NCBI RefSeq assembly: GCF_000184745.1
Contig: NC_014931.1
Span: 5,642,001-5,706,000, forward strand
DNA length: 64,000 nucleotides
Reading direction: 5' to 3'
DNA from: Variovorax paradoxus EPS
GTDB lineage: Bacteria; Pseudomonadota; Gammaproteobacteria; Burkholderiales; Burkholderiaceae_C
Shown here: one piece after another, positions 1-64,000 of the stretch
Layout of the letters: the number at the start of each line of letters is the position of its first letter
Numbering within the stretch: position 1 is the stretch's first letter
Position numbers and translations under genes: made by a program
Notes under the pieces: model-generated
What the model saw: the letters and a program-made list of their open reading frames with translations, nothing else
The model's database searches: none
What the model was told of the DNA's origin: nothing

Positions 1-1273
1 AGCGCTTCTTCATGCGCGAGGCGAACACCGGGTGGCCATCGGTCGGATTGGCGCCGATCACCATGATCACGTCGGCCTTCTCCACCGACTTGAAGGTCTG
101 CGTGCCGGCCGATTCACCGAGCGTCTGCTTCAGACCATAGCCCGTGGGCGAGTGGCACACGCGGGCGCAGGTGTCGACGTTGTTGTTGCCGAAGGCCGCA
201 CGCACCAGCTTCTGCACGAGGTAGGTTTCTTCATTCGTGCAGCGCGACGACGTGATGCCGCCGATCGAATCCTTGCCGTACTTGGCCTGCAGGCGCTTGA
301 ATTCGCCGGCAGCGTAGTTGAGCGCGGTGTCCCAGCTCACCTCTTGCCACGGGTCGCTGATGTTCTTGCGGATCATCGGCTTGAGCATGCGGTCCTGGTG
401 GGTCGCATAGCCCCAGGCGAAGCGGCCCTTCACGCAGGAGTGGCCTTCGTTGGCCTTGCCGTCTTTCCACGGCGTCATGCGCACGACCTCGTTGCCCTTC
501 ATCTCGGCCTTGAAGGCGCAACCCACGCCGCAGTAGGCGCAGGTGGTGATGATGCTGTGCTCGGGCTGGCCGAGCCAGATGACCGACTTCTCTTGCAAGG
601 TGGCTGTCGGGCAGGCTTCGACGCAGGCGCCGCAGCTCACGCACTCCGATTCCATGAAGGCTTCGTCCTGGCCCGGCGACACGCGCGACTCGAAGCCGCG
701 GCCGCTGATGGTCAGCGCGAAGGTGCCCTGCGTTTCCTCGCAGGCGCGCACGCACCGGTTGCACACGATGCACTTCGAAGGGTCGTAGGTGAAGTACGGG
801 TTCGACTCGTCCTTCTGGTCCTTCAGGTGGTTCGCGCCGTCGAAGCCGTAGCGCACGTTGCGCAGGCCCGTGACGCCCGCCATGTCCTGCAGCTCGCAGT
901 TGCCGTTGGCCGAGCAGGTAAGGCAGTCGAGCGGATGGTCGGAGATATAGAGCTCCATCACGCCCTTGCGCAGGTCCTGCAGCTTGGGCGTTTGCGTGCG
1001 CACCTTCATGCCGGCTTCGGCCGGTGTGGTGCACGAGGCCGGAAAGCCCTTGCGGCCCTCGATCTCGACCAGGCACAGGCGGCACGAGCCGAAGGGCTCC
1101 AGGCTGTCGGTGGCGCAGAGCTTGGGCACGTTGATGCCGGCATCCACCGCCGCGCGCATCAGCGAGGTGCCCGCGGGCACGGTGACTTCGTTGCCGTCGA
1201 TCTCCAGCGTCACTTCGCGCGTCGATTCGCGCTTGGGGGTGCCGTAGTCGATTTCTTTCAGATGGTCGAGCAT
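1..1273 (-). CDS. fdsA: NAD-dependent formate dehydrogenase, alpha (Mo-bis-MGD catalytic) subunit, 5' part
   Basis: This is the catalytic subunit that oxidises formate to CO2 at a molybdopterin centre and passes electrons through Fe-S clusters to FdsB. The window holds the first ~424 residues; the rest lies beyond the left edge. Visible from the N-terminus are a [2Fe-2S] ferredoxin domain (Cys53, 64, 67, 81), a His113/Cys117/120/126 cluster motif, two ferredoxin-type [4Fe-4S] motifs (Cys168-178 and Cys211-221) and the Mo-domain cluster motif (Cys245, 248, 252, 280). Cys345, in a SSRCTNEE context, is the expected Mo ligand. It is an ordinary TGC codon, so this is not a selenoprotein. An AGGAGA ribosome site precedes the start. 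The gene follows fdsB by 47 bp as the third gene of fdsGBA. Accessory genes such as fdsC/fdsD would be expected further left. Confidence 0.96.
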   Translation of the reverse strand, partial: MLDHLKEIDYGTPKRESTREVTLEIDGNEVTVPAGTSLMRAAVDAGINVPKLCATDSLEPFGSCRLCLVEIEGRKGFPASCTTPAEAGMKVRTQTPKLQDLRKGVMELYISDHPLDCLTCSANGNCELQDMAGVTGLRNVRYGFDGANHLKDQKDESNPYFTYDPSKCIVCNRCVRACEETQGTFALTISGRGFESRVSPGQDEAFMESECVSCGACVEACPTATLQEKSVIWLGQPEHSIITTCAYCGVGCAFKAEMKGNEVVRMTPWKDGKANEGHSCVKGRFAWGYATHQDRMLKPMIRKNISDPWQEVSWDTALNYAAGEFKRLQAKYGKDSIGGITSSRCTNEETYLVQKLVRAAFGNNNVDTCARVCHSPTGYGLKQTLGESAGTQTFKSVEKADVIMVIGANPTDGHPVFASRMKKR

Positions 1274-1320
1274 GTGTTCTTGTCTCCTGCTGCTTGTGCG
1301 GTGCGGTGCGAGCGACGCGC

Positions 1321-2880
1321 TCAAGCAGCCTTGCGATCGGGAACCACCAGACCGAAGTCCTGTGGGAAATGGTCGAGTGCGGACAGCACCGGGAACGGCG
1401 TCATGCCGCCCATGGCGCACAGCGAACCGTGGACCATGGTGTTGCACAGGTCGCGCAGCAGGATGACGTGCTCCACGCGCTTGTTGTCCGCGCGGATCTT
1501 GTCGATCACCTCGACGCCGCGCGTCGATCCGATGCGGCACGGCGTGCACTTGCCGCACGATTCGATGGCGCAGAACTCCATCGCATAGCGCGCGAGCTTC
1601 GAGAGGTCCGCCGTGTCGTCGTGCACCACGATGCCGCCGTGGCCCACGGTGCCGCCCACGGCCGCGTAGGCCTCGTAGTCGAGCGGCAGGTCCCATTGCG
1701 ATTCGGGAAGGTACGCACCGAGTGGCCCGCCGACCTGCACCGCCTTGATCGGCCGGCCCGAGGCGGAGCCGCCGCCATAGTCGTACAGCAGCTCCCGCAG
1801 CGTGACGCCGAAGGCCTTCTCCACCAGCCCGCCGTGCTTGATGTTGCCGGCCAGCTGCATCGGCAGCGTGCCGCGCGAACGGCCCACGCCGAAGTCGCGG
1901 TAGTGCTCGGCACCGCGCGCAAGGATCAGCGGCACGCTCGCGAGCGTGATCACGTTGTTGATGAGCGTCGGCTGCCCGAAGAGGCCGGTGATGGCCGGCA
2001 GCGGCGGCTTGGCGCGCACGATGCCGCGCTTGCCTTCCAGGCTTTCGAGCAGCGCGGTTTCTTCGCCGCATACATACGAGCCCGCGCCCTTGCGCACTTC
2101 GAGCCAGAAGGTCCGGCCCGAGCCGAGGATGTTGTCGCCCAGGAACCCGGCAGTCTCGGCCGCGCGGATCGCCTCGTTCATCGTCGCGATGGCGTGCGGG
2201 TATTCGGAGCGGATGTAGACATAACCCTTGGTCGCGCCGGTCGCGATGCCCGCGATGGTCATGCCCTCGACGAGCATGAGCGGGTCACCCTCCATCGTCA
2301 TGCGGTCGGAGAAAGTGCCCGAGTCGCCTTCGTCGGCATTGCAGACGATGTACTTCTGCGCGGCCGGCGTGGCCATCACCGTCTTCCACTTGATGCCCGC
2401 CGGAAAGGCTGCGCCGCCGCGGCCGCGCAGGCCGGAGTCGAGCACCTGCTGCACCACTTCCTCGGGCTTGAGGCCCAGTGCACGGCGCAGGCCCGCATAG
2501 CCTTCGTGCGCTTCGTAGTCGGCAACCGACACCGGATCGGTGATGCCCATGCGTGCAAAGGTCAGGCGCTCCTGCTTCTTCAGGTACGGAATCTCGTCGG
2601 TCAGGCCGAGCGAGAGCGGGTGCGTCTGCGCGCCTTCGGCGAAGCCGGCGTCGAACAGGTCGGCCACGTCGTCGATGGTCACGGGGCCATAGGCCACGCG
2701 ACCGGCGGGCGTGCTCACCTCGACCATCGGCTCCAGCCAGAAGAGACCGCGCGAGCCGTTGCGCACCATGCCGAAAGACACGCCGCGAATGGCGGCCTCT
2801 TGTGCGATGCGCTCGGCCACGCGCTCAGCGCCGACCGCCAGTGCGGCCGAGTCGCGCGGGACATAGATGGTGAGGCTCAT
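1321..2880 (-). CDS. fdsB: NAD-dependent formate dehydrogenase, beta subunit (FMN/NADH-binding, NuoF-like)
   Basis: This is the 519-residue diaphorase subunit, which takes electrons from FdsA through an Fe-S cluster to FMN and reduces NAD+. It has an N-terminal thioredoxin-like part followed by a NuoF-type module. The glycine-rich FMN loop GRGGAAFPAG is visible, as are a DEGDSGTF segment, the C-terminal [4Fe-4S] ligands in SCGKCTPCR and a later Cys near DLCNTM. The ATG at 2880 was chosen because it overlaps the fdsG stop (ATGA type) and gives the family's usual length. An in-frame longer form reaching 2979 would add residues that look like fdsG read out of frame. Translational coupling to fdsG is likely. 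Confidence 0.96.
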   Translation of the reverse strand: MSLTIYVPRDSAALAVGAERVAERIAQEAAIRGVSFGMVRNGSRGLFWLEPMVEVSTPAGRVAYGPVTIDDVADLFDAGFAEGAQTHPLSLGLTDEIPYLKKQERLTFARMGITDPVSVADYEAHEGYAGLRRALGLKPEEVVQQVLDSGLRGRGGAAFPAGIKWKTVMATPAAQKYIVCNADEGDSGTFSDRMTMEGDPLMLVEGMTIAGIATGATKGYVYIRSEYPHAIATMNEAIRAAETAGFLGDNILGSGRTFWLEVRKGAGSYVCGEETALLESLEGKRGIVRAKPPLPAITGLFGQPTLINNVITLASVPLILARGAEHYRDFGVGRSRGTLPMQLAGNIKHGGLVEKAFGVTLRELLYDYGGGSASGRPIKAVQVGGPLGAYLPESQWDLPLDYEAYAAVGGTVGHGGIVVHDDTADLSKLARYAMEFCAIESCGKCTPCRIGSTRGVEVIDKIRADNKRVEHVILLRDLCNTMVHGSLCAMGGMTPFPVLSALDHFPQDFGLVVPDRKAA

Positions 2881-3377
2881 GCGCAGCTTCCGTATTGCGC
2901 CACCAGCGCATCGAACGAACGCGTCGTCATGCGCGCGTGCGGTTCTTCGTTGATCGTCATCGCGGGCGACGACGCGCACAGGCCCAGACAGAAGGCCGGC
3001 TCCAGCGTGAAGTTGCCGTCCTTCGAATGGCCATGTGCGCTGCAGCCCAGCCGCAGTTCCGCGTGGGCCAAGAGCGCATCGGCACCCATCGACTGGCAGG
3101 CCTCGGCCCGGCAGATCTGGATCACGTGGCGCGCCGCGGGTGCGGAGCGAAAGTGGTGGTAGTAGGTGATGACGCCATGCACTTCGGCGCGCGAGAGGTT
3201 CACGCCCTCGGCGATCGTCGTCACGGTGTGCGGCGGGATGTAGCCCAGCGCGTCCTGCACGTCGTGAAGGATCGGGAGCAAGGCCCCCGGTTCTTCGGCG
3301 CGCTCCTGCAGCACCTGGCGCACCGCGGCCAGTTCATCGGATTCGCTCATCGTGGCGTGTCGGCCCACTTCGTTCAT
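2877..3377 (-). CDS. fdsG: NAD-dependent formate dehydrogenase, gamma subunit (NuoE-like [2Fe-2S])
   Basis: This 166-residue NuoE-family subunit carries a [2Fe-2S] cluster in the diaphorase part of the formate dehydrogenase. The four ligands are visible as C-x4-C in ICRAEAC and C-x3-C in CLGLC. It is the first gene of fdsGBA. The start at 3377 has an AAGGAG site 6 nt upstream; the internal Met10 has no comparable site. The 127-bp gap upstream, before the 3' end of the LysR gene, contains a perfect TTGAC-N4-GTCAA palindrome and a GACAGT hexamer 22 nt downstream of it. The operon is therefore probably controlled by the Crp/Fnr-type regulator encoded at 19291 (inference). Confidence 0.95.
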   Translation of the reverse strand: MNEVGRHATMSESDELAAVRQVLQERAEEPGALLPILHDVQDALGYIPPHTVTTIAEGVNLSRAEVHGVITYYHHFRSAPAARHVIQICRAEACQSMGADALLAHAELRLGCSAHGHSKDGNFTLEPAFCLGLCASSPAMTINEEPHARMTTRSFDALVAQYGSCA

Positions 3378-3499
3378 GCGGCGCTCCTTGGCGGTTTCTT
3401 ATTCATCGTGACCTTGCATCCCGGCTCGGAGGCCGCGTCCCAGGAAAACCGTGGTTTCCCGCTGTGGGGGCACTGTCAGGGAATAAGAAGGCAATGGCC

Positions 3500-3513
3500 T
3501 TGACTCAGGTCAA
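3500..3513 (-). promoter_or_regulatory. Palindrome A, TTGAC-N4-GTCAA, upstream of fdsGBA
   Basis: This perfect 14-bp Fnr-type palindrome (TTGACCTGAGTCAA on the minus strand) overlaps the last codons of the LysR gene. It lies ~123 bp before the fdsG start. A -10-like GACAGT lies 22 nt downstream (3477-3472), which would centre the site near -41.5. It is one of five sites with identical half-sites in the window. Confidence 0.7.
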
Positions 3514-4380
3514 TTTCCCGGAAACAAGGGGCCGGGCGCCGCCGGCAGAGACCTCGCGCAAACCCGCGAGCGCCGGCCCGACGATGGCCGGATCGGCGCC
3601 CACCGCGTAGACCGCGTACGCGGGGTAGAGAAACTCCGGCGTGTTGGGCACGCGCCGCAGATGCCCCGATTCGAGATGCGCGCGCACCACGTCGAGCCGG
3701 AAGTAGCCGGTGCCACCCGCGGCCAGCAGGTACTCGCGGCCGAGCGGCCCGAGCCCTGCCTTCACCGCCGCGTTGGAGAGTTCGGGAAACGCAAGGCCGT
3801 GCTGCGCCGCGAACTCCGGGCCCCAGTCGACGTACACGTAGTCCGCCGGCCGCGGCACGCGCGGGCGCTTGGCGGTCGTGACCATCACGAGCTTTTCTTC
3901 GATGAGCAATTCCACGCGCAGCCCCGGCCGCTGCTGCGGGGCATAGACGATGGCGATATCAAGCACGCCCGCCGCCACCTTGTCGAGCAGGTCGTGCGGA
4001 AAGCCGACCTCGGTGCGAACCGCGAGCTGCGGCGCGGTCTGGCGCAGCCACAGCAGCCAGCGCAGCAGCAGCGGGTCCCACAGGCTGATCTCGCAACCGG
4101 CCGCGAGCACCGCCTGGCTGCCATCGGGCACCGCCACCTGGTGGCGCGCCCGCTCCCACACCTGCACGAGCGTCGTCGCATGAGGAAGAAATTGTTCGCC
4201 CGCGCGCGTGAGGGCGGCACCGGCCTTGTTGCGCACGAAGAGCTTGCGGCGCAGCAGTTCTTCGAGCGTTCGCACGCGTGCGCTCACCGAGGTCTGCGTC
4301 ACATGCAGGCGCTCCGCGGCGCGCTGGAAGCTGCGCGTCTCGACGATCGCGAGAAAGGTGCGGGCCAGGTTGATGTCCAT
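3505..4380 (-). CDS. LysR-type transcriptional regulator next to the formate dehydrogenase operon
   Basis: This 291-residue LysR protein has an N-terminal winged helix-turn-helix (LARTFLAIVETRSFQRAAERLHVTQTSVS region, residues ~5-35) and a C-terminal substrate-binding domain. It ends 127 bp before fdsG and reads in the same direction, so a role in fds control is plausible; a LysR protein, FdsR, controls fds in Cupriavidus. The start at 4380 is preferred because GAGG lies ~8 nt upstream and the protein begins directly at the HTH. A start at 4425 would add 15 residues and run through the operator-like palindrome at 4393-4419. The effector is unknown. Confidence 0.88.
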   Translation of the reverse strand: MDINLARTFLAIVETRSFQRAAERLHVTQTSVSARVRTLEELLRRKLFVRNKAGAALTRAGEQFLPHATTLVQVWERARHQVAVPDGSQAVLAAGCEISLWDPLLLRWLLWLRQTAPQLAVRTEVGFPHDLLDKVAAGVLDIAIVYAPQQRPGLRVELLIEEKLVMVTTAKRPRVPRPADYVYVDWGPEFAAQHGLAFPELSNAAVKAGLGPLGREYLLAAGGTGYFRLDVVRAHLESGHLRRVPNTPEFLYPAYAVYAVGADPAIVGPALAGLREVSAGGARPLVSGKLT

Positions 4381-4392
4381 CGAGGCGCCCTC

Positions 4393-4419
4393 GTTGAATG
4401 CATTATTTTTGCATTCAAC
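4393..4419. promoter_or_regulatory. Perfect 10-bp inverted repeat between the LysR gene and the divergent small gene
   Basis: GTTGAATGCA and TGCATTCAAC face each other around a 7-bp AT spacer, starting 13 bp upstream of the LysR start codon. This is the usual place for a LysR autoregulatory site. Further partial copies (TTCAACC TTCAACC TTCAATGC) lie at 4472-4493, before the divergent gene at 4509. Confidence 0.6.
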
Positions 4420-4508
4420 TGGCAATTAATCTCGTTTTACTTGGGCGGTGACCGGGCAGAAGATGAAGGCGTTCAACCTTCAACCTTCAATGCAACCGGG
4501 AGCCACTC

Positions 4509-4745
4509 ATGCCGACCCTTGGTCACTCCGTACAGGCGAAGGGCGCCGAGCGCCTTGCCGATGCGCTCCGGGGCCTCGCCGACGAGGCCTTCATGCTCGT
4601 GGAGGCCTTGCTCAGCCCCCGCAAGCTCATCGAGGACGTGGAGCAGATGCGCGCCTTGCAGGTCGCGGCCGACACCCTCGAAGCCACCGACCCGTGGCGG
4701 GCCGACGTGCTGCGCTCGCGCGCCTCGCGCATCGGCCTTCGCTGA
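4509..4745 (+). CDS. Small conserved-looking hypothetical protein (78 aa)
   Basis: I do not recognise this 78-residue protein. It is predicted to be mostly helical, soluble and charged, with no signal peptide, membrane segment or cysteine cluster. It has a GGGAG ribosome site 6 nt before the ATG. It is transcribed divergently from the LysR gene across a 128-bp gap that holds the 27-bp inverted repeat, which makes it a likely target of that regulator. It converges on the MFS gene with a 17-bp gap. It does not resemble the small FdsD subunit of formate dehydrogenases. A real gene is likely because of the ribosome site, the codon character and the divergent LysR arrangement. Confidence 0.65.
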   Translation: MPTLGHSVQAKGAERLADALRGLADEAFMLVEALLSPRKLIEDVEQMRALQVAADTLEATDPWRADVLRSRASRIGLR

Positions 4746-4762
4746 CTGAAAGAACAATGGAA

Positions 4763-6094
4763 TCAGGACGCCTGGCGGCTGGCCTCGATGTGCTTGCGGC
4801 GCATCGGACGCAACACGAACCAGGCCATCAGCGCGGCCGCGGCATTCACTGCGCTCGCGACGATGAACACCGCATGCCAGCTGCCGGTGGATGCGGCGAG
4901 CACGCTGGAGAGCGGCACCAGCAGCGAGGCCGTGCCCTTCGCGGTGTAGAGCATGCCGGCGTTCGACGCGGCGTACTTGGAGCCGAAGGTGTCGGCGCAG
5001 GTCGATGGGAACAGGCTGTAGATCTCGCCCCAGGCGAAGAACACCATGCCGGTCAGCAGCACGAAGAGGATGGGGTTCTGTCCGTAGTGGTACAGCGCCA
5101 GGATGCCGACCGCTTCGAGCGCGAAGGCGACGAACATCGTCTGCTCGCGGCCGATCTTGTCGGAGACCCAGCCGAAGAAGGGCCGCGTCAGGCCGTTGAG
5201 CACGCGGTCGATGGCGAGCGCGAAGGTCAGCGCGGGCAGCACCAGGCCCATGATGTTGACCGGCACGTCCATGATCTTGAAGTCCTGCGCAATGGGCGCG
5301 AGCTGCGCGGTGGCCATGAGGCCGCCGGCCGCCACCATCACGAACATCGCGTACATCACCCAGAAGATGGGCGAACGCAGTACCTCCGACGGTGCGTAGT
5401 CGCGCTGCGACTGCTGCACGTTGCCGCGGCTCGACGCCGCCTTCACGTGATCGGGTGCACGGGTGAGCAACCAGGCCAGGGCGAAGACGATCACGCCCTG
5501 ACCGATCCCAAAATAGAGAAACGCAGACTCGTAGCCGCTGGTCTTGATCATCACGGAGATCGGGATGATCGTGAGGGCCGAGCCGGCACCGAAGCCCGCG
5601 GCGGTCATGCCCGCTGCAAGCCCGCGACGATCGGGAAACCACTTGAGCGCATTGCCCACGCAGGTGCCGTACACCGCGCCCGCGCCGATACCGCCGACGG
5701 CCGCCGCAACGTAGAGCATCGGCAGCGACGCAGCGAACGAATTCATCACCCACCCAAGGCCGCAGAGCACGCCGCCCACGAGCACCACGGGGCGTGGGCC
5801 GAAGCGGTCGACCAGATAGCCCTCGATGGGCACGAGCCAGGTTTCGGTGAGCACGAAGATGGTGAAGGCCACCTGGATGGCGGCGCGGCTCCAGCCGTGC
5901 TTTTCAGCGATGGGGTTGACGAAGAGGGTCCAGCCGTACTGCAGGTTCGCGATCATCGCCATGCAGACGATGCCGATCAGCAACTGTCCCCATCGATACG
6001 CTTCGGACCGCTTGGCGGTGACGGCGTAGGTGGAATCCGAAGGTGGATACATCGCGGGGTTGGAACCCGCAATCGTGGTGGTTGGCCGAGTCAT
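4763..6094 (-). CDS. OxlT-type MFS transporter (oxalate/formate antiporter family)
   Basis: This 443-residue major facilitator protein has about 12 membrane segments and belongs to the oxalate:formate antiporter (OFA) family. The family's opening segment around residues 35-70 (YGWTLFVNPIAEKHGW) is present. So are an Arg in the DRVLNGLTRPFFGW stretch and a Lys in the late helix (MLYTAKGTASL). These occupy the places of the charged carboxylate-binding residues known in OxlT. The start at 6094 has AGGACA upstream; an in-frame Met at 6148 lacks one. The palindrome at 6226-6239 lies 132 bp upstream with a -10-like GACAGT. With oxc/frc nearby, oxalate or formate is the most likely substrate (inference). 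Confidence 0.9.
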   Translation of the reverse strand: MTRPTTTIAGSNPAMYPPSDSTYAVTAKRSEAYRWGQLLIGIVCMAMIANLQYGWTLFVNPIAEKHGWSRAAIQVAFTIFVLTETWLVPIEGYLVDRFGPRPVVLVGGVLCGLGWVMNSFAASLPMLYVAAAVGGIGAGAVYGTCVGNALKWFPDRRGLAAGMTAAGFGAGSALTIIPISVMIKTSGYESAFLYFGIGQGVIVFALAWLLTRAPDHVKAASSRGNVQQSQRDYAPSEVLRSPIFWVMYAMFVMVAAGGLMATAQLAPIAQDFKIMDVPVNIMGLVLPALTFALAIDRVLNGLTRPFFGWVSDKIGREQTMFVAFALEAVGILALYHYGQNPILFVLLTGMVFFAWGEIYSLFPSTCADTFGSKYAASNAGMLYTAKGTASLLVPLSSVLAASTGSWHAVFIVASAVNAAAALMAWFVLRPMRRKHIEASRQAS

Positions 6095-6225
6095 GGAGTT
6101 GTCCTTAATGTTTTGATGAGTCCGACGGTCTCGGGAAAGACGACGCAATCAGTCGAGTGAAAAACGGAAATGAATCACTTGTTTTTGCGCGTGGATGACT
6201 GTCGGACTGCACGACTCAAAAACTC

Positions 6226-6239
6226 TTGACCGCAGTCAA
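6226..6239 (-). promoter_or_regulatory. Palindrome B, TTGAC-N4-GTCAA, upstream of the OxlT-type carrier
   Basis: This is a perfect 14-bp site (TTGACTGCGGTCAA on the minus strand). A GACAGT hexamer begins exactly 22 nt downstream (6203-6198), the same hexamer and spacing as at the fds site. The geometry fits a class II activator site near -41.5. Confidence 0.7.
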
Positions 6240-6354
6240 GTTCACACGAATCGCGAGTTGTTGAGACCCCCGAGATATCCCTAGCACTTGGCTTCGTTTT
6301 TGGAAGGGCTTGGTGATGCTGCGCTGTTGTTCTTGGCGCTGTTATTCAGGGCGG

Positions 6355-6452
6355 CGATCACGCCGACGGGGTACCTTGCTCCGCGAATGTCCCCCGGGGC
6401 TTCGCCCCTCCTCCTTGATTTCGCTGCGCAAGGCACCCCATCGGCGTGATCG
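6355..6452. repeat. 98-bp palindromic element, copy 1
   Basis: The ends are imperfect 24-26-bp inverted repeats (CGATCACGCCGACGGGGT at the left, its complement with two changes at the right). The centre holds a second hairpin of GC-rich arms around CTTCG. A related unit in opposite orientation starts 55 bp away at 6508. Together they fill much of the 675-bp gap between the MFS gene and the 57-aa gene. I see no convincing gene in that gap. Confidence 0.65.
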
Positions 6453-6507
6453 TTTTCAGAGCGGTCGTTGATCAGCGATATGCCAGCAGCGTGCCCAAGT
6501 GCGCAGG

Positions 6508-6583
6508 GCATCGGGTGCTCCCCGCAGCGAAATAAAGGAGGAGCGAAGCGGGGGACATTCGCGGAGGGGAGTACCCGGTGGCC
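6508..6583. repeat. Palindromic element, copy 2 (inverted, ~76 bp)
   Basis: This copy matches the reverse complement of the 6355-6452 element through its core (GCAGCGAAAT, AAGGAGGAG, GGGGGACATTCGCGGAG). It lacks the inner GGGGC/GCCCC hairpin and has diverged ends. Confidence 0.6.
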
Positions 6584-6658
6584 TGTGCACCCGCTCCGGA
6601 CAAGGCCCGAACAAAGGCCTCAGTGCACGCTTGCACCCCACATCCATCGGGAGAAAAA

Positions 6659-6672
6659 TTGACCTAGGTCAA
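6659..6672 (+). promoter_or_regulatory. Palindrome C, TTGAC-N4-GTCAA, upstream of the 57-aa gene
   Basis: TTGACCTAGGTCAA is a fully symmetric 14-mer, spacer included. A GATCGT hexamer begins 22 nt downstream (6695-6700), and the start codon lies 97 bp downstream of the site. A further short palindrome, TAGGGT-AA-ACCCTA, lies at 6702-6715, around the predicted transcription start. Confidence 0.68.
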
Positions 6673-6769
6673 GAAACGCGAAATCAGCGTTTGCGATCGT
6701 CTAGGGTAAACCCTAAAATTGCGGGTAATCCCTTCAGTCTTTTTGATTCAACTTCTTAGGAGCATTTCC

Positions 6770-6943
6770 ATGAGCAACACCACCCTCGATTCCCGCGCGA
6801 TCCGCACTGCCCCCCAATCGGCCACCAACGACGAAGCCCTCCGCGATCTGGTCGCCGCAATGCCCATCGTGATCATGTACAAGGCCGCTCGCGCCGCACT
6901 CGTGCAACACCGCAAGAGCATCCGCAGCGCACTGACCAACTGA
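6770..6943 (+). CDS. 57-residue protein of unknown function, candidate member of the oxalate/formate regulon
   Basis: I do not recognise this protein. It is 57 residues long, with a polar N-terminus (~1-22) and a helical, basic second half (~23-55, including AMPIVIMYKAARAALVQ). It has no signal peptide, Cys or metal motif. The ATG at 6770 has TTAGGAG 8 nt upstream. The gene stands alone: promoter-type palindrome C is upstream and a strong terminator at 6969-6997 follows. This complete transcription-unit layout makes it a genuine small gene. Its site matches those before fdsGBA, the MFS carrier, oxc and the TctC receptor, so a role in oxalate/formate physiology is inferred; its function is unknown. 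Confidence 0.8.
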   Translation: MSNTTLDSRAIRTAPQSATNDEALRDLVAAMPIVIMYKAARAALVQHRKSIRSALTN

Positions 6944-6968
6944 TCGATCGTGCCCCGCCCCAAAGACA

Positions 6969-6998
6969 AAGAGCGCTTCAAGCGCTCTTTTGTTTTTT
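6969..6998. terminator. Rho-independent terminator between the 57-aa gene and the convergent LysR gene
   Basis: AAAGAGCGCTT and AAGCGCTCTTTT form a hairpin around one C, followed by TGTTTTTT on the plus strand. The A-rich other side (ACAAAGA) may also serve the LysR gene, whose stop codon begins at the element's edge. Confidence 0.85.
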
Positions 6999-7945
6999 CA
7001 GGCCTGCGGTTGTCGTGACTCCAGAGGTTTGAACGGCACGATCTGCGAGATCAGCGATGCGCCATCGCTCAGCAGAAAGTCCTTGAAGGCTTGCGCCACC
7101 GGCGGCAGGCGCTTGGTGCGGCGGTGCACCACGTACCAGTTGAGCATCAACGGAAAACCTTCCACGTCGAGCACGCACAAGCTGCCGGCCTTCAGCTCCT
7201 GGCTGATGGTGTGCGCAGAGACGAAGCTCACGCCCATGCCCGCGATCACCGCCTGCTTGATCGTCTCGGTGCTGCGGATTTCCATCGCGATGTTGATGTG
7301 CTCCAGCTCGCGCCCGAAGCCGTCTTCCATCGAGTGCCAGGTGTCCGATGCCTTCTCGCGCACGACGAACGGCTCGCGCATCAAACGCTTCAGTGGAATG
7401 CCCGGCACGCCGACCAGCGGATGCGTCGGCGGCGCAACGATCACGTAGGGGTGCGGGGCAAAGGCCTGGTTCGATGTGTCGAGGTCGGTGGGCGGCCGCA
7501 CCATGATCGCGAGGTCGGTGAGGTTCTCCGCGATGTGGGTCAACAGGCCCTCGCGGTTGTGCACGGTGAAGTTCAGCGTCACGCCGCGATGGCGGCTTGC
7601 GAACTCGACCAACAGGCGCGGAAAGAAGTAGTCGCCCGCGCTGATGACGCCCACATTGAGCTTGCCGCCCGAGACGCCCTTGAACTGCATCATCGCGTTC
7701 TCGGCCGCCTCGAACTGCTGGATGATCGCGCGGCTGATCTGCAGCAGCTCGGCGCCCGCGGGCGTGAGGAAGATCTTCTTGCCGAACTGCTCGAACAGCA
7801 CGTTGCCCGCATGCTCCTCGAGCTTGGCGACCTGCGTGGAGACGGCGGGTTGGGTGAGGTGAAGCTCCTCCGCCGCGCGCGAAAAACTCAAGAGCCGCGC
7901 GACGGCCTCGAAGACCTTCAACTGGCGCAGGGTTGCGTGCTTCAT
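6998..7945 (-). CDS. LysR-type transcriptional regulator (CbbR-like)
   Basis: This 315-residue LysR protein has an N-terminal HTH (residues ~5-65; RLLSFSRAAEELHLTQPAVS) and a two-lobed effector domain. The HTH and the start of the effector domain resemble the CbbR group that controls CO2-fixation and C1-related genes. That resemblance is by eye only. It reads away from the pyruvate kinase gene across a gap of REP-derived tandem repeats and converges on the 57-aa gene. No neighbour is divergently transcribed from it, so its target is not obvious; the oxalate/formate genes on both sides are candidates. Confidence 0.88.
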   Translation of the reverse strand: MKHATLRQLKVFEAVARLLSFSRAAEELHLTQPAVSTQVAKLEEHAGNVLFEQFGKKIFLTPAGAELLQISRAIIQQFEAAENAMMQFKGVSGGKLNVGVISAGDYFFPRLLVEFASRHRGVTLNFTVHNREGLLTHIAENLTDLAIMVRPPTDLDTSNQAFAPHPYVIVAPPTHPLVGVPGIPLKRLMREPFVVREKASDTWHSMEDGFGRELEHINIAMEIRSTETIKQAVIAGMGVSFVSAHTISQELKAGSLCVLDVEGFPLMLNWYVVHRRTKRLPPVAQAFKDFLLSDGASLISQIVPFKPLESRQPQA

Positions 7946-7963
7946 CAGGCAGGGTCAAAAGAT

Positions 7964-8029
7964 CGTTCGGGCTGAGAACCCCGACCGTTCGGGCTGAGAA
8001 CCCCGACCGTTCGGGTTGAGAACCCCGAC
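7964..8029. repeat. Minisatellite of three 22-bp units built on the REP head
   Basis: Three consecutive units of CGTTCGGGCTGAGAACCCCG plus AC (7964-7985, 7986-8007, 8008-8029; the third has TTGAG) run into a full REP hairpin at 8030. Each unit begins with the same ~13 bases as the REP arm and then switches to AACCCCGAC. Confidence 0.85.
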
Positions 8030-8088
8030 CGTTCGGGTTGAGCTTGTCGAAACCTCGCGCGGCGCTTCGACAAGCTCAGCGTGAACGG
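8030..8088. repeat. REP-type hairpin
   Basis: The left arm, CGTTCGGGTTGAGCTTGTCG, pairs with the right arm, CGACAAGCTCAGCGTGAACG, around a ~15-bp GC-rich loop. The same element recurs at 23078-23137. It lies between the LysR gene and pyk. Confidence 0.85.
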
Positions 8089-8123
8089 TGGGTGGGGGCA
8101 ATGTTCTTCCCAGGCGATCGGCA

Positions 8124-9545
8124 TCAGTTCGGTATCCGCGCAACGTGCAACAGGTTCGTCGTGCCAGACAAGCCGAACGGCAGCCCCGCCACCACCACCA
8201 CATCGTCGCCCGCTTTCGCGAAGCCTTCGGCCTGCGCGGTGCGGCAGGCGCAGTCGATCATCTCGGCCACGTCGTGCACATCGTCAACCAGCGCCGCGTG
8301 CACACCCCACACCATCGCCATGCGGCGCGCGGCCGCGACGTCGGGCGTCAAGCTCAGGATCGGCACCGCGGGCCGCTCGCGCGCGGCGCGCAGGCTCGTG
8401 AAACCCGAGGAGGTGTAGGTGACGGTGGCCGCCGGCGTGAGCAGCGCGGCCACCTGCCGCATCGAGGCGCACACGGCATCGGCCGTGGTCGAGAGCGCCG
8501 CATCGTGCGTCGCATCGATGCCGGTGCGGTACGACGGGTCGGCCTCCACGCGCGCGACGATGCGGTCCATCATGCCGACCGCTTCGAGCGGGTACTTGCC
8601 CGAGGCCGATTCGGCCGAGAGCATCACGGCATCGACGCCGTCGTAGATGGCGGTTGCCACGTCGGACACTTCGGCGCGCGTGGGCACGGGCGCCGCGATC
8701 ATCGATTCGAGCATCTGCGTGGCCACCACCACCGGCTTGCCGTGCTGGCGGCAGGCGCGCACGATGCGGCGCTGCAATTCGGGCACCTGCTCGGGCGGCA
8801 ATTCCACGCCGAGATCACCGCGCGCGACCATGACGCCGTCGGCCAGCGCGACGATGCCGTCCAGGTGCTCGATGGCCGCGGGCTTCTCCAGCTTGGCCAT
8901 GATCCATGCGCGCTTGCCGATGATCTCGCGCGCCTCGGTGATGTCTTCGGGTCTTTGCACGAACGAGAGCGCGACCCAGTCGACGCCCATCGAGAGGCCG
9001 AAGTCCAGATCGTCGCGGTCCTTCGGTGTGAGCGGCGAGATCGGCAACAGCACGCTCGGCACGTTGACGCCTTTCCGGTCCGAGATCGGTCCGCCGACGA
9101 TGACGGTCGTCTCCGCGAAATCGGCGCCATGGCTCTCCACGCGCAGGCGCAACTTGCCGTCGTCCAGCAAGAGGTCGGTGCCGGCCTGCAGCGCCGCGAA
9201 GATCTCGGGGTGCGGCAGCGGCGCACGGCGGTAGTCACCATTCGTCTTCGTGTCCATGTCGAGACGAAAGCGCCGCCCTGCTTCGAGCTGCGCGCGCCCG
9301 CCTTCGAAGGTGCCCAGCCGGAGCTTCGGGCCTTGCAGGTCGAGCAGCACGCCGATGGGCCGGCCGAACTCTTTCTCGAGCCGGCGGATCGCCTCCAGCC
9401 GGCGCGCATGGTCGTGCTGCGAGCCGTGGCTGAAGTTCAGCCGGAACACATCCACGCCACGCTCGAACAGCGCGCGAATGGCTTGCTCGTCGGGTGTGGC
9501 CGGGCCGAGCGTGGCGACGATCTTTGCGCTGCGTGTGCGTCTCAT
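8124..9545 (-). CDS. pyk: Pyruvate kinase
   Basis: This 473-residue cytosolic enzyme converts phosphoenolpyruvate and ADP to pyruvate and ATP. It shows the N-terminal RLNFSHGS motif, LLDLQGPKLRLG, the active-site segment MAKLEKP and the MVARGDLGVELP metal/substrate loop, with the alpha/beta C-terminal domain after ~350. The length is normal. It is the last gene of a minus-strand series (110-aa gene, sucC, sucD, FAH, panE), separated from panE by 172 bp containing a large inverted repeat, so it may have its own promoter. In an oxalate neighbourhood it could drain PEP made by the glycerate route (inference). Confidence 0.95.
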   Translation of the reverse strand: MRRTRSAKIVATLGPATPDEQAIRALFERGVDVFRLNFSHGSQHDHARRLEAIRRLEKEFGRPIGVLLDLQGPKLRLGTFEGGRAQLEAGRRFRLDMDTKTNGDYRRAPLPHPEIFAALQAGTDLLLDDGKLRLRVESHGADFAETTVIVGGPISDRKGVNVPSVLLPISPLTPKDRDDLDFGLSMGVDWVALSFVQRPEDITEAREIIGKRAWIMAKLEKPAAIEHLDGIVALADGVMVARGDLGVELPPEQVPELQRRIVRACRQHGKPVVVATQMLESMIAAPVPTRAEVSDVATAIYDGVDAVMLSAESASGKYPLEAVGMMDRIVARVEADPSYRTGIDATHDAALSTTADAVCASMRQVAALLTPAATVTYTSSGFTSLRAARERPAVPILSLTPDVAAARRMAMVWGVHAALVDDVHDVAEMIDCACRTAQAEGFAKAGDDVVVVAGLPFGLSGTTNLLHVARIPN

Positions 9546-9590
9546 GGGATGGCCTCTGTTTTCGGATAGTCGCTCGCGTTGCGGCTGTTG

Positions 9591-9704
9591 CTCCCTCTCC
9601 CCTTGGGGAGAGGGCTGGGGTGAGGGCCGACGGCGATGGCGGAAGCGGCGCGCGTGTGAAGGCCCATGCCCTCACCCCCACCCTCTCCCCAAGGGGAGAG
9701 GGAG
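9591..9704. repeat. Inverted pair of hairpin elements between panE and pyk
   Basis: The left half contains CTCTCCCCTTGGGGAGAG, then GGTGAGGGC. The right half repeats the same in reverse complement. Each half folds on itself and the two halves fold on each other. It may act as a terminator or transcript-end hairpin for the panE operon. Confidence 0.75.
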
Positions 9705-9717
9705 AAAGACATGGTGC

Positions 9718-10731
9718 TCATGCCGCGACCTCATGGAGCTTGACGCGCCCCCGCTGCTCTTCCATGGTCCGCGCCAGCAGTTTCACCAGCGTGTACACGG
9801 TGTCGATGTGCGGCGTCGATGTGTCGGTGAGCCGCGCCAGTTCGACCACCGCGCCCACGAGTGCATCGATCTCCGGCGCGCGGCCGGCTTCGACGTCCTG
9901 CAGCATCGAGGTCTTGTGCTTGCCGACCTTCTCTGCGCCGGCGATGCGCTTTTCCAGCGTCACGCGGAACTCGATGCCCAGCTTGTGCGCGACGGCCTGG
10001 GCCTCGCGCATCATCGCGGCCGCGAGATCGCGCGACGGCGGGTACTGGCAGATGTCCACCAGCGTCGAATGCGAGAGGCTGCTGATCGGGTTGAAGGTGA
10101 GGTTGCCCCAGAGCTTGAGCCAGATCTCCGCGCGGATGTTGTCCAGCACCGGTGCCTTGAAGCCCGCGCCGGTGAAGCATGCCGAGACGCGGTTCACGCG
10201 CTCGCTCGACGAGCCATCGAGCTCGCCGACCGGGAAGCGATCGCCTTCGATGTGCTTCACCACGCCCGGCGCGATGAGCTCGGACGCGGGATACACCACG
10301 CAGCCGATCACCCGCTCCGCCGGCAACTTCGCGCTCACCAGCCCCGTGGGGTCGACGCTGCGCACCGGCGTGCCCGCGAGCGCGCCGCCGTGGTTGTGGA
10401 AGTACCAGTACGGAATGCCGTTCTGCATCGTCACGACCATGGTCTCGGGGCCGAAGAGCTTGGGCACGTCGTTGGCCACGGCCTCGACCTGGTGCGCCTT
10501 CATCGCGAGGATGACGATGTCCTGCGGGCCGGCCTCGTCGTAGCTGTCGGTGGCCTTCACGTTGCGCGCGACCTGCTCCTCGCCCTCGGCCGAGACCAGC
10601 TTGAAGCCGTTCGCCTTGATGGCCGCGAGGTTCGCGCCGCGCACGATGAACGTCACGTCTTCCCCGGCCAGCGCGAGTTTCGCGCCGACCAGGCCGCCGA
10701 TGGCGCCTGCGCCGATGACTGCAATCTTCAT
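9718..10731 (-). CDS. PanE/ApbA-family 2-hydroxyacid-type reductase; candidate oxalyl-CoA reductase
   Basis: This 337-residue ketopantoate-reductase family protein has an N-terminal Rossmann nucleotide site (AVIGAGAIGGLVGAKLA, residues 4-20) and an all-helical C-terminal ApbA domain. The catalytic Lys/Glu region can be seen in MKAHQV and WLKLWGNLTFNP. The name by homology is 2-dehydropantoate 2-reductase. In Methylobacterium a PanE paralogue (PanE2) reduces oxalyl-CoA to glyoxylate during growth on oxalate. This gene lies 3.5 kb from oxc/frc in a run with sucCD, so that role is the better guess here. The sequence alone cannot distinguish the two. It follows the FAH gene by 60 bp. Confidence 0.85.
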   Translation of the reverse strand: MKIAVIGAGAIGGLVGAKLALAGEDVTFIVRGANLAAIKANGFKLVSAEGEEQVARNVKATDSYDEAGPQDIVILAMKAHQVEAVANDVPKLFGPETMVVTMQNGIPYWYFHNHGGALAGTPVRSVDPTGLVSAKLPAERVIGCVVYPASELIAPGVVKHIEGDRFPVGELDGSSSERVNRVSACFTGAGFKAPVLDNIRAEIWLKLWGNLTFNPISSLSHSTLVDICQYPPSRDLAAAMMREAQAVAHKLGIEFRVTLEKRIAGAEKVGKHKTSMLQDVEAGRAPEIDALVGAVVELARLTDTSTPHIDTVYTLVKLLARTMEEQRGRVKLHEVAA

Positions 10732-10791
10732 GTCGATCCCCAGTAGTTTTGAATGCGTTGTGCGAGGCCGGCAAGGCTGCTTTTTGTCGTC

Positions 10792-11568
10792 TCAACCGAA
10801 GCGGTTGGAGAGCTTGCCGATGCCTTCGATGCCGATCTCGACCTGGCTGCCCGGCTTCATCGAGCCGACGCCCACCGAGGTGCCGCACAGGATCACGTCG
10901 CCGGGATTCAGCGTCATGTCCTGCGAGATCAGGCTGACCAGCCGCTGCACGGAAAAGCGCATGTCGCTGATCGGGTAGTTCTGGCGCTCCTCACCGTTGA
11001 GCACGGTGGTCACGACGAGCGTTGCGGGGTCCAGACCGGTGGCGACCACCGGCCCCATGGGGCAGAAGGTGTCGAAGCCCTTGGCGCGCACCCACTGGGC
11101 GAAAGATGCGTCGCGGTTCAGGATGTCGGCCACGGTTACGTCGTTGGCGCAGGTGTAGCCGAACACGTGGTCGAGCGCATCGGCCTCGCTGACGGCGGTG
11201 GCGGTCTTGCCGATGACGATGCCCAGCTCGCCCTCGAACACCACCTTGCCCTCGCACAGGGGCTTCTTGATCGCATCGCCGTGCGCCGCAAAAGAGTTGG
11301 GGGCCTTCAGCAGATACAGCGGCTCCGCGGGCACCGGCAGGCTGAGCTTCGCGCCCAGCGCATGGAAGTTGTTCCACAGCGCGATCACCTTCGTGGGCTC
11401 GCTGGGCGTGAGCAGCTTCAGGCCCGCGAGCACGAACACGCGGCCCGTGGGTTCGGAGCGGCCGTACATGTCGCCCTGGTGCTCGTGCACCGCATCGCCC
11501 TCGACGGTGCCGAACGTGGCCTTGCCGGCGTCTTCGAAACGGACCCACTGCTGCTTCTGCTGTTTCAT
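10792..11568 (-). CDS. Fumarylacetoacetate hydrolase (FAH) family protein
   Basis: This 258-residue protein is a single FAH fold, the family of acylpyruvate hydrolases, oxaloacetate decarboxylases and hydroxymuconate isomerases. The metal-binding acidic residues are visible in FEGELGIVIGK and CANDVTVAD. The characteristic C-terminal half includes GDVILCGTSVGVG. It sits between sucD (61 bp) and the PanE-family gene (60 bp) in the same direction, so it is probably co-transcribed with them. An oxaloacetate decarboxylase or acylpyruvase function would fit the C2/C4 acid context but is not shown. The true substrate is uncertain. Confidence 0.88.
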   Translation of the reverse strand: MKQQKQQWVRFEDAGKATFGTVEGDAVHEHQGDMYGRSEPTGRVFVLAGLKLLTPSEPTKVIALWNNFHALGAKLSLPVPAEPLYLLKAPNSFAAHGDAIKKPLCEGKVVFEGELGIVIGKTATAVSEADALDHVFGYTCANDVTVADILNRDASFAQWVRAKGFDTFCPMGPVVATGLDPATLVVTTVLNGEERQNYPISDMRFSVQRLVSLISQDMTLNPGDVILCGTSVGVGSMKPGSQVEIGIEGIGKLSNRFG

Positions 11569-11629
11569 TTGTTGTGTGCTTTCTTGAAATCTGCGAGGCC
11601 GTTCAACCAGTGATCGATGGATCGATCGA

Positions 11630-12529
11630 TCAGTCGAACGGGAGGTAGTCAGGGATGACGAGCGATGCCAGCAGCTTCCCCATCTCCGCCGGATTGCTCG
11701 TCACATGGATGCCGCATTCCTTCATCACCGCGAGCTTTTCCTGCGCGGTGCCGCGCCCGCCCGAGACGATGGCGCCCGCGTGGCCCATGCGTTTGCCGGG
11801 CGGCGCGGTGGCGCCGGCGATGAAGCCGACCACGGGCTTGCGCATGTGGTCCTTGATCCAGCGCGCGCAGATCTCTTCTTCGTTGCCGCCGATCTCGCCG
11901 ACCATGATCACGGCGTCGGTGCGCGGGTCGTCGTTGAACATCTTGAGCACGTCGATGTGCTTGAGTCCGCCGACCGGGTCGCCGCCGATGCCCACCACCG
12001 TCGATTGCCCGATGCCGAAGCGCGCCAACTGGCTCGCCGCTTCATACGTCAGCGTCCCCGAGCGCGACACCACGCCGATGCGCCCGCGCTGGTGGATGTG
12101 CCCCGGCATGATCCCGATCTTGATTTCGTCGGGTGTGATGAGCCCCGGGCAGTTCGGCCCGAGCAGCAGCGTCCTGCTGCCCTCCATGCGGTGGCGCGTG
12201 CGGATCATGTCGCGCACCGGAATGCCTTCGGTGATGCAGATGACGAGGTCGAGCTCGGCATCGACCGCCTCGTCGATCGCGGCCGCGGCGAACGGCGGCG
12301 GCACGTAGATCACCGAGACGGTGGCGCCGGTCTCGGCCTTCGCGTCCTTCACCGTGCCGAAGACCGGAATGCCGTCGAAGGACTTGCCCGCCTTGTTCGG
12401 GTTCACGCCCGCGACAAAGCACTTCTGGCCGTTGCCGTAGTCGCGGCACATCGCCGTGTGGAACTGGCCGGTCTTGCCGGTGATGCCCTGCGTGATGACG
12501 CGGGTGTGCTTGTTGATGAGGATCGACAT
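11630..12529 (-). CDS. sucD: Succinyl-CoA synthetase-type ligase, alpha subunit
   Basis: This 299-residue protein is the CoA-binding and phospho-histidine subunit of an ADP-forming succinyl-CoA ligase type enzyme. It shows the N-terminal CoA fold ([14 protein letters not shown]), the [10 protein letters not shown] motif and the catalytic histidine in [10 protein letters not shown]. The start at 12529 leaves one base after the sucC stop. A 16-residue longer reading from 12577 would overlap sucC and is unlikely. It is paired with sucC but embedded in an oxalate cluster instead of with other TCA-cycle genes. It is therefore probably a dedicated paralogue recharging CoA donors, or one acting on another dicarboxylate such as malate. 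Confidence 0.92.
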
Positions 12530-12530
12530 C

Positions 12531-13703
12531 TCAGTGGCTCCTCCGCCGCGCCGCGGCCACGGCCTCTCGGGCCGCATCCGCCATGTCGTCGGCCGTGATG
12601 ATCGGCAGGCCCGATTGGGCGAGGATCGTGCGGCCCAGGCTCTCGTTGGTGCCCTTCATGCGCACCACGAGCGGCACCGAGAGTTCGACCTCGCGCGCCG
12701 CCGCGATCACGCCCCGCGCGATCACGTCGCACTTCATGATCCCGCCGAAGATGTTGACCAGAATCGCGCGCAGGTTCGGGTTGCGCAGCATCAGCTTGAA
12801 GGCCTGCGTCACTTTCTCGGCCGTCGCGCCGCCGCCCACGTCGAGAAAGTTGGCGGGCGAGCCGCCGTAGAGCTTGATCACGTCCATCGTCGCCATCGCC
12901 AGGCCCGCGCCGTTGACGAGGCAGCCGATGTCGCCATCGAGCGCGATGTACGAGAGATCGAAGCGCGAGGCCTCGAGCTCGGCCGGGTCTTCTTCATCGA
13001 AGTCGCGCATCGCCACGATCTCGGGTTGGCGAAAGAGTGCGTTCGAATCGAAGTTGAACTTGGCATCGAGCGCGATCACGCGGCCGTCGCGCGTCACGAC
13101 CAGCGGGTTGATCTCGGCGAGCGACGCATCGCTCGCATCGAACGCCTGATACAGGTTTTGCATCAGCGTGCGCGCCTGCATCACCGACTTGCCCGAGAGG
13201 CCGATGCTGCGCGCCACGATGTCGGCCTCGCTGCCCTTCAGGCCCGTGGCCGGATCGATGAGCACCTTGTGGATCTTGCCGGGCGTGCGCGCTGCCACCT
13301 CCTCGATGTCCATGCCGCCTTCGCTCGACGCCATCAGCGCCACGCGGCCCGATTCGCGATCGACCACCAGGGCGAGGTACATCTCCTTGTCGATCTCGAT
13401 GCCTTCTTCCACCAGGAGACGCTTCACCACGCGGCCTTCGGGGCCGGTCTGGTGGGTCTTGAGCGTCATGCCGAGCATCTGGCTCGCGTGCCGGCGCACT
13501 TCGTCGACCGACCACGCGAGCTTCACGCCGCCGCCCTTGCCGCGGCCACCCGCGTGGATCTGCGCCTTCACCACCCAGGCGCGGCCGCCCAGGCGGGTGG
13601 CGGCGTCGGCGGCTTCGTCGGCCGAGGCGCAGGCGAATCCGCGGGGCGTAGTGACGCCGTATTTGCGCAATACGTCCTTGCCCTGGTATTCGTGGATATT
13701 CAT
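12531..13703 (-). CDS. sucC: Succinyl-CoA synthetase-type ligase, beta subunit
   Basis: This 390-residue beta subunit has an N-terminal ATP-grasp domain ([31 protein letters not shown]) and a C-terminal CoA-ligase domain containing [20 protein letters not shown] and [12 protein letters not shown]. The NIFGGI signature follows succinyl-CoA ligases more than malate-CoA ligases. The start at 13703 matches the family N-terminus; the reading frame is open further upstream but overlaps the 110-aa gene. It is followed within one base by sucD. It could supply succinyl-CoA to a succinyl-CoA:oxalate CoA-transferase encoded by one of the two frc genes (inference). Confidence 0.93.
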
Positions 13704-13717
13704 GGCAATTGATGGCT

Positions 13718-14050
13718 TCAGGCGCCCAATTCCGCGCCGCGGCTTTCGGCCCAATTGAAATAGCGGCGGCGTCCGAGGCCTTCGCTCAATTCGCGCTGCT
13801 GGTGCACTTCCTTCTTTTGCTCGATCACCTCGGCCAATGACTTGGCGTCGTAGGCGCGCAGCAGATGCGGCTGGTGCGTGGCGAGGTAATGGCAAATACG
13901 CTCGGTGCCGTCCTGGCTCTGGCGCAGCAATTGGCAATAGGTTTCGCGGTCCCAGTGCCAGCGCAGACCCAATTCGTAGAACGCCGCGTTGTAGGCGTTG
14001 CGCTCCGTCTCGGAGCTCCAGTATTGAATTGGCAAATCGTCGATCATCAT
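13718..14050 (-). CDS. Hypothetical protein (110 aa) leading the sucCD operon
   Basis: I do not recognise this family. The 110-residue protein is rich in aromatic and charged residues (N-terminal [21 protein letters not shown]; later [17 protein letters not shown]). It is predicted to be helical and soluble, with isolated Cys residues near 40 and 53. Two adjacent ATG codons exist (14050, 14047), and AGGAG lies 7 nt before the first. It precedes sucC by 14 bp in the same direction, so the two are co-transcribed. Upstream lies a 225-bp AT-rich region with several inverted repeats, which should contain the operon promoter. A role as a small accessory or regulator of the CoA-ligase operon is a guess. 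Confidence 0.8.
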
Positions 14051-14124
14051 GAAATTTCTCCTAGAAATTGAATGCCGGGCGACAAATGGCTTGTGGGCTG
14101 GCATGGTCAAAATGTAGATTCGAT

Positions 14125-14258
14125 GATCGATAAATAATAGTTAAACTATTTTATTGAATGCATTTGCCATGAGTTATATGTGAATTGGCAAAAAGGAACG
14201 TGTTTATCCATTGCAAATGGCTTTCGCCATTTGCAAAAAACGCTTTATTTATCGATCG
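14125..14258. promoter_or_regulatory. AT-rich regulatory region with nested inverted repeats between frc paralogue and the 110-aa/sucCD operon
   Basis: Four inverted repeats occur in 134 bp: GATCGATAAATAA (14125-14137) opposite its complement (14245-14257); AATAGTT-A-AACTATT (14136-14150); TTTGCCA...TGGCAAA (14163-14192); and TTGCAAATGGC-TTTC-GCCATTTGCAA (14211-14236). It is much AT-richer than its surroundings. The last hairpin could end the oxc-frc transcript, and the others lie where the promoter of the 110-aa/sucCD operon must be. No TTGAC-N4-GTCAA site is present here. Confidence 0.6.
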
Positions 14259-14275
14259 GCCGGCGTGCCGTTAAT

Positions 14276-15523
14276 TCAAATCACGCGCTCGGTGCGCAGC
14301 ATGGCAATTTCGTCCACGCCATAGCCCAATTGCCGGAGCACGTCCTCGGTGTGCTCGCCCAGCAAGGGCGCCCGTGTCACCTCGGTCCGGCTGTCGGACA
14401 TCTTGATGGGGTTGCCCACGGTCAGGTACTTGCCGCGCGTCGGGTGGTCCACCTCGACGATGGTCCCGGTCTCGCGCAGCGATTCGTCGGCGGCGATTTC
14501 CTTCATCGAAAGAATCGGGCCGCAGGGAATGTCGAACTCGTTGAGGATGTCCATGGCCTCGAACTTGGTCTTGGTCATGGTCCATTGCTCGATGCGCGCG
14601 AAGATGGGCTTCAGGTGCAAGAGGCGCGCGGCCGGCGTGGCGTAGGCCTCGTCGGTGATCCAGCTCTCCTCGCCGATCACCTTGCACACCGCGGGCCACA
14701 CCGCGCCCTGCGTGATGAAGTAGATGTACGCATTCGGGTCGGTCTCCCAGCCCTTGCACTTCAGGATGGAGCCCGGCTGCCCGCCGCCCGACGCATTGCC
14801 CGCGCGCGGCACCGCGTCGCCGAACTTGCCGTCGGGGTACTGCGGGTACTCGTGCATGGTGCCGGTGCGCTCCAGGCGCTGCTGGTCGCGCATCTTCACG
14901 CGGCAGAGGTTGAGCACGGCGTCCTGCATCGGCGCGAGCACCTGCTGGCCGCGCCCGGTGTTGTTGCGCTGGTAGAGCGCGGCGACGATGCCCAGCGCCA
15001 GGTGCAGCCCGGTGCCGCTGTCGCCGATCTGCGCGCCGGTGACGACGGGCGGGCCGTCTTCGAAGCCGGTGGTCGATGCGGCGCCGCCGGCGCATTGCGC
15101 GACGTTCTCGTAGACCTTGCAGTGCTCGTACTTGCCCGGGCCGAAGCCCTTGACCGACGCGACGATCATCCGCGGGTTGAGCTTCTGGATGTGCGCCCAG
15201 GTGATGCCCATGCGGTCGAGCGCGCCGGGCGCGAAGTTCTCCACCAGCACGTCGCAGGTCTTGATCAGCGTGTCCAGGACCTGCTTGCCCTTGGGGTTCT
15301 TGGTGTCCAGCGTGATCGAGCGCTTGTTGTGGTTCAGCATCGTGAAGTAGAGGCTGTCCACACCGGGAATGTCGCGCAGCTGGGCGCGCGTCGCGTCGCC
15401 TTCGCCGGCGCGCTCGACCTTGATCACGTCGGCGCCGAACCAGGCCAGAAGCTGGGTGCAGGTGGGGCCCGACTGCACATGCGTGAAGTCGAGGATGCGA
15501 ACGCCTTCGAGTGCCTTGCTCAT
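14276..15523 (-). CDS. Formyl-CoA transferase paralogue (class III CoA-transferase)
   Basis: This 415-residue class III (CAIB/BAIF) CoA-transferase strongly resembles formyl-CoA:oxalate CoA-transferase. The catalytic Asp is Asp168 in IGDSGTG. The glycine-rich active-site loop reads NASGGGQPG, with Ser where the classical enzyme (and the upstream copy) has Gly. It is the last gene of oxc-frc-PAS-frc2. Two transferases in one operon suggest different CoA donors, for example formyl-CoA for one and succinyl-CoA for the other; sucCD lies just downstream. The start has AGGAGA immediately upstream. Confidence 0.9.
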
Positions 15524-15539
15524 CGTGTTGTCTCCTGTC

Positions 15540-15974
15540 TTATTTGTTCGTCGCGGCTTCGACTTCTACCAGACGGGCGCGCAATTTGCGCTCCTCGGCG
15601 AAGCGGGCGGTTTCGTCGCGCACGATGGCGACGATGCCCGAAACCTTTTGATCGGGGGCGAACAGCATGGAGACCGTGAAGGCGATGGAAAGGGTGTGGC
15701 CGTCCTTGTGAAGGGCGGGCACGCGCAGCACGTCGGCACCGTATTTGGTGACCGCCGTTTCCATCGTCTTGTTGTAGCCATCCCAATGCCTCTGGCGTTG
15801 TCGCATGGGGATGATGATGTCCAGCGACTGCCCGAGCGCTTCGGCTTCGGTAAAGCCGAAGATGCGCTCGGCAGCCTTGTTCCACAGCGTGATCGCACCC
15901 TTGGCATCGCAGACCATGATCGCGTCGCCGGCCCCGGCGACAAGTTGCTCGAAATCGATGGTCGATGAGGTCAA
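15540..15974 (-). CDS. Stand-alone PAS-domain protein inside the oxalate operon
   Basis: This 144-residue protein consists of one PAS domain (residues ~8-125: [38 protein letters not shown]) and a short charged helical tail. It has no kinase, cyclase, DNA-binding or membrane part. It sits 36 bp after frc and 16 bp before the second CoA-transferase gene, so it is co-transcribed with both. It may sense a ligand or redox state and act by protein contact, for example with the Crp/Fnr regulator or an enzyme of the pathway. No partner is visible in the sequence. The lack of an output domain is the unusual feature. Confidence 0.88.
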
Positions 15975-16010
15975 GGTGCGCTCCCGCTTCTTTCTCTTTT
16001 CGCTACGGCC

Positions 16011-17267
16011 TCAGACGGCCTTGGCTTCGCGAAGGTTGTCGATCTGGGCCTTGGAGTAGCCCAGCTCGGCCAGCACTTCTTCGGTGTGCTCGCCCAGCAG
16101 CGGCGAACCGGTGATCTCGGGCTTGAGGTCCGAGAACTTGATCGGGCTGCCCACGGTGAAGTAGCTGCCGCGCTCCTTGTGCGGCACTTCCACGATCGAG
16201 CCGCTGGCGCGCAGCGATTCGTCGTTCAAGAGTTCCTTCATCGTCAGCACCGGCGCGCACGGAATGTCGAACTTGCGCAGGATGTCGACCGCCTCGAACT
16301 TGGTCTTCTCGGCCAGCCAGGCTTCGATGGTCGCGAAGATGTCGGTGATGTGCGGCTGGCGCGCCTTGGCGGTCATGTAGTCGGGGTCGGTCTTCCATTC
16401 GGGCTTGCCGATGGCGTCGCAGATCGGCGCCCAGGCGTGGCCCTGCACGGTGAAGTAGATGTAGGCGTTCGGGTCGGTCTCCCAGCCCTTGCACTTGAGC
16501 ACCCAGCCCGGCTGGCCGCCGCCGCCGGCATTGCCGCCGCGCGGCACCACGTCGCTGAACGTGCCGTGCGGGTACTGCGGATATTCCTCGAGGTAGCCGA
16601 GGCGATCGAGGCGCTGCTGGTCGCGCATCTTCACGCGGCAGAGGTTGAGCACCGCGTCCTGCATCGAGCAGGCCACGCGCTGGCCCTTGCCGGTCTGCTC
16701 GCGGCCGATGATGGCCGTGAGGATGCCGATGGCCAGGTGCATGCCGGTGTTGCTGTCGCCGAGCGCCGCGGCGCTCACGGTGGGCGGGCCGTCCCAGAAG
16801 CCGGTGGTCGATGCGGCGCCGCCGGCGCACTGCGCGACGTTCTCATACACCTTCAGGTCTTCGTAGTGATGGCCGTCGCTGAAGCCCTTGACCGAGGCGA
16901 CGATCATCTTCGGGTTCAGTTCCTGGATGCGTTCCCAGGTGAAGCCCATGCGGTCGAGCGCGCCGGGGCCGAAGTTCTCGACCAGCACATCCGATTCCTT
17001 GATGAGCTTCTCGAGCACCAGCTTGCCTTCGGGCTGCTTGGTGTCCAGCGTGAGCGAGCGCTTGTTGCTGTTGAGCATGGTGAAGTAGAGCGCGTCCACA
17101 TCGGGAATGTCGCGCAGCTGCGAGCGTGTGACGTCGCCGGCGCCGGGGCGCTCGACCTTGATGACGTCGGCGCCGAACCAGGCCAGCATCTGCGTGCAGG
17201 CGGGACCGGCTTGCACGTGCGTGAAGTCGATGATCTTGATGCCGTTGAGGGGTTTGTTGTCGCTCAT
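16011..17267 (-). CDS. frc: Formyl-CoA:oxalate CoA-transferase
   Basis: This 418-residue cytosolic class III CoA-transferase makes oxalyl-CoA from oxalate and formyl-CoA. Features match the Oxalobacter enzyme: [19 protein letters not shown], the catalytic Asp171 in LGDSNTGMH, the substrate loop [10 protein letters not shown], and a C-terminal [11 protein letters not shown]. Of the two transferase genes in this operon it is the closer to the classical enzyme. It follows oxc by 34 bp and so should be produced with it. A clear ribosome site, AGGAGA, lies before the ATG. Confidence 0.95.
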
Positions 17268-17301
17268 GTGAAATCTCCTGGATGCTGAATACGGGATGGG
17301 A

Positions 17302-19125
17302 TTACTTCTTCTTCGCCGTGGCGGGATTCAGGCTCGTGATGCGCCCGCTCTCCGTGCCCGCGGTTTCGTCGATGACGGCGTTGATCAGCGTCGGGCGGCG
17401 CGAAGCAACAGCCTCGGTCAGGGCCTTCTGCAGTTCGTCGGCGGTGGTGGCATTGACGCCCACGCCGCCGAAGGCTTCCATCAGCTTGTCGTAGCGCGCG
17501 TTCTTCACGAACACGGTGGGCGCCACGTCGGCGGTGCCGCTCGAATTCACGTCGGTGCCGCGGTACACGCCGTTGTTGTTGAAGACGATGATGCAGATCG
17601 GCAGGTTGTAGCGGCAGATGGTCTCCACCTCCATGCCGCTGAAGCCGAAGGCGCTGTCGCCCTCGATGGCGATGACCGGCTTGTCGGTGACCACGGCCGC
17701 GGCAACGGCAAAGCCCATGCCGATGCCCATGATTCCCCAGGTGCCCACGTCCAGGCGCTTGCGCGGCTCGTACATGTCCACGATGCTCCGCGCGAAGTCC
17801 AGCGTGTTGGCGCCTTCGTTCACCACGATGGCGTCCGGCCGTGCCTTCACCTGGTCGCGGATCACGCTGAGCGCGCTGTGGAAGTTCATCGGCGACGGGC
17901 GCGCGGCGAGCGTCACGGCCATCTTCGAGAGGTTCTTGTCCTTGCGCTCGGCGATGGCGCCGGTCCACTCGGTCGGCGGCTTGGCCCACTTGGCGTCGAT
18001 GCCGCCCAACAGCGCCGCAACGCAGGAGCCGATGTCGCCGATCACCGGCGCGGCGATGGCCACGTTGCTGTCGATCTCGGTCGGTGCGATGTCGATCTGG
18101 ATGAACTGCTTGGCGCCCTTGTCCTCGGCCCAGGTCTTGCCCTTGCCGTGCGAGAGCAGCCAATTGAGGCGCGCGCCGATGAGGAGCACCACGTCGGCTT
18201 CCTGCAGCACATAGGAGCGTGCGGCGGCAGCCGATTGCACGTGCGTGTCGGGCAGCAGGCCCTTGGCCATCGACATCGGCAGGTAGGGAATACCCGTCTT
18301 CTCGACCAGTGCGCGGATGTCGGCATCGGCCTGCGCATACGCAGCGCCCTTGCCCAGCAGGATGAGCGGCTTCTTCGCGCCCTTGAGCAGGTCGAGTGCG
18401 CGCTTCACCGCATCGGGTGCGGGAATCTGGCGCGGTGCCGGATCGACCACCTTGATGAGCGATGCCTTGCCCTTGGCCGCATCCATGGTCTGCGCGAAAA
18501 GCTTGGCCGGCAGGTCGAGGTACACGCCACCCGGGCGACCCGACAGTGCCGAGCGGATGGCGCGAGCGATGCCCACGCCGATGTCTTCGGCGTGCAGCAC
18601 GCGGAAGGCGGCCTTGCAGAGAGGCTTGGCGATGGCCAGCTGGTCCATCTCTTCGTAGTCGCCCTGCTGCAAGTCGACGATTTCGCGTTCGCTCGATCCG
18701 CTGATGAGGATCATCGGGAAGCAGTTGGTGGTCGCGTTGGCCAGCGCCGTGAGGCCGTTCAGGAAGCCGGGGGCGGACACCGTGAGGCAGATGCCGGGCT
18801 TTTGCGTCAAGAAGCCTGCGGCTGCTGCGGCATTGCCGGCGTGTTGTTCGTGGCGGAATGAAATGACCCGCATGCCCTCGGCCTGCGCCATGCGCGTGAG
18901 GTCGGTGATCGGGATGCCGGGGAGGCCGAAGATGGTGTCGATGTCGTTCAGCTTCAGCGCATCGATGACCAGGTGGAAGCCGTCGGTCGTTTCGGCCTCC
19001 GGTGCGTCGTCCGCCACCGGTTTGAGGGCTCGCACGACCGCATCGCCGTCAACGGCCCGGCTCGTGGGCTTGAGGGCGTCGTCCAGGGTCGTGGATGCCT
19101 CTTTGTCCGTTCTTACTGAAGACAT
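17302..19125 (-). CDS. oxc: Oxalyl-CoA decarboxylase
   Basis: This 607-residue thiamine-diphosphate enzyme splits oxalyl-CoA into formyl-CoA and CO2, the central step of oxalate breakdown. Visible are the ThDP-activating Glu in [12 protein letters not shown] and the ThDP/Mg motif starting [11 protein letters not shown] and ending in FNNNG. The three-domain length is normal after residue ~45. The first ~45 residues (Ala/Asp/Glu-rich) extend beyond the known Oxalobacter enzyme. The start at 19125 was chosen for its AAGGAGAG site; the frame stays open to 19800 only because it runs antisense to the Crp/Fnr gene. It heads the operon with palindrome D 73 bp upstream. Confidence 0.96.
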
Positions 19126-19168
19126 GTCTCTCCTTCTGCTTTGGTGAATGGCCGAGGCCCGAGCCGGG

Positions 19169-19174
19169 ACTATG
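19169..19174 (-). promoter_or_regulatory. Predicted -10 element of the oxc promoter
   Basis: CATAGT on the minus strand is the best -10 match of the five sites. It lies 23 nt downstream of palindrome D, placing the transcription start near 19162 and the palindrome centre near -42. Confidence 0.5.
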
Positions 19175-19197
19175 ATTCGGGGGCATGCTTTCGAACG

Positions 19198-19211
19198 TTG
19201 ACCTCGGTCAA
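19198..19211 (-). promoter_or_regulatory. Palindrome D, TTGAC-N4-GTCAA, between oxc and the Crp/Fnr gene
   Basis: On the minus strand this reads TTGACCGAGGTCAA; with flanking bases, GTTGAC...GTCAAC is symmetric over 16 bp. It faces the oxc operon with a CATAGT hexamer downstream. On the other side, 80 bp away, is the start of the regulator gene, so autoregulation is possible, but no matching -10 is seen in that direction. Confidence 0.75.
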
Positions 19212-19290
19212 CTTTCCGGAAAACGGCACCGGCCTGAACCAGAAGTTGGAACCAGAAGTTGTTGTTGCGAATTCGAGCAAGACGGGACCC

Positions 19291-19899
19291 ATGACGTTGT
19301 TGGAAAACCACCCGGAAAAAAACATCATTCGCGCGCAGCTCCGGCAGAACGTCCTGCTCAAGGACCTGAGCGAGAGCGACCGCGCAGAACTCGAAGCCCA
19401 CCTCGTGATCGTGGACGGCAACAAGGGCGATTTCCTGTTGCACCAGGGGGTGCGCGAGATGGAGCAGTACTTCATCCTCGACGGCATCCTGAAGCGGGTC
19501 GTGAGCAACCCCGAAGGCAAGGAAATGATCCTTCGCTTCGCCGACGAACACGACATGGAAACGAGCTATGCGGCACTGCGGCTGGGCACGCCGACGCCCT
19601 ACGGCATCGTGTGCGTCACCAAGGCCCGCGTGGCGAGCCTGCCGCTGAAGGAATGGATCACCTTCTTGAACCGGCACCCCGAGACGAAGGAGCTGTTCGA
19701 GTACCTGGTGATGAAGGGGATGAGCGAGATCATGGCGCACACGATCACGCTGCACTTGCTCGATGCGCCGGGGCGCGTGCACCGGTTCATGCGCAAGCAC
19801 CCGGAGCTGGAAGACCGGATTCCTAGCAAGGAGCTGGCTTCTTATCTGAATCTCTCCGCGGAAACCCTTAGTCGGCTTCGCAAGCGCGGGAAGATTTAG
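19291..19899 (+). CDS. Crp/Fnr-family transcriptional regulator, proposed regulator of the TTGAC-N4-GTCAA sites
   Basis: This 202-residue protein has an N-terminal cyclic-nucleotide-type beta-roll (~15-120), a dimer helix and a C-terminal winged HTH (~150-202). The recognition helix reads [11 protein letters not shown]: Glu191, Ser194 and Arg195 give the E-x-x-S-R pattern that in FNR proteins reads TTGA half-sites, while Crp has E-x-x-G-R. It lacks the FNR iron-sulfur cysteines; its only Cys is near 108. It should therefore sense something other than O2 through a [4Fe-4S] cluster. The ATG at 19291 has only a weak GACGGG upstream; the longer frame to 19141 would run through palindrome D. It is divergent from oxc. 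Ligand unknown. Confidence 0.9.
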
Positions 19900-19917
19900 G
19901 CGCTGCCTGGGGATTTA

Positions 19918-19945
19918 CTCCCTCTCCCGCTTGCGGGAGAGGGAG
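19918..19945. terminator. 13-bp hairpin after the Crp/Fnr gene
   Basis: CTCCCTCTCCCGC and its exact complement flank a 2-base TT loop, 18 bp after the stop codon and just before the end of the convergent kinase-like gene. No long T run follows. It belongs to the same GGGAGAGGGAG family as the element at 9591-9704. Confidence 0.6.
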
Positions 19946-19962
19946 CAAGACAAAGCGCCGAC

Positions 19963-20799
19963 TCAGGTCTGCTTGGCCGATGCGAAACGGCGTGACGTCG
20001 CCATCAACCGCAGTTGGTTGTGCACACCGGTCACGCCGGGCACGGCGGCCGCCACCGCTTCGGTTTGCGCCCGCTCTTCGGAGTTCAAGACGATCCCGCG
20101 CAGGATCACCTCCCCCTGGTTCGCATCGACCGTCACGCGGATGTCGCTCGTCTCCGCCTGCTCCTTCAACGCCGCTTTCACGCGCGCCTGCAGCGCCATG
20201 TTTTTCAGCAACGCGCGCGACTCGGGCGTCTCCGCGAACTCGGGCCGTGCGACCAACTGGCGGATCTGCTCGACGCAGCTGTCGACGGTCACGCGATCGG
20301 TGTTGAGCACCAGGTCGTAGAGCACCGGGTCGCCCCATGTCACGCCGAACTGCGCATGCATGCGCGCCGCGTGCGCCTGGTCGCTGCGGCGGATCTCGGC
20401 TTCGGCGAATGCGGCGTCGTCGGTCTCGAGGTCGCCCATCAGCCACTCGACGCGCTTCTCCATGGAGCGCGTGATGCGCACGCACACCACGTGCGGCACG
20501 GGCCGCAAGAGGCAGGTGGCGCCCCAGCCGCGCAGCACGACGTTGCCACGGTCGGCCAGCGCGAAGAGCTCGTCGGCGGTGTAGAGCGCAACGCTGCGCT
20601 GGTCGGTCTTCAGGCGCTCGAAGAGCCCTGCCTTGCCGCCGCGCAGTCGGCCGATCAGGCTCTTGGAGACCTGCATCTTCTCGGCCACGTGGTCGATGAC
20701 CTCGTGGCGCATCACGGCGAGCGAGAGCGTTTCCGCGAGCTTGACCGAAACGTCCTTGGCGAGGGAACCCATCTCCTGGGTCAGTGCGATGACTGGCAT
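19963..20799 (-). CDS. Cytidylate-kinase-like domain fused to a BON domain
   Basis: This 278-residue protein has an N-terminal cytidylate-kinase-2-like region (~1-200; VIALTQEMGSLAKDVSVKLAE) and a C-terminal BON domain (~205-270; SDIRVTVDANQGEVILRGIV). The family's nucleotide loop is normally GSGG-rich; here it reads GSLAKD, so ATP binding may be weakened or lost. It starts 25 bp after the TctA stop in the same direction and is probably translated from the transporter mRNA. BON domains often bind membranes or envelope parts, so a role in sensing or adjusting the transporter is conceivable but unproven. Confidence 0.82.
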   Translation of the reverse strand: MPVIALTQEMGSLAKDVSVKLAETLSLAVMRHEVIDHVAEKMQVSKSLIGRLRGGKAGLFERLKTDQRSVALYTADELFALADRGNVVLRGWGATCLLRPVPHVVCVRITRSMEKRVEWLMGDLETDDAAFAEAEIRRSDQAHAARMHAQFGVTWGDPVLYDLVLNTDRVTVDSCVEQIRQLVARPEFAETPESRALLKNMALQARVKAALKEQAETSDIRVTVDANQGEVILRGIVLNSEERAQTEAVAAAVPGVTGVHNQLRLMATSRRFASAKQT

Positions 20800-20824
20800 G
20801 TGTGTGCTCCTTGTGCTTTCTCGT

Positions 20825-22357
20825 TCAATCCACCGGACGCTCGACGGCGAACTCGTCGGGCTTCTTCGGCGGCTTGATGAGGGCGATGCCCTTGGAGATC
20901 AGCGGCCAGAACAACAGCACCAAAGCCAGCGTCGTGATGCCGCCCACCAGCGGGTTGGAGAACATGATCATCACGTCGCCTTGCGAGACCAGCATGGCCT
21001 GCCGGAACGAGTCTTCGGCCTTGTCCCCGAGCACCAGTGCAAGCACCAGCGGCGCGAGCGGGAAGTCGAGCTTCTTGAACAGATAGCCGATGACGCCGAA
21101 ACCGAGCATGAACCAGATGTCGAGCATCGCGTTGTGCACGGTGTAGGCACCGATCGCGCAGATCACGATGATCACCGGCGCGATGATCGAGAACGGAATG
21201 CGCAGGATCGAGGCGAACAGCGGCACCGTGCTCAGCACCACGATCAGGCCCACGATGTTGCCCAGGTACATGCTGGCGATGAGGCCCCAGACGAAGTCCT
21301 TCTGCTCGACGAAGAGCAGCGGTCCGGGCTGCAGGCCCCAGATCAGCAGGCCGCCCAGCAGCACGGCGGCGGTCGGTGAACCGGGGATGCCCAGCGCCAG
21401 CATCGGCAGCAGCGCGCTGGTGCCTGCCGCGTGCGCCGCGGTCTCGGGGGCGACGACGCCTTCCATCTGGCCGGTGCCGAACTTGGAGCCCTTCTTCGAC
21501 ATCTTCTTGGCGAGGCCGTAGGCCATGAACGAAGCCGGTGTGGCGCCGCCGGGCGTGATGCCCATCCAGATGCCGATGAGCGAGCTGCGCAGCGACGTGA
21601 CCCAGTACTGCGGCAGTTGCTTCCAGGTCTGCAGCACGACCTTGGGGTCGATCTTCGCGCTCTTGCCGGAGAACTTCAGGCCCTCTTCCATCGACAGCAA
21701 AATCTCGCCGATGCCGAAGAGGCCGATCACCGCGATCAGGAAGTCGAAGCCGCGCATCAGCTCGGGCTGGCCGAAGGTCAGGCGCAGTTGGCCGGTGACC
21801 GTGTCCATGCCGACCGAGGCGAGCGCGAAGCCGAGCGCCATCGACGCGAGGATCTTGAACGGCGACCCTTTCCCCATGCCGACGAAGCTGCAGAAGGTCA
21901 GCAAGTACACCGCAAAGAATTCGGGCGACCCGAACTTGAGCGCGAACTTCGCGACCAGCGGCGCGAGGAAGGTGATCATCACCACCGCGATGAAGGCACC
22001 CACGAACGACGACGTGAAAGCCGTGGTGAGCGCGGCACCCGCGTTGCCCTGCTGTGCCATCGGATAGCCATCGAAGGTGGTGGCAACCGACCAGGGCTCG
22101 CCGGGGATGTTGAACAAAATCGAGGTGATGGCCCCGCCGAACAACGCACCCCAGTAGATGCACGACAACATGATGATGGCCGAGGTCGGCGACATCGTGA
22201 ACGTGAGGGGCAACAGAATCGCCACCCCGTTGGCGCCGCCCAGCCCCGGCAGCACGCCGATGAGCACGCCAAGAATGATCCCCACGAACATCAGTGCGAT
22301 GTTCATCGGGGTCAGGATCACTGCAAAGCCCTGCATCAGGGCGCTGATTTCGTCCAT
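20825..22357 (-). CDS. tctA: Tripartite tricarboxylate transporter, large permease subunit (TctA family)
   Basis: This 510-residue inner-membrane protein has about 12 hydrophobic segments and is the large permease of a TTT system driven by ion gradients. The family's signatures are visible near residues 20-45 (GVLIGVLPGLGGANGVAILLP region) and in the second repeat (MGITPGGATPASFMAYGLA; LGIPGSPTAAVLLGGL). It is preceded by tctB (19 bp) and followed by the kinase-like/BON gene. The substrate cannot be read from sequence. The location and palindrome E upstream of the receptor gene suggest oxalate or a related carboxylate. Confidence 0.94.
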   Translation of the reverse strand: MDEISALMQGFAVILTPMNIALMFVGIILGVLIGVLPGLGGANGVAILLPLTFTMSPTSAIIMLSCIYWGALFGGAITSILFNIPGEPWSVATTFDGYPMAQQGNAGAALTTAFTSSFVGAFIAVVMITFLAPLVAKFALKFGSPEFFAVYLLTFCSFVGMGKGSPFKILASMALGFALASVGMDTVTGQLRLTFGQPELMRGFDFLIAVIGLFGIGEILLSMEEGLKFSGKSAKIDPKVVLQTWKQLPQYWVTSLRSSLIGIWMGITPGGATPASFMAYGLAKKMSKKGSKFGTGQMEGVVAPETAAHAAGTSALLPMLALGIPGSPTAAVLLGGLLIWGLQPGPLLFVEQKDFVWGLIASMYLGNIVGLIVVLSTVPLFASILRIPFSIIAPVIIVICAIGAYTVHNAMLDIWFMLGFGVIGYLFKKLDFPLAPLVLALVLGDKAEDSFRQAMLVSQGDVMIMFSNPLVGGITTLALVLLFWPLISKGIALIKPPKKPDEFAVERPVD

Positions 22358-22376
22358 TTCGCTGTGCTCCGTGAGT

Positions 22377-22898
22377 TCAGTAGCCGAGGAACCGGAGGGG
22401 GTCGAGTGCGCCCTTGAACAGGGGCACCTTGAACCACACCTCGAACATGCAGAAGAAGACCGTGTTGACCGCGAGGGCCGCGATCACGCTCTTCACCCAC
22501 GAGTACTTGCCCAGCACGATCATGAAGAGCGCGATGTAGATCGCCGATGCGACATACAGCCCCACGAAGGTGATGCACAGCACGTACACGCTGGCCGGCA
22601 CCAGCACCGAGAGCACGCGCTTGAGCTGCACCGAATCCACGAACACCTCGGTGTTGCGGTTCTTGCCGAGCAGTGCCTGGTACAGGATGCCCGCGCCCGA
22701 GATCGTGATGATCACGCCGATGAAGAACGGGAAGTAACCCGACCCCGGCCCATCGGTCGTCCAGCCCGCGCCGAGCTTGCGGGCCTCGAACACCACCACC
22801 AGCCCGATGATGAGCAGCAGCGCCGCGACCACCGCCTCGACCACGTAGGTGGCGACGCCCGAACGCGGCGCCCCATCGGAAATTTCTTCGTGCTCCAT
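22377..22898 (-). CDS. tctB: Tripartite tricarboxylate transporter, small permease subunit (TctB family)
   Basis: This 173-residue membrane protein has four predicted helices (starting ~20, 60, 95, 125). The GSGYFPFFIGVII stretch after the first helix is typical of TctB proteins. The ATG at 22898 was chosen because it begins just before the first helix; the sequence further up is repeat DNA. It is co-transcribed with tctA. The receptor gene lies upstream but is separated by a 325-bp stretch of REP-derived repeats, which may lower expression of the permease relative to the receptor. Confidence 0.88.
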   Translation of the reverse strand: MEHEEISDGAPRSGVATYVVEAVVAALLLIIGLVVVFEARKLGAGWTTDGPGSGYFPFFIGVIITISGAGILYQALLGKNRNTEVFVDSVQLKRVLSVLVPASVYVLCITFVGLYVASAIYIALFMIVLGKYSWVKSVIAALAVNTVFFCMFEVWFKVPLFKGALDPLRFLGY

Positions 22899-22959
22899 GG
22901 AGCCCCCATCGTTTGTGTGTGAGAGAAAGAAAGCGCCATCGCGCCAGTCAACCAAAAAA

Positions 22960-23077
22960 CCGTTCGCTGATCGGCAGCCAACCGTTCGCTCCGATCAACA
23001 GCCAACCGTTCGCCCCGATCAACAACCAACCCTTCGCGCTGATCAACAACCAACCCTTCGCGCTGATCAACAACCAA
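22960..23077. repeat. Minisatellite of five 22-24-bp units built on the REP head
   Basis: The units start at 22960, 22982, 23006, 23030 and 23054. The consensus is CCGTTCGC-CTGATCAAC-AACCAA in pieces; the last two units are identical. Each begins like the REP arm (CCGTTCxCGCTGA) and switches to TCAACAACCAA. The array runs into a complete REP at 23078. Confidence 0.85.
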
Positions 23078-23192
23078 CCGTTCACGCTGAGCTTGTCGAA
23101 GCGCCGCGCAAGGCTTCGACAAGCTCAGCCCGAACGGGCGGCGAGGCGAAAGAGCCCGTGCATCCTGAGCCTGTCGAAGGGAGCCCGAACGG
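23078..23192. repeat. REP hairpin plus a further partial REP copy
   Basis: CCGTTCACGCTGAGCTTGTC pairs with GACAAGCTCAGCCCGAACGG (ending 23137). A diverged half, CCTGAGCCTGTCGAAGG, followed by GAGCCCGAACGG, ends at 23192, 31 bp before the end of the TctC gene. The whole 22899-23223 gap between tctC and tctB contains only this repeat DNA. Confidence 0.8.
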
Positions 23193-23223
23193 TTGTCGTC
23201 AATTCATCGACCGCGAGTCCGGC

Positions 23224-24255
23224 TTACTTGTTGCTGGCCAGGAAGCCCGCGTCCGACATCAGCGTGCGGTGCGTCGTTTCGGCCGTGGTGAGCCAGTCGG
23301 CAAAGGGCTTGCCGGTCATGAAGGTCGGGTTGAAGGCACCCTTCTCCATGTATTCCTTCCACTCCGGCGTGGCGGCCACCTTGGTCAAGAGGTCCGTATA
23401 GAACTTGAGCTGCTCGGGCGTGACGCCGGCGGGCATGAAGATGCCGCGCAGCATCGTGTACTTGGTGGGCACGCCCGCTTCCTTGCAGGTGGGCACGTCG
23501 TTCCACGATTGCGTGTCCGTCACCTTCGCCTTGAAGGGCATGCGCTCGTCGTCGAACACGCACAGCGCGCGCAGCTTGCCGGCGCGCCATTGCGCAACGG
23601 CTTCGATCGGGTTGTTGACCGTCGAATGCACGTGGCCGCCCACCAGCTGCACCGCGACTTCGCCGCCGCCCTTGAAGGGCACGTAGATGAACTTGGTGCC
23701 CGTGGCTTTCTCGAGCGCCACGGTGATGATCTGGTCTTCCTGCTTGGAGCCGGTGCCGGCCATCTTGAACTTGTTGGGGCCCGCGGCCTTGGTCGCCGCG
23801 ATGTATTCGCCGGCCGTCTTGTAGGGCGCGTCGACGTTGGTCCACAGCACGAACTGGTCGAGCGCCAGCATCGCGACGGGCGTCATGTCCTTCCAGTTGA
23901 AGGGCACGCCGGTGGCCATGGGCGTGGTGAACAGGTTCGACAGCGAGATGATGATCTTGTGCGGATCGCCCTTGGCTTCCTTCACCGCCAGAAAGCCTTC
24001 GGCGCCCGCGCCGCCCGACTTGTTGACGACGATGAGCGGCTCTTTCATGAGCTTGTATTTGATGACGATGCCTTGCAGCAGCCGCCCCATCTGGTCGGCG
24101 CCGCCGCCGGTGCCGGCGGGGATCACGAACTCCACGGGTTTGGACGGCTCCCACGCGAAGGCGGGGGTGGCTGCGGCCAACGCCAGGACGGCCGCGCCAA
24201 GGGCTTTTGCAGGCCAGCTGCGGACGGCCTGCGAAGCGATGTTTTTCATCGTCAT
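23224..24255 (-). CDS. tctC: Tripartite tricarboxylate transporter receptor (TctC/Bug family)
   Basis: This is a 343-residue periplasmic solute-binding protein. The signal peptide covers about the first 28 residues (basic MTMKNIASQAVR, hydrophobic AVLALAAATPAFA, cleavage before WEPSKP). The mature Bug fold shows the conserved beta strand VEFVIPAGTGGGADQ and the ligand-loop region GTGSKQEDQI. The ATG at 24255 has GGAG 6 nt upstream; the Met at 24249 is the alternative. Palindrome E lies ~100 bp upstream. It is the first gene of tctC-tctB-tctA and probably delivers oxalate or a related carboxylate (inference from context only). Confidence 0.93.
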   Translation of the reverse strand: MTMKNIASQAVRSWPAKALGAAVLALAAATPAFAWEPSKPVEFVIPAGTGGGADQMGRLLQGIVIKYKLMKEPLIVVNKSGGAGAEGFLAVKEAKGDPHKIIISLSNLFTTPMATGVPFNWKDMTPVAMLALDQFVLWTNVDAPYKTAGEYIAATKAAGPNKFKMAGTGSKQEDQIITVALEKATGTKFIYVPFKGGGEVAVQLVGGHVHSTVNNPIEAVAQWRAGKLRALCVFDDERMPFKAKVTDTQSWNDVPTCKEAGVPTKYTMLRGIFMPAGVTPEQLKFYTDLLTKVAATPEWKEYMEKGAFNPTFMTGKPFADWLTTAETTHRTLMSDAGFLASNK

Positions 24256-24354
24256 GTCTGTCTCCAATCTGTGTAGGGTTCGCCCTTTTTTATTCTTGGA
24301 TCTGAGCGGAGATACGAACAGGGCGGATGTTGCGCGCACGCGTTCCGCGTCGAC

Positions 24355-24368
24355 TTGACCGTGGTCAA
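24355..24368 (-). promoter_or_regulatory. Palindrome E, TTGAC-N4-GTCAA, upstream of the tctCBA operon
   Basis: TTGACCACGGTCAA on the minus strand is followed 22 nt later by CAACAT (24332-24327), a weak -10. Its centre is ~106 bp from the receptor start codon. It is the fifth perfect copy of the motif. Confidence 0.7.
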
Positions 24369-24509
24369 CTTCTTGGAGATTTCGTATCGGGGTTAGCCCG
24401 CGCTGGCCGGTTTTTTGCAGTGCAGCGAAGCGGCGGCGGGAACCCTATAAAATCGCGGCGCGCACCGGCAACCCCTCGCCGGCCGGCTACCCAGCCCATC
24501 GCGCCAGAT

Positions 24510-24584
24510 GTCTTCGTAGTTCAATGGATAGAACGGGGTCCTCCTAAGACTCAGATACAGGTTCGATTCCTGTCGAAGGCACCA
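24510..24584 (+). tRNA. tRNA-Arg (anticodon CCU)
   Basis: A full cloverleaf of 75 nt includes an encoded CCA. The acceptor arms GTCTTCG and CGAAGGC pair (one G-T), the T arm reads CAGGTTCGATTCCTG, and the anticodon loop CTCCTAA gives CCU, reading AGG codons. The 3' ends of such genes are frequent integration sites, and a toxin-antitoxin pair and unknown genes follow. I did not find a second copy of the tRNA 3' end in the window. The 24585-24852 stretch after it holds no gene that I can support. Confidence 0.96.
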
Positions 24585-24819
24585 AAAACCCTGTCGTTTC
24601 TCAAAAGTTTTTTGGCCCGGACAAAACCGGGAACTTGCTCCTTGCCGAACAGCACATCCGTTGGTCTGAGCGTCAAACCAAACGGGACGGCCGCAAGAAG
24701 AAAAAGCAAGCAAGCGATACCCGGAATACAGCATTCATGCGGTAAGCCGCTGAATCAGCGGCGGTTTGAGCATGAACTTTCCACCTGCCTTGAAACTCAT
24801 CCCATACTGCCCCAATTTA

Positions 24820-24834
24820 TACCGTTGAACGGTA
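24820..24834. promoter_or_regulatory. Palindromic operator of the higBA pair
   Basis: TACCGTT-G-AACGGTA is a perfect 15-bp palindrome 19 bp before the toxin start codon. It overlaps a TTTATAC -10-like element. This is the normal place for a HigA autorepressor site. Confidence 0.65.
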
Positions 24835-24852
24835 AGCAGCATACAATCACCC

Positions 24853-25122
24853 ATGGCAATTCAATCCTTCTCTTGCCCCGACACCGAACAGCTGTTCGTC
24901 ACTGGCAAGAGCGCTCGGTTCGCCAATATCAAGGATGTTGCGGCGCGAAAGCTGACACAGCTGGATGCAGCGCCATCACTGGTATTCATGAAGATGCCGC
25001 CCGGAAACGACTTGAAGTTCTATGAAGATGCCTGGCACATCAGGATCAACCAACAGTGGCGGCTGATCTTCAAGTGGAGTGATGCGGGTCCATATGACGT
25101 GAGGATTGATGACCCGCACTGA
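24853..25122 (+). CDS. higB: HigB-type toxin (RelE superfamily)
   Basis: This 89-residue RelE/HigB-family protein would be a ribosome-dependent mRNA endonuclease that stops translation. The core WHIRINQQWRLIFKW (~61-75) carries the Arg/Trp pattern of HigB active sites, and the length is typical. The gene comes before the antitoxin, the usual HigBA order. There is no ribosome site before the ATG, and TACAAT, a possible -10, ends only 5 nt before it, so a leaderless or very short-leader transcript is possible. It lies 268 bp after tRNA-Arg, as do many mobile toxin-antitoxin genes. Confidence 0.88.
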   Translation: MAIQSFSCPDTEQLFVTGKSARFANIKDVAARKLTQLDAAPSLVFMKMPPGNDLKFYEDAWHIRINQQWRLIFKWSDAGPYDVRIDDPH

Positions 25123-25162
25123 CCGGCCAGTCAGCCGAAATCTCCCTAGAAAGGGCAACTCG

Positions 25163-25516
25163 ATGTTTAAAAATGGAATGCGCCCGGTTCACCCGGGTGA
25201 AGTCCTCCGCGAGGACTATCTAAAACCTCTTGGCATGACTGCCAATGCGCTGGCGAAGGCGCTGCATGTGCCGGCATCCCGCATCAATGACATCGTGCTC
25301 GAACGCCGAGGCATCTCGCCGGACACCGCGCTCCGCCTGACCCGCTACTTCGGCGGCGAAGAGGCCGACGCGGTGGGCTGGGTCAATATGCAAGCGACCT
25401 ACGATTTCAAGATCGCGCAAAAGGCCGTCGGCAAAGCGATCGCAAAGGAAGTGAATCCGCGCGCGGGTCTTGCGGCGGCCATGGTTAATGACGAGCGTTT
25501 TGCCCTGGGCGCGTGA
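25163..25516 (+). CDS. higA: HigA-type antitoxin (HTH)
   Basis: This 117-residue antitoxin has an XRE-type helix-turn-helix near the N-terminus. The segments HPGEVLREDYLKPL and NALAKALHVPASRIN are characteristic of HigA, followed by ALRLTRYFG. It should bind HigB and repress the operon through the palindrome at 24820-24834. The ATG at 25163 has AAGGG 9 nt before it; the frame is open up to 25106 but that would overlap the toxin. The C-terminal ~35 residues (KEVNPRAGLAAAM...) are longer than the minimal family length. Confidence 0.9.
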   Translation: MFKNGMRPVHPGEVLREDYLKPLGMTANALAKALHVPASRINDIVLERRGISPDTALRLTRYFGGEEADAVGWVNMQATYDFKIAQKAVGKAIAKEVNPRAGLAAAMVNDERFALGA

Positions 25517-25666
25517 CGAACTTCAAGCAGTGAACGCCGCGTCTCAGGGCGCGTCGCAGTCGAAATTGACCGCGATTACTGAGGCAAATTCAGGCGGCTG
25601 GAACGGTGGTGGAACACCGAACCAGCCTAACCACAACGTGCAACCTCTTGGGAGAACCCGCACATC

Positions 25667-26005
25667 ATGGCTAAGAAGAAGTCTATCAACGGCGCCACAA
25701 GCGCCCCGACCACCACCGCCGAGCCCAACACGCCGGCAACGCAACTCCCGCAAGCAAAAGATTTTCTCGACACCCCTCGTCGCGAAGTCATCCGCATCGC
25801 AGCCTGCGAATCACTCGACTGGCTCGTCATCCTTCAAGCGCTCTCCGGGTCCGCCACCTTCGACCCGGAAACGCTGGACAACAGACTCCCCGGCATCCTC
25901 AAGCACTTGGCGGAATTGAGCAGCGTCGTCCTCTCCGCCATCGACGACCCGAGCCACAAGACCGCTGCGCTGCGCCAGAGCTTGAGCCGAGCCGGCGCGA
26001 CGTGA
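25667..26005 (+). CDS. Hypothetical protein (112 aa) after the toxin-antitoxin pair
   Basis: I do not recognise this 112-residue protein. Residues 1-30 are Thr/Pro/Ala-rich and probably disordered. The rest (REVIRIAACESLDWLVILQAL, LPGILKHLAELSSVVLSA) looks like a compact helical domain. GGGAG lies ~13 nt upstream of the ATG. A strong terminator follows at 26017-26042, which supports it as a real transcription unit. It could be part of the same accessory insertion as higBA. No mobile-element genes are visible. Confidence 0.6.
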   Translation: MAKKKSINGATSAPTTTAEPNTPATQLPQAKDFLDTPRREVIRIAACESLDWLVILQALSGSATFDPETLDNRLPGILKHLAELSSVVLSAIDDPSHKTAALRQSLSRAGAT

Positions 26006-26016
26006 ATCGGTGAATC

Positions 26017-26044
26017 AAGCCGCTGCCATGCAGCGGCTTTTCTT
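26017..26044 (+). terminator. Rho-independent terminator after the 112-aa gene
   Basis: AAGCCGCTGC and GCAGCGGCTT flank a 3-base loop, followed by TTCTTG. Confidence 0.8.
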
Positions 26045-26174
26045 GCGGACTCAGCGCGGCTTGTCGCCGGAAGACGGGCCGCGCGCGTGGCGCCATATTG
26101 CACGCCGTTCAACTGCGGCTGGATGCGCAGGAAACGCAATCGAAAGAGCGACGGCATCGCCCTTTCACATTCAC

Positions 26175-26381
26175 TCACTCAGGCTTGGTGGGCACGGTCC
26201 GCTCTTCGATCCAGTGCGTGCCTTCGCCGAAGACCTCGTTGCCCACCTCGGCCATGATCTCCAGGTCGCGGCGCAGCGCGGCGGTCTCGGGTTTCCAGCT
26301 CGCAGCCGCCTGGATCTGATGCTTGAGGTGGCTGACTTCCAGCGACCAGCCCAGGCGAATCTCTTTCACGACGGCCGTCAT
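26175..26381 (-). CDS. Possible small hypothetical protein (68 aa)
   Basis: This 68-residue reading frame has a protein-like composition: amphipathic helices, balanced charge (ALRRDLEIMAEVGNEVFGEG) and few low-complexity runs. It stands alone on the minus strand between the 112-aa gene and the STM3941-type gene. No ribosome site is visible before the ATG, and no domain is recognised. It is kept as a candidate because no competing gene occupies the stretch. Confidence 0.42.
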   Translation of the reverse strand: MTAVVKEIRLGWSLEVSHLKHQIQAAASWKPETAALRRDLEIMAEVGNEVFGEGTHWIEERTVPTKPE

Positions 26382-26495
26382 TCAGCAACGCGCATTGCGC
26401 GGCAGATGTGCAGCGTGCCAGCCCCGCCAAGGGCGCTCAAGCCGAGCGCTGCCTGCCCGCTGTGCCTGCCTCATCGCCGTGCGCCGCCTGCGTCG

Positions 26496-27017
26496 TCACA
26501 CGCGGGGCGCAACCGCCGCGGCCTGCCTGAAGCGCTCGATGTGCGCCAGCACTTCTTCGAGGGTCACGGGCAGCGCGATCCGGGGAATGTTGATGACGAA
26601 ACCCACGAGCGACGAATTGGCCTTCATCAGCATGCGCTTGAAGGGCGAGGCCTTGGCAAGGTAGTCCTTCGGATTGCGCAGCGACACGCCGAGAAACTTC
26701 TGCTGCTGGAAATGCACGATCTGCGCATCGGTGATGTCGGACCACGGGATGAAGCCTGCGGACAGGCCCGATGCGTTGTCCGTGATGCCGGCGAGATCGA
26801 TCGTGATCGCCGGCTTTCTCGACACGACCCGGCCCAGTGCAAAGAGCCCGACCGCGCCGAAGAAGACAATGCTGGCCCATCCGCTGAGCCAGCCCATGAA
26901 CTCGTCGCCCCGGATGGGATTTCTCAGCAGCCAGACGCCCCCGGCTACGAAAAGGACCGAGCCCACGAGGAGCAGGCTGACGCGCAGGCGGCTTGGATAG
27001 ATGACGACAGGAGTCAT
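26496..27017 (-). CDS. STM3941-family membrane protein
   Basis: This 173-residue protein has two N-terminal membrane helices (~10-30 and ~42-62) and a C-terminal cytoplasmic part with a PH-like beta pattern (ITIDLAGITDN, IPWSDITDAQIVHF, FLGVSLRNPKDYL). This layout is that of STM3941-type proteins of unknown role. The ATG at 27017 begins shortly before the first helix; an in-frame TTG upstream at 27077 is less likely. It appears to be a single-gene unit with no functional neighbour. Confidence 0.72.
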   Translation of the reverse strand: MTPVVIYPSRLRVSLLLVGSVLFVAGGVWLLRNPIRGDEFMGWLSGWASIVFFGAVGLFALGRVVSRKPAITIDLAGITDNASGLSAGFIPWSDITDAQIVHFQQQKFLGVSLRNPKDYLAKASPFKRMLMKANSSLVGFVINIPRIALPVTLEEVLAHIERFRQAAAVAPRV

Positions 27018-27208
27018 TGGAAGCAGTTCCGTCCCTGGAAATGAAAGCTGCGGCAGATTAACGCCTTCGTGCGGCAACGCAAAACAGCCGGCTTGCGTGG
27101 GCCGGATGGCGCGGTTCTGCGGAAGGTGCTTGCGAGGGGAAACGGGGTGCTGCAGCGAGTGCGGGCATGAACGAAAGAATGCGTCGAGCCCTCAGTTGCC
27201 CCTGCTGC

Positions 27209-27649
27209 TCAGCGGTTCTTTGCTGCCGATGCCGGGGCGCTCTCACTCGCCACCGCTGCCGCCGCATCGAACGTCGCCCGATTCCGGAGCACGTCCTCGA
27301 TGTTCCGCTCCGCCCAGAGGCGCAGTTCTTCCAGCGTGGCCGCGAGCGATTCGCCCAGCGGGGTCAACGAGTACTCGACCTTCGGCGGCACGGTGGCGTA
27401 GACCTCGCGGCGCACGATGCCGTCGCGCTCCAGCGAGCGCAGCGTTTGCGTGAGCATCTTCTGCGACACGCCCTGGATCTCGCGGCGCAGTTCGCCGAAA
27501 CGTCGGGTGCCGCCGATCAGCAAGCCCACCACCAGCGCAGCCCATTTGTCGGCGATGCAGTCGAGCACCTGCCGCGTCGGGCAAGTGGCGAGGTACGGGT
27601 TCCAAGCCGGGTGAGCGGCGGGTTGCGGGGCTTGCTGTTGTTCTTCCAT
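27209..27649 (-). CDS. HxlR-family transcriptional regulator
   Basis: This 146-residue MarR/HxlR-type winged-helix regulator has the hallmark CPTRQVLDCIADKWAALVV, GGTRRFGELRREIQGVSQKMLTQTLRSLE and a wing ending in VEYSLTPLGESL. The single Cys near residue 23 is at the position used for redox or aldehyde sensing in some HxlR proteins. The start at 27649 opposes the SnoaL-type gene across 75 bp. Such divergent HxlR/target pairs are common, so it probably represses that gene. The frame is open to 28171, but only antisense to the neighbour. Confidence 0.9.
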   Translation of the reverse strand: MEEQQQAPQPAAHPAWNPYLATCPTRQVLDCIADKWAALVVGLLIGGTRRFGELRREIQGVSQKMLTQTLRSLERDGIVRREVYATVPPKVEYSLTPLGESLAATLEELRLWAERNIEDVLRNRATFDAAAAVASESAPASAAKNR

Positions 27650-27724
27650 GGTCACTTCGAGGTGCCTTGGGCACGTTGGGGTGCGTTCTTGCGGGAGGGA
27701 ATGCGGGTGGCTATTGTCCGCGCC

Positions 27725-28150
27725 ATGAATACGAACACCACCATCGACACCACCACAAACCCGCAGCAGAACATCGAACTCGTCCGCAGCTACTTCGACG
27801 CCATCGCCAAGGGCGACTTCGATGCAGTCGGAAAGATCTTCGCGGACGACATCGTCTGGCACCAGCCGGGCAGCGGCAGCCTCTCGGGCACGCACCGGGG
27901 CAAGGAAGCCGTCTACGCGCTGCTGGGGCGCTTCATGGAGCGCAGCGGTGGGAGCTTTCGCATCGACAGCGTCGGGCCGCTGATGGCGCAAGGCGACCGG
28001 GTCGCGACGCCGCTGCACTTTTGCGCGGAGAAGCCGGGCGCGTCGATGGCGATGTCGGGCGTCGACGTGCTGCGCATCGACAGCGGGCGCATCTGCGAGG
28101 TGTGGCTGTTCTCCGAAGACCAGGCGGCGGAGGATGCGTTCTGGGGTTGA
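27725..28150 (+). CDS. SnoaL-like (NTF2-fold) protein
   Basis: This 141-residue single-domain NTF2/SnoaL-type protein has the typical NIELVRSYFDAIAKGDFDAV, DDIVWHQPGSG and a late ICEVWLFSEDQAAEDAFWG. Family members are small cyclases, isomerases or ligand-binding proteins; the reaction here is unknown. It is divergent from and probably controlled by the HxlR gene. The ATG at 27725 lies inside the 75-bp shared promoter region's end, and upstream in-frame codons overlap that region. Confidence 0.88.
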   Translation: MNTNTTIDTTTNPQQNIELVRSYFDAIAKGDFDAVGKIFADDIVWHQPGSGSLSGTHRGKEAVYALLGRFMERSGGSFRIDSVGPLMAQGDRVATPLHFCAEKPGASMAMSGVDVLRIDSGRICEVWLFSEDQAAEDAFWG

Positions 28151-28292
28151 TGGGCTGTCCCGCGGCGCCATCGTTTCGCAACGTGCGTGACATTTGGGAA
28201 CGGTACTTCACCTGAGCGATGTGAGCGGCATCGTGCGCAGGGGCGTTGGACACGACATCAGGGCTGTTTCACGCCCCGCTTCAGGAGATGAA

Positions 28293-28664
28293 ATGTCGAT
28301 TCCCCGAACCGTTCTCAAGCTGGCCGCCGCAGGCCTTGTCGCCGCAGGCGCCTTGTTCACCGGCGCATCGGCCAATGCGGAGACCCATTGGTCCATCGGC
28401 GTCAACCTGCCGGGCCTGGTGGTCGGCCAACCGGCACCGGTCTACTACGAGCCGGCCCCCGTTTACTCGCGGCCGGCGCCGACCTACTACCAGCCCCCGG
28501 CGCCTGTGTATTCCACGCCCGCGCCGGTGTACTACGAGCCTGGTTCACGCTGGGAAGAGCGTCGCGCGGAGCGTTGGGAAGAGCGCCGTGCGGAGCGCCG
28601 CGAATGGCGTCGCCGGCAGTGGGAGCGCGAGCAACATCGCCGGTATTACGAAGATCGCGACTGA
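28293..28664 (+). CDS. Secreted Pro/Tyr- and Arg-rich small protein
   Basis: This 123-residue protein has a clear signal peptide (residues 1-~28, LAAAGLVAAGALFTGASANA, cleavage before ETHWS). The next ~50 residues are repeats of the type PAPVYYEP/PAPVYS. The last ~40 residues are a highly charged WEERRAERREWRRRQ stretch. AGGAG lies 6 nt before the ATG. It is probably periplasmic or envelope-associated. Similar Pro/Tyr-then-Arg proteins are widespread in Burkholderiales without assigned function. Confidence 0.8.
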   Translation: MSIPRTVLKLAAAGLVAAGALFTGASANAETHWSIGVNLPGLVVGQPAPVYYEPAPVYSRPAPTYYQPPAPVYSTPAPVYYEPGSRWEERRAERWEERRAERREWRRRQWEREQHRRYYEDRD

Positions 28665-28968
28665 TCCTTCGGATCAACGGCGCACGTAGCTCTTCGCGCC
28701 GCTGTCGCTCGGGCAGTGCCGGCCACCGCCCGCTCCCTCCGTCGCAACACGTCTGCTCGTGTTCCCCAGGGAACCCATACCGGCGGGTCTCAAACCTGGG
28801 TCGCGCTGGCGCGCTCCTGGTGATGGCGATCGGCTTCTTCGTGATGCAGAGCCAAAGCGGCGGCGGCTTGTAGGCACGCGCCCACGCGCAAGGTTTGCCT
28901 TCTCCCGCAAGCACCGGCCGAACGCGCGGCCAATGTGGAGGCCTACTTAGCTCACGGAGACTTCGATC
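28665..28968. other. Intergenic stretch without a supported gene
   Basis: In 304 bp I see no reading frame with a start, ribosome site and protein-like composition. One frame ending at 28872 encodes a short hydrophobic run (LLVMAIGFFVMQ), which could be a relic of a small membrane protein. Confidence 0.4.
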
Positions 28969-29046
28969 ATGAAAAGCATCATCCTTTGGCTCTGCGGCGT
29001 GCCGATCATCGTGATCATCGGATTGAAGATCTTCGGCATCCTCTGA
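28969..29046 (+). CDS. 25-residue hydrophobic membrane peptide
   Basis: A tiny gene encodes MKSIILWLCGVPIIVIIGLK and five more residues, which is essentially one transmembrane helix with a basic N-terminus. GGAG lies 8 nt before the ATG, and a strong terminator follows 51 bp later, so it has the outline of a real transcription unit. Similar single-helix peptides occur widely in proteobacteria. The function is unknown. Confidence 0.65.
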   Translation: MKSIILWLCGVPIIVIIGLKIFGIL

Positions 29047-29097
29047 CGCCTTCCCCGCGTTCCCGCTTCCTCCTCACGGCGCATCCGTGCGTCGTTC

Positions 29098-29124
29098 AAG
29101 CGCCCTTTCGAGGGCGCTTTTTTT
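29098..29124. terminator. Rho-independent terminator between the 25-aa gene and plsC
   Basis: AAGCGCCCT-TTCG-AGGGCGCTT is followed by TTTTT. It lies between convergent genes. Confidence 0.88.
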
Positions 29125-29143
29125 GCGGCTGCCGCTCAGCGGC

Positions 29144-29890
29144 TCAATGTGTTTCGCGGCGCAGCTGCTGCACGTCTTCATGCAGCGACTGCGCCCAGGT
29201 GCGGCGCTCGCGGCCGTGCGAATCCTGCGGCTCGCCGAAGCGCACGATGGCCAGCAAAGGCGGCGCGCGCAGCGTGTTCCAGAGCGAGGTGAGCAGGTTG
29301 TCGTCGTCGATGTAGCGCGGCGCCTGGCTGGTTTCGCCGGTGGCGGCATCGGCGAAGCGCAGCGCGGCGGGCAGCACCGGTGCACCGGAAGAAATCGCGG
29401 CCTGCAGCAAATTGGCGTGGAACGGCAGCAGCCCGCGGCCATCGCTCGTCGTGCCCTCGGGGAACACGCCGATCATGTCGCCCTCGCGCAGTGCCTCGGT
29501 CATGTGGTGCACCACGCGCAGCGCATCGCGGCGGCGTTCGCGCTCGATGTAGAGCGAGCCCGCGCCGGTCGACAGCGTGCCGATCACCGGCCAGTGCTTG
29601 ACCCCCGACTTCGACACGAAGCGCACATGCCGCGCCGCATGGATGGCCGTGATGTCGAGCCACGACAGGTGGTTGCTGATGATCAGCACCGGCCCTTGGG
29701 TCGGCGCCGTGCCCTGCACCTTGAGCGTGATGCCCATGATCTCGAGCATGCGGCGCGACCATTCCTGCACGCGCGCGTTGCGCTCGGCCTGCGACATCTT
29801 CGGAAACGCAAATCGGATCGTCCACCAGCCGCCCAGCGCATGCCCGACCGCATGCAGCAACCGCCAGCAGGCCTTCAGCGAATGAAGCAT
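29144..29890 (-). CDS. plsC: 1-acyl-sn-glycerol-3-phosphate acyltransferase (PlsC family)
   Basis: This 248-residue inner-membrane enzyme adds the second acyl chain to lysophosphatidic acid, or acts on a related acceptor. It has an N-terminal membrane region, the catalytic H-x4-D motif (His74, Asp79 in SNHLSWLD) and the substrate motif FPEGT (143-147). It is last in the yqgE-ruvX-pyrR-pyrB-pyrC'-plsC series, 18 bp after the dihydroorotase-like gene, so it is probably on the same transcript. Ornithine-lipid or other acyltransferase roles cannot be excluded. Confidence 0.9.
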   Translation of the reverse strand: MLHSLKACWRLLHAVGHALGGWWTIRFAFPKMSQAERNARVQEWSRRMLEIMGITLKVQGTAPTQGPVLIISNHLSWLDITAIHAARHVRFVSKSGVKHWPVIGTLSTGAGSLYIERERRRDALRVVHHMTEALREGDMIGVFPEGTTSDGRGLLPFHANLLQAAISSGAPVLPAALRFADAATGETSQAPRYIDDDNLLTSLWNTLRAPPLLAIVRFGEPQDSHGRERRTWAQSLHEDVQQLRRETH

Positions 29891-29908
29891 GGCGCGTGGA
29901 TTTCGTTC

Positions 29909-31192
29909 TCAGCCGTGGACGACGCGGCCCGCGACCAGCGTGTGGCGCGCACGGCCCTGCACCGGATAGCCGGCGAACGGCGTGTGCTTGCCCTGGCTCT
30001 TGAGCTGGTCGGGCTGCACCTGCCATTCGAGCGCGCTATCGACCACGCACAGGTCGGCGACACCGCCTTCGACCAGCCGGCCGATGCCAGTGCCCGCATC
30101 GACGGTGGCCAGCAGACGCGCAGGCGCGGAGGTGATGACCTCGATGGCCCGTGCGATGCCTGCGCCGCTGCGCTCGCCCCATTGCAGCGCGAGCGGCAGC
30201 AGCAGTTCGAGGCCGGTGGCGCCGGGTTCGGCTTCGGCAAAAGGCAGCGTCTTGGCATCGGCCTCGACGGGCGTGTGATCGGACACCAGCGCGTCGATGG
30301 TGCCGTCGGCCAGCGCGGCCGAGAGCGCGTCGCGGTCGCCCTGCTGGCGCAGCGGCGGGTTCAGGCGCGCGCGGCTGTCGAAGTAGCCGATGTCGGTGTC
30401 GGCCAGGTGCAGCGAGTTGATGCTGACGTCGCAGGTCAGCGGCAGCCCCTGCGCCTTGGCCGCGCGCACCAGCGCCACGCCCGCGGCGCTGGAGATGCGG
30501 CACAGGTGCACGCGCGCGCCGGTGCTCTTCATGAGCTCGACGATGGTGAAGATGGCGATCGTCTCGGCCGACACGGGCACGCCCGAGAGGCCCAGGCGCG
30601 TGGCGAGCGGGCCGCTGGCGGCCACGCCCTTGCCGAGGTCGCGGTCCTGCGGGCGCAGCCAGACGGTGTAGCCGAAGGTGCTCGCGTAGAGCAGTGCGCG
30701 CTGCAGCACCTGCGTGTCGGCGAGCGGCACGTCGGCCTGGCTGAAGCCGATGCAGCCGGCCTCGGTGAGTTCGGCCATTTCGGTGAGCACGCCACCGGCG
30801 AGGTTGCGCGTGAGCGCGCCGAGCGGAAAGAGGCGCGCGCGCTGCAGCTTCTCGGCGCGGAACTTGAGCATTTCGACAAGGCCGGGCTCGTCGAGCACGG
30901 GGTCGGTGTCGGGCGGGCACACAAGGCTTGTCACGCCGCCGGCGATGGCCGCGGCCATTTCGCTCTCGAGCATGCCTTCGTGTTCGTACCCCGGCTCGCG
31001 CAGGCGCGCGGCGAGATCGACGAGACCGGGGGCGACTATGCAGCCCGTGGCGTCGATGGTGCGGTCGGCCTTGAAGCCGGCCGGCGTGTTGCCGATGCCG
31101 GCGATCTTGCCGTCGGCGATGGCGATGTCGGTCTTCTTGTCGGTGCCCGAGGCGGGGTCGATGACGCGGCCGTTGGTGATGAGAGTGTTCAT
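29909..31192 (-). CDS. pyrC': Dihydroorotase-like protein lacking metal ligands (PyrC' pseudoenzyme)
   Basis: This 427-residue amidohydrolase-fold protein of the type found next to PyrB in many proteobacteria. Real dihydroorotases have D-x-H-x-H-x-R at the end of the first strand. Here residues 59-65 read DLAARLR, so both metal-binding histidines are replaced (Ala61, Arg63). Other parts ([18 protein letters not shown]) keep the fold. It is therefore probably catalytically inactive and serves as a structural partner of aspartate transcarbamoylase, as known for Pseudomonas PyrC'. It overlaps the pyrB stop by 4 bp. A genuine pyrC must lie elsewhere. Confidence 0.9.
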
Positions 31193-32151
31193 GCTTCGTT
31201 ACCCGCCACGATGCTCATGACGGCCATGCGGACTGCGATGCCGAAGGTGACTTGCGGAAGGATCACGCTCTGCTTGCCATCGACCACGGCGGAGTCGATC
31301 TCCACGCCGCGATTGATGGGCCCCGGGTGCATCACGATCGCATCCGGTTTCGCCAGTTGCAGCTTCTCGGGCGTGAGCCCGTAGGTCTTGAAGAACTCTT
31401 GCGACGAGGGCAGCAGCGCGCCGCTCATGCGCTCGTTCTGCAGGCGCAACATGATGATCACGTCGCAGTCCTTGATGCCTTCTTCGAGCGTGTGGCACAC
31501 GCGCACGCCCATGCCGGCCATGTCGCCGGGCACGAGGGTCTTGGGGCCGACCACGCGCACTTCGGCGCAGCCGAGCGTCGTCAATGCATGGATGTCGGAG
31601 CGCGCCACGCGCGAGTGCAGCACGTCGCCGACGATCGCGACCGTGAGGTTCGCGAAGTCTTTCTTGTAGTGGCGGATCGTGTACATGTCGAGCAGCCCCT
31701 GCGTCGGGTGCGCGTGGCGGCCGTCGCCGGCGTTCACCACGTGCACATGCGGCGCGACGTGCTGTGCGATCAGGTAGGGCGCGCCCGATTCGCTGTGGCG
31801 CACCACGAACAGGTCGGCCGCCATGGCGCTCAGGTTGGCAATGGTGTCCAGCAGCGACTCGCCCTTGGTGGCCGAGGAGCGCGCGATGTCCAGGTTGATG
31901 ACGTCGGCCGACAGGCGCTTGGCCGCGATCTCGAAGGTGGTGCGGGTGCGCGTGCTGTTCTCGAAGAACAGGTTGAAGACGCTCTTGCCGCGCAGGAGCG
32001 GCACCTTCTTCACCTCGCGGTCGCTCACGCTCGTGAAGTTGGCGGCGGTATCGAGGATGTGCGTGACGATGTCCTTGGGCAGGCCTTCGATCGACAGCAG
32101 GTGGATGAGCTCGCCGTTCTTGTTGAGCTGCGGATTTCGCTTGTAGAGCAT
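31189..32151 (-). CDS. pyrB: Aspartate carbamoyltransferase, catalytic chain
   Basis: This 320-residue enzyme joins carbamoyl phosphate and aspartate in pyrimidine synthesis. The carbamoyl-phosphate loop [11 protein letters not shown] and HPTQGLLD are visible. The start at 32151 shares one base with the pyrR stop (TAATG), and the frame further upstream is inside pyrR. It overlaps pyrC' by 4 bp. No regulatory chain gene (pyrI) is present, consistent with the PyrB-PyrC' complex type. Confidence 0.96.
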
Positions 32152-32657
32152 TACTTGCTTTCCTCCACCTTGAGGCTGAACGAACCGTCGTCGGCGCGGG
32201 CCAGAGCCAGCAGTTGGGTGTCGGGCAGGGTGAGCTTGGCGGCCGCGAAATCGGCGGCCACCGGCAGCTCGCGCCCGCCGCGATCGACCAGCACCGCGAG
32301 CCGCACGCAGGCTGGGCGGCCGAAGTCGAACAGCTCGTTGAGCACCGCGCGGATGGTGCGGCCGGTGTAGAGCACGTCGTCGAGCAGCAGCACGTCGGTG
32401 CCGTTCACGTCGAAGGGGAGCGAGGTCTGCGCGCTGGCCGAAAGGCCGCGGCGCGCGAAGTCGTCGCGGTGCATGGCCGAGGAGATGACGCCGGGCGCGC
32501 CGGGCAGGCCCAGGTCTTTTTGCAGCCGCTCGACGAGCCAAGCGCCGCCGGAGGTGATGCCGACCAGCTTGGTTTCGGGGCGCAGCAGCGCCTTCACGCC
32601 GGCCAGGAGGCCCGTGTAGAGCCCTTCGGCATCGGGAATGGCGGAAATGGAACTCAC
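32151..32657 (-). CDS. pyrR: PyrR-type bifunctional regulator / uracil phosphoribosyltransferase
   Basis: This 168-residue type I phosphoribosyltransferase has the PRPP loop [16 protein letters not shown] (~95-110) and SSAMHRDDF. In Gram-positive bacteria PyrR binds pyr mRNA. In proteobacteria it mainly acts as a uracil phosphoribosyltransferase or as an unclear regulator. The start is a GTG at 32657 with GAGGAG upstream, overlapping the ruvX stop (GTGA). No PyrR-type attenuator is visible in this operon. Confidence 0.92.
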
Positions 32658-33079
32658 GGGAGACTCCTCAAAAATTGCTCCAGGATGATGCAGGCCGAAG
32701 CGGCGTCGGCGTCTCTGGCGCCGGAAGACAGCGCCTCGGTCGTGCTGTAGCGCTCGTCGACCTCGAACACCTGCAGGTTGAAACGGCCGCGCAACTGGCG
32801 CGCGAACTTCTGCGCGCGGCGGGTGTTCTCGTGCGGGGCGCCGTCGGGGTGGTAGGGCACGCCGATCACCAGGGCGTCGGGCTGCCATTCCTTGATGCGG
32901 GCCTCGACCTGCGCGAAGCGGGCATCGCCCTCGGCCTTGATGGTGGCCTGCGGGGTGGCCGATTGAAGCAGCCGGTTGCCGCTGGCCACGCCCGTGCGCT
33001 TCAGGCCGAAATCGAAGGCCAGGAAGGTCTGGAAATGGGGCGGGACGGGAACAGATGAGGACGCAGCACTGTCGGACAT
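32654..33079 (-). CDS. ruvX: Putative pre-16S rRNA nuclease (YqgF/RuvX)
   Basis: This 141-residue RNase H-fold protein shows [14 protein letters not shown] (first catalytic Asp), [16 protein letters not shown] and DERYSTTEA (second acidic residues). It is thought to process pre-16S rRNA. The start at 33079 is chosen because residues further up come from the repeat element at 33095-33188. Adjacent yqgE upstream is the usual proteobacterial arrangement. Confidence 0.92.
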
Positions 33080-33094
33080 CGCCGGTCCACTCAC

Positions 33095-33188
33095 AGGGGG
33101 CCGCCGCGCACGGCCGCCCGAAGCGGCCGGCCCGCCCCCGGTAGGGGGTTGGCGAAGCGACACGAAGTGCGCGAAGACTGGGGGCGAG
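33095..33188 (-). repeat. ~95-bp dispersed repeat, copy 1 (between yqgE and ruvX)
   Basis: The core on the minus strand reads GCGCACTTCGTGTCGCTTCG, then CCAACCCCCTACCGGGGGCGGGC and GGCCGCTTCGGGCGGCC in pieces, giving two consecutive hairpins. Four other copies lie at 46415, 48308, 56815 and 62975. Confidence 0.8.
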
Positions 33189-33197
33189 CCGAGGTCA

Positions 33198-33797
33198 TCA
33201 TGCGTGTCCGGCGTCGGGGGAGAGCTTCCAGGCTTCGAGGCCCAGCAACATCAGCGCCTTGTCGTAGCGCTGCTCGATCGGGGTGTCGAAGATCACGGCC
33301 GGATCGGCGCTCACGGTGAGCCAGCTGTTCTCGGCCAGTTCCGATTCGAGCTGGCCCTCGCCCCAGGCCGAATAGCCCAGCGAGACCAGCACCTTGCGGG
33401 GGCCGGCGCCGGTGGCCAGGGCCTCCAGCACGTCCTTGGAGGTGGTCATCTCCAGGCCGCCGGGAATGGTCATGGTCGAGGCGTAGACCGATTCTTCGGG
33501 CTTCTCGGCATGGGCGAAGACCGGCTCGTGCAGCACGAAGCCGCGCTCGGTCTGCACCGGGCCGCCCTGGAAGACGGGCGCTTCGCCCAGCTCGGGGCGG
33601 GACAGGTGCAGCTCGATCTTCTCGAACAGCACCTTCAGGTTGATGTCGCTGGGTTTGTTGATCACCAGGCCGAGCGCACCGCGCTCGCTGTGTTCGCAGA
33701 GGTACACGACGCTGCGGTTGAAAGTTTTGTCTTCCATCCCGGGCATCGCTATCAAAAAGTGATGCGTGAGGTTCATCGGGGCAGAATCGGCGGCCAT
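33198..33797 (-). CDS. yqgE: UPF0301 family protein YqgE/AlgH
   Basis: This 199-residue protein of the YqgE/AlgH family has unknown biochemical function. The family hallmarks HHFLIAMPGM, FNRSVVYLCEHSERGALGLVINKP and FQGGPVQTERGFVLH are present. Two starts are possible: 33797 (with GGGTGG upstream) and 33776 (MNLTHHF, the classical N-terminus). With 33797 the start codon touches that of the photolyase gene. It is followed by ruvX, as in most relatives. Confidence 0.92.
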   Translation of the reverse strand: MAADSAPMNLTHHFLIAMPGMEDKTFNRSVVYLCEHSERGALGLVINKPSDINLKVLFEKIELHLSRPELGEAPVFQGGPVQTERGFVLHEPVFAHAEKPEESVYASTMTIPGGLEMTTSKDVLEALATGAGPRKVLVSLGYSAWGEGQLESELAENSWLTVSADPAVIFDTPIEQRYDKALMLLGLEAWKLSPDAGHA

Positions 33798-35297
33798 ATG
33801 CCACCCATTTTACTGGCCGTCGACAAGACCTATCCCAAGGGGCTCATGTGGTTCCGCCGCGACCTTCGCGTGGACGACAACGCAGCGCTCTACCGCGCCC
33901 TTCGCGCCTGCCGCCAGGTGGTCTGCGTTTTCGTGTTCGACAAGGCGATCCTGGACCCGTTGCCCAGCGCCGACCGGCGGGTCGAATTCATCCGCGAATC
34001 GCTGCTGGAACTCCAGGCGGAACTGGGCGCACTGAGCGGCGGGCTGATCGTGCGGCACTCGCACGCGGTGCAGGAAATCCCCGCGCTCGCGAGCGACCTG
34101 GGCGTGCAGGCCGTGTTCGCCAACCGCGACGACGAGCCCGATGCGCTGGAGCGCGACGCCAAGGTGCTAGGCGCGCTGGCCAACGCGGGCATCGCCTTTC
34201 ACACCTACAAGGACTCGACCGTCTTCGACCGCGACGAGGTGCTGACCAAAACCGGCCAGCCCTACACCGTGTTCACGCCCTACAAGCGGGCCTGGCTCGC
34301 AAAGGTGGATTCGTTCTTTCTCAAGCCCTACCCGGTGCGCGGCCACGCCGATGCGCTGGTTCCGCCGCCGCAGGCCTACCGCGAGCCGATGCCCTCGCTG
34401 GGCGAATTGGGCTTCGAGAAGACCAACCTCTCGGCGCTGGAGATCCCGACCGGCTCGCTCGGCGCCGGCGTGCTGTTCGAGGATTTCTTCGAGCGCATCG
34501 ACCGCTACGACGAAGCGCGCAATTTCCCCGCCGTGCGCGGCCCCAGCTACATGGGCGTGCACCTGCGCTTCGGCACGGTGTCGATCCGCCAGGTGGCGAG
34601 CGTGGCGCACCAGCTCTCGCTGCAGGGCAACGCGGGCGCGGCGACGTGGCTGAGTGAACTGATCTGGCGCGACTTCTACTTTCAGATCCTCACGCACTTC
34701 CCGCACGTCCACAAGGACGGCGAATCCAAGAGCTTCCGCCCCGAGTACGACAAGATCCAGTGGCACCACGGCAAGCATGCCGACCAGCTCCTCGACGCCT
34801 GGTGCGAGGGCCGCACCGGCTATCCGCTGGTCGATGCGGCCATGCTGCAGATCAACCAGAGCGGCTACATGCACAACCGCCTGCGCATGGTGGTGGCGAG
34901 CTTCCTCTGCAAGGACCTGGGGCTGGACTGGCGCCGGGGCGAGCGCTACTTCGCGCTGCACCTGAACGACTTCGAGCTGGCCTCCAACAACGGCGGCTGG
35001 CAATGGGCGAGCTCCAGCGGCTGCGATGCGCAGCCCTACTTCCGCATCTTCAACCCGGTGACGCAGAGCGAGCGCTTCGACCCCGAGGGCAAGTTCATCC
35101 GCCGCTACCTGCCGCAGCTCGCGCGGCTGTCGAACGCGGCGATCCATGCGCCGTGGACGGCATCGCCGGTCGAACTGGAGGCGGCGGGCATCAAGCTGGG
35201 CGAGACCTATCCCTTGCCCGTGGTGGACCATGCCGAGGCGCGCGAGAAGACGCTGCAGCGCTACGGCGTGGCGCGGGCCAAGGCGCTGCAGAAATAG
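33798..35297 (+). CDS. phrB: Deoxyribodipyrimidine photolyase
   Basis: This 499-residue light-dependent DNA-repair enzyme has an N-terminal antenna-binding alpha/beta domain (LMWFRRDLRVDDNAAL) and a C-terminal FAD domain. The FAD domain contains SELIWRDFYFQIL, GYPLVDAAMLQ, GYMHNRLRMVVASFL and the tryptophan-rich NNGGWQWASSSGCDAQPYFRIFNP. It divergently abuts yqgE. Starting at 33798 gives 16 residues before MWFRRDLR; an internal Met at 33846 with AAGGGG before it is the alternative. A terminator follows the stop directly. Confidence 0.95.
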   Translation: MPPILLAVDKTYPKGLMWFRRDLRVDDNAALYRALRACRQVVCVFVFDKAILDPLPSADRRVEFIRESLLELQAELGALSGGLIVRHSHAVQEIPALASDLGVQAVFANRDDEPDALERDAKVLGALANAGIAFHTYKDSTVFDRDEVLTKTGQPYTVFTPYKRAWLAKVDSFFLKPYPVRGHADALVPPPQAYREPMPSLGELGFEKTNLSALEIPTGSLGAGVLFEDFFERIDRYDEARNFPAVRGPSYMGVHLRFGTVSIRQVASVAHQLSLQGNAGAATWLSELIWRDFYFQILTHFPHVHKDGESKSFRPEYDKIQWHHGKHADQLLDAWCEGRTGYPLVDAAMLQINQSGYMHNRLRMVVASFLCKDLGLDWRRGERYFALHLNDFELASNNGGWQWASSSGCDAQPYFRIFNPVTQSERFDPEGKFIRRYLPQLARLSNAAIHAPWTASPVELEAAGIKLGETYPLPVVDHAEAREKTLQRYGVARAKALQK

Positions 35298-35298
35298 A

Positions 35299-35321
35299 AA
35301 AAGGCCCCGAAGGGCCTTTCT
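35299..35321. terminator. Terminator between phrB and chpA (convergent)
   Basis: AAAAGGCCC and GGGCCTTTC form a hairpin around CGAA, and A-rich and T-rich flanks allow use from both sides. Confidence 0.75.
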
Positions 35322-35342
35322 CTGGATGAGCGCCGGAGCGCG

Positions 35343-38300
35343 TCAGGCTGCGGCTGCCAGCGTCGGCTCGGTCGTGTACGCACGCACCAGGCGCAGCAGT
35401 TCCTCTTCCGAGTAGGGCTTGCCCAGGTAGTGGTTCACGCCCAGCGTGCGCGCGTAGTCGCGATGCTTCTCGGCGATGCGCGAGGTGATCATGATGATCG
35501 GCAGCTCGGCCAGCGCGGCATCGGCGCGGATGTTGCGGGCCAGGTCGAAGCCGTCCATGCGCGGCATTTCGATGTCCGACAGCACCACCGACGGACGCTC
35601 CTGCTGCAGCCGTTCGAGCGCCTGCAGGCCGTCGGCCGCGAGCGACACGCGATAGCCTTCGCGCTGCAGCAGACGCTGCGTCACGCGGCGCACGGTGATG
35701 GAGTCGTCCACCACCAGCACCAGCGGCACTTGCGGCGCCACCGGGGCCAGCACCGGCATCGGAACCTGCGGTGCGTCCTGGTCGGCCGTGGCCGACGCGG
35801 CGTGCGCCGGCGCCACCAGCGCGGCGGCCTGGCGCTGGCGCGCCTGTTCGCCGTGCACTGCCGCGAGCGCCACCGGGTTGTAGATCAGCGCCACAGCACC
35901 CGAGGCCAGCACCGAGATGCCGGCGAGACCGGGCAGCCGCGCGAGCTGCGGGCCGAGGTTCTTCACCACGACTTCCTGGTTGCCCAGCACTTCGTCCACG
36001 TGCAGCGCGACGCGCTGTGCCGCGCTTCGCACGATCACGAGGGTGTTGTTCTTGGCACCGGCATGCCCGCTGCGGGCCGAGGCCTGCAACAGCGCGCCGG
36101 CCCAGTAGAACGGCACCTGTTCGCTGCCGAACGGATGGCTGTTGTGCAGATAGGCCGCTTCCAGGTCGGTGCCGCTCACGCGCTGAACCAGTTCCACGAG
36201 GTTCGACGGAACGCCGATCGACACGTCGCCGGCACGCAGCATCACCACGTGCGTCACGGCGGTGGTCAGCGGCAGCACCAGCTTGAAGGTGGTGCCCTGG
36301 CCGGGCGTGCTGTGCGTTTCGATGCGGCCGCCGAGCGCCGCGATCTGCGCGCGCACCACGTCCATGCCGATGCCGCGTCCGGACAGCTCGGAGACCTGTC
36401 CAGCCGTCGAAAAGCCGGGCTTGAAGATCAGCTCGGTGGCTTCTTCGGGCGTGAGTTCCTGGTCGCTCGCCAGCAGGCCGAGTGCGCGTGCGCGCTCGGC
36501 AATCCGTTTCTGGTCGAGGCCGGCGCCGTCGTCGCGGAAGCTCACCGAGACGTCGTTGCCTTCGTGGTGCAGGTCGATGACGATGAGGCCGCTGGCTTCC
36601 TTGCCGGCCTTCTCGCGCGCCGCCGAATCCTCGATGCCGTGCGCCACGCAGTTGCGCAGCAAATGCTCGAAGGCGGGCGTCATCCGGTCCAGCACGCCAC
36701 GGTCCATTTCGATGGAGCCGCCGACGATGTCTAGCCGCACCTGCTTGCCGGTGTCCTTCGACGCCTGGCGCACCACGCGGTAGAGGCGGTCGGAAATGCC
36801 TTCGAACTCCACCATGCGCGTGCGCAGCAGGCCGCGTTGCAGTTCGCGGGTCTGGCGGGCCTGGACGCTCAGGTCGTCTTCCGTCGCCTGCACCGTCTTT
36901 TGCAGCGTGCGCTGCACGGTGGCCACGTCGTTTACCGACTCGGCCATCATCCGCGTGAGTTCCTGCACGCGGGTGAAGCGGTCGAACTCGAGCGGGTCGA
37001 AGCTCTGCTGCGAATCCTTGGCTTGCGCGAGACGCGACTGCATCTGGCTTTCGGCCTGCACTTCGATGTCGCGCAGCTGCTGGCGCAGGCGGTCCAGGTT
37101 GCCCGTGAGGTCGGACAGCGATCCGCGCAGCTGGCCGAGTTCGGCTTCGAGGCGCGAGCGCGTGATGATGACCTCGCCGGTCTGCGCGACCAGGCGGTCG
37201 AGCAGTTGCGTGCGGATGCGCACGGCCTGGCCCGATGCAGCGCGCAGCGGCGCGAGCAAGGCGGGCGCCGGACGCGGCTGCAGCATCGTGACGGCCGGGC
37301 CGGCGGCATCTTCCGACGCATCGGCGACCGGAGCGGCTTCTTCGTCGTTCGCCGGCACGCCGCCTTCGGGCGCCACCTGAACCAATTGGATGGCCGGCGA
37401 AGGCGCGGTGGCCGCGGCAACGAGTTGGGCCATCTCGACCTGCGTGGCATCGTCGGCCGCGCGCAGCGCGTCGAAGGTGGCTTGCAGGGCATCGAGGCGG
37501 GCCAGGAGCTTTTCAATGTCGGCCCGCTCGGCGCCCTGGGAGCCCAGGACTTCGATCTCGGACTCCATGCGGTGCGCGCGTTCGCCCAGGCGCATGGCGC
37601 CGGCCAGTCGCGCACTGCCCTTGAGCGTGTGCAGCGTGCGCAGCACCGAGGCGCGCGGCGCGCTGTCGTCGGGATGGTGCGACCACTGGCGAAGCGCTTC
37701 GCCCAGTTGAGGCAGCAGGTCGGCGGCTTCTTCCTCGAAGATCGGGAAGAGGTCGGCATCGACCGCATCGGCCAGGTCGATGGCGTCTTCGGAATCGTCC
37801 AGCGCCACGTCGGCGATGCCGTCGCTGGTGGACACGATCTGCTGGAACGGCCGGACTTCGCTGCGCACGGCGGCTTCGAGCGGCATGGGGGCTGCCGCGA
37901 TGTCGCGCAGCGCCTGCAGCGTGCCTTCGGCCGGATCGCGCAGGAACCCCACGGCGAACTGGTGCAGCAGGCGACGCAGCTCGTCGGCCGCGGCGACCAG
38001 CACCACGCCCTGTTCACGCGTGCCGCTGCCCTGCATCTGCAGATGCTGCAGCGCCGATTCGAGCAGGCGCGCCATCCCCGAGAGGCTGTGGAAGCCGACG
38101 GTGGCCGAACTGCCGGCCAGCGAATGCGCCAGCGCAATGGTCGAGTCGGGCAGGCGCTCGTGCGATTCGAGTGCCCATTCGCCGACGTCGGTGGCCAGTT
38201 GCCTGGACCATTCGTCGGCTTCGTTGAGGTAGACGTTGTAGAGCGCGATGCCGATGCGCAGCGGGCCGATCACCTTGACTTGGTCTTCGGCGCTGGCGGA

Positions 38301-41300
38301 GGCGGAGAGTTCTTCTTCCGCCACTTCCGCGACTTCCGCAACTTCCACGGATTCCGTCACCTCGATGGCTTCCACCGTCTCGACGGACTCGTGTGCGGCA
38401 ACAGGCTCCGGCGTTTCTTCTTCGGCCACGATGGCCGGCGGCTCGGCGGGCGCTTCGACCGGGGCCTCTACCGCAGCCACGGCTGCGGGTTCGGGCTCCG
38501 GCTCAAGAGTCAGTTCCAACTCGGGCAGCGCCTCCAGCGGAGGCAGGGCCATGTCGTCGGCCTTGGGCTCGTTCGCCGGCACGGGCAGCGGGTTCAGGTC
38601 CCAGGCGAAGTCCGGCAGGCTGGTGGCGGTCGGCACCGTCGCCTCGATGCTCGCTTCGGGCTCGACGGACTTGGGCTGCGCAGCGGCCGGCTCGGCAGGC
38701 GCCGGCGTCTTCGCGGGCGCCAGGAAATCGAAATCGTCACCGGTGGGCAGCGCCTCCAGCGGTGCGGGCGAGGTGGGCTGCTTCGTCTCGAAATCGATGA
38801 AGTCGGTGGAGGTGAAGTCGTCGTCCGCCTCAGCGGACACGGGCTTCTGCGGCTCTTCTTCGAGCGCGGGCAGTTCGGGGAACGGCTCGGGCGCGGCCTG
38901 CACCGGGAGATCCGGCAGGAACGACAGATCGGGCAGCGGCGGCAGCTCGGGTTCGGCGGCGATGTGGCGGGCAGCCACGGCCAGTTGCTCGGCGTCGGCC
39001 ACGCGCACCGGCGGCGGCACGGGTTCGCCGGCCATCAGCGCATCGGCCACGCGGCTGAACGGGCCGGCCTGCCAGGAATGCGATTCGCCCGAGGCGATGG
39101 CTTCGACCCACTGGCCGAAGTCGCGCAGCGTGCGTTCGGTGGCCGACAGCATCTCCGGCGTGGCGGGACGCTGGTCGGCCAGCCAGGTGTTGAGCACCTG
39201 CTCGAGCGACCAGGCGGCATCGCCGAAGTCGGTGAGGCCGACCATGCGCGAGCTGCCCTTGAGCGTGTGGAACGCACGGCGCAGGATGGTGAGCTCTTCG
39301 ATGTCGTCCGGATGGCTGCCCAGTTCGGTGATGGCGGCCAGGCCGTTGTGCACCACCTCGCGGGCCTCGTCCAGGAAGATGTTCTGGAGGTCGTCTTCTT
39401 CCAGCTCGGTGACTTCGGTGTCGGGCAGTGCGCCCGGTCCGGTGATCTTGGAGGTCCAGCTCTCGGCCTTGCGGCTGAATTCCTCGAGCGGCGTCGGCTT
39501 GGTCTTCTTGGCGGGCGTGGCGAGCGCAGCGAGCTTCGAGGCGATCTGTGCGTCGACTTCCTCGATGCTGAGCACGGGTTCGGCCGCGGGGGCCGCAACG
39601 TCGCCTTCGTGGCTGTCGGCGGCCTGGCGGCCCATCAGCGGCTTGAGTTCGCCGGCCTCGGTGTCGAACACGAACAGGCGCTTGGCCAGCGCGGGCTGGT
39701 AGCCCAGCATGTCGATCAGGAAGCCCAGCGCGCCCAGGTTGTTGCCGAGCGCGTCGAAGCCGGCCATTTCCTCGGCGGGCGAGGTGCTGACCAGCATGGC
39801 CTCGACGTCGTCGCGCATGCGCTGCACGGTGAGCGCCGCCTGGTCGAGGCCGAGCACGGAGAACACGCCGCGCATCTGCATCAATTGCGTCGGCACGGTG
39901 CGCAGCAGCCCCTTTTCGGCGGGACGGCGGAAGTACTGGTCGAGCGACTTCTCGAGTTCGCTCAGGTGGCTGCGCAGCTCGTCGACCACGGTGCCCATGG
40001 TCTGGCGATCGCTCACGCGGCGGTACAGATCTTCCATCCACGGCTCGAGCGGCTCGGAATGGCCGCCCGCGCGCACGCGTTCGATGCGGCCCGCGAGCTG
40101 CAGCGTGCGGGAGGTGAGCTGCGGATCGCTCGGATCGAGGTCTTCGAGCGCGGCTTCCAGGTACAGCACCGAGGTGGCGACTTCCATCGCCAGTTCGGTG
40201 TCGGGCGGCTGGCCCGACTTGACCGAGGCCTCGACGGCATGCGACAGCGCCTCGACCATCGGCAGGCTCGGCGGATGCAGCTTCTGCAGCGATTCGCCCA
40301 GCTGCGCGAAGGTGTCGGCCACCTGGCGCGTGCGGGTGATGTCGCCGCCCGAGAGCGCCGACCACATTTCCTTGGCGGTCTCAATGCGCTTGCGGGCCTG
40401 CGTGAGCACCAGCGGATCGAAACGGCCGAACTGCTCGACGGTGTAGTCGATGTGCTGCTCGTGGGCGACGCCCCAGGCGCTGCGCACGGTGCGCAGCGTG
40501 GCGGCTTCGTCGCGGGCGGTGGGCACGGCCTGCGCGCAGAAGAACAAAAGGTCCTGGCCGAGACGGTCGGACACCAGGCTGTCGCCGCGTGCCAGCGTGG
40601 CGTACTGCAGCAGCACGCGCGTGGCGGCGCGCTTCACATACGAATCGGCGGGAATGAGGCCGAGCGACAGGGCTTCGAAGAAGCCCGCGGCCAGCGTCCA
40701 GAAGCTGGCGACGCGGGGCAGCAGCGCGCCGCGTCCGAGCCCCAGGCACAGGCCCTGCAGGCGCTGTGCGGCCTGCACGTCGCCGACCTTGACCAGCTGC
40801 AGCACTTCGCGGTCGAGCCGCGAGCGCACGGCCGGGTCGTAGGCAACGGCGGCTTGCGTGAGCGCGGGCTTGACCTCGACCCAGCGCCAGGCGGTGCTCC
40901 AGAGATCGGCCGGATGAACGCGCTCGTTGCCGCCCAGTTCCAGCACATCGCGGTATTGGGGAAAGAGCGCGACCGACGACACGGACTTGCCGGCCAGCAG
41001 CGCACTGAGGAAATCGGTGACGGCGAAGCCGGCACGCTCGATCTTCAGCACGGCGCTGTCGGTGCAGCGCTGCGGTTCGGCAATGAAGCCCTGCACCGCG
41101 AATTCGATGGCGCCGAGCACCAGCGCGGGCGACGAATGCCCGACCATCTGCAGCGCACCGACGGCCTGGTGCAGTTGCTGGCGGGCCATCTGCAGCGGGC
41201 CGCTTTCGGGCTCCGTTGCACTGCCCACGTCGCGCACGAAGCGCCGCAACGACTTGCCCACACCGTCGAGGGATTTCTGGATTTCTCCCAGCACCCAGGC

Positions 41301-41372
41301 CAGCGGCCCGAGGTCTTCGGTGGCCGGCAGGTTGCCGGCGATGGGGGCCGTGGCAGGGGTTTGAATCGACAC
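35343..41372 (-). CDS. chpA: ChpA/PilL-type hybrid chemotaxis kinase (multi-Hpt, CheA, CheW, receiver)
   Basis: This 2009-residue signalling kinase belongs to the type IV pilus (twitching) chemosensory system. The order is: N-terminal FimL/Hpt-like region (residues ~1-560), Hpt with HTLKGSSRM (~701), a long Pro/Glu-rich linker (~840-1060), Hpt-like HSLAGSSATVGF (~1082), Hpt with HTLKGSARLAG (~1247), dimerisation region, HATPase (FEHLLRNCVAHGIED, ~1567), CheW-like domain (~1700-1810) and C-terminal receiver (LVVDDSITVRR to YLGKPYSEEEL, ~1886-2000). It is last in pilG-pilH-pilI-pilJ-chpA. The HSLAGSS site keeps its His, but the surrounding Lys is changed. Confidence 0.94.
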   Translation of the reverse strand: MSIQTPATAPIAGNLPATEDLGPLAWVLGEIQKSLDGVGKSLRRFVRDVGSATEPESGPLQMARQQLHQAVGALQMVGHSSPALVLGAIEFAVQGFIAEPQRCTDSAVLKIERAGFAVTDFLSALLAGKSVSSVALFPQYRDVLELGGNERVHPADLWSTAWRWVEVKPALTQAAVAYDPAVRSRLDREVLQLVKVGDVQAAQRLQGLCLGLGRGALLPRVASFWTLAAGFFEALSLGLIPADSYVKRAATRVLLQYATLARGDSLVSDRLGQDLLFFCAQAVPTARDEAATLRTVRSAWGVAHEQHIDYTVEQFGRFDPLVLTQARKRIETAKEMWSALSGGDITRTRQVADTFAQLGESLQKLHPPSLPMVEALSHAVEASVKSGQPPDTELAMEVATSVLYLEAALEDLDPSDPQLTSRTLQLAGRIERVRAGGHSEPLEPWMEDLYRRVSDRQTMGTVVDELRSHLSELEKSLDQYFRRPAEKGLLRTVPTQLMQMRGVFSVLGLDQAALTVQRMRDDVEAMLVSTSPAEEMAGFDALGNNLGALGFLIDMLGYQPALAKRLFVFDTEAGELKPLMGRQAADSHEGDVAAPAAEPVLSIEEVDAQIASKLAALATPAKKTKPTPLEEFSRKAESWTSKITGPGALPDTEVTELEEDDLQNIFLDEAREVVHNGLAAITELGSHPDDIEELTILRRAFHTLKGSSRMVGLTDFGDAAWSLEQVLNTWLADQRPATPEMLSATERTLRDFGQWVEAIASGESHSWQAGPFSRVADALMAGEPVPPPVRVADAEQLAVAARHIAAEPELPPLPDLSFLPDLPVQAAPEPFPELPALEEEPQKPVSAEADDDFTSTDFIDFETKQPTSPAPLEALPTGDDFDFLAPAKTPAPAEPAAAQPKSVEPEASIEATVPTATSLPDFAWDLNPLPVPANEPKADDMALPPLEALPELELTLEPEPEPAAVAAVEAPVEAPAEPPAIVAEEETPEPVAAHESVETVEAIEVTESVEVAEVAEVAEEELSASASAEDQVKVIGPLRIGIALYNVYLNEADEWSRQLATDVGEWALESHERLPDSTIALAHSLAGSSATVGFHSLSGMARLLESALQHLQMQGSGTREQGVVLVAAADELRRLLHQFAVGFLRDPAEGTLQALRDIAAAPMPLEAAVRSEVRPFQQIVSTSDGIADVALDDSEDAIDLADAVDADLFPIFEEEAADLLPQLGEALRQWSHHPDDSAPRASVLRTLHTLKGSARLAGAMRLGERAHRMESEIEVLGSQGAERADIEKLLARLDALQATFDALRAADDATQVEMAQLVAAATAPSPAIQLVQVAPEGGVPANDEEAAPVADASEDAAGPAVTMLQPRPAPALLAPLRAASGQAVRIRTQLLDRLVAQTGEVIITRSRLEAELGQLRGSLSDLTGNLDRLRQQLRDIEVQAESQMQSRLAQAKDSQQSFDPLEFDRFTRVQELTRMMAESVNDVATVQRTLQKTVQATEDDLSVQARQTRELQRGLLRTRMVEFEGISDRLYRVVRQASKDTGKQVRLDIVGGSIEMDRGVLDRMTPAFEHLLRNCVAHGIEDSAAREKAGKEASGLIVIDLHHEGNDVSVSFRDDGAGLDQKRIAERARALGLLASDQELTPEEATELIFKPGFSTAGQVSELSGRGIGMDVVRAQIAALGGRIETHSTPGQGTTFKLVLPLTTAVTHVVMLRAGDVSIGVPSNLVELVQRVSGTDLEAAYLHNSHPFGSEQVPFYWAGALLQASARSGHAGAKNNTLVIVRSAAQRVALHVDEVLGNQEVVVKNLGPQLARLPGLAGISVLASGAVALIYNPVALAAVHGEQARQRQAAALVAPAHAASATADQDAPQVPMPVLAPVAPQVPLVLVVDDSITVRRVTQRLLQREGYRVSLAADGLQALERLQQERPSVVLSDIEMPRMDGFDLARNIRADAALAELPIIMITSRIAEKHRDYARTLGVNHYLGKPYSEEELLRLVRAYTTEPTLAAAA

Positions 41373-41406
41373 GTGGTTGCTCGCCGTTCTTATCTATCTG
41401 TTGTCG

Positions 41407-43725
41407 TCAGGCAATCTTGAAACGGGCTACCGAGCGGCGCAGTTCTTCCGCCATCTGCGAGAGCTCGCGCACCTGCTGGGCCGTGGTCCGCGTACCTTCA
41501 CCGGTCTGCTCGGTCACCGCAAAAATGTGCTGGATGTTGGCAGCCACCACGTTGGCCGAATCGGCTTCGCGGGAGGCGGACTGCGAAATCTGCTCGATCA
41601 GCTCGGCGAGGCGGCGCGACACGCGGTCAATCTCGGTCAGCGCGGTACCCGCGTTGTCGGACAGCTTGGCCCCTTCGACCACACCCTGCGTGGAACGCTC
41701 CATGGCGCCCACCGCATCCTGGGTGTCGGTCTGAATCGCCTTCACCAGCGCCGAAATCTGGCGCGTGGCGTCTGCGGAGCGTTCGGCCAGTCGCTGAACT
41801 TCTTCCGCCACCACCGAGAAGCCTCGACCGGCTTCACCGGCCGATGCGGCCTGAATGGCGGCATTAAGGGCCAGCACGTTCGTCTGTTCGGTAATGTCCG
41901 AGATCAGCTCGGTGATTTCGCCAATCTCCTGCGACGACTCGCCCAGGCGCTTGATCCGCTTGGAGGTTTCCTGGATCTGGTCGCGGATGGAGTTCATACC
42001 GCCGATGGCGTTCTGCACGGCCTGCAGGCCCGACGATGCGGCTTGCAGCGACTGGCGCGCCACCGTGGCGGACTCTTGCGCCTGCGTGGACACACCGTTG
42101 ATTCGCTCGGCCATGGTCAGCACCGACTGGCCGGTTTCGCGAATCTCGCGCAGCTGTTCGGTCGAGGCGGCCAGCAGTTCGGTCGAGGTGTTTTCCACCT
42201 GCGACGTCGTCTGCGCCACGCGGGTCGCCGTGTTCTGCACGTTGCCCACCAGCAAACGCAGTTCTTCCACCGTGTAGTTCACCGAGTCGGCGATGGCGCC
42301 GGTGATGTCTTCCGTCACGGTCGCTTCCTGCGTCAGGTCGCCTTCGGCCACTGTCTGCAGTTCGTTCATCAGCCGAAGAATGGCGGCCTGGTTGGCGTTG
42401 TTGATGCGGCCGGCTTCTTCCGAAGTCTGCTCGGCGGCCAGACGCTCGCGTTCGGCGTTGGCGGCACGTTCGCGGCCTTCGCGCACCTGCACGAAACCGA
42501 TGGCGCCGGCGAATGCCAGGGCGGCCAGCGACAGCACGAACAGCAAGACGATCGTTCCGGCGCCCAGACCCGTGCGGGCGGACAGCTTGTCCTGCAGGTC
42601 GCCCAGCGACTTACGCAGCGGCTCGCTGTCGGTCAGGATGGAAGCCTGCGCTTCGCGCGCCGCCACCAGACCCTGCAGGTTGCCCAGAATGGCGGAAGCC
42701 TGCGTGCGCATCTGCTCGTAGGTCTTCAGGATGGCTTCGAGCTGCTGGCGCGTCTGCGGATCCTTCGAGCCGGGGAAGCGCTGCTGCGCATTGCCGTCGA
42801 GCAGGCCGCGGGTGGTTTCTTGGAAGGTGTTCAGGTCCTTGCCCAGCAGGAACACGGCGTCGGGGTTCACACCCTCGACCGTGAAGAATTCGTTGGTCGA
42901 CTTGCCGATGCGCTGCGTCAGCATCACGAGCTGGCCGGCGGCCGAGATTTCGGGCAGCGTGGCGTTCTGCTGCATCTTCAGCGACGCGACGGTTTCCGTC
43001 ATTTCGAGCAGCGTGGACGACTGCTGGTTGATGTCGCGCAAGGCGGCGCCCACCTGGGTCAGGATCTGGCGCTGGGCCAGCACGGCCTTGGCGCTGGTGT
43101 CGGCACGTGCAACGAGGGGATTGATCTTGTTCATCTCCTCGTCGTACTGGTTGCCCACGCGCTCCAGGCGCAGGGAATCGTCGCCGTTGGTGAGGCCTGC
43201 GACGCGACGCGAGAGGTCGTCGGCGCTGTCCTTCACTTCGACGAACGCCGAGGCGCTGCCGACGAGGGCCTGGGAGATCGACTTGGCCAGGCGCTGCGAC
43301 TGCATCAGCGACTGGCCGGTGGCCGCCACCTGCTGTGCGAGGCGTTCCGAGCGAAGAATGGCGGAGCCGGCCACCAGGAGCAGCAGCAACACCGTGACGG
43401 CCAGCAGGATCGCCAGGATCCGCTGCTGCTTTGCCTGGCTGGAGCCCGATCGGCCTGCGGCCGGGACGGCATCGAGCGCCGCCGCGTCGAGCGCGTCGGG
43501 GTTCTCGCCGCCGGTCAGGCCGTCGCCATCGGCGAAGCCGGTGGGCGCGGGCGCGACGGGCGACGAGCTTTCGCCCTTCCTCGCGATGCGCACGGTTTTC
43601 TCGTCCGGAACCTGAACCGTATCGACATCGTCGAGCGATATCGAACCGGAGCCGTCGACGCGGGCCTTGTCGTTCCCGTTGCTCACGGGCAGTAATTTCT
43701 TGAACTTGTCGGCGATCGAGCTCAC
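41407..43725 (-). CDS. pilJ: Type IV pilus methyl-accepting chemotaxis protein PilJ
   Basis: This 772-residue membrane receptor has an Asp/Ser-rich cytoplasmic start and a first TM helix near 97-120 (ILAILLAVTVLLLLLVAG). A periplasmic region with two helical sensor modules follows, then a second TM near 385-410, a HAMP-like linker and a C-terminal signalling hairpin with EEVQRLAERSADATRQISALV. It transmits pilus or surface signals to ChpA through PilI. It is followed by chpA after 34 bp. Confidence 0.94.
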   Translation of the reverse strand: MSSIADKFKKLLPVSNGNDKARVDGSGSISLDDVDTVQVPDEKTVRIARKGESSSPVAPAPTGFADGDGLTGGENPDALDAAALDAVPAAGRSGSSQAKQQRILAILLAVTVLLLLLVAGSAILRSERLAQQVAATGQSLMQSQRLAKSISQALVGSASAFVEVKDSADDLSRRVAGLTNGDDSLRLERVGNQYDEEMNKINPLVARADTSAKAVLAQRQILTQVGAALRDINQQSSTLLEMTETVASLKMQQNATLPEISAAGQLVMLTQRIGKSTNEFFTVEGVNPDAVFLLGKDLNTFQETTRGLLDGNAQQRFPGSKDPQTRQQLEAILKTYEQMRTQASAILGNLQGLVAAREAQASILTDSEPLRKSLGDLQDKLSARTGLGAGTIVLLFVLSLAALAFAGAIGFVQVREGRERAANAERERLAAEQTSEEAGRINNANQAAILRLMNELQTVAEGDLTQEATVTEDITGAIADSVNYTVEELRLLVGNVQNTATRVAQTTSQVENTSTELLAASTEQLREIRETGQSVLTMAERINGVSTQAQESATVARQSLQAASSGLQAVQNAIGGMNSIRDQIQETSKRIKRLGESSQEIGEITELISDITEQTNVLALNAAIQAASAGEAGRGFSVVAEEVQRLAERSADATRQISALVKAIQTDTQDAVGAMERSTQGVVEGAKLSDNAGTALTEIDRVSRRLAELIEQISQSASREADSANVVAANIQHIFAVTEQTGEGTRTTAQQVRELSQMAEELRRSVARFKIA

Positions 43726-43767
43726 GGTCGGTCCTTCAGGTGGTTGCCAGTGCTGCGTGCCAAGGCA

Positions 43768-44301
43768 CTACGCACCAATACTCAAAAACTGGGGTTGCTG
43801 CGAAAGCGCTTGCAGGTTGACTTCCTGCCAGCGCTCTCCTGCTGCGTCGGTGTACAGATGCCCATGCCACGCAGGTGCTTCTGCGCCCGGAGCTTCGGAG
43901 GCCGTGAAGGCCTCCGCGCCCCGCAACCCCGCCAGTCGGTCGACCAGCAATGCGCAGTTGACTTCGAGCAGCTCGTTGAATGCAACGAGCCGCGATTGGA
44001 TGCGCGCCGCCTCGGTGGCGGCCAGTGCCCCGGACCCGCCGGTGGCGAAGCCCGAAAGCTGGACGACGCCATAGAGGCCGCCGCGCAGGTTGGCGACGCC
44101 GAGGAACCACGGCGCCGTGTAGGGCACGGGCTGCGGCGGCGTCCAGGGAAAGATTTCGCCGGCGTGCCCCAGCGGGAAGAGGTACTTGCCCTCGCCCGCC
44201 TCGACGGCAAGCCACGTCGCGGCCACGCCTGTCGTGCGCGCAGCCTGCAGACGGCTTGCAAGCCGGGACTGGAAGGCTCTCAGTGCGTCGCGATTCGCCA
44301 T
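43768..44301 (-). CDS. pilI: CheW-like coupling protein PilI
   Basis: This 177-residue CheW-fold adaptor connects the PilJ receptor and ChpA. CheW beta-barrel features are present: WLAVEAGEGKYLFPL, APWFLGVANLRGGLYGVVQL (the receptor/kinase interface) and a last strand GERWQEVNLQAL. The gene order and direction match the Pseudomonas pil/chp cluster. No methyltransferase (pilK) gene follows here. Confidence 0.92.
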   Translation of the reverse strand: MANRDALRAFQSRLASRLQAARTTGVAATWLAVEAGEGKYLFPLGHAGEIFPWTPPQPVPYTAPWFLGVANLRGGLYGVVQLSGFATGGSGALAATEAARIQSRLVAFNELLEVNCALLVDRLAGLRGAEAFTASEAPGAEAPAWHGHLYTDAAGERWQEVNLQALSQQPQFLSIGA

Positions 44302-44320
44302 GGACTCAGCCGACTCCTGC

Positions 44321-44686
44321 TCAGGCCAGCGCGCTGATCTTGGACATCAGATCGGCCGCGTTGACCGGCTTCACGATGTAGTCGCGTGCGCCCTGGCGCA
44401 TGCCCCAGACACGATCGGTTTCCTGGTTTTTGCTGGTGCACAGGATGATCGGGATGGCCGCGTACTTCGGGTCGCGGGCGATGGCGCGCGTGAGCTGGAA
44501 GCCGTTCTGGCCGGGCATGACCACGTCCATGAGGATCAGGTCGGGCTGGTCTTCTTCCAGGCGGCGCATCGCGTCGTCGGCGTTTTCGGCCGTCTTCACG
44601 GCGAAGCCGTTCTTCTGGAGGAGGTCGGTCAGAAACACCAGTTCAGTCTTGGAGTCGTCGACGACGAGGATTTTTCGAATAGGCAT
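44321..44686 (-). CDS. pilH: Response regulator PilH
   Basis: This 121-residue single receiver domain has the acidic pocket in VVDDSKTE, the phosphoryl Asp in LILMDVVMPGQNGFQ, and Lys in YIVKPVNAADL. It is a CheY-like output protein of the twitching system. The start at 44686 overlaps the pilG stop by one base (TAATG); a longer frame upstream is antiphase pilG sequence. Confidence 0.94.
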   Translation of the reverse strand: MPIRKILVVDDSKTELVFLTDLLQKNGFAVKTAENADDAMRRLEEDQPDLILMDVVMPGQNGFQLTRAIARDPKYAAIPIILCTSKNQETDRVWGMRQGARDYIVKPVNAADLMSKISALA

Positions 44687-45084
44687 TACTGCACTTCCTG
44701 TTGAACGATGCCAAACTGCTGCACGGCCTGCAGCAGCTGGTCTTTGGTGAAAGGTTTGGTCAGGTAGTCTTGCGACCCGACCATGCGGCCGCGGGCCTTG
44801 TCGAATACACCGTCTTTCGAAGACAGCATGACGACCGGAACCTTGGAGAAATGGGCGTTGCGCTTGATGATGGCGCACGTCTGGTAGCCATCGAGACGCG
44901 GCATGAGGATGTCGCAGAAAATCAGATGGGGCTTGTGGTCGTTAACCTTGGAGAGCGCATCGAAACCGTCTTCCGCCAGAAGAACCTCGTGCCCACCCTG
45001 CTTCAGAAAAATCTCGGCACTGCGCCGGATGGTGTTGCTGTCATCGATGACCAGCACCTTGTAACCTGATCCATTCGGGCCCAT
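44686..45084 (-). CDS. pilG: Response regulator PilG
   Basis: This 132-residue single receiver domain shows VIDDSNTIRRSAEIFLKQGG, phospho-Asp in LIFCDILMPRLDGYQ and LTKPFTKDQL. It activates pilus extension in the known Pil/Chp systems. It begins the chemosensory operon, 79 bp downstream of rubA, and GGAGCG precedes the start. Confidence 0.94.
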   Translation of the reverse strand: MGPNGSGYKVLVIDDSNTIRRSAEIFLKQGGHEVLLAEDGFDALSKVNDHKPHLIFCDILMPRLDGYQTCAIIKRNAHFSKVPVVMLSSKDGVFDKARGRMVGSQDYLTKPFTKDQLLQAVQQFGIVQQEVQ

Positions 45085-45163
45085 TGCAAACGCTCCTGCT
45101 CATGAGACTTGGATGCCCGCCGCGCCGTACATCGACGCAGATCGCGTAGCCCTATGCCAATCT

Positions 45164-45334
45164 TCAGATTTCAACCATTTCGAAGTCTTCCTTGCGTGCA
45201 CCGCACTCAGGACAGGTCCAGTTCATCGGAACATCGGCCCAGGCCGTGCCTGCCGCGATCCCGTCTTCCGGTACACCAACCGCTTCGTCATAGATCCACC
45301 CACAAATCAGGCACATCCAAGTTTTCGTATTCAT
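45164..45334 (-). CDS. rubA: Rubredoxin
   Basis: This 56-residue one-iron electron carrier has metal ligands Cys8 and Cys11 (MCLICGW) and Cys41 and Cys44 (CPECG). The conserved aromatic and proline positions (GWIYDEA, GVPEDGI, DVPMNW) between them are typical. It lies between thiD (divergent) and pilG, an arrangement common in betaproteobacteria. Its electron partner is not evident from context. Confidence 0.95.
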
Positions 45335-45445
45335 CGGAGCTTAAAGTCCTTGTTCATTAAATGCAACGAGTGTATCTATGCGTATCTCACTGGCGAGCGA
45401 TAAACGTCGCGCCTATGCCACCATCCAGGGGATTCCGCCCGGCGT

Positions 45446-46408
45446 ATGACCATCTACTTACTTCCAGCAGACAACGCCCGCAAACCGGGCGATCTTAACG
45501 ACCCCTCGCAGGACGCCGAAGCGCTCGCCGAACGCGACCTGAATCCGCCCTGCGTGCTGGTCTTCAATGCCAGCGACCCGAGCGGTGCCGGCGGCCTGGG
45601 CGCCGACGCCCTCGCCATGGCGTCGGTGGGCGCACACATTCTGCCCGTGGTCACCGGCGCCTACGCCCGGGACACGGCCGAGATATTCGACCATTTCGCG
45701 TTCGACGAGGAGGCCATCGCCGAGCAGGCGCGGGCCATCCTGGAGGACGTGGAAGTCCAGCTGATCAAGGTGGGTTTCGTCGGAACGCCCGACGCCCTGA
45801 GCACGATCGCCGAGACCGCCTCCGACTACCCGGAAGTGCCCGTGGTGGCCTACATGCCCAACCTTTCCTGGTGGGACGAGAACCAGATCGAGGCCTATCT
45901 GGACGCGTTTCGCGAGCTCGTTTTGCCCCAGACGACAGTGTTGGTTGGAAACCACAGTACGCTCTGGCGCTGGCTGCTTCCGGACTGGAGCGGCGAGCGG
46001 GCGCCCGGTGCGCGCGACATCGCCAAGGCCGCCGGAGAGTTCGGCGTGCCCTACACGCTGGTCACCGGCATGGTGCTGCCCGACCAGTTCATCGACAACG
46101 TGCTGGCCTCGCCGCAGTCGGTTCTCGCCAATGAGAAGTACGAGCGGCTCGAAGCGGTTTTCGCCGGCGCGGGCGACACGCTCTCGGCGGCGCTGGCCGC
46201 CCTGCTCGCGAGCGGCACCGACCTCGTGGCCGCGACGAGCGAAGCCCTCGCCTACATGGACCGGTGCCTGGACGCGGGTTTCCGCCCCGGCATGGGCCAC
46301 GTGCTGCCCGATCGCCTGTTCTGGGCCGAGCCCGAGGACGACGAAGAAGACGACGACCCCGACGCGCCCCAAGACTTCGCCCTCCCCCCTCACGACACCC
46401 GACACTGA
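45446..46408 (+). CDS. thiD: Hydroxymethylpyrimidine (phospho)kinase-type protein ThiD
   Basis: This 320-residue ribokinase-fold protein is of the ThiD group, which phosphorylates HMP in thiamine synthesis. Visible are NASDPSGAGGLGADALAMASVGAHILPVVT, a mid-region KVGFVG, and the anion hole GAGDTLSAALAALLASG near 250. Residues after ~295 form a strongly acidic tail (EPEDDEEDDDPD) not found in the classical enzyme. Divergent from rubA. No TPP riboswitch was found in the leader. Substrate specificity is inferred. Confidence 0.85.
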   Translation: MTIYLLPADNARKPGDLNDPSQDAEALAERDLNPPCVLVFNASDPSGAGGLGADALAMASVGAHILPVVTGAYARDTAEIFDHFAFDEEAIAEQARAILEDVEVQLIKVGFVGTPDALSTIAETASDYPEVPVVAYMPNLSWWDENQIEAYLDAFRELVLPQTTVLVGNHSTLWRWLLPDWSGERAPGARDIAKAAGEFGVPYTLVTGMVLPDQFIDNVLASPQSVLANEKYERLEAVFAGAGDTLSAALAALLASGTDLVAATSEALAYMDRCLDAGFRPGMGHVLPDRLFWAEPEDDEEDDDPDAPQDFALPPHDTRH

Positions 46409-46414
46409 AATGTT

Positions 46415-46513
46415 GCTCGCCCCCAGGCTGCCCGCACTTCGTGTCGGTTCGCCAACCCCCTACCGGGGGCGGGCCGGCCGCTTCGGGCGGCCGTGCGCGG
46501 CGGCCCTCCCCTG
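46415..46513 (+). repeat. ~95-bp dispersed repeat, copy 2 (thiD-hemL gap)
   Basis: GCTCGCCCCCAGGCT, GCACTTCGTGTCG, CCAACCCCCTACCGGGGGC and GGCCGCTTCGGGCGGCC appear in order, ending 21 bp before the hemL start, so the hemL leader consists largely of this element. Confidence 0.8.
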
Positions 46514-46534
46514 AAAACCCTCCCCTTCGCTGCG

Positions 46535-47821
<1,287 letters not shown>

Positions 47822-47824
47822 TCC

Positions 47825-48307
47825 ATGAACGCCCTGCGCCTGCTGCCGGTAGTGAGTGTCTCTCTTGCTCTTCTTCTACCCGGCCTGGCGCTTGCGCAGT
47901 CCGCCTTCGAGCCGAAGAACATCTGGGTCAACCCGGGCTTCTATTCGGCGCATTTCGACAGCGGCAAGGGCCTGGAAAATTCCAACTTCGGCCTGGGCTT
48001 CGAGTACCCGCTGAACGACACCTACCGCATCACGGCGGGTGCGTTCCACAACAGCGACCGCAGGCAGTCGCACTACATCGGGCTGTACGTGCTGCCCTTC
48101 GAGTTCTACGGCGTGAAGTTCGGCGCGGTGGTGGGCGGCTTCGACGGCTATCCCAACTACCGCGACGGCAACTGGTTCCCGGCGATCCTTCCGACGGCCG
48201 CCATCGAAGGCAAGAACTGGGGCCTGAACATCGCCTACGTGCCGACGATCAGGAACCGCCTGTACGGCGCCATCACCTTCCAGCTCAAGTACCGGTTCGG
48301 AGAATAG
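47825..48307 (+). CDS. Secreted beta-barrel-type envelope protein (unknown)
   Basis: This 160-residue protein has a signal peptide (residues 1-~24, LALLLPGLALAQ) and alternating aromatic/polar strands (NFGLGFEYPL, YRITAGAFHNS, YIGLYVLPFEFYG, NWGLNIAYVP, ending LKYRF). The final aromatic residue and strand pattern suggest a small outer-membrane barrel. It is 3 bp after hemL, so co-transcribed. I cannot name its activity; a lipid A-modifying enzyme is one possibility. Confidence 0.72.
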   Translation: MNALRLLPVVSVSLALLLPGLALAQSAFEPKNIWVNPGFYSAHFDSGKGLENSNFGLGFEYPLNDTYRITAGAFHNSDRRQSHYIGLYVLPFEFYGVKFGAVVGGFDGYPNYRDGNWFPAILPTAAIEGKNWGLNIAYVPTIRNRLYGAITFQLKYRFGE

Positions 48308-48400
48308 GCTCGCCCCCAGGCTCCGCGCACTTCGTGTCGCTACTCCTTCCCCCTACCGGGGGCAACACAAGCGGCCCGGCAAAGCCGGTTCCGCTGCGTT
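48308..48400 (+). repeat. ~95-bp dispersed repeat, copy 3 (between the beta-barrel gene and purH)
   Basis: This copy shares GCTCGCCCCCAGGCT, GCGCACTTCGTGTCGC, CCCCCTACCGGGGGC and a GGCCCGGCAAAGCCGG hairpin. It lies between convergent genes. Confidence 0.78.
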
Positions 48401-48429
48401 CTCGAAGAAACCGAAGAAAGCCCGCCCCT

Positions 48430-50037
<1,608 letters not shown>

Positions 50038-50052
50038 GGGTATGCCGTGAAG

Positions 50053-50289
50053 TTATTTCAAAAGTTTGTGCTCGACCAATTTCTTGCGGAGCGTGTTTCG
50101 GTTGAGGCCCAACCATTGCGCGGCCTTCGACTGGTTGCCTTCGGCGCGCGTCATCACGACGTCGAGCAGCGGCTTCTCGACCACGCGCACGAGCATCTCG
50201 TACATGCCGTCGGGTTCGGTGCCGCGCAGGTCGCGAAAGTAGCTGTCCAGACTGGTGCGCACGCAGTCCTCGATGTGTTTCTTGCTCAT
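50053..50289 (-). CDS. fis: Fis-family DNA-binding protein
   Basis: This 78-residue nucleoid protein ends in the Fis HTH (GNQSKAAQWLGLNRNTLRKKL). The start at 50289 is preferred because it begins the family's core (SKKHIEDCVRTSL). It lies 19 bp after dusB, the classic arrangement in which dusB and fis share a growth-regulated promoter. Confidence 0.95.
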   Translation of the reverse strand: MSKKHIEDCVRTSLDSYFRDLRGTEPDGMYEMLVRVVEKPLLDVVMTRAEGNQSKAAQWLGLNRNTLRKKLVEHKLLK

Positions 50290-50308
50290 TGCTTCTTCTC
50301 TTCTTCTC

Positions 50309-51367
50309 TCAATCGACGGCGCAGGCCGCCTCCTCTTCACCGGACAGCTCTTCGGCCGCCTGGTGGGCGGGCATGCGGTCCATGCGGTCCGCAAGCCCGT
50401 CGAAATAGTCACCGACCGCGCGCAGCTGTTCGGCGCAGTCCTCGATGGTGTTCATACGGCCGCGGAACGCTTCGCCGTCGGGGAGCGTGCGCACGTACCA
50501 GCCGATGTGCTTGCGCGCGGTGCGCACGCCGCTGAAATCGCCGTAGAGCGCGTAGTGCTCCACCAGGTGATCGAGCAACAGGCGGCGCACCTCGGCGACC
50601 AGCGGCGGCGCGCGGTGCGTGCCGGTCTCCAGGAAGTGCGCGATCTCGCGAAAGATCCAGGGCCGGCCCTGTGCCGCGCGGCCGATCATCACCGCGTCGG
50701 CACCGGTGGCCGCGAGCACGTCGCGCGCCTTCTCGGGCGAATTGATGTCGCCATTGGCCACCACCGGCACGCGCACCGCGGCCTTCACTGCCGCGATGGT
50801 GTCGTACTCGGCGTGGCCCTTGTAGCCTTGCTCGCGCGTGCGGCCGTGCACGGTGAGCATCTGCACGCCGGCCGATTCGAAATCGCGCGCGAGCTTCACC
50901 GCATTGCGGTTGTCTTCGCTCCAGCCGGTACGCATCTTGAGCGTGACCGGCACGTTGAACGGTTGCGCCGCATCGACCACGGCCTGCACGATTTCAAGTG
51001 CCAGCGGCTCGTCGCGCATCAGCGCCGAACCCGCCCACTTGTTGCAGACCTTCTTGGCCGGGCAACCCATGTTGATGTCGATGATCTGCGCGCCGCGCTC
51101 GATGTTGTAGACCGTGGCCTCGGCCATCATGGCCGCATCGGTGCCGGCAATCTGCACCGCGATGGGGCCCGGTTCGCCGTCGTGATTCGCGCGGCGCGAT
51201 GTCTTGAGCGTGCCCCAGAGTTCCTTGCGCGAGGTGACCATCTCGCTGACCGCATAGCCCGCACCGAGTTCGCGGCACAGCATGCGGAAGGGCCGGTCCG
51301 TCACGCCGGCCATGGGCGCGGCGAACAGGCGGTTTTCCAGCGTGTGGGTGCCGATCTGCAAGGTCAT
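50309..51367 (-). CDS. dusB: tRNA-dihydrouridine synthase B
   Basis: This 352-residue FMN enzyme reduces uridines in the tRNA D-loop. The N-terminal AAPMAGVTDRPFRML, the catalytic Cys in DINMGCPAKKVC, KMRTGWSEDNRNAV and the FMN phosphate site GADAVMIGRAAQGRPWIF are visible. First gene of dusB-fis-purH. Confidence 0.96.
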   Translation of the reverse strand: MTLQIGTHTLENRLFAAPMAGVTDRPFRMLCRELGAGYAVSEMVTSRKELWGTLKTSRRANHDGEPGPIAVQIAGTDAAMMAEATVYNIERGAQIIDINMGCPAKKVCNKWAGSALMRDEPLALEIVQAVVDAAQPFNVPVTLKMRTGWSEDNRNAVKLARDFESAGVQMLTVHGRTREQGYKGHAEYDTIAAVKAAVRVPVVANGDINSPEKARDVLAATGADAVMIGRAAQGRPWIFREIAHFLETGTHRAPPLVAEVRRLLLDHLVEHYALYGDFSGVRTARKHIGWYVRTLPDGEAFRGRMNTIEDCAEQLRAVGDYFDGLADRMDRMPAHQAAEELSGEEEAACAVD

Positions 51368-51552
51368 TGGGAAGGAGGCTGTGCGGTTCGGCTGCTGAAA
51401 AATGAGGCACGATTGTAGCCACCTGCGATTTCAGCGACTGAAACGATTTGCGCTCGCGGGACAGGCGTAAACACCAATGCTTCGCGGGGCTTTCTCCCAC
51501 GTGGATGCGACGTAAGCGCTGCCTATACTCCGCCACCTTTTCGCCCCACCTC

Positions 51553-52023
51553 ATGCAAGCCTGGCTCGACTCCCTCATGGCGCTTCTGGCGCTGCCGCAG
51601 TACGGCCTCTCGACGCTGTTCGTCGCCGCCTTCGTCTCGGCCACGCTCTTGCCCGTCGGCTCCGAGCCTTTTCTCTTCGGCCTGCTGAAGCTCAACCCGG
51701 ACATGTTCTGGCCGGCGATCGCGGTGGCGACCATCGGCAACACGCTGGGCGGCGCGGTCGACTGGTGGATGGGCTACGGCGCGCACAAGGTCGCTGACAA
51801 ATACTCGCACTCGAAACACCATGTGCGCGTGCTCGGGTGGCTCGAAAGGCTGGGGCCGAAGGCGTGCCTCTTGAGCTGGCTGCCGCTGGTGGGCGATCCG
51901 CTGTGCGCGGTCGCGGGCTGGCTCAAGCTGCCGTTCTGGCCGTGCCTCGGCTACATGGCCATCGGGAAGTTCCTGCGCTACGTCACGATGACGGTCGCGC
52001 TGCTGTACGTCTTCCCGTCCTGA
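51553..52023 (+). CDS. YqaA-family membrane protein (DedA/SNARE-associated fold)
   Basis: This 156-residue inner-membrane protein has 4 predicted helices. The signature TLLPVGSEPFLFGL and NTLGGAVDWWMGYGA is typical of YqaA-type DedA relatives, thought to act in lipid or ion homeostasis. The start at 51553 precedes the first helix. It converges on the GST gene. Confidence 0.85.
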   Translation: MQAWLDSLMALLALPQYGLSTLFVAAFVSATLLPVGSEPFLFGLLKLNPDMFWPAIAVATIGNTLGGAVDWWMGYGAHKVADKYSHSKHHVRVLGWLERLGPKACLLSWLPLVGDPLCAVAGWLKLPFWPCLGYMAIGKFLRYVTMTVALLYVFPS

Positions 52024-52038
52024 CGAGACTTCAGCCTC

Positions 52039-52713
52039 TCAGCTCAACAGGCCGTAGGGACCGCCGCGCTCCAGCGCACGCTTGTAGGCCGCACGCGCGT
52101 GGATGCGCTCCAGGTACGCCATCAGCTTCGGCCGCTTCGCATCGAGCCCGCCGCGCGCCTGCGCAGCTTCGATCACGAAACTCATCTGGATATCGGCGCC
52201 GCTGAATTCATCGCCGGCGAACCATTCGCTCTTGCCGAGTTCGGACTCCATGTAGCTCAGATGGCTCGCGATGTTCGGGTTGATGAAAGCGCCTTTGGTC
52301 TTGGCCGCGATGGCCTTGGCGATGGGCTTCGCGAAGAAGGGCATCTTCGTCGTCTCGATGCGGTCGAAGATCAGCTTGAGCAGAAGCGGCGACATCGCCG
52401 TGCCTTCGGCGAAATGCATCCAGTAGCGGTAGCGCAAAGCCTCCGGCGTGCCGGCCGCGGGCGCGAGGCGGCCGTGGCCGTAGCGCTCGATCACCGTCTC
52501 GATGATCGCGCCCGACTCCGCGAGCGTGAGGCCGTCGTCGGTCGTCACCACAGGCGACTTGCCAAGCGGGTGAATGGCTTTGAGCGAAGCGGGCGCCAAC
52601 ATGGTTTGCGCATCGCGCTGGTAGTGAGCGATCTCGTACGGCAGTTCGAGCTCTTCGAGCAGCCAGAGCACGCGCTGCGAGCGCGAATTGTTGAGGTGGT
52701 GAACGGTGAGCAT
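52039..52713 (-). CDS. Glutathione S-transferase family protein
   Basis: This 224-residue protein has an N-terminal thioredoxin-fold GST domain (residues ~1-80: VHHLNNSRSQRVLWLLEEL, GKSPVVTTDDG, ESGAIIETVIERYG) and a C-terminal helical domain (GADIQMSFVIEAA). A Ser/Asn near residue 9 is in the place of the catalytic residue. The substrate is unknown. The start at 52713 matches the usual N-terminus. Confidence 0.92.
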   Translation of the reverse strand: MLTVHHLNNSRSQRVLWLLEELELPYEIAHYQRDAQTMLAPASLKAIHPLGKSPVVTTDDGLTLAESGAIIETVIERYGHGRLAPAAGTPEALRYRYWMHFAEGTAMSPLLLKLIFDRIETTKMPFFAKPIAKAIAAKTKGAFINPNIASHLSYMESELGKSEWFAGDEFSGADIQMSFVIEAAQARGGLDAKRPKLMAYLERIHARAAYKRALERGGPYGLLS

Positions 52714-52844
52714 GGCGCGGGCCTTGTGGAGGAATCGGGGCGCGCGCAGTCTAACCAACAGCAGCGACCACGGGGCTTTGACACCCACCGACACAGCGCG
52801 CCCGCCTACGGTGAACCGGAGGGCCGCTTCCTAGACTCATCCAG

Positions 52845-53834
52845 ATGAAAAACTCCCTGCAGTCCTGGTCTTGGAAGCCCCTCGCAGCCGGCCTCTGGCT
52901 CGGCGCCCTGGCTTCGCACACGTGGGCGCTGCAACCCGAGGAAATCTTTCGCAAGGCATCGCCCGCGGTCTGGACCGTCAAGGGCGACCAGGGCAACAAC
53001 AAGACCAGCGTCGGCAGCGCGGTGGCGGTCACGCCCGCGGCGCTGGCCACGGCCTGCCATGTGGTGAACGGCGCCATGTCGGCCACCGTGACGCAGGGCC
53101 AGGCCACCATCAAGATCAAGAGCATCCTGCGCGACCCCGATCCGTCTCGCGACCTGTGCGTGCTGATGACGGAAACGCCGCTGCAGTTGCCCGCCGTGCA
53201 GATCGCGCCAGTCGAAGGTTTGCGCGTCGGCCAGCGCGTGTTCGCCATCGGCAGCCCGCACGGACTCGAACTCACATTGAGCGAAGGTCTGATCTCCGCC
53301 TTGCGGCCCCGCTCGCAAGGCCAGTTGCCGATCATCCAGACCTCCGCGCCGGTGTCTTCGGGCTCGAGCGGCGGCGGGTTGTTCGATGAAGAAGGCCGGC
53401 TCGTCGGCGTCACCGACAGCGTGGCGCCCGGCGGCGCGAATCTCGGCTTTGCCTATCCGGCGCAGTGGGTGATGGAACTGCCGCAGCGCGTGATCGCGGA
53501 GATGACGAAGTGGCGCGAGCTGCTGAAGAACGTCGGCGTGACGCTCGGCCCCGACGGAGAACCCACGCCTTCAGGCCACGCCGACCTGGCCGATGAAGCC
53601 GGCCTGCCGGTCGTCGGCGCCGACCCCGCGCAGATCCGCGTCGCGTACCGCCAGTTCCTGCTGCAGGCGCGGCCGCGAGCATTTCTGATCACGAGCGACA
53701 ACAAGTTCGGCACGGCCACCAACTCGGCTGCGCTGACCGAGCATCTCAGGGGATGTGCGGAACGCAAGGTGGTGTGTGCCGCTTATGCGGTGGACAACAC
53801 GGTGGTGTGGGGCAAGCAGCAGCCCGCGAAGTAA
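52845..53834 (+). CDS. Periplasmic trypsin-like serine protease
   Basis: This 329-residue protein has a signal peptide (~1-28, ending LASHTWA). The chymotrypsin fold has its triad at His72 (ATACHVV), Asp103 (SRDLCVL) and Ser175 (SSGSSGGGLFD). After ~220 there is no PDZ domain but a ~100-residue tail of its own (ADPAQIRVAYRQFLLQARPRA...). It is therefore a DegP-like protease domain without the usual regulatory domains. Probably periplasmic; target unknown. Confidence 0.88.
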   Translation: MKNSLQSWSWKPLAAGLWLGALASHTWALQPEEIFRKASPAVWTVKGDQGNNKTSVGSAVAVTPAALATACHVVNGAMSATVTQGQATIKIKSILRDPDPSRDLCVLMTETPLQLPAVQIAPVEGLRVGQRVFAIGSPHGLELTLSEGLISALRPRSQGQLPIIQTSAPVSSGSSGGGLFDEEGRLVGVTDSVAPGGANLGFAYPAQWVMELPQRVIAEMTKWRELLKNVGVTLGPDGEPTPSGHADLADEAGLPVVGADPAQIRVAYRQFLLQARPRAFLITSDNKFGTATNSAALTEHLRGCAERKVVCAAYAVDNTVVWGKQQPAK

Positions 53835-53847
53835 GCGCGGCTTACTT
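53829..53847. terminator. Hairpin spanning the two convergent stop codons
   Basis: AAGTAAGC and GCTTACTT flank GCG. Both stop codons (TAA at 53832 on the plus strand and TAA at 53844 on the minus strand) lie inside the stem. There is no T run, so its termination strength is uncertain. Confidence 0.5.
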
Positions 53848-54027
53848 CACCCCTGCCTTGCGGAGTTCCTCCGCCGTGATGCGAACCAGCTTCTGGTCGC
53901 GCTGCACGACGATGGCGGTGTTCGTGCGCACAGCCGTCTCGCGTGCCGCACGGGCCGCGCGCTGTATCGCAATCAGTGATGCAGGCAGGTCTTTGTCTTT
54001 CGCTTGACTGAGTTGGTCGCGGGTCAT
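53842..54027 (-). CDS. Small partner protein of the zeta-like kinase (61 aa)
   Basis: This is a 61-residue, mostly helical and basic protein (RDQLSQAKDKDLPASLIAIQRAARAARETA). It starts at an ATG overlapping the kinase stop (ATGA). Its size and coupling suggest an antitoxin or accessory partner; I do not recognise the family. The alternative start at 54042 would extend it further into the kinase gene. Confidence 0.72.
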   Translation of the reverse strand: MTRDQLSQAKDKDLPASLIAIQRAARAARETAVRTNTAIVVQRDQKLVRITAEELRKAGVK

Positions 54028-54545
54028 GACGCCTCTTTCCATTCAATGAGAGCCGGCGCATCGCCGGCGCTGTCATACAGAGCCCAGACATCGACCGCAT
54101 TGCGATAACGTCCATCGAAATTCTGCCGCCCTGCCCGGAAACGGCGGCGAATCACGTCCTCAGGAATGCGATGGCCGCCTTGCCTGACGCGCTCGGCCAC
54201 GCGGGCAATAGCCAATTCTGCAGTCGGTAGCGCCAGAAAGAAAAGGCTGACGTGATAACCCGACGCACGCCATGAGCGGATGTGGCGAAGATAACCAAGC
54301 CCCGACAGCGTTGTCTCGAATGCGAAGCTCTCTTGGCGGCCCACGCAACCGGCAATCTCCTCCAGCATCAGGCGCCCCGCCCTGATTGCTTCGGCTTCCG
54401 GCGCAAAAGGGGAAAGGCCGGCCGCGATCAGATCGGCATTGATGAATCGCGGGCATTGCGCCTCTTCCGGCAGAAAAGCGCGTGCGAAGGTGGTTTTGCC
54501 CGCGCCGTTCGGCCCCGCAATGATGACGATCTTGGGATGGCTCAT
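54024..54545 (-). CDS. Zeta-toxin-like P-loop kinase
   Basis: This 173-residue AAA/zeta-type protein has a Walker A motif GPNGAGKTTF (residues ~11-20), an acidic FINADLIAAGLSPF and an Arg-rich late region (VIRRRFRAGRQNF). Zeta toxins phosphorylate UDP-N-acetylglucosamine, but many chromosomal members have other or unknown roles. The overlapping small gene downstream could be its antitoxin; in classical epsilon-zeta loci the antitoxin comes first. Confidence 0.82.
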   Translation of the reverse strand: MSHPKIVIIAGPNGAGKTTFARAFLPEEAQCPRFINADLIAAGLSPFAPEAEAIRAGRLMLEEIAGCVGRQESFAFETTLSGLGYLRHIRSWRASGYHVSLFFLALPTAELAIARVAERVRQGGHRIPEDVIRRRFRAGRQNFDGRYRNAVDVWALYDSAGDAPALIEWKEAS

Positions 54546-54564
54546 CAAAACGGGGCGTGCGGGC

Positions 54565-55656
54565 TCAAGAACTGAACAGGAAGTTCATCACGTCGCCATC
54601 CTTCACGACGTATTCCTTGCCTTCCGACCGCATCTTTCCCGCGTCCTTCGCGCCCTGCTCGCCCTTGAAGGAGATGTAGTCGTCGAACGCGATGGTCTGG
54701 GCGCGGATGTAGCCCTTCTCGAAATCGCCGTGGATCACGCCAGCCGCCTGCGGACCGGTGTCGCCGATGTGGATGGTCCAGGCGCGCACTTCCTTCACGC
54801 CGGCGGTGAAATACGTCTGCAAGCCCAAGAGCTTGAAGGCCGCGCGGATCAGGCGGTTCAGGCCCGGCTCGTCCTGGCCGATTTCGGCGAGGAACATCTT
54901 CTTGTCCTCGTCGTCCATCTCGGCGAGGTCGGCTTCGATCTTGGCGCAGATGGCGACCACGGGGGCGCCCTGCTTGGCGGCGTATTCGCGCAGGCGGTCC
55001 AGGTACGGGTTGTTCTCGAAGCCGTCTTCGGCCACGTTGCCCACGAACATCGCAGGCTTGGCGGTGATGAGCGTGAAGCTCTTGACCAGCGGCTGCTCTT
55101 CCTTGGTGAACTCGAGCGCGCGCACCGGCGTGTTCTCGTTCAGCGCGGCCTGGCAGCGTTCGAGCAGGCCGACGAGCTTCTGCGCGTCCTTGTCGCCCGA
55201 GCGCGCCACCTTGGTGTGGCGATGCAGCGCCTTCTCGACCGTGGCAAGGTCGGCCAGGCAGAGCTCGGTCTGGATCACTTCGATGTCGGAGATCGGGTCG
55301 ACCTTGCCGGCCACGTGGATCACGTTTTCGTCATCGAAGCAGCGCACCACGTTGACGGTGGCGTCGGTTTCGCGGATGTGCGCCAGGAACTTGTTGCCCA
55401 GGCCCTCGCCGGTGCTGGCACCTGCCACGAGGCCGGCGATGTCGACGAATTCGACGATGGCGGGCACCACGCGCTCGGGATTCACGATCGCACTCAGCTG
55501 GGCGAGCCGCGGATCGGGCACTTCCACCACGCCCACATTGGGCTCGATGGTGCAGAACGGATAGTTTTCCGCTGCGATGCCGGCCTTGGTCAACGCATTG
55601 AAAAGGGTGGATTTACCGACGTTGGGCAGGCCGACGATGCCGCATTGCAAACTCAT
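54565..55656 (-). CDS. ychF: Redox-regulated ATPase/GTPase YchF
   Basis: This 363-residue Obg-like ATPase has the G1 loop [15 protein letters not shown], the helical hairpin after ~120 and a C-terminal TGS-type domain (YKAQ region: [18 protein letters not shown]). It is associated with ribosomes and stress responses. The start at 55656 has AGGACC upstream and gives the standard N-terminus. It lies next to the zeta-like pair without overlap. Confidence 0.96.
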
Positions 55657-55769
55657 GGGAGGTCCTCTTGGGTAACCCGCGATTTTAGGCGACCATGGTT
55701 TCATGCCCGCCCGACAGGTCTTCGGCCCCTTCTTCGATCATCTCGAAGTCAGGGTTAAACCCGATTAGC

Positions 55770-55789
55770 AAACGTTTGCGCAAACGTTT
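55770..55789. promoter_or_regulatory. 20-bp palindromic operator of the ribose operon
   Basis: AAACGTTTGCGCAAACGTTT is a perfect palindrome built from LacI-family half-sites, followed by TCGTTGGTTAATATCG. It lies 68 bp before rbsB and is the probable site of the RbsR protein encoded at 59574. Confidence 0.82.
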
Positions 55790-55856
55790 TCGTTGGTTAA
55801 TATCGACACCCCCCGGCACAGACCGGCGTACTGCTCAACCACCCAGGAGACACACC

Positions 55857-56810
55857 ATGAAGTTCACCCGCCGCACCCTGCAAAGCGCCGCCGCGCTCAC
55901 GCTGCTGGGCGCCATCGCCGCCACGCCCGCCCTTGCACAGGACAAGCCCAAGGTGGCGCTGGTCATGAAGTCGCTGGCCAACGAGTTCTTCCGCACCATG
56001 GAAGACGGCGCCAAGGCCCACAACAAGGCCAACGCCGCGAAGTACACGCTGGTTGCCAACGGCATCAAGGACGAGACCGACACCTCCGCCCAGATCAAGA
56101 TGGTCGAGCAGATGGTGGCGCAGAAGATCAATGCGCTGGTCATCGCGCCCGCCGATTCGAAGGCGCTGGTGCCCGTCATCAAGGCGGCCATCGACAAGGG
56201 CATCCTGGTGGTCAACATCGACAACCAGCTCGACGCCGCCGCGCTGAAGGAAAAGGGCATCCAGGTGCCCTTCGTCGGCCCCGACAACCGCGCGGGCGCC
56301 AAGCTGGTGGGCGATGCGCTCGCCAAGGAGCTGAAGGCGGGCGACAAGGTCGGCATCATCGAAGGCGTCTCGACCACCTTCAATGCGCAGCAGCGCACCC
56401 TTGGCTACCAGGACGCCATGAAGGCCGCCAACGTGACGGTGGTGGGCGTGCAGTCGGGCCAGTGGGAAATCGACAAGGGCAACACCGTGGCCGCCGGCAT
56501 GATGCGCGAGCACCCTGATCTCAAGGCGCTGCTCGCCGGCAACGACAGCATGGCGCTCGGCGCAGTGGCTGCCGTCAAGGCCGCGGGCAAGACCGGCAAG
56601 GTGCTGGTCGTGGGCTACGACAACATCGGCGCCATCAAGCCGATGCTGGCCGACGGCCGCGTGCTCGCCACCGCCGACCAGTTCGCCGCCAAGCAGGCTG
56701 TGTTCGGCATCGAGACCGCATTGAAGGCCATCGCCGACAAGAAGAAGCAGTCGGAGATGCCCGCCGAAGTGAAGACCGACGTGGTGCTGGTCACCAAGTC
56801 GTCGAAGTAA
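55857..56810 (+). CDS. rbsB: Ribose-type ABC transporter, periplasmic binding protein
   Basis: This 317-residue protein has a signal peptide (~1-27, LLGAIAATPALA) and a type I periplasmic binding fold (VALVMKSLANEFFRTMEDGA; NALVIAPADSKALVP; VVNIDNQLDAAAL; VVGYDNIGAIKPML). It delivers ribose or a related sugar to RbsAC. AGGAGA precedes the start. The gap to rbsA contains dispersed repeat copy 4, which may favour rbsB expression. Confidence 0.94.
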   Translation: MKFTRRTLQSAAALTLLGAIAATPALAQDKPKVALVMKSLANEFFRTMEDGAKAHNKANAAKYTLVANGIKDETDTSAQIKMVEQMVAQKINALVIAPADSKALVPVIKAAIDKGILVVNIDNQLDAAALKEKGIQVPFVGPDNRAGAKLVGDALAKELKAGDKVGIIEGVSTTFNAQQRTLGYQDAMKAANVTVVGVQSGQWEIDKGNTVAAGMMREHPDLKALLAGNDSMALGAVAAVKAAGKTGKVLVVGYDNIGAIKPMLADGRVLATADQFAAKQAVFGIETALKAIADKKKQSEMPAEVKTDVVLVTKSSK

Positions 56811-56814
56811 ATGT

Positions 56815-56910
56815 TGCTTGCCCCCTGGCTTTGCGCGCTTCGTGTCGCTTCGCCAACCCCGACCGGGGGCAACACCTGAGGCCCGGCGAAAAGCCGGTCC
56901 CTCGGTGTTT
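56815..56910 (+). repeat. ~95-bp dispersed repeat, copy 4 (rbsB-rbsA gap)
   Basis: GCTTGCCCCCTGGCT, GCGCTTCGTGTCGCTTCG, CCAACCCCGACCGGGGGC and a GGCCCGGCGAAAAGCCGG hairpin occur in order. It lies inside an operon. Confidence 0.78.
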
Positions 56911-56935
56911 CTGGAATGAATGAGGTTGCCCATCG

Positions 56936-58546
56936 ATGGCTGATAACGATCGCAGCGCCCCGGTGCTCTCGCTGAGTGCGCTCGGCAAGGACTACGCGGC
57001 GCCGGTGCTGGACGACGTCTCGATCGTCCTGAACGCAGGCGAAGTGCTCGCCCTCACGGGTGAGAACGGCGCCGGCAAGAGCACGCTCTCCAAGATCGTC
57101 TGCGGCCTGGTGCAGCCCACGCGCGGCCAGATGCTGCTGGACGGCAAGCCGTTCCAGCCCGGTTCGCGCCGCGATGCCGAGCGCCTGGGCGTTCGCATGG
57201 TGATGCAGGAGCTGGGGCTGGTCACCACGCTGTCGGTGGCCGAGAACCTGCTGCTCGACCGCCTGCCCAACAAGACCGGCTGGATCCGCAAGGCCAAGCT
57301 CTACGAGCTGGCTTCGCGCCAGCTCGCCAAGATCGGCATGGAGAACATCGACCCGGCCACGCCCGTCGCACGGCTGGGCATCGGCCAGCAGCAGATGGTG
57401 GAAATCGCGCGCAACCTGCAGGACGACACGCGCGTGCTGGTGCTCGACGAGCCCACCGCGATGCTCACGCCGCGCGAAACCTCGCACCTCTTCGAGCAGA
57501 TCGAACTGCTGAAGGCGCGCGGCGTGGCGATCGTCTACGTGTCGCACCGCCTGGAGGAACTTCAGCGCATCGCCGACCGGGTGGCGGTGCTGCGCGACGG
57601 CAAGCTGGTGGACGTGCGCGCCATGGCCGGCGTTCGCGAATCCGAGCTGGTGCAGCGCATGGTCGGCCGCGCGGTGCACGAGCACGAAGGGCGCGACCGC
57701 CGCGTCGCCGGGCCGGTGCTGCTGAGCGCGCGCGGCCTCGGCCGGGCGCAGATGGTGCGCGATGTCGACCTCGACCTGCACGCCGGTGAAATCATGGGCC
57801 TCGCCGGCCTGGTCGGCTCGGGCCGGACCGAGCTGGTGCGCCTCCTGTTCGGCGCCGATCGCGCGGACCGCGGCGAAATTTCTCTCTACGACGCGAAGAC
57901 CGGTGCAGAGCCGGTGCAACACGTGCGCAAGGGCTGGCGCTCGCCGATGCAGGCGATCCGTGCCGGCATCGGCCTCGTCACCGAAGACCGCAAATCGCAG
58001 GGCCTCTTGCTCACGCAATCGATCCGCGTCAACGCGACGCTCAGCGACCTGGGCGCGATCTCGCACGCCGGCTGGCTGCAGCGCGCCAAGGAACGCAGCA
58101 TCGCGCGGCAACTGGTGGACTTGCTGCGCATCCGCTCGCGCAGCATCGAACAGCCGGTGGCCACGCTCAGCGGCGGCAACCAGCAGAAGGTGGTGTTCGC
58201 GCGCTGGCTGCATCGCGAATGCAAAGTGCTGCTGCTGGACGAACCCACGCGCGGCGTCGACGTCGGTGCGCGCGCCGACCTGTACGCCGAACTCGATCGC
58301 ATGACCGACGCCGGCAAGGCGCTCCTGATGGTGTCGAGCGACCTGCGCGAACTGATGGCCATGTGCGACCGCATCGGCGTGATGAGCGCCGGCAAATTGG
58401 TCGCGGTGTTCGAGCGCGGTGAATGGAGCGAACAATCGCTGCTCGCCGCCGCCTTCAGCGACGCGACCGGACGCCCCTCCGCCTCAGCCCCCTCTTTCTC
58501 TTCCGATTCGAACCTGGCCCAACCGGCCACTGCCGAGACACCATGA
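56936..58546 (+). CDS. rbsA: Ribose-type ABC transporter, ATP-binding protein
   Basis: This 536-residue double ABC protein has a first half with Walker A GENGAGKSTL, and VLVLDEPTAML and signature motifs. The second half carries the usual degenerate Walker A (GLVGSGRTEL) and LSGGNQQKVVFARWL. It energises sugar uptake through RbsC. It overlaps rbsC by ATGA. Confidence 0.95.
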   Translation: MADNDRSAPVLSLSALGKDYAAPVLDDVSIVLNAGEVLALTGENGAGKSTLSKIVCGLVQPTRGQMLLDGKPFQPGSRRDAERLGVRMVMQELGLVTTLSVAENLLLDRLPNKTGWIRKAKLYELASRQLAKIGMENIDPATPVARLGIGQQQMVEIARNLQDDTRVLVLDEPTAMLTPRETSHLFEQIELLKARGVAIVYVSHRLEELQRIADRVAVLRDGKLVDVRAMAGVRESELVQRMVGRAVHEHEGRDRRVAGPVLLSARGLGRAQMVRDVDLDLHAGEIMGLAGLVGSGRTELVRLLFGADRADRGEISLYDAKTGAEPVQHVRKGWRSPMQAIRAGIGLVTEDRKSQGLLLTQSIRVNATLSDLGAISHAGWLQRAKERSIARQLVDLLRIRSRSIEQPVATLSGGNQQKVVFARWLHRECKVLLLDEPTRGVDVGARADLYAELDRMTDAGKALLMVSSDLRELMAMCDRIGVMSAGKLVAVFERGEWSEQSLLAAAFSDATGRPSASAPSFSSDSNLAQPATAETP

Positions 58547-59532
58547 ACGCAGCCGCAGCCTCGACTTCCAATCCGCGCACCTCCGCACTGAAGGGCCAAC
58601 TGGGCACCTACCTCGGCCTCACGGTCGTGCTGGTGGGCATGGTCGCGCTCTTCGGCTCGATGAGCGAATACTTCCTCACGCGCGACACCTTCATCTCGAT
58701 TGCCAACGAAATCCCCGCGCTCGCGGTGATGGCGGTGGGCATGACCTTCGTGCTGATCATCGCGGGCATCGATCTGTCGGTCGGCTCGGTGCTCGCGCTC
58801 AGCGCGGCCGTGACGGCCGCGGCCATCCTCGAATGGAAGCTTTCGGTTCCTCTCGCGGCCGCACTCGGCCTCGCCACCGGCCTGATCTGCGGCACGGTGA
58901 CCGGTGCGGTGTCGGTCGCATGGCGGCTGCCGAGCTTCATCGTTTCGCTGGGCATGCTCGAAGCGGTGCGCGGCGGCGCTTACCTCGTGACGGACTCACG
59001 CACGCAGTACGTGGGCGATGCGATCTCTGGCCTCGCCGCGCCGTGGATCGGCGGCATTTCGGCCGCCTTCGTGCTCGCGGTGGTGCTGGTCGTCGTCGGG
59101 CAGATGGTGCTCACGCGCACGGTCTTCGGCCGGCATGTGGTGGGCATCGGCACGAACGAAGAAGCGATGCGCCTGGCGGGTGTCGATCCGCGGCCGATCC
59201 GCATCATCGTGTTCGCCGTCACCGGTCTTCTTGCGGGGCTTGCGGGCCTGATGCAGTCGGCGCGGCTCGAAGCGGCCGACCCGAACGCAGGCGTCGGCAT
59301 CGAGCTGCAGGTGATCGCGGCCGTGGTCATCGGCGGCACCAGCCTCATGGGCGGGCGCGGTTCGGTGGTCAACACCTTCTTCGGCGTGCTGATCATCGCG
59401 GTGCTCGAGGCGGGCCTGGCGCAGGTGGGCGCGAGCGAGCCGAGCAAGCGGATCATCACCGGGGCGGTGATCGTGGTTGCGGTGATCATCGACACCTTGC
59501 GCCAGCGCCGCGCGGACCGCCGCCTGGCCTGA
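58543..59532 (+). CDS. rbsC: Ribose-type ABC transporter, permease
   Basis: This 329-residue membrane protein has about 8-10 helices. The family signature GMTFVLIIAGIDLSVGSVLAL, the cytoplasmic EAMRLAGVDPR (contact loop to RbsA) and GGTSLMGGRGSVVNTFFGVL are visible. The start at 58543 overlaps the rbsA stop; the frame is open further up only inside rbsA. Confidence 0.94.
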   Translation: MNAAAASTSNPRTSALKGQLGTYLGLTVVLVGMVALFGSMSEYFLTRDTFISIANEIPALAVMAVGMTFVLIIAGIDLSVGSVLALSAAVTAAAILEWKLSVPLAAALGLATGLICGTVTGAVSVAWRLPSFIVSLGMLEAVRGGAYLVTDSRTQYVGDAISGLAAPWIGGISAAFVLAVVLVVVGQMVLTRTVFGRHVVGIGTNEEAMRLAGVDPRPIRIIVFAVTGLLAGLAGLMQSARLEAADPNAGVGIELQVIAAVVIGGTSLMGGRGSVVNTFFGVLIIAVLEAGLAQVGASEPSKRIITGAVIVVAVIIDTLRQRRADRRLA

Positions 59533-59573
59533 GAAGGTGTGAACGAACCCACCAGGAACAAGGAACACAAGCC

Positions 59574-60647
59574 ATGGCCACCATCAAGGACGTCGCGCTG
59601 CGCGCCGGAGTCTCCGTCACCACCGTCTCGCACGTGGTCAACGACACGCGCCATGTGAGCGCCAAGGGCCGCGAGCGCGTCGAGCTCGCCATTCGCGAAC
59701 TGGGCTATGTGCCGAACGCGATGGCGCGCAGCCTGAAGAGCAACACCACCTCGACGCTCGGGATGCTGATCCCGAACAGTTCCAACCCCTACTTCGCAGA
59801 GATCGTGCGCATCGTGGAAGACCGGTGCTTCGGCGCCGGCTACACGCTGGTGCTGTGCAACACCGACGACGAGCCCCGCCGCCAGAGCGTTTACCTGCAG
59901 GTGCTGGCCGAGCGCCGCATCGACGGGCTGATCGTGGTGTCGACGGGCGACGACGATTCGCTCGTCACTCAGCTACAGGGCCTGCGCATTCCGACGGTGC
60001 TGGTCGACCGCGAGATCGCCGACCCGAGCTGCGACCTGGTGGAAACCGCGCACATGCAGGGCGGCCTGCTCGCGGTGCGGCACCTGCTGTCGCTCGGCCA
60101 CAAGCGCATCGCCTGCCTCGGCGGCCCCGAGGGCCTCACGCCCAGCGAGCAGCGCATCGAAGGCTGGCGCATGGCGCTGGCCGAGGCCGGAACCACACCG
60201 AACGCCGATGCGCTGCTGTGGCGCGGCGCCTTCACCAGCCAGAGCGGCTACGAGGCGATGCACGCCATCCTTCGCACCGAGCATCCGCCGTCGGCCGTGT
60301 TCGTCTGCAACGACCTGATGGCCATCGGCGCCCTGCGCGCCGCGCATGAAAGCGGCGTGCATGTGCCCGACGAGCTGTCGATCGTCGGCTTCGACGACAT
60401 CGAACTCTCGGCCTACACCAGCCCGCCGCTCACCACCGTCGCGCAGCCCAAGGAGCGCATCGGCGCACTGGCGGTCGACATGCTGCTGGAGCGCGTGAGC
60501 GGCAAGCGGCGCGATGCGCGCAAGGTGGTGCTGCAACCCGAGTTGCGCGTGCGCGCCTCGACCGCGCGCCATGCGAGCTTCAAGGAGCCGGCCGCACCGG
60601 CCACCGAATCGCCTTCAACGGAAAACCGAAAGTCCCGCACCCCGTGA
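59574..60647 (+). CDS. rbsR: LacI-family regulator of the ribose operon
   Basis: This 357-residue protein has an N-terminal LacI HTH and hinge (ATIKDVALRAGVSVTTVSHVVN, MARSLKSNTT) and an effector domain similar to the binding proteins (GFDDIELSAYTSPPLTTV). It is encoded inside the operon and presumably binds the 55770-55789 palindrome, released by ribose. AAGGA lies before the start. The C-terminal ~20 residues (ATESPSTENRKSRTP) are a Ser/Thr-rich extra tail. Confidence 0.93.
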   Translation: MATIKDVALRAGVSVTTVSHVVNDTRHVSAKGRERVELAIRELGYVPNAMARSLKSNTTSTLGMLIPNSSNPYFAEIVRIVEDRCFGAGYTLVLCNTDDEPRRQSVYLQVLAERRIDGLIVVSTGDDDSLVTQLQGLRIPTVLVDREIADPSCDLVETAHMQGGLLAVRHLLSLGHKRIACLGGPEGLTPSEQRIEGWRMALAEAGTTPNADALLWRGAFTSQSGYEAMHAILRTEHPPSAVFVCNDLMAIGALRAAHESGVHVPDELSIVGFDDIELSAYTSPPLTTVAQPKERIGALAVDMLLERVSGKRRDARKVVLQPELRVRASTARHASFKEPAAPATESPSTENRKSRTP

Positions 60648-61606
60648 GTCCGAAGCCTTCTTCCCGCAGTCCCGAGCCACCGCAAATCGTGGTGCTCGGC
60701 AGCCTCAACATGGACCTGGTGCTGCGCGTCCCCCACGCACCGGCCGCGGGCGAAACCCTGATCGGCCATTCGATCGCCAACATCCCCGGCGGCAAGGGCG
60801 CCAACCAGGCCGTGAGCTGCGCGCGCGAAGGCGCTCAGGTACGCATGATCGGCTGCGTGGGCGACGATGCCCACGGCCGAGCGCTGCGCGAATCGCTGGA
60901 GCGCGACGGCATCGACACCGCTGCGCTGCGCACGGTCGAGGGCGAGCCCACGGGCACGGCGCTGATCCTGGTGGAAGACAGCGGCCAGAACCGCATCGTG
61001 ATCATTCCCGGCGCCAATGCGCGGGTCGAAATCGATGAAGCGGCGATGCTTGGGCAACTGCAGGGCGCGGCCTTTCTGGTGACGCAGTTCGAGACGCCGA
61101 TGGACCAGATCGCACGCGCCATTTCGGTGGCGCACGAGGCGGGCTGCAAGGTGCTGCTGAATCCATCGCCGGTGCAGGCGATTGCCGAACCGCTCTGGTC
61201 GCGCATCGACACACTGGTGGTCAACGAGATCGAGGCCGAGACGCTGTGCGGCCAATCGGCCGACAGCCCGCAGGACGCCGCGCGGGCGGGCCGGGCGCTG
61301 CGCGCCAAGGGCATCGCGCGCGTGGTCGTCACGCTCGGTTCGCGCGGCGCGGTGGCGGTCGATGCCGACGGCGCGCGCCACCATCCCGCGCCGAAGGTGC
61401 AGGCGGTCGACACCACCGCCGCGGGCGACACTTTTCTGGGCGCGCTCGCCGTGGCACTGGGCGAAGGCCAATCCTTCGACGAAGCCGTGCGCCTGGGCAT
61501 CCGCGCCGCGGCGCTCTGCATCCAGCAGCCCGGCGCCCAACCGTCCATTCCGCAGCGCGACGCCGTGCTGCAGAGTCCCCTGCCTCCCGACTGGATCACG
61601 CTGTGA
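60644..61606 (+). CDS. rbsK: Ribokinase
   Basis: This 320-residue PfkB-family kinase shows VLGSLNMDLVLRV, PGGKGANQAV (sugar-binding) and the anion hole DTTAAGDTFLGAL near 258-270. It makes ribose 5-phosphate. The start is GTG at 60644, overlapping the rbsR stop (GTGA); no in-frame ATG exists before SLNMD. Confidence 0.94.
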   Translation: MSPKPSSRSPEPPQIVVLGSLNMDLVLRVPHAPAAGETLIGHSIANIPGGKGANQAVSCAREGAQVRMIGCVGDDAHGRALRESLERDGIDTAALRTVEGEPTGTALILVEDSGQNRIVIIPGANARVEIDEAAMLGQLQGAAFLVTQFETPMDQIARAISVAHEAGCKVLLNPSPVQAIAEPLWSRIDTLVVNEIEAETLCGQSADSPQDAARAGRALRAKGIARVVVTLGSRGAVAVDADGARHHPAPKVQAVDTTAAGDTFLGALAVALGEGQSFDEAVRLGIRAAALCIQQPGAQPSIPQRDAVLQSPLPPDWITL

Positions 61607-62001
61607 AACGCTCTCCCCTGCTGCATGCCGAACTCTCGCAAGTGATTGCCGCGTTGGGGCACGGCGACATGGTGGTCATCGGCGATGCGGGCCTGCCGAT
61701 TCCCGAGGGCCCGAAGCGCATCGACCTCGCGCTCACGCCCGGCATTCCGCGCGTCGCGGACGTGCTCAAGGCCGTGCTGTCGGAGATGCAGGTGGAGCGT
61801 GCGCTGTTGGCGCGCGAGGCGGTGGAGCAACTGCCCGGCGGCACGCTGCCCGCATGGTGCGAAGGCCAGCTGGCCGTGGTGCCGGAGACGATCTCGCACG
61901 AGGAGCTCAAGCGCCTGAGCGCGCGCGCCAAGGCGGTGATCCGCACCGGCGAATGCACGCCCTACGCCAATATCGTGTTGTGCGCGGGCGTGACGTTCTA
62001 A
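61603..62001 (+). CDS. rbsD: D-ribose pyranase
   Basis: This 132-residue enzyme converts ribopyranose to the furanose used by RbsK. LLHAELSQVIAALGHGDMVVIGDAGLPIP (with the catalytic His) and IRTGECTPYANIVLCAGV are characteristic. The GTG start at 61603 overlaps the rbsK stop. The stop is 1 bp from that of the convergent MOSC gene. Confidence 0.94.
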   Translation: MKRSPLLHAELSQVIAALGHGDMVVIGDAGLPIPEGPKRIDLALTPGIPRVADVLKAVLSEMQVERALLAREAVEQLPGGTLPAWCEGQLAVVPETISHEELKRLSARAKAVIRTGECTPYANIVLCAGVTF

Positions 62002-62002
62002 A

Positions 62003-62884
62003 TCACTCGAACCGGTAGTTCGCGCCCACGGTCTGCCCGACCTTGAGCGTGTATTCGACGCCCTGCACCACGATGCAGTTCATGCCGAAGGTGATGCCGC
62101 CATCGACGCGCGCGTCCGCGCGGTAGGTGCGCAGCACATTGCCGACCTCAGGGCTGCTGACGGCGGTGGTCGGGTCGATGTCCGGAATCGGGCAGCGCGT
62201 GCAGGGCTTGACCGGCCTGAGCTCGGCTTCGCCTTCACCGGTCGTGACATGCAGCGCATCGACGCGGTCCTCGTCGTGCGACTCGATGCCGGCCAGCACG
62301 ATGTTGGGCCGGAAACGTTCGATGCCGACCGCCTCGTGCCCCGCCGCTGCAAGCCGCTCGTTGAGTTCTGCCAGCGAACCCTCGCTCGCCACCAGCAGCG
62401 GATAGCCGTCGGCGAACTGGTTCAGCGCCTCGACGCCATCGGTCCATTTCAGGCTCGACAGGCGCTTGTGTTCGGGATCGAAGCGCACCAGCCGGAGGGT
62501 CTGCGGTTTGCCGGGCTCGGAGAGGAAATCGCTGAACCACTGGGCGGCGATGTCGCCCATGTCGTAGGCGGCGACTTCGTCTTTCCACACCCGCACGCGG
62601 ACGGGCTTCTCGACGCGGTCGAAGGCCAGGTGCAGGGCCAGCATGCCGGGGGCGCGCAGCACCACCTCCATGTGCTTCATCTGCGGCTTGATCAGCGCCA
62701 TGCGCGGAATCTGGCGCTGGGTGACGAACTCGCCGTTGGCATCGACCACCATCCAGGCCCGGTCGAACTCGAGACCGGTTTCGGTCAACAGCATTTCATT
62801 GAGTTCGACACCGGCACACGACTTGACGGGGTAGACGAACAGGCGCGCGATGGTGGCTTCGAGGTCGAAAACGGGCTGCGACAC
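62003..62884 (-). CDS. MOSC-domain protein (YcbX/mARC type)
   Basis: This 293-residue protein has an N-terminal MOSC_N beta-barrel (ARLFVYPVKSCAGVELNE) and a C-terminal MOSC domain (FRPNIVLAG; VKPCTRCPIPDID, whose Cys is the likely molybdenum ligand). Such proteins reduce N-hydroxylated compounds using molybdenum cofactor. The GTG at 62884 with AAGGA upstream is the best start; the longer frame up to 63151 is not protein-like. Confidence 0.92.
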   Translation of the reverse strand: MSQPVFDLEATIARLFVYPVKSCAGVELNEMLLTETGLEFDRAWMVVDANGEFVTQRQIPRMALIKPQMKHMEVVLRAPGMLALHLAFDRVEKPVRVRVWKDEVAAYDMGDIAAQWFSDFLSEPGKPQTLRLVRFDPEHKRLSSLKWTDGVEALNQFADGYPLLVASEGSLAELNERLAAAGHEAVGIERFRPNIVLAGIESHDEDRVDALHVTTGEGEAELRPVKPCTRCPIPDIDPTTAVSSPEVGNVLRTYRADARVDGGITFGMNCIVVQGVEYTLKVGQTVGANYRFE

Positions 62885-62974
62885 GGTGGGGGTTCCTTGA
62901 ATCCTTGGAAAGCGACCGCGATTGTCCCGCATCGGCGCCGAAACCCCGTGGCCAGCCCATCGGGCGGATACCAC

Positions 62975-63058
62975 GGAACCGGCTTTGCCGGGCCGCCGGT
63001 ATCGCCCCCGTGAGGGGCTTGGCGAAGCGGCACGCAGTGCGCGAAGCCTGCGGGCGGT
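62975..63058 (-). repeat. ~95-bp dispersed repeat, copy 5 (MOSC-monooxygenase gap)
   Basis: A GGCTTTGCCGGGCC hairpin, CCCCCGTGAGGGGC and GGCGAAGCGGCACGCAGTGC, GCGAAGCCTGCGGGCG occur as in the other copies, in the copy 1 orientation. Confidence 0.75.
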
Positions 63059-63078
63059 CATGTTCTTACAATCGTCCG

Positions 63079-64000
63079 ATGGCCCTCCCCCCAGAAGTTT
63101 GCATTCGCGGCGCCGGCATCGTCGGCCGTACGCTGGCCCTGCTGCTCGCACGCGAGCGCGTGCGCGTGGCGCTGGTGGTGCCGCCCGCCGCAGAAGGCAA
63201 GCAGGACATCCGCGCCTACGCGCTCAACACAGCCTCCCGCACCCTCCTCGAATCGCTGCGCGCCTGGCCCGATGCGGCCCATGCCACGCCGGTGCGCGAG
63301 ATGCTGGTGCACGGCGACGAAGGCGGCCGCGTGCAGTTCAGCGCGGCGCGCCAGAAGGTCGATGCACTGGCATGGATCGTCGATGTGCCGGCGCTCGAAC
63401 AGCAACTGGCCGACGCAGTGCGCTTCCAGCCCCAGATCGAAGTCGTGACCGAGCCCGTGCCCGCGCCGCTTACGGTCGTGTGCGAAGGCAAGGCCAGCGC
63501 CACGCGCGAGGCGCTCGGCGTGAGCTACGAGGTCACGCGCTATCCGCAGCATGCGGTGGCCGCCCGCCTCGAAGCCGAGCAGTCGCACGACGGCATCGCG
63601 CGCCAGTGGTTCAACGAGAAGGGCGAAGTGCTCGCGCTGCTGCCGTTGGGCGGCACGCACGGCAAGACGGTCGCGCTGGTGTGGTCCGTCGACCAGCTCC
63701 GGGCCCCCGCCCTGCTCGCGCAGAGCGACGAAGAATTCAACGCCGCAGTGACCGAGGCCAGCCATGGCGCGCTCGGTGCGCTCAAGCTCGCGAGCGAGCG
63801 CGCGGCCTGGCCGCTCGCTCGCGCCATCGCCGACCGCTGGACCGGCGCGATGTCCGGGCAGACGGGCCGGTCATGGGCACTCGCGGGCGATGCGGCCCAC
63901 ACGGTGCACCCGCTCGCGGGCCAGGGCCTGAACCTCGGCTTGGCCGATGCGGCCGCCTTGGCCGAGGTGATCAAGACCCGCGACTACTGGCGCAGCGTGG
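63079..64000 (+). CDS. FAD-dependent monooxygenase, UbiH/UbiF family, 5' part
   Basis: The first ~307 residues of a flavoprotein hydroxylase are visible; the end is beyond the window. It begins with the FAD-binding Rossmann motif IRGAGIVGRTLALLLA (~8-24) and has the second FAD motif GDAAHTVHPLAGQGLNLGLAD near 275-295, the hallmark of ubiquinone-biosynthesis hydroxylases. It lacks a cleavable signal. The exact ubiquinone ring position it acts on cannot be told. Confidence 0.9.
   Translation, partial: MALPPEVCIRGAGIVGRTLALLLARERVRVALVVPPAAEGKQDIRAYALNTASRTLLESLRAWPDAAHATPVREMLVHGDEGGRVQFSAARQKVDALAWIVDVPALEQQLADAVRFQPQIEVVTEPVPAPLTVVCEGKASATREALGVSYEVTRYPQHAVAARLEAEQSHDGIARQWFNEKGEVLALLPLGGTHGKTVALVWSVDQLRAPALLAQSDEEFNAAVTEASHGALGALKLASERAAWPLARAIADRWTGAMSGQTGRSWALAGDAAHTVHPLAGQGLNLGLADAAALAEVIKTRDYWRSV

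Follow-up and report, generated by a model that had tools for sequence, protein, structure and literature searches.

Genes and palindromic sites of the oxalate/formate neighbourhood

The window (the whole stretch of DNA that was analysed, 64,000 nt) carries genes assigned to oxalate and formate metabolism, a gene for a Crp/Fnr-superfamily protein and five copies of the palindrome TTGAC-N4-GTCAA (TTGACNNNNGTCAA). The relevant features are as follows.

after fdsB, extending past the window edge: fdsA (putative)
1321..2880, minus strand: fdsB (PF01512, PF10589)
2877..3377, minus strand: fdsG, which opens the fds formate dehydrogenase unit (PF01257)
3472..3477, minus strand: -10-like hexamer GACAGT (fds promoter), 22 nt downstream of site 1
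3500..3513, minus strand: site 1, TTGACCTGAGTCAA read toward fdsG
3505..4380, minus strand: LysR gene upstream of the fds unit
4763..6094, minus strand: oxlT, oxalate/formate MFS antiporter (TIGR04259, 664.6 bits, cut-off 335)
6198..6203, minus strand: -10-like hexamer GACAGT (oxlT promoter), 22 nt downstream of site 2
6226..6239, minus strand: site 2, TTGACTGCGGTCAA read toward oxlT
6659..6672, plus strand: site 3, TTGACCTAGGTCAA, upstream of the 57-aa gene
6691..6719, plus strand: promoter-like match TTGCGA-17-TAAAAT of the 57-aa gene; site 3 centre at about -60.5
6770..6943, plus strand: 57-aa gene (23 homologues in the protein database)
6998..7945: second LysR gene
8124..14110, minus strand: probable continuation of the oxc unit (co-transcription inferred), with genes for a 130-aa protein, a succinate/malate-CoA ligase pair, an FAA-family hydrolase, a PanE-like reductase and pyruvate kinase
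14276..15523, minus strand: frc2, formyl-CoA transferase (TIGR03253, 719 bits, cut-off 504)
15540..15974, minus strand: PAS-domain protein within the oxc unit (PF00989, TIGR00229)
16011..17267, minus strand: frc1, formyl-CoA transferase-like (from its sequence and relatives adjoining oxc)
17302..19125, minus strand: oxc, oxalyl-CoA decarboxylase (TIGR03254, 1002 bits, cut-off 739)
19169..19174, minus strand: -10-like hexamer CATAGT (oxc promoter), 23 nt downstream of site 4
19198..19211, minus strand: site 4, TTGACCGAGGTCAA read toward oxc, between oxc and the regulator gene
19291..19899, plus strand: Crp/Fnr-superfamily regulator, 202 aa, divergent from oxc (PF00027)
20825..24255, minus strand: tctCBA, tripartite tricarboxylate transporter, three-gene unit
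20825-22357, minus strand: tctA (PF01970)
about 22377-22898, minus strand: tctB (from its position and relatives)
23224-24255, minus strand: tctC (PF03401)
24327..24332, minus strand: -10-like hexamer CAACAT (tctC promoter), 22 nt downstream of site 5
24355..24368, minus strand: site 5, TTGACCACGGTCAA read toward tctC

The 57-aa protein has no Pfam or NCBIfam match. Site 1 shares bases with the TGA that ends the upstream LysR gene (3505-4380, minus strand).

An exact-match count found five perfect palindromes in the window, starting at 3500, 6226, 6659, 19198 and 24355, and no further copy, as the first-pass annotation had reported. The mean over 100 dinucleotide-preserving shuffles of the window was 0.01 and no shuffle contained five or more. 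The distances from site to start codon are 122 (fdsG), 131 (oxlT), 97 (57-aa gene), 72 (oxc), 99 (tctC) and 79 bp (regulator); the 73-132 bp given earlier for the five units was right within one base (72-131). The whole genome (6,550,056 bases) contains seven TTGACNNNNGTCAA sites, and a control pattern with the palindrome read backwards gave three matches. The genome-wide count had been proposed as a check for random matches; in their own genome the sites are not scattered, five of the seven being located inside one 21-kb stretch. The probability of at least five of seven sites falling in one given 20.9-kb stretch is 6.9e-12, or ~2e-9 over all such stretches. A site also stands before an AAA+ gene (genome position 2518625).

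The half-sites had been described as fixed and the spacers as varying; the second part needs qualifying. Among 111 non-redundant sites, preselected for at most one mismatch, the half-sites are nearly invariant and their fifth base is C in nearly all sites, but the spacer is partly constrained (first base C in 76%, last base G in 73%). Kinship among the sampled genomes inflates these and the other conservation statistics below. The per-genome match count was dropped as a regulon test: genus means are 6.3 in regulator-positive and 4.4 in regulator-negative genomes, and 41 of 43 regulator-negative genomes in the genus sample have at least one match. The case rests on position, clustering and conservation of the sites; the bare match count is not diagnostic.

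Conservation of the sites in relatives

Comparison of the same promoters in relatives, also suggested by the first-pass annotation, showed that the sites are conserved there. The regulator-oxc gap keeps the site in 26/26 family relatives (22 perfect). In the wider set of divergent-oxc loci it was found in 74/74 named loci (68 perfect, five with one mismatch, one with two); L162, which starts inside the regulator gene, is left out of this set. Scanning upstream of the extrapolated oxc start gave two or more mismatches in 18/121 rows, several of them because the extrapolated start falls beyond the site, and the regulator-side counts are cleaner; L073, L077, L078 and others have perfect sites when scanned from the regulator-oxc gap. 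The site recurs in relatives at tctC, oxlT, fdsG and the 57-aa gene. It precedes the first genes of units and almost never operon-internal genes. No site with at most one mismatch was found at 6/34 oxlT promoters and 2/10 fdsG promoters of the set.

When the gene order changes, the site stays with oxc. Three loci have the regulator and oxc arranged in tandem, with a perfect site before oxc and none before the regulator. In six loci oxc and frc flank the regulator and each has its own site (6/6), oriented toward the gene and followed by a -10 at 22-23 nt.

The fds site is perfect in 7/8 regulator-positive genus genomes with fds of at least 73% identity. It was seen only within the genus, plus G052, where fdsG has its own one-mismatch site (L118:3922). 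The site is missing in G162 (a species that has the regulator and, in the same neighbourhood, fds) and in L061/L183, and regulator-positive L259-L262 have fdsG homologues with 59-64% identity and no site. fdsG was found in 12/15 regulator-positive vs 1/15 regulator-negative genus genomes. The sole negative, G175, has no fds site; the promoter contrast at fdsG rests on this one genome because fdsG itself is rare in regulator-negatives. Three genomes differ in how site and regulator are paired. In G052, oxc, oxlT and fdsG all have sites, yet the assembly contains no regulator ortholog; G249 has the regulator and no site in a fitting place; G049 has oxc and lacks both regulator and site.

Promoter geometry

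A -10-like hexamer is found at a fixed distance from the site in 42/42 oxc, 39/41 tctC, 19/21 oxlT and 6/7 fdsG promoters (the fdsG row of G052, in these and in the promoter-site counts, used the oxlT-side site), against a background of 0.08-0.11 at an average pair of positions. With predicted transcription starts, the site and the fixed -10 form class II activator geometry at oxc, tctC, oxlT and fdsG. Toward the regulator gene this spacing is absent (7% of 68), and the spacing does not speak for autoregulation through the site. Class II spacing was found in 1/4 cases at the 57-aa gene, so class I spacing was looked at there. A promoter scan found one promoter-like match (0.4 expected in shuffles). 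The spacing from site to TAAAAT is 41, the same as in L130, L133 and L136, and the predicted centre of site 3 at about -60.5 would be a class I position.

The candidate regulator

The gene at 19291-19899 very probably encodes the reader of the sites. In the sampled family the regulator is found in 27 of 29 genomes with oxc vs 0 of 121 without it. Residues 45-129 match PF00027 (37.7 bits, cut-off 27.5), an N-terminal cNMP-binding-type beta-roll. The protein aligns with CRP and 3dn7 through the recognition helix; there is no HTH Pfam match, and the predicted model has a pLDDT of 34-63 in this region. The structure prediction is mediocre (mean pLDDT 73) and fold matches add little. The helix E-T-L-S-R (E191, S194, R195) is invariant in sets of 27 and 31 orthologs. 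The regulator has one cysteine and neither set has an invariant cysteine column; the commonest, C108, is present in 15/27 and 27/31. The genome encodes 13 cNMP-binding proteins. E-x-x-S-R was at one point taken as unique to the regulator among them, and this was dropped: a CRP-like paralog at C1:1541867 has the helix R-E-M-V-S-R, so this helix is not enough by itself to identify the reader of the sites. We found no description of this regulator, nor of any oxc/frc regulator in Burkholderiales, in searches of an open-licence library.

The system resembles E. coli FNR (box TTGATNNNNATCAA) in the palindrome with 4-bp spacer and TTGA half-sites, in the -41.5 placement of FNR class II promoters, and in the Glu-Ser-Arg of the recognition helix. 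The DNA contacts of FNR are Glu-209, Ser-212 and Arg-213, as given in PMC4505428; E191, S194 and R195 were equated with them through the CRP alignment. The fifth half-site base, however, is T in FNR and C in nearly all of the sites here; the sites here precede oxalate genes, and the regulator ends right after the recognition helix. It also lacks the four-cysteine Fe-S motif, and the absence of this [4Fe-4S] set rules out FNR proper, the oxygen sensor.

CRP activates at class I and class II positions, and its helix residues Arg180-Glu181-Arg185 read TGTGA. The regulator matches CRP in sequence (E 8e-6) and, in the low-confidence predicted model, appears to share the Crp-family fold. Ala replaces Arg180, hence the protein would be a reader of TTGAC, not TGTGA; with this Ala and the TTGAC sites, CRP proper was ruled out. 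Pseudomonas DNR (3dkw) matches with E 7e-5, and several JGI orthologs of the regulator are named 'dissimilatory nitrate respiration regulator'. DNR targets denitrification genes, whereas the conserved sites precede oxalate and formate genes; on these conserved sites the protein would not be a DNR, and the name looks like an over-annotation. The best match among solved structures is 3dn7, a cyclic-nucleotide-binding-type regulator of Cytophaga hutchinsonii (E 3.8e-12). It spans residues 26-199, ending three residues before the end of its chain. No link of 3dn7 to oxalate was found.

Proposed mechanism and alternatives

We consider it likely, with good confidence, that the palindromes serve as operators for a local regulon of oxalate catabolism, which the 202-aa protein would activate from class II and class I positions. 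From the sequences we infer binding by this protein, activation, transcript starts and metabolite control. The protein would bind as a dimer to TTGACC-NN-GGTCAA. At the oxc, oxlT, tctCBA and fds promoters the dimer would be centred at about -41.5 (class II), where it would replace the -35 element and recruit RNA polymerase; at the 57-aa gene it would bind near -60.5 (class I). Oxalate uptake (OxlT, Tct), CoA transfer and decarboxylation (Frc, Oxc) and formate oxidation (Fds) would be switched on jointly. The controlling signal may be a pathway metabolite such as oxalate, oxalyl-CoA or formyl-CoA. Co-occurrence, promoter-site conservation and the fixed -10 distance support the earlier proposal of a single regulator coordinating the entry and decarboxylation of oxalate with the oxidation of formate.

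The same protein could instead repress, with an oxalate-derived ligand freeing the promoter for polymerase. Autorepression would suit the position of the site toward the regulator gene, as near as 7 nt to the start codon in L071. Repression is nonetheless unlikely, since the layout is that of a class II activator (sites centred exactly at -41.5 or -42.5, -10 elements present, no separate -35 seen), and the class I spacing at the 57-aa gene likewise suits activation. It is quite improbable that the reader is another Crp/Fnr protein (such as the CRP-like paralog or a sensor of oxygen or NO) and that the adjoining gene has another role. TTGAC is near the FNR half-site TTGAT, the exact box TTGATCGCGATCAA occurs in relative L061 (also L183), the paralog shares the E-x-x-S-R helix, and G052 has sites without the regulator. 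On the other hand, sites and adjoining regulator travel together across 13 families, G049 (oxc, no regulator) has no site, and the paralog retains the arginine that reads TGTGA in CRP.

Two further explanations are given very little weight. A neighbourhood LysR protein (3505-4380 or 6998-7945) might be the main regulator and the palindromes secondary; two LysR genes do lie among the target units, and relatives of the second recur in many loci. Neither gene is present in all site-bearing loci, however, the motif length and spacing are of the Crp/Fnr type, and L130 keeps the site though the first LysR gene is absent between fds and oxlT. Equally improbable is a role of the palindromes as -35 elements or RNA stem-loops. 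TTGAC supplies five of the six bases of a sigma-70 -35 and one site scored terminator-like, but conservation extends to both half-sites, whereas one would be enough for a -35; the letters themselves do not change, whereas an RNA stem would permit paired changes; and in six loci two divergent genes have their own copy each.

A different TPP enzyme under the same site

Some relatives have a different TPP enzyme in place of Oxc under the same site. The gene downstream of the conserved site in several families codes for a TPP enzyme that shares only ~26% identity with Oxc and bears the annotation acetolactate synthase; in one case it directly precedes frc1-PAS-frc2. Canonical Oxc was not found in the seven searched genomes with such a TPP enzyme under the site. 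Seven loci of the sample drawn from the order, first counted as oxc neighbours, have another TPP enzyme and have since been counted apart. We see about even chances for a broader reading, in which a dedicated oxalate regulon extends across Burkholderiales under a metabolite-sensing, cysteine-poor Crp/Fnr subfamily, marks a second oxalyl-CoA decarboxylase class (non-orthologous replacement) and has Tct as an oxalate importer.

Biological meaning

Plants and fungi commonly produce oxalate, which oxalotrophic soil bacteria remove. If the proposal is true, a 202-aa protein and a 14-bp site would define an oxalate regulon in at least a dozen Burkholderiales families and would form a testable switch, perhaps a part for an oxalate biosensor. 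The promoter site would also be a means to find missing pathway genes, the candidates so far being the Tct transporter, the 57-aa protein and the TPP enzyme that replaces Oxc.

Palindromic sites in the window and the genome

The perfect palindrome TTGACNNNNGTCAA occurs exactly five times in the window against 0.01 expected, as proposed in the first-pass annotation, which had noticed no further copy. The sites and the divergent gene pair around one of them are as follows.

3500, site before fdsG (formate dehydrogenase unit)
6226, site before oxlT (oxalate/formate MFS antiporter)
6659, site before a gene of 57 aa
19198, site before oxc
24355, site before tctC (tripartite tricarboxylate transporter)
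17302–19125 (−), oxc
19291–19899 (+), regulator gene (202 aa, Crp/Fnr superfamily)

A genome-wide count gave seven perfect sites, five of them inside one 20.9-kb stretch; the chance of such a cluster is about 2e-9 once every stretch of equal length is considered. Of the other two sites, one (2518625) precedes a gene for an AAA+ ATPase and one (3351131) lies where a response-regulator-like gene starts. The AAA+ ATPase gene is a sixth candidate target (C1:2518625, L001:1501–1514), with TAGCAT 22 nt past its site; this site is also found in two close relatives (L278 and L279, TAGCAT at 22 and 23 nt).

Conservation among relatives

Of 150 sampled family genomes including the window's own, 27 have the regulator (called at ≥65% identity) and 29 have oxc (at E 1e-100 or lower). 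Every one of the 27 regulator genomes also carries oxc (Fisher 9e-28, relatedness ignored). Weaker matches (E 0.001) were other Crp-type proteins, as a rule 20–35% identical, and two closer paralogs with 45–47% identity. The regulator is present in 57/100 genomes of the genus sample and in 54/300 of the order sample, the latter spread over 13 families including the window's own. A scan of named genomes yielded 554 relatives. The best 80 of these include Variovorax (the closest), Polaromonas, Curvibacter, Collimonas, Methylibium and Oxalicibacterium. V. boronicumulans CC172, V. paradoxus MEDvA23 and Variovorax sp. IB41 encode an identical regulator (100%). One genome (G052, locus L118) has sites at oxc, oxlT and fdsG, and no regulator ortholog was found in its assembly of 340 contigs, in which oxc lies at the end of a contig. 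A second regulator copy (L062:13656–15742, 46–47% identical) has its own perfect site and lies beside an oxlT of 68% identity.

A single site occupies the gap between the divergent regulator and oxc genes. Comparison of the same promoters in relatives indicated that it is kept: 26/26 family genomes (22 perfect, 3 with one mismatch, 1 with two), 18/18 genus loci with no more than one mismatch, and all 74 named loci with divergent oxc among the best 80 of 554 (68 perfect, 5 with one mismatch, 1 with two). Loci were obtained for 29 of 53 further regulator genomes in the order sample, and 23/29 have a ≤1-mismatch site upstream of the regulator. Among the remaining six, three carry regulator and oxc in tandem with a perfect site before oxc; in two, a one-mismatch site lies 0.5–0.8 kb ahead of an frc (formyl-CoA transferase) homologue and faces it; and one (G249) has no site in a fitting place. 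Five additional order genomes all have a ≤1-mismatch site before oxc or frc. In six loci of family f47, frc and oxc flank the regulator on opposite sides and each locus has a pair of sites: the frc-facing one with TATAGT, the oxc-facing one with TATGAT, TATCAT or TAAGAT. Each hexamer lies at 22–23 nt (6/6), which strengthens the regulator-site reading.

Internal genes served as control. Counting sites with ≤1 mismatch within 400 bp upstream (samples overlap and the counts are not independent), the first genes of units are well covered (tctC 80/81, oxlT 28/34, fdsG 8/10, the 57-aa gene 7/7, regulator 122/125, oxc 103/121). Internal genes have no site (frc1 0/112, tctA 0/93, cmk 0/71, pyk 0/31) or rarely one (frc2 1/108, apbA 1/74, sucC 1/47). 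LysR genes gave 3/37 (lysR2) and 0/12 (lysR1). The small gene orf78 has a site in 20/37, taken as reflecting a gap shared with a neighbour gene.

Promoter geometry

From 111 sites preselected for ≤1 mismatch and thinned to ≤75% downstream identity, the extended consensus is T-Y-n4-A-A-A-n-TTGACC-NN-GGTCAA, with the A-rich flank upstream only. A NANNNT hexamer starts 22 or 23 nt past the site at oxc (42/42), tctC (39/41), oxlT (19/21) and fdsG (6/7), as compared with 0.08–0.11 at an average pair of positions; this corresponds to a site centred at −41.5 or −42.5. The runner-up among separate pairs reached 0.45 (oxc), 0.57 (oxlT), 0.27 (tctC) and 0.14 (fdsG), rates that reflect relatedness. The hexamers in the window are CATAGT (oxc), CAACAT (tctC) and GACAGT (oxlT and fdsG). 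In the regulator-gene direction no −10-like element was found at such spacing (7% of 68).

At the 57-aa gene the site is followed by TTGCGA-17-TAAAAT (promoter search, 1 match vs 0.4 in shuffles), with the site centre near −60.5 and identical spacing in L130, L133 and L136. In four genus loci (L125, L127, L128, L280) the sole site near this gene is the one facing oxlT. Between its −35 and −10 lies AGGGTAAACCCT (6703–6714, single copy in the window); the relatives examined share GGGTAAACCC ahead of the −10, and the element is possibly the site of a second regulator. At L277:1560–1780 (G183) a small ORF resembles the 57-aa protein by eye. It has a site of its own with TAGAAT 23 nt further on; no tblastn match fell there.

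The regulator protein

The only Pfam domain matched was cNMP_binding. E-T-L-S-R of the recognition helix does not vary in ortholog sets of 27 and 31. Its Glu and Arg align with Glu181 and Arg185 of CRP, and Ala stands opposite Arg180. FNR contacts DNA through Glu-209, Ser-212 and Arg-213 and has four essential cysteines (PMC4505428). The regulator shares the Glu, Ser and Arg of the helix, but it has one cysteine in the window protein and no cysteine column invariant among orthologs. By alignment it is thus predicted to read DNA like FNR, without an FNR-type oxygen sensor. The genome encodes at least 13 cNMP-binding proteins (the search may miss more divergent paralogs). E-x-x-S-R is found among the 13 in the regulator and one CRP-like paralog (C1:1541867), whose helix R-E-M-V-S-R keeps CRP's arginine; this second occurrence weakens the helix as a line of evidence.

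Genes of the oxc unit and a possible replacement enzyme

The oxc, frc2 and oxlT products pass curated NCBIfam cut-offs, and frc1 was assigned from its own sequence and from relatives adjoining oxc. The unit probably continues with a PAS protein, frc2, a 130-aa unknown, a succinate/malate-CoA ligase pair, an FAA-family hydrolase, a PanE-like reductase and pyruvate kinase. A PanE homologue of Methylobacterium is reportedly an oxalyl-CoA reductase, so by analogy the unit may have a role in assimilation as well as in oxidation. Many loci have the stand-alone PAS-domain protein (15540–15974, encoded between frc1 and frc2), and others lack it. The Tct-type transporter (20825–24255), a candidate oxalate importer, is recurrent beside the regulator, frequently where oxlT is missing from the locus. 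Tandem degenerate intergenic repeats (CCGTTCGGGCTGAGAACCCCGA-like and CAACCGTTCGCGCTGATCAA-like) lie at about 7970–8090 and 22960–23130, each near a GCTTCGACAAGCTCAGC stretch.

Seven of the 29 order-level loci have under the site a gene for a different TPP enzyme, 23–28% identical to Oxc over the compared part; canonical Oxc was not found in those seven genomes (best match 26–27% identity).

L294–L298; L182:4526–6280; L200:2–640, TPP enzyme in place of oxc under the site (~26% identity to Oxc; annotated as acetolactate synthase; several families)

In G254 its gene is followed directly by frc1 (88%), PAS (70%) and frc2 (90%). Among solved structures, 2-hydroxyacyl-CoA lyases come closest (E 1e-80), then proteins named oxalyl-CoA decarboxylase; relatives among the best 120 matches are named acetolactate synthase, sulfoacetaldehyde acetyltransferase or TPP-binding protein. 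Both 2-hydroxyacyl-CoA lyase and oxalyl-CoA decarboxylase types make formyl-CoA, and it is therefore plausible that this enzyme replaces Oxc, which makes it a candidate for a second type of oxalyl-CoA decarboxylase.

Discussion

Among the open-licence papers listed we found no description of a regulator of oxc/frc in this bacterial group, which is weak as an absence. An operon for oxalotrophy in Cupriavidus oxalaticus is described in PMC9476978, which notes that gene-level analysis is missing. Term searches in two other papers found no word beginning "regulat" (PMC12927642) and none of "regulat", "Variovorax" or "operon" (PMC10192776). It was concluded that the palindrome pattern is real, strongly conserved and mechanistically legible, and that the palindromes very probably define a new regulon. 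The neighbouring regulator very likely activates these promoters through these sites, and it somewhat less surely, though on balance probably, senses an oxalate-derived metabolite.
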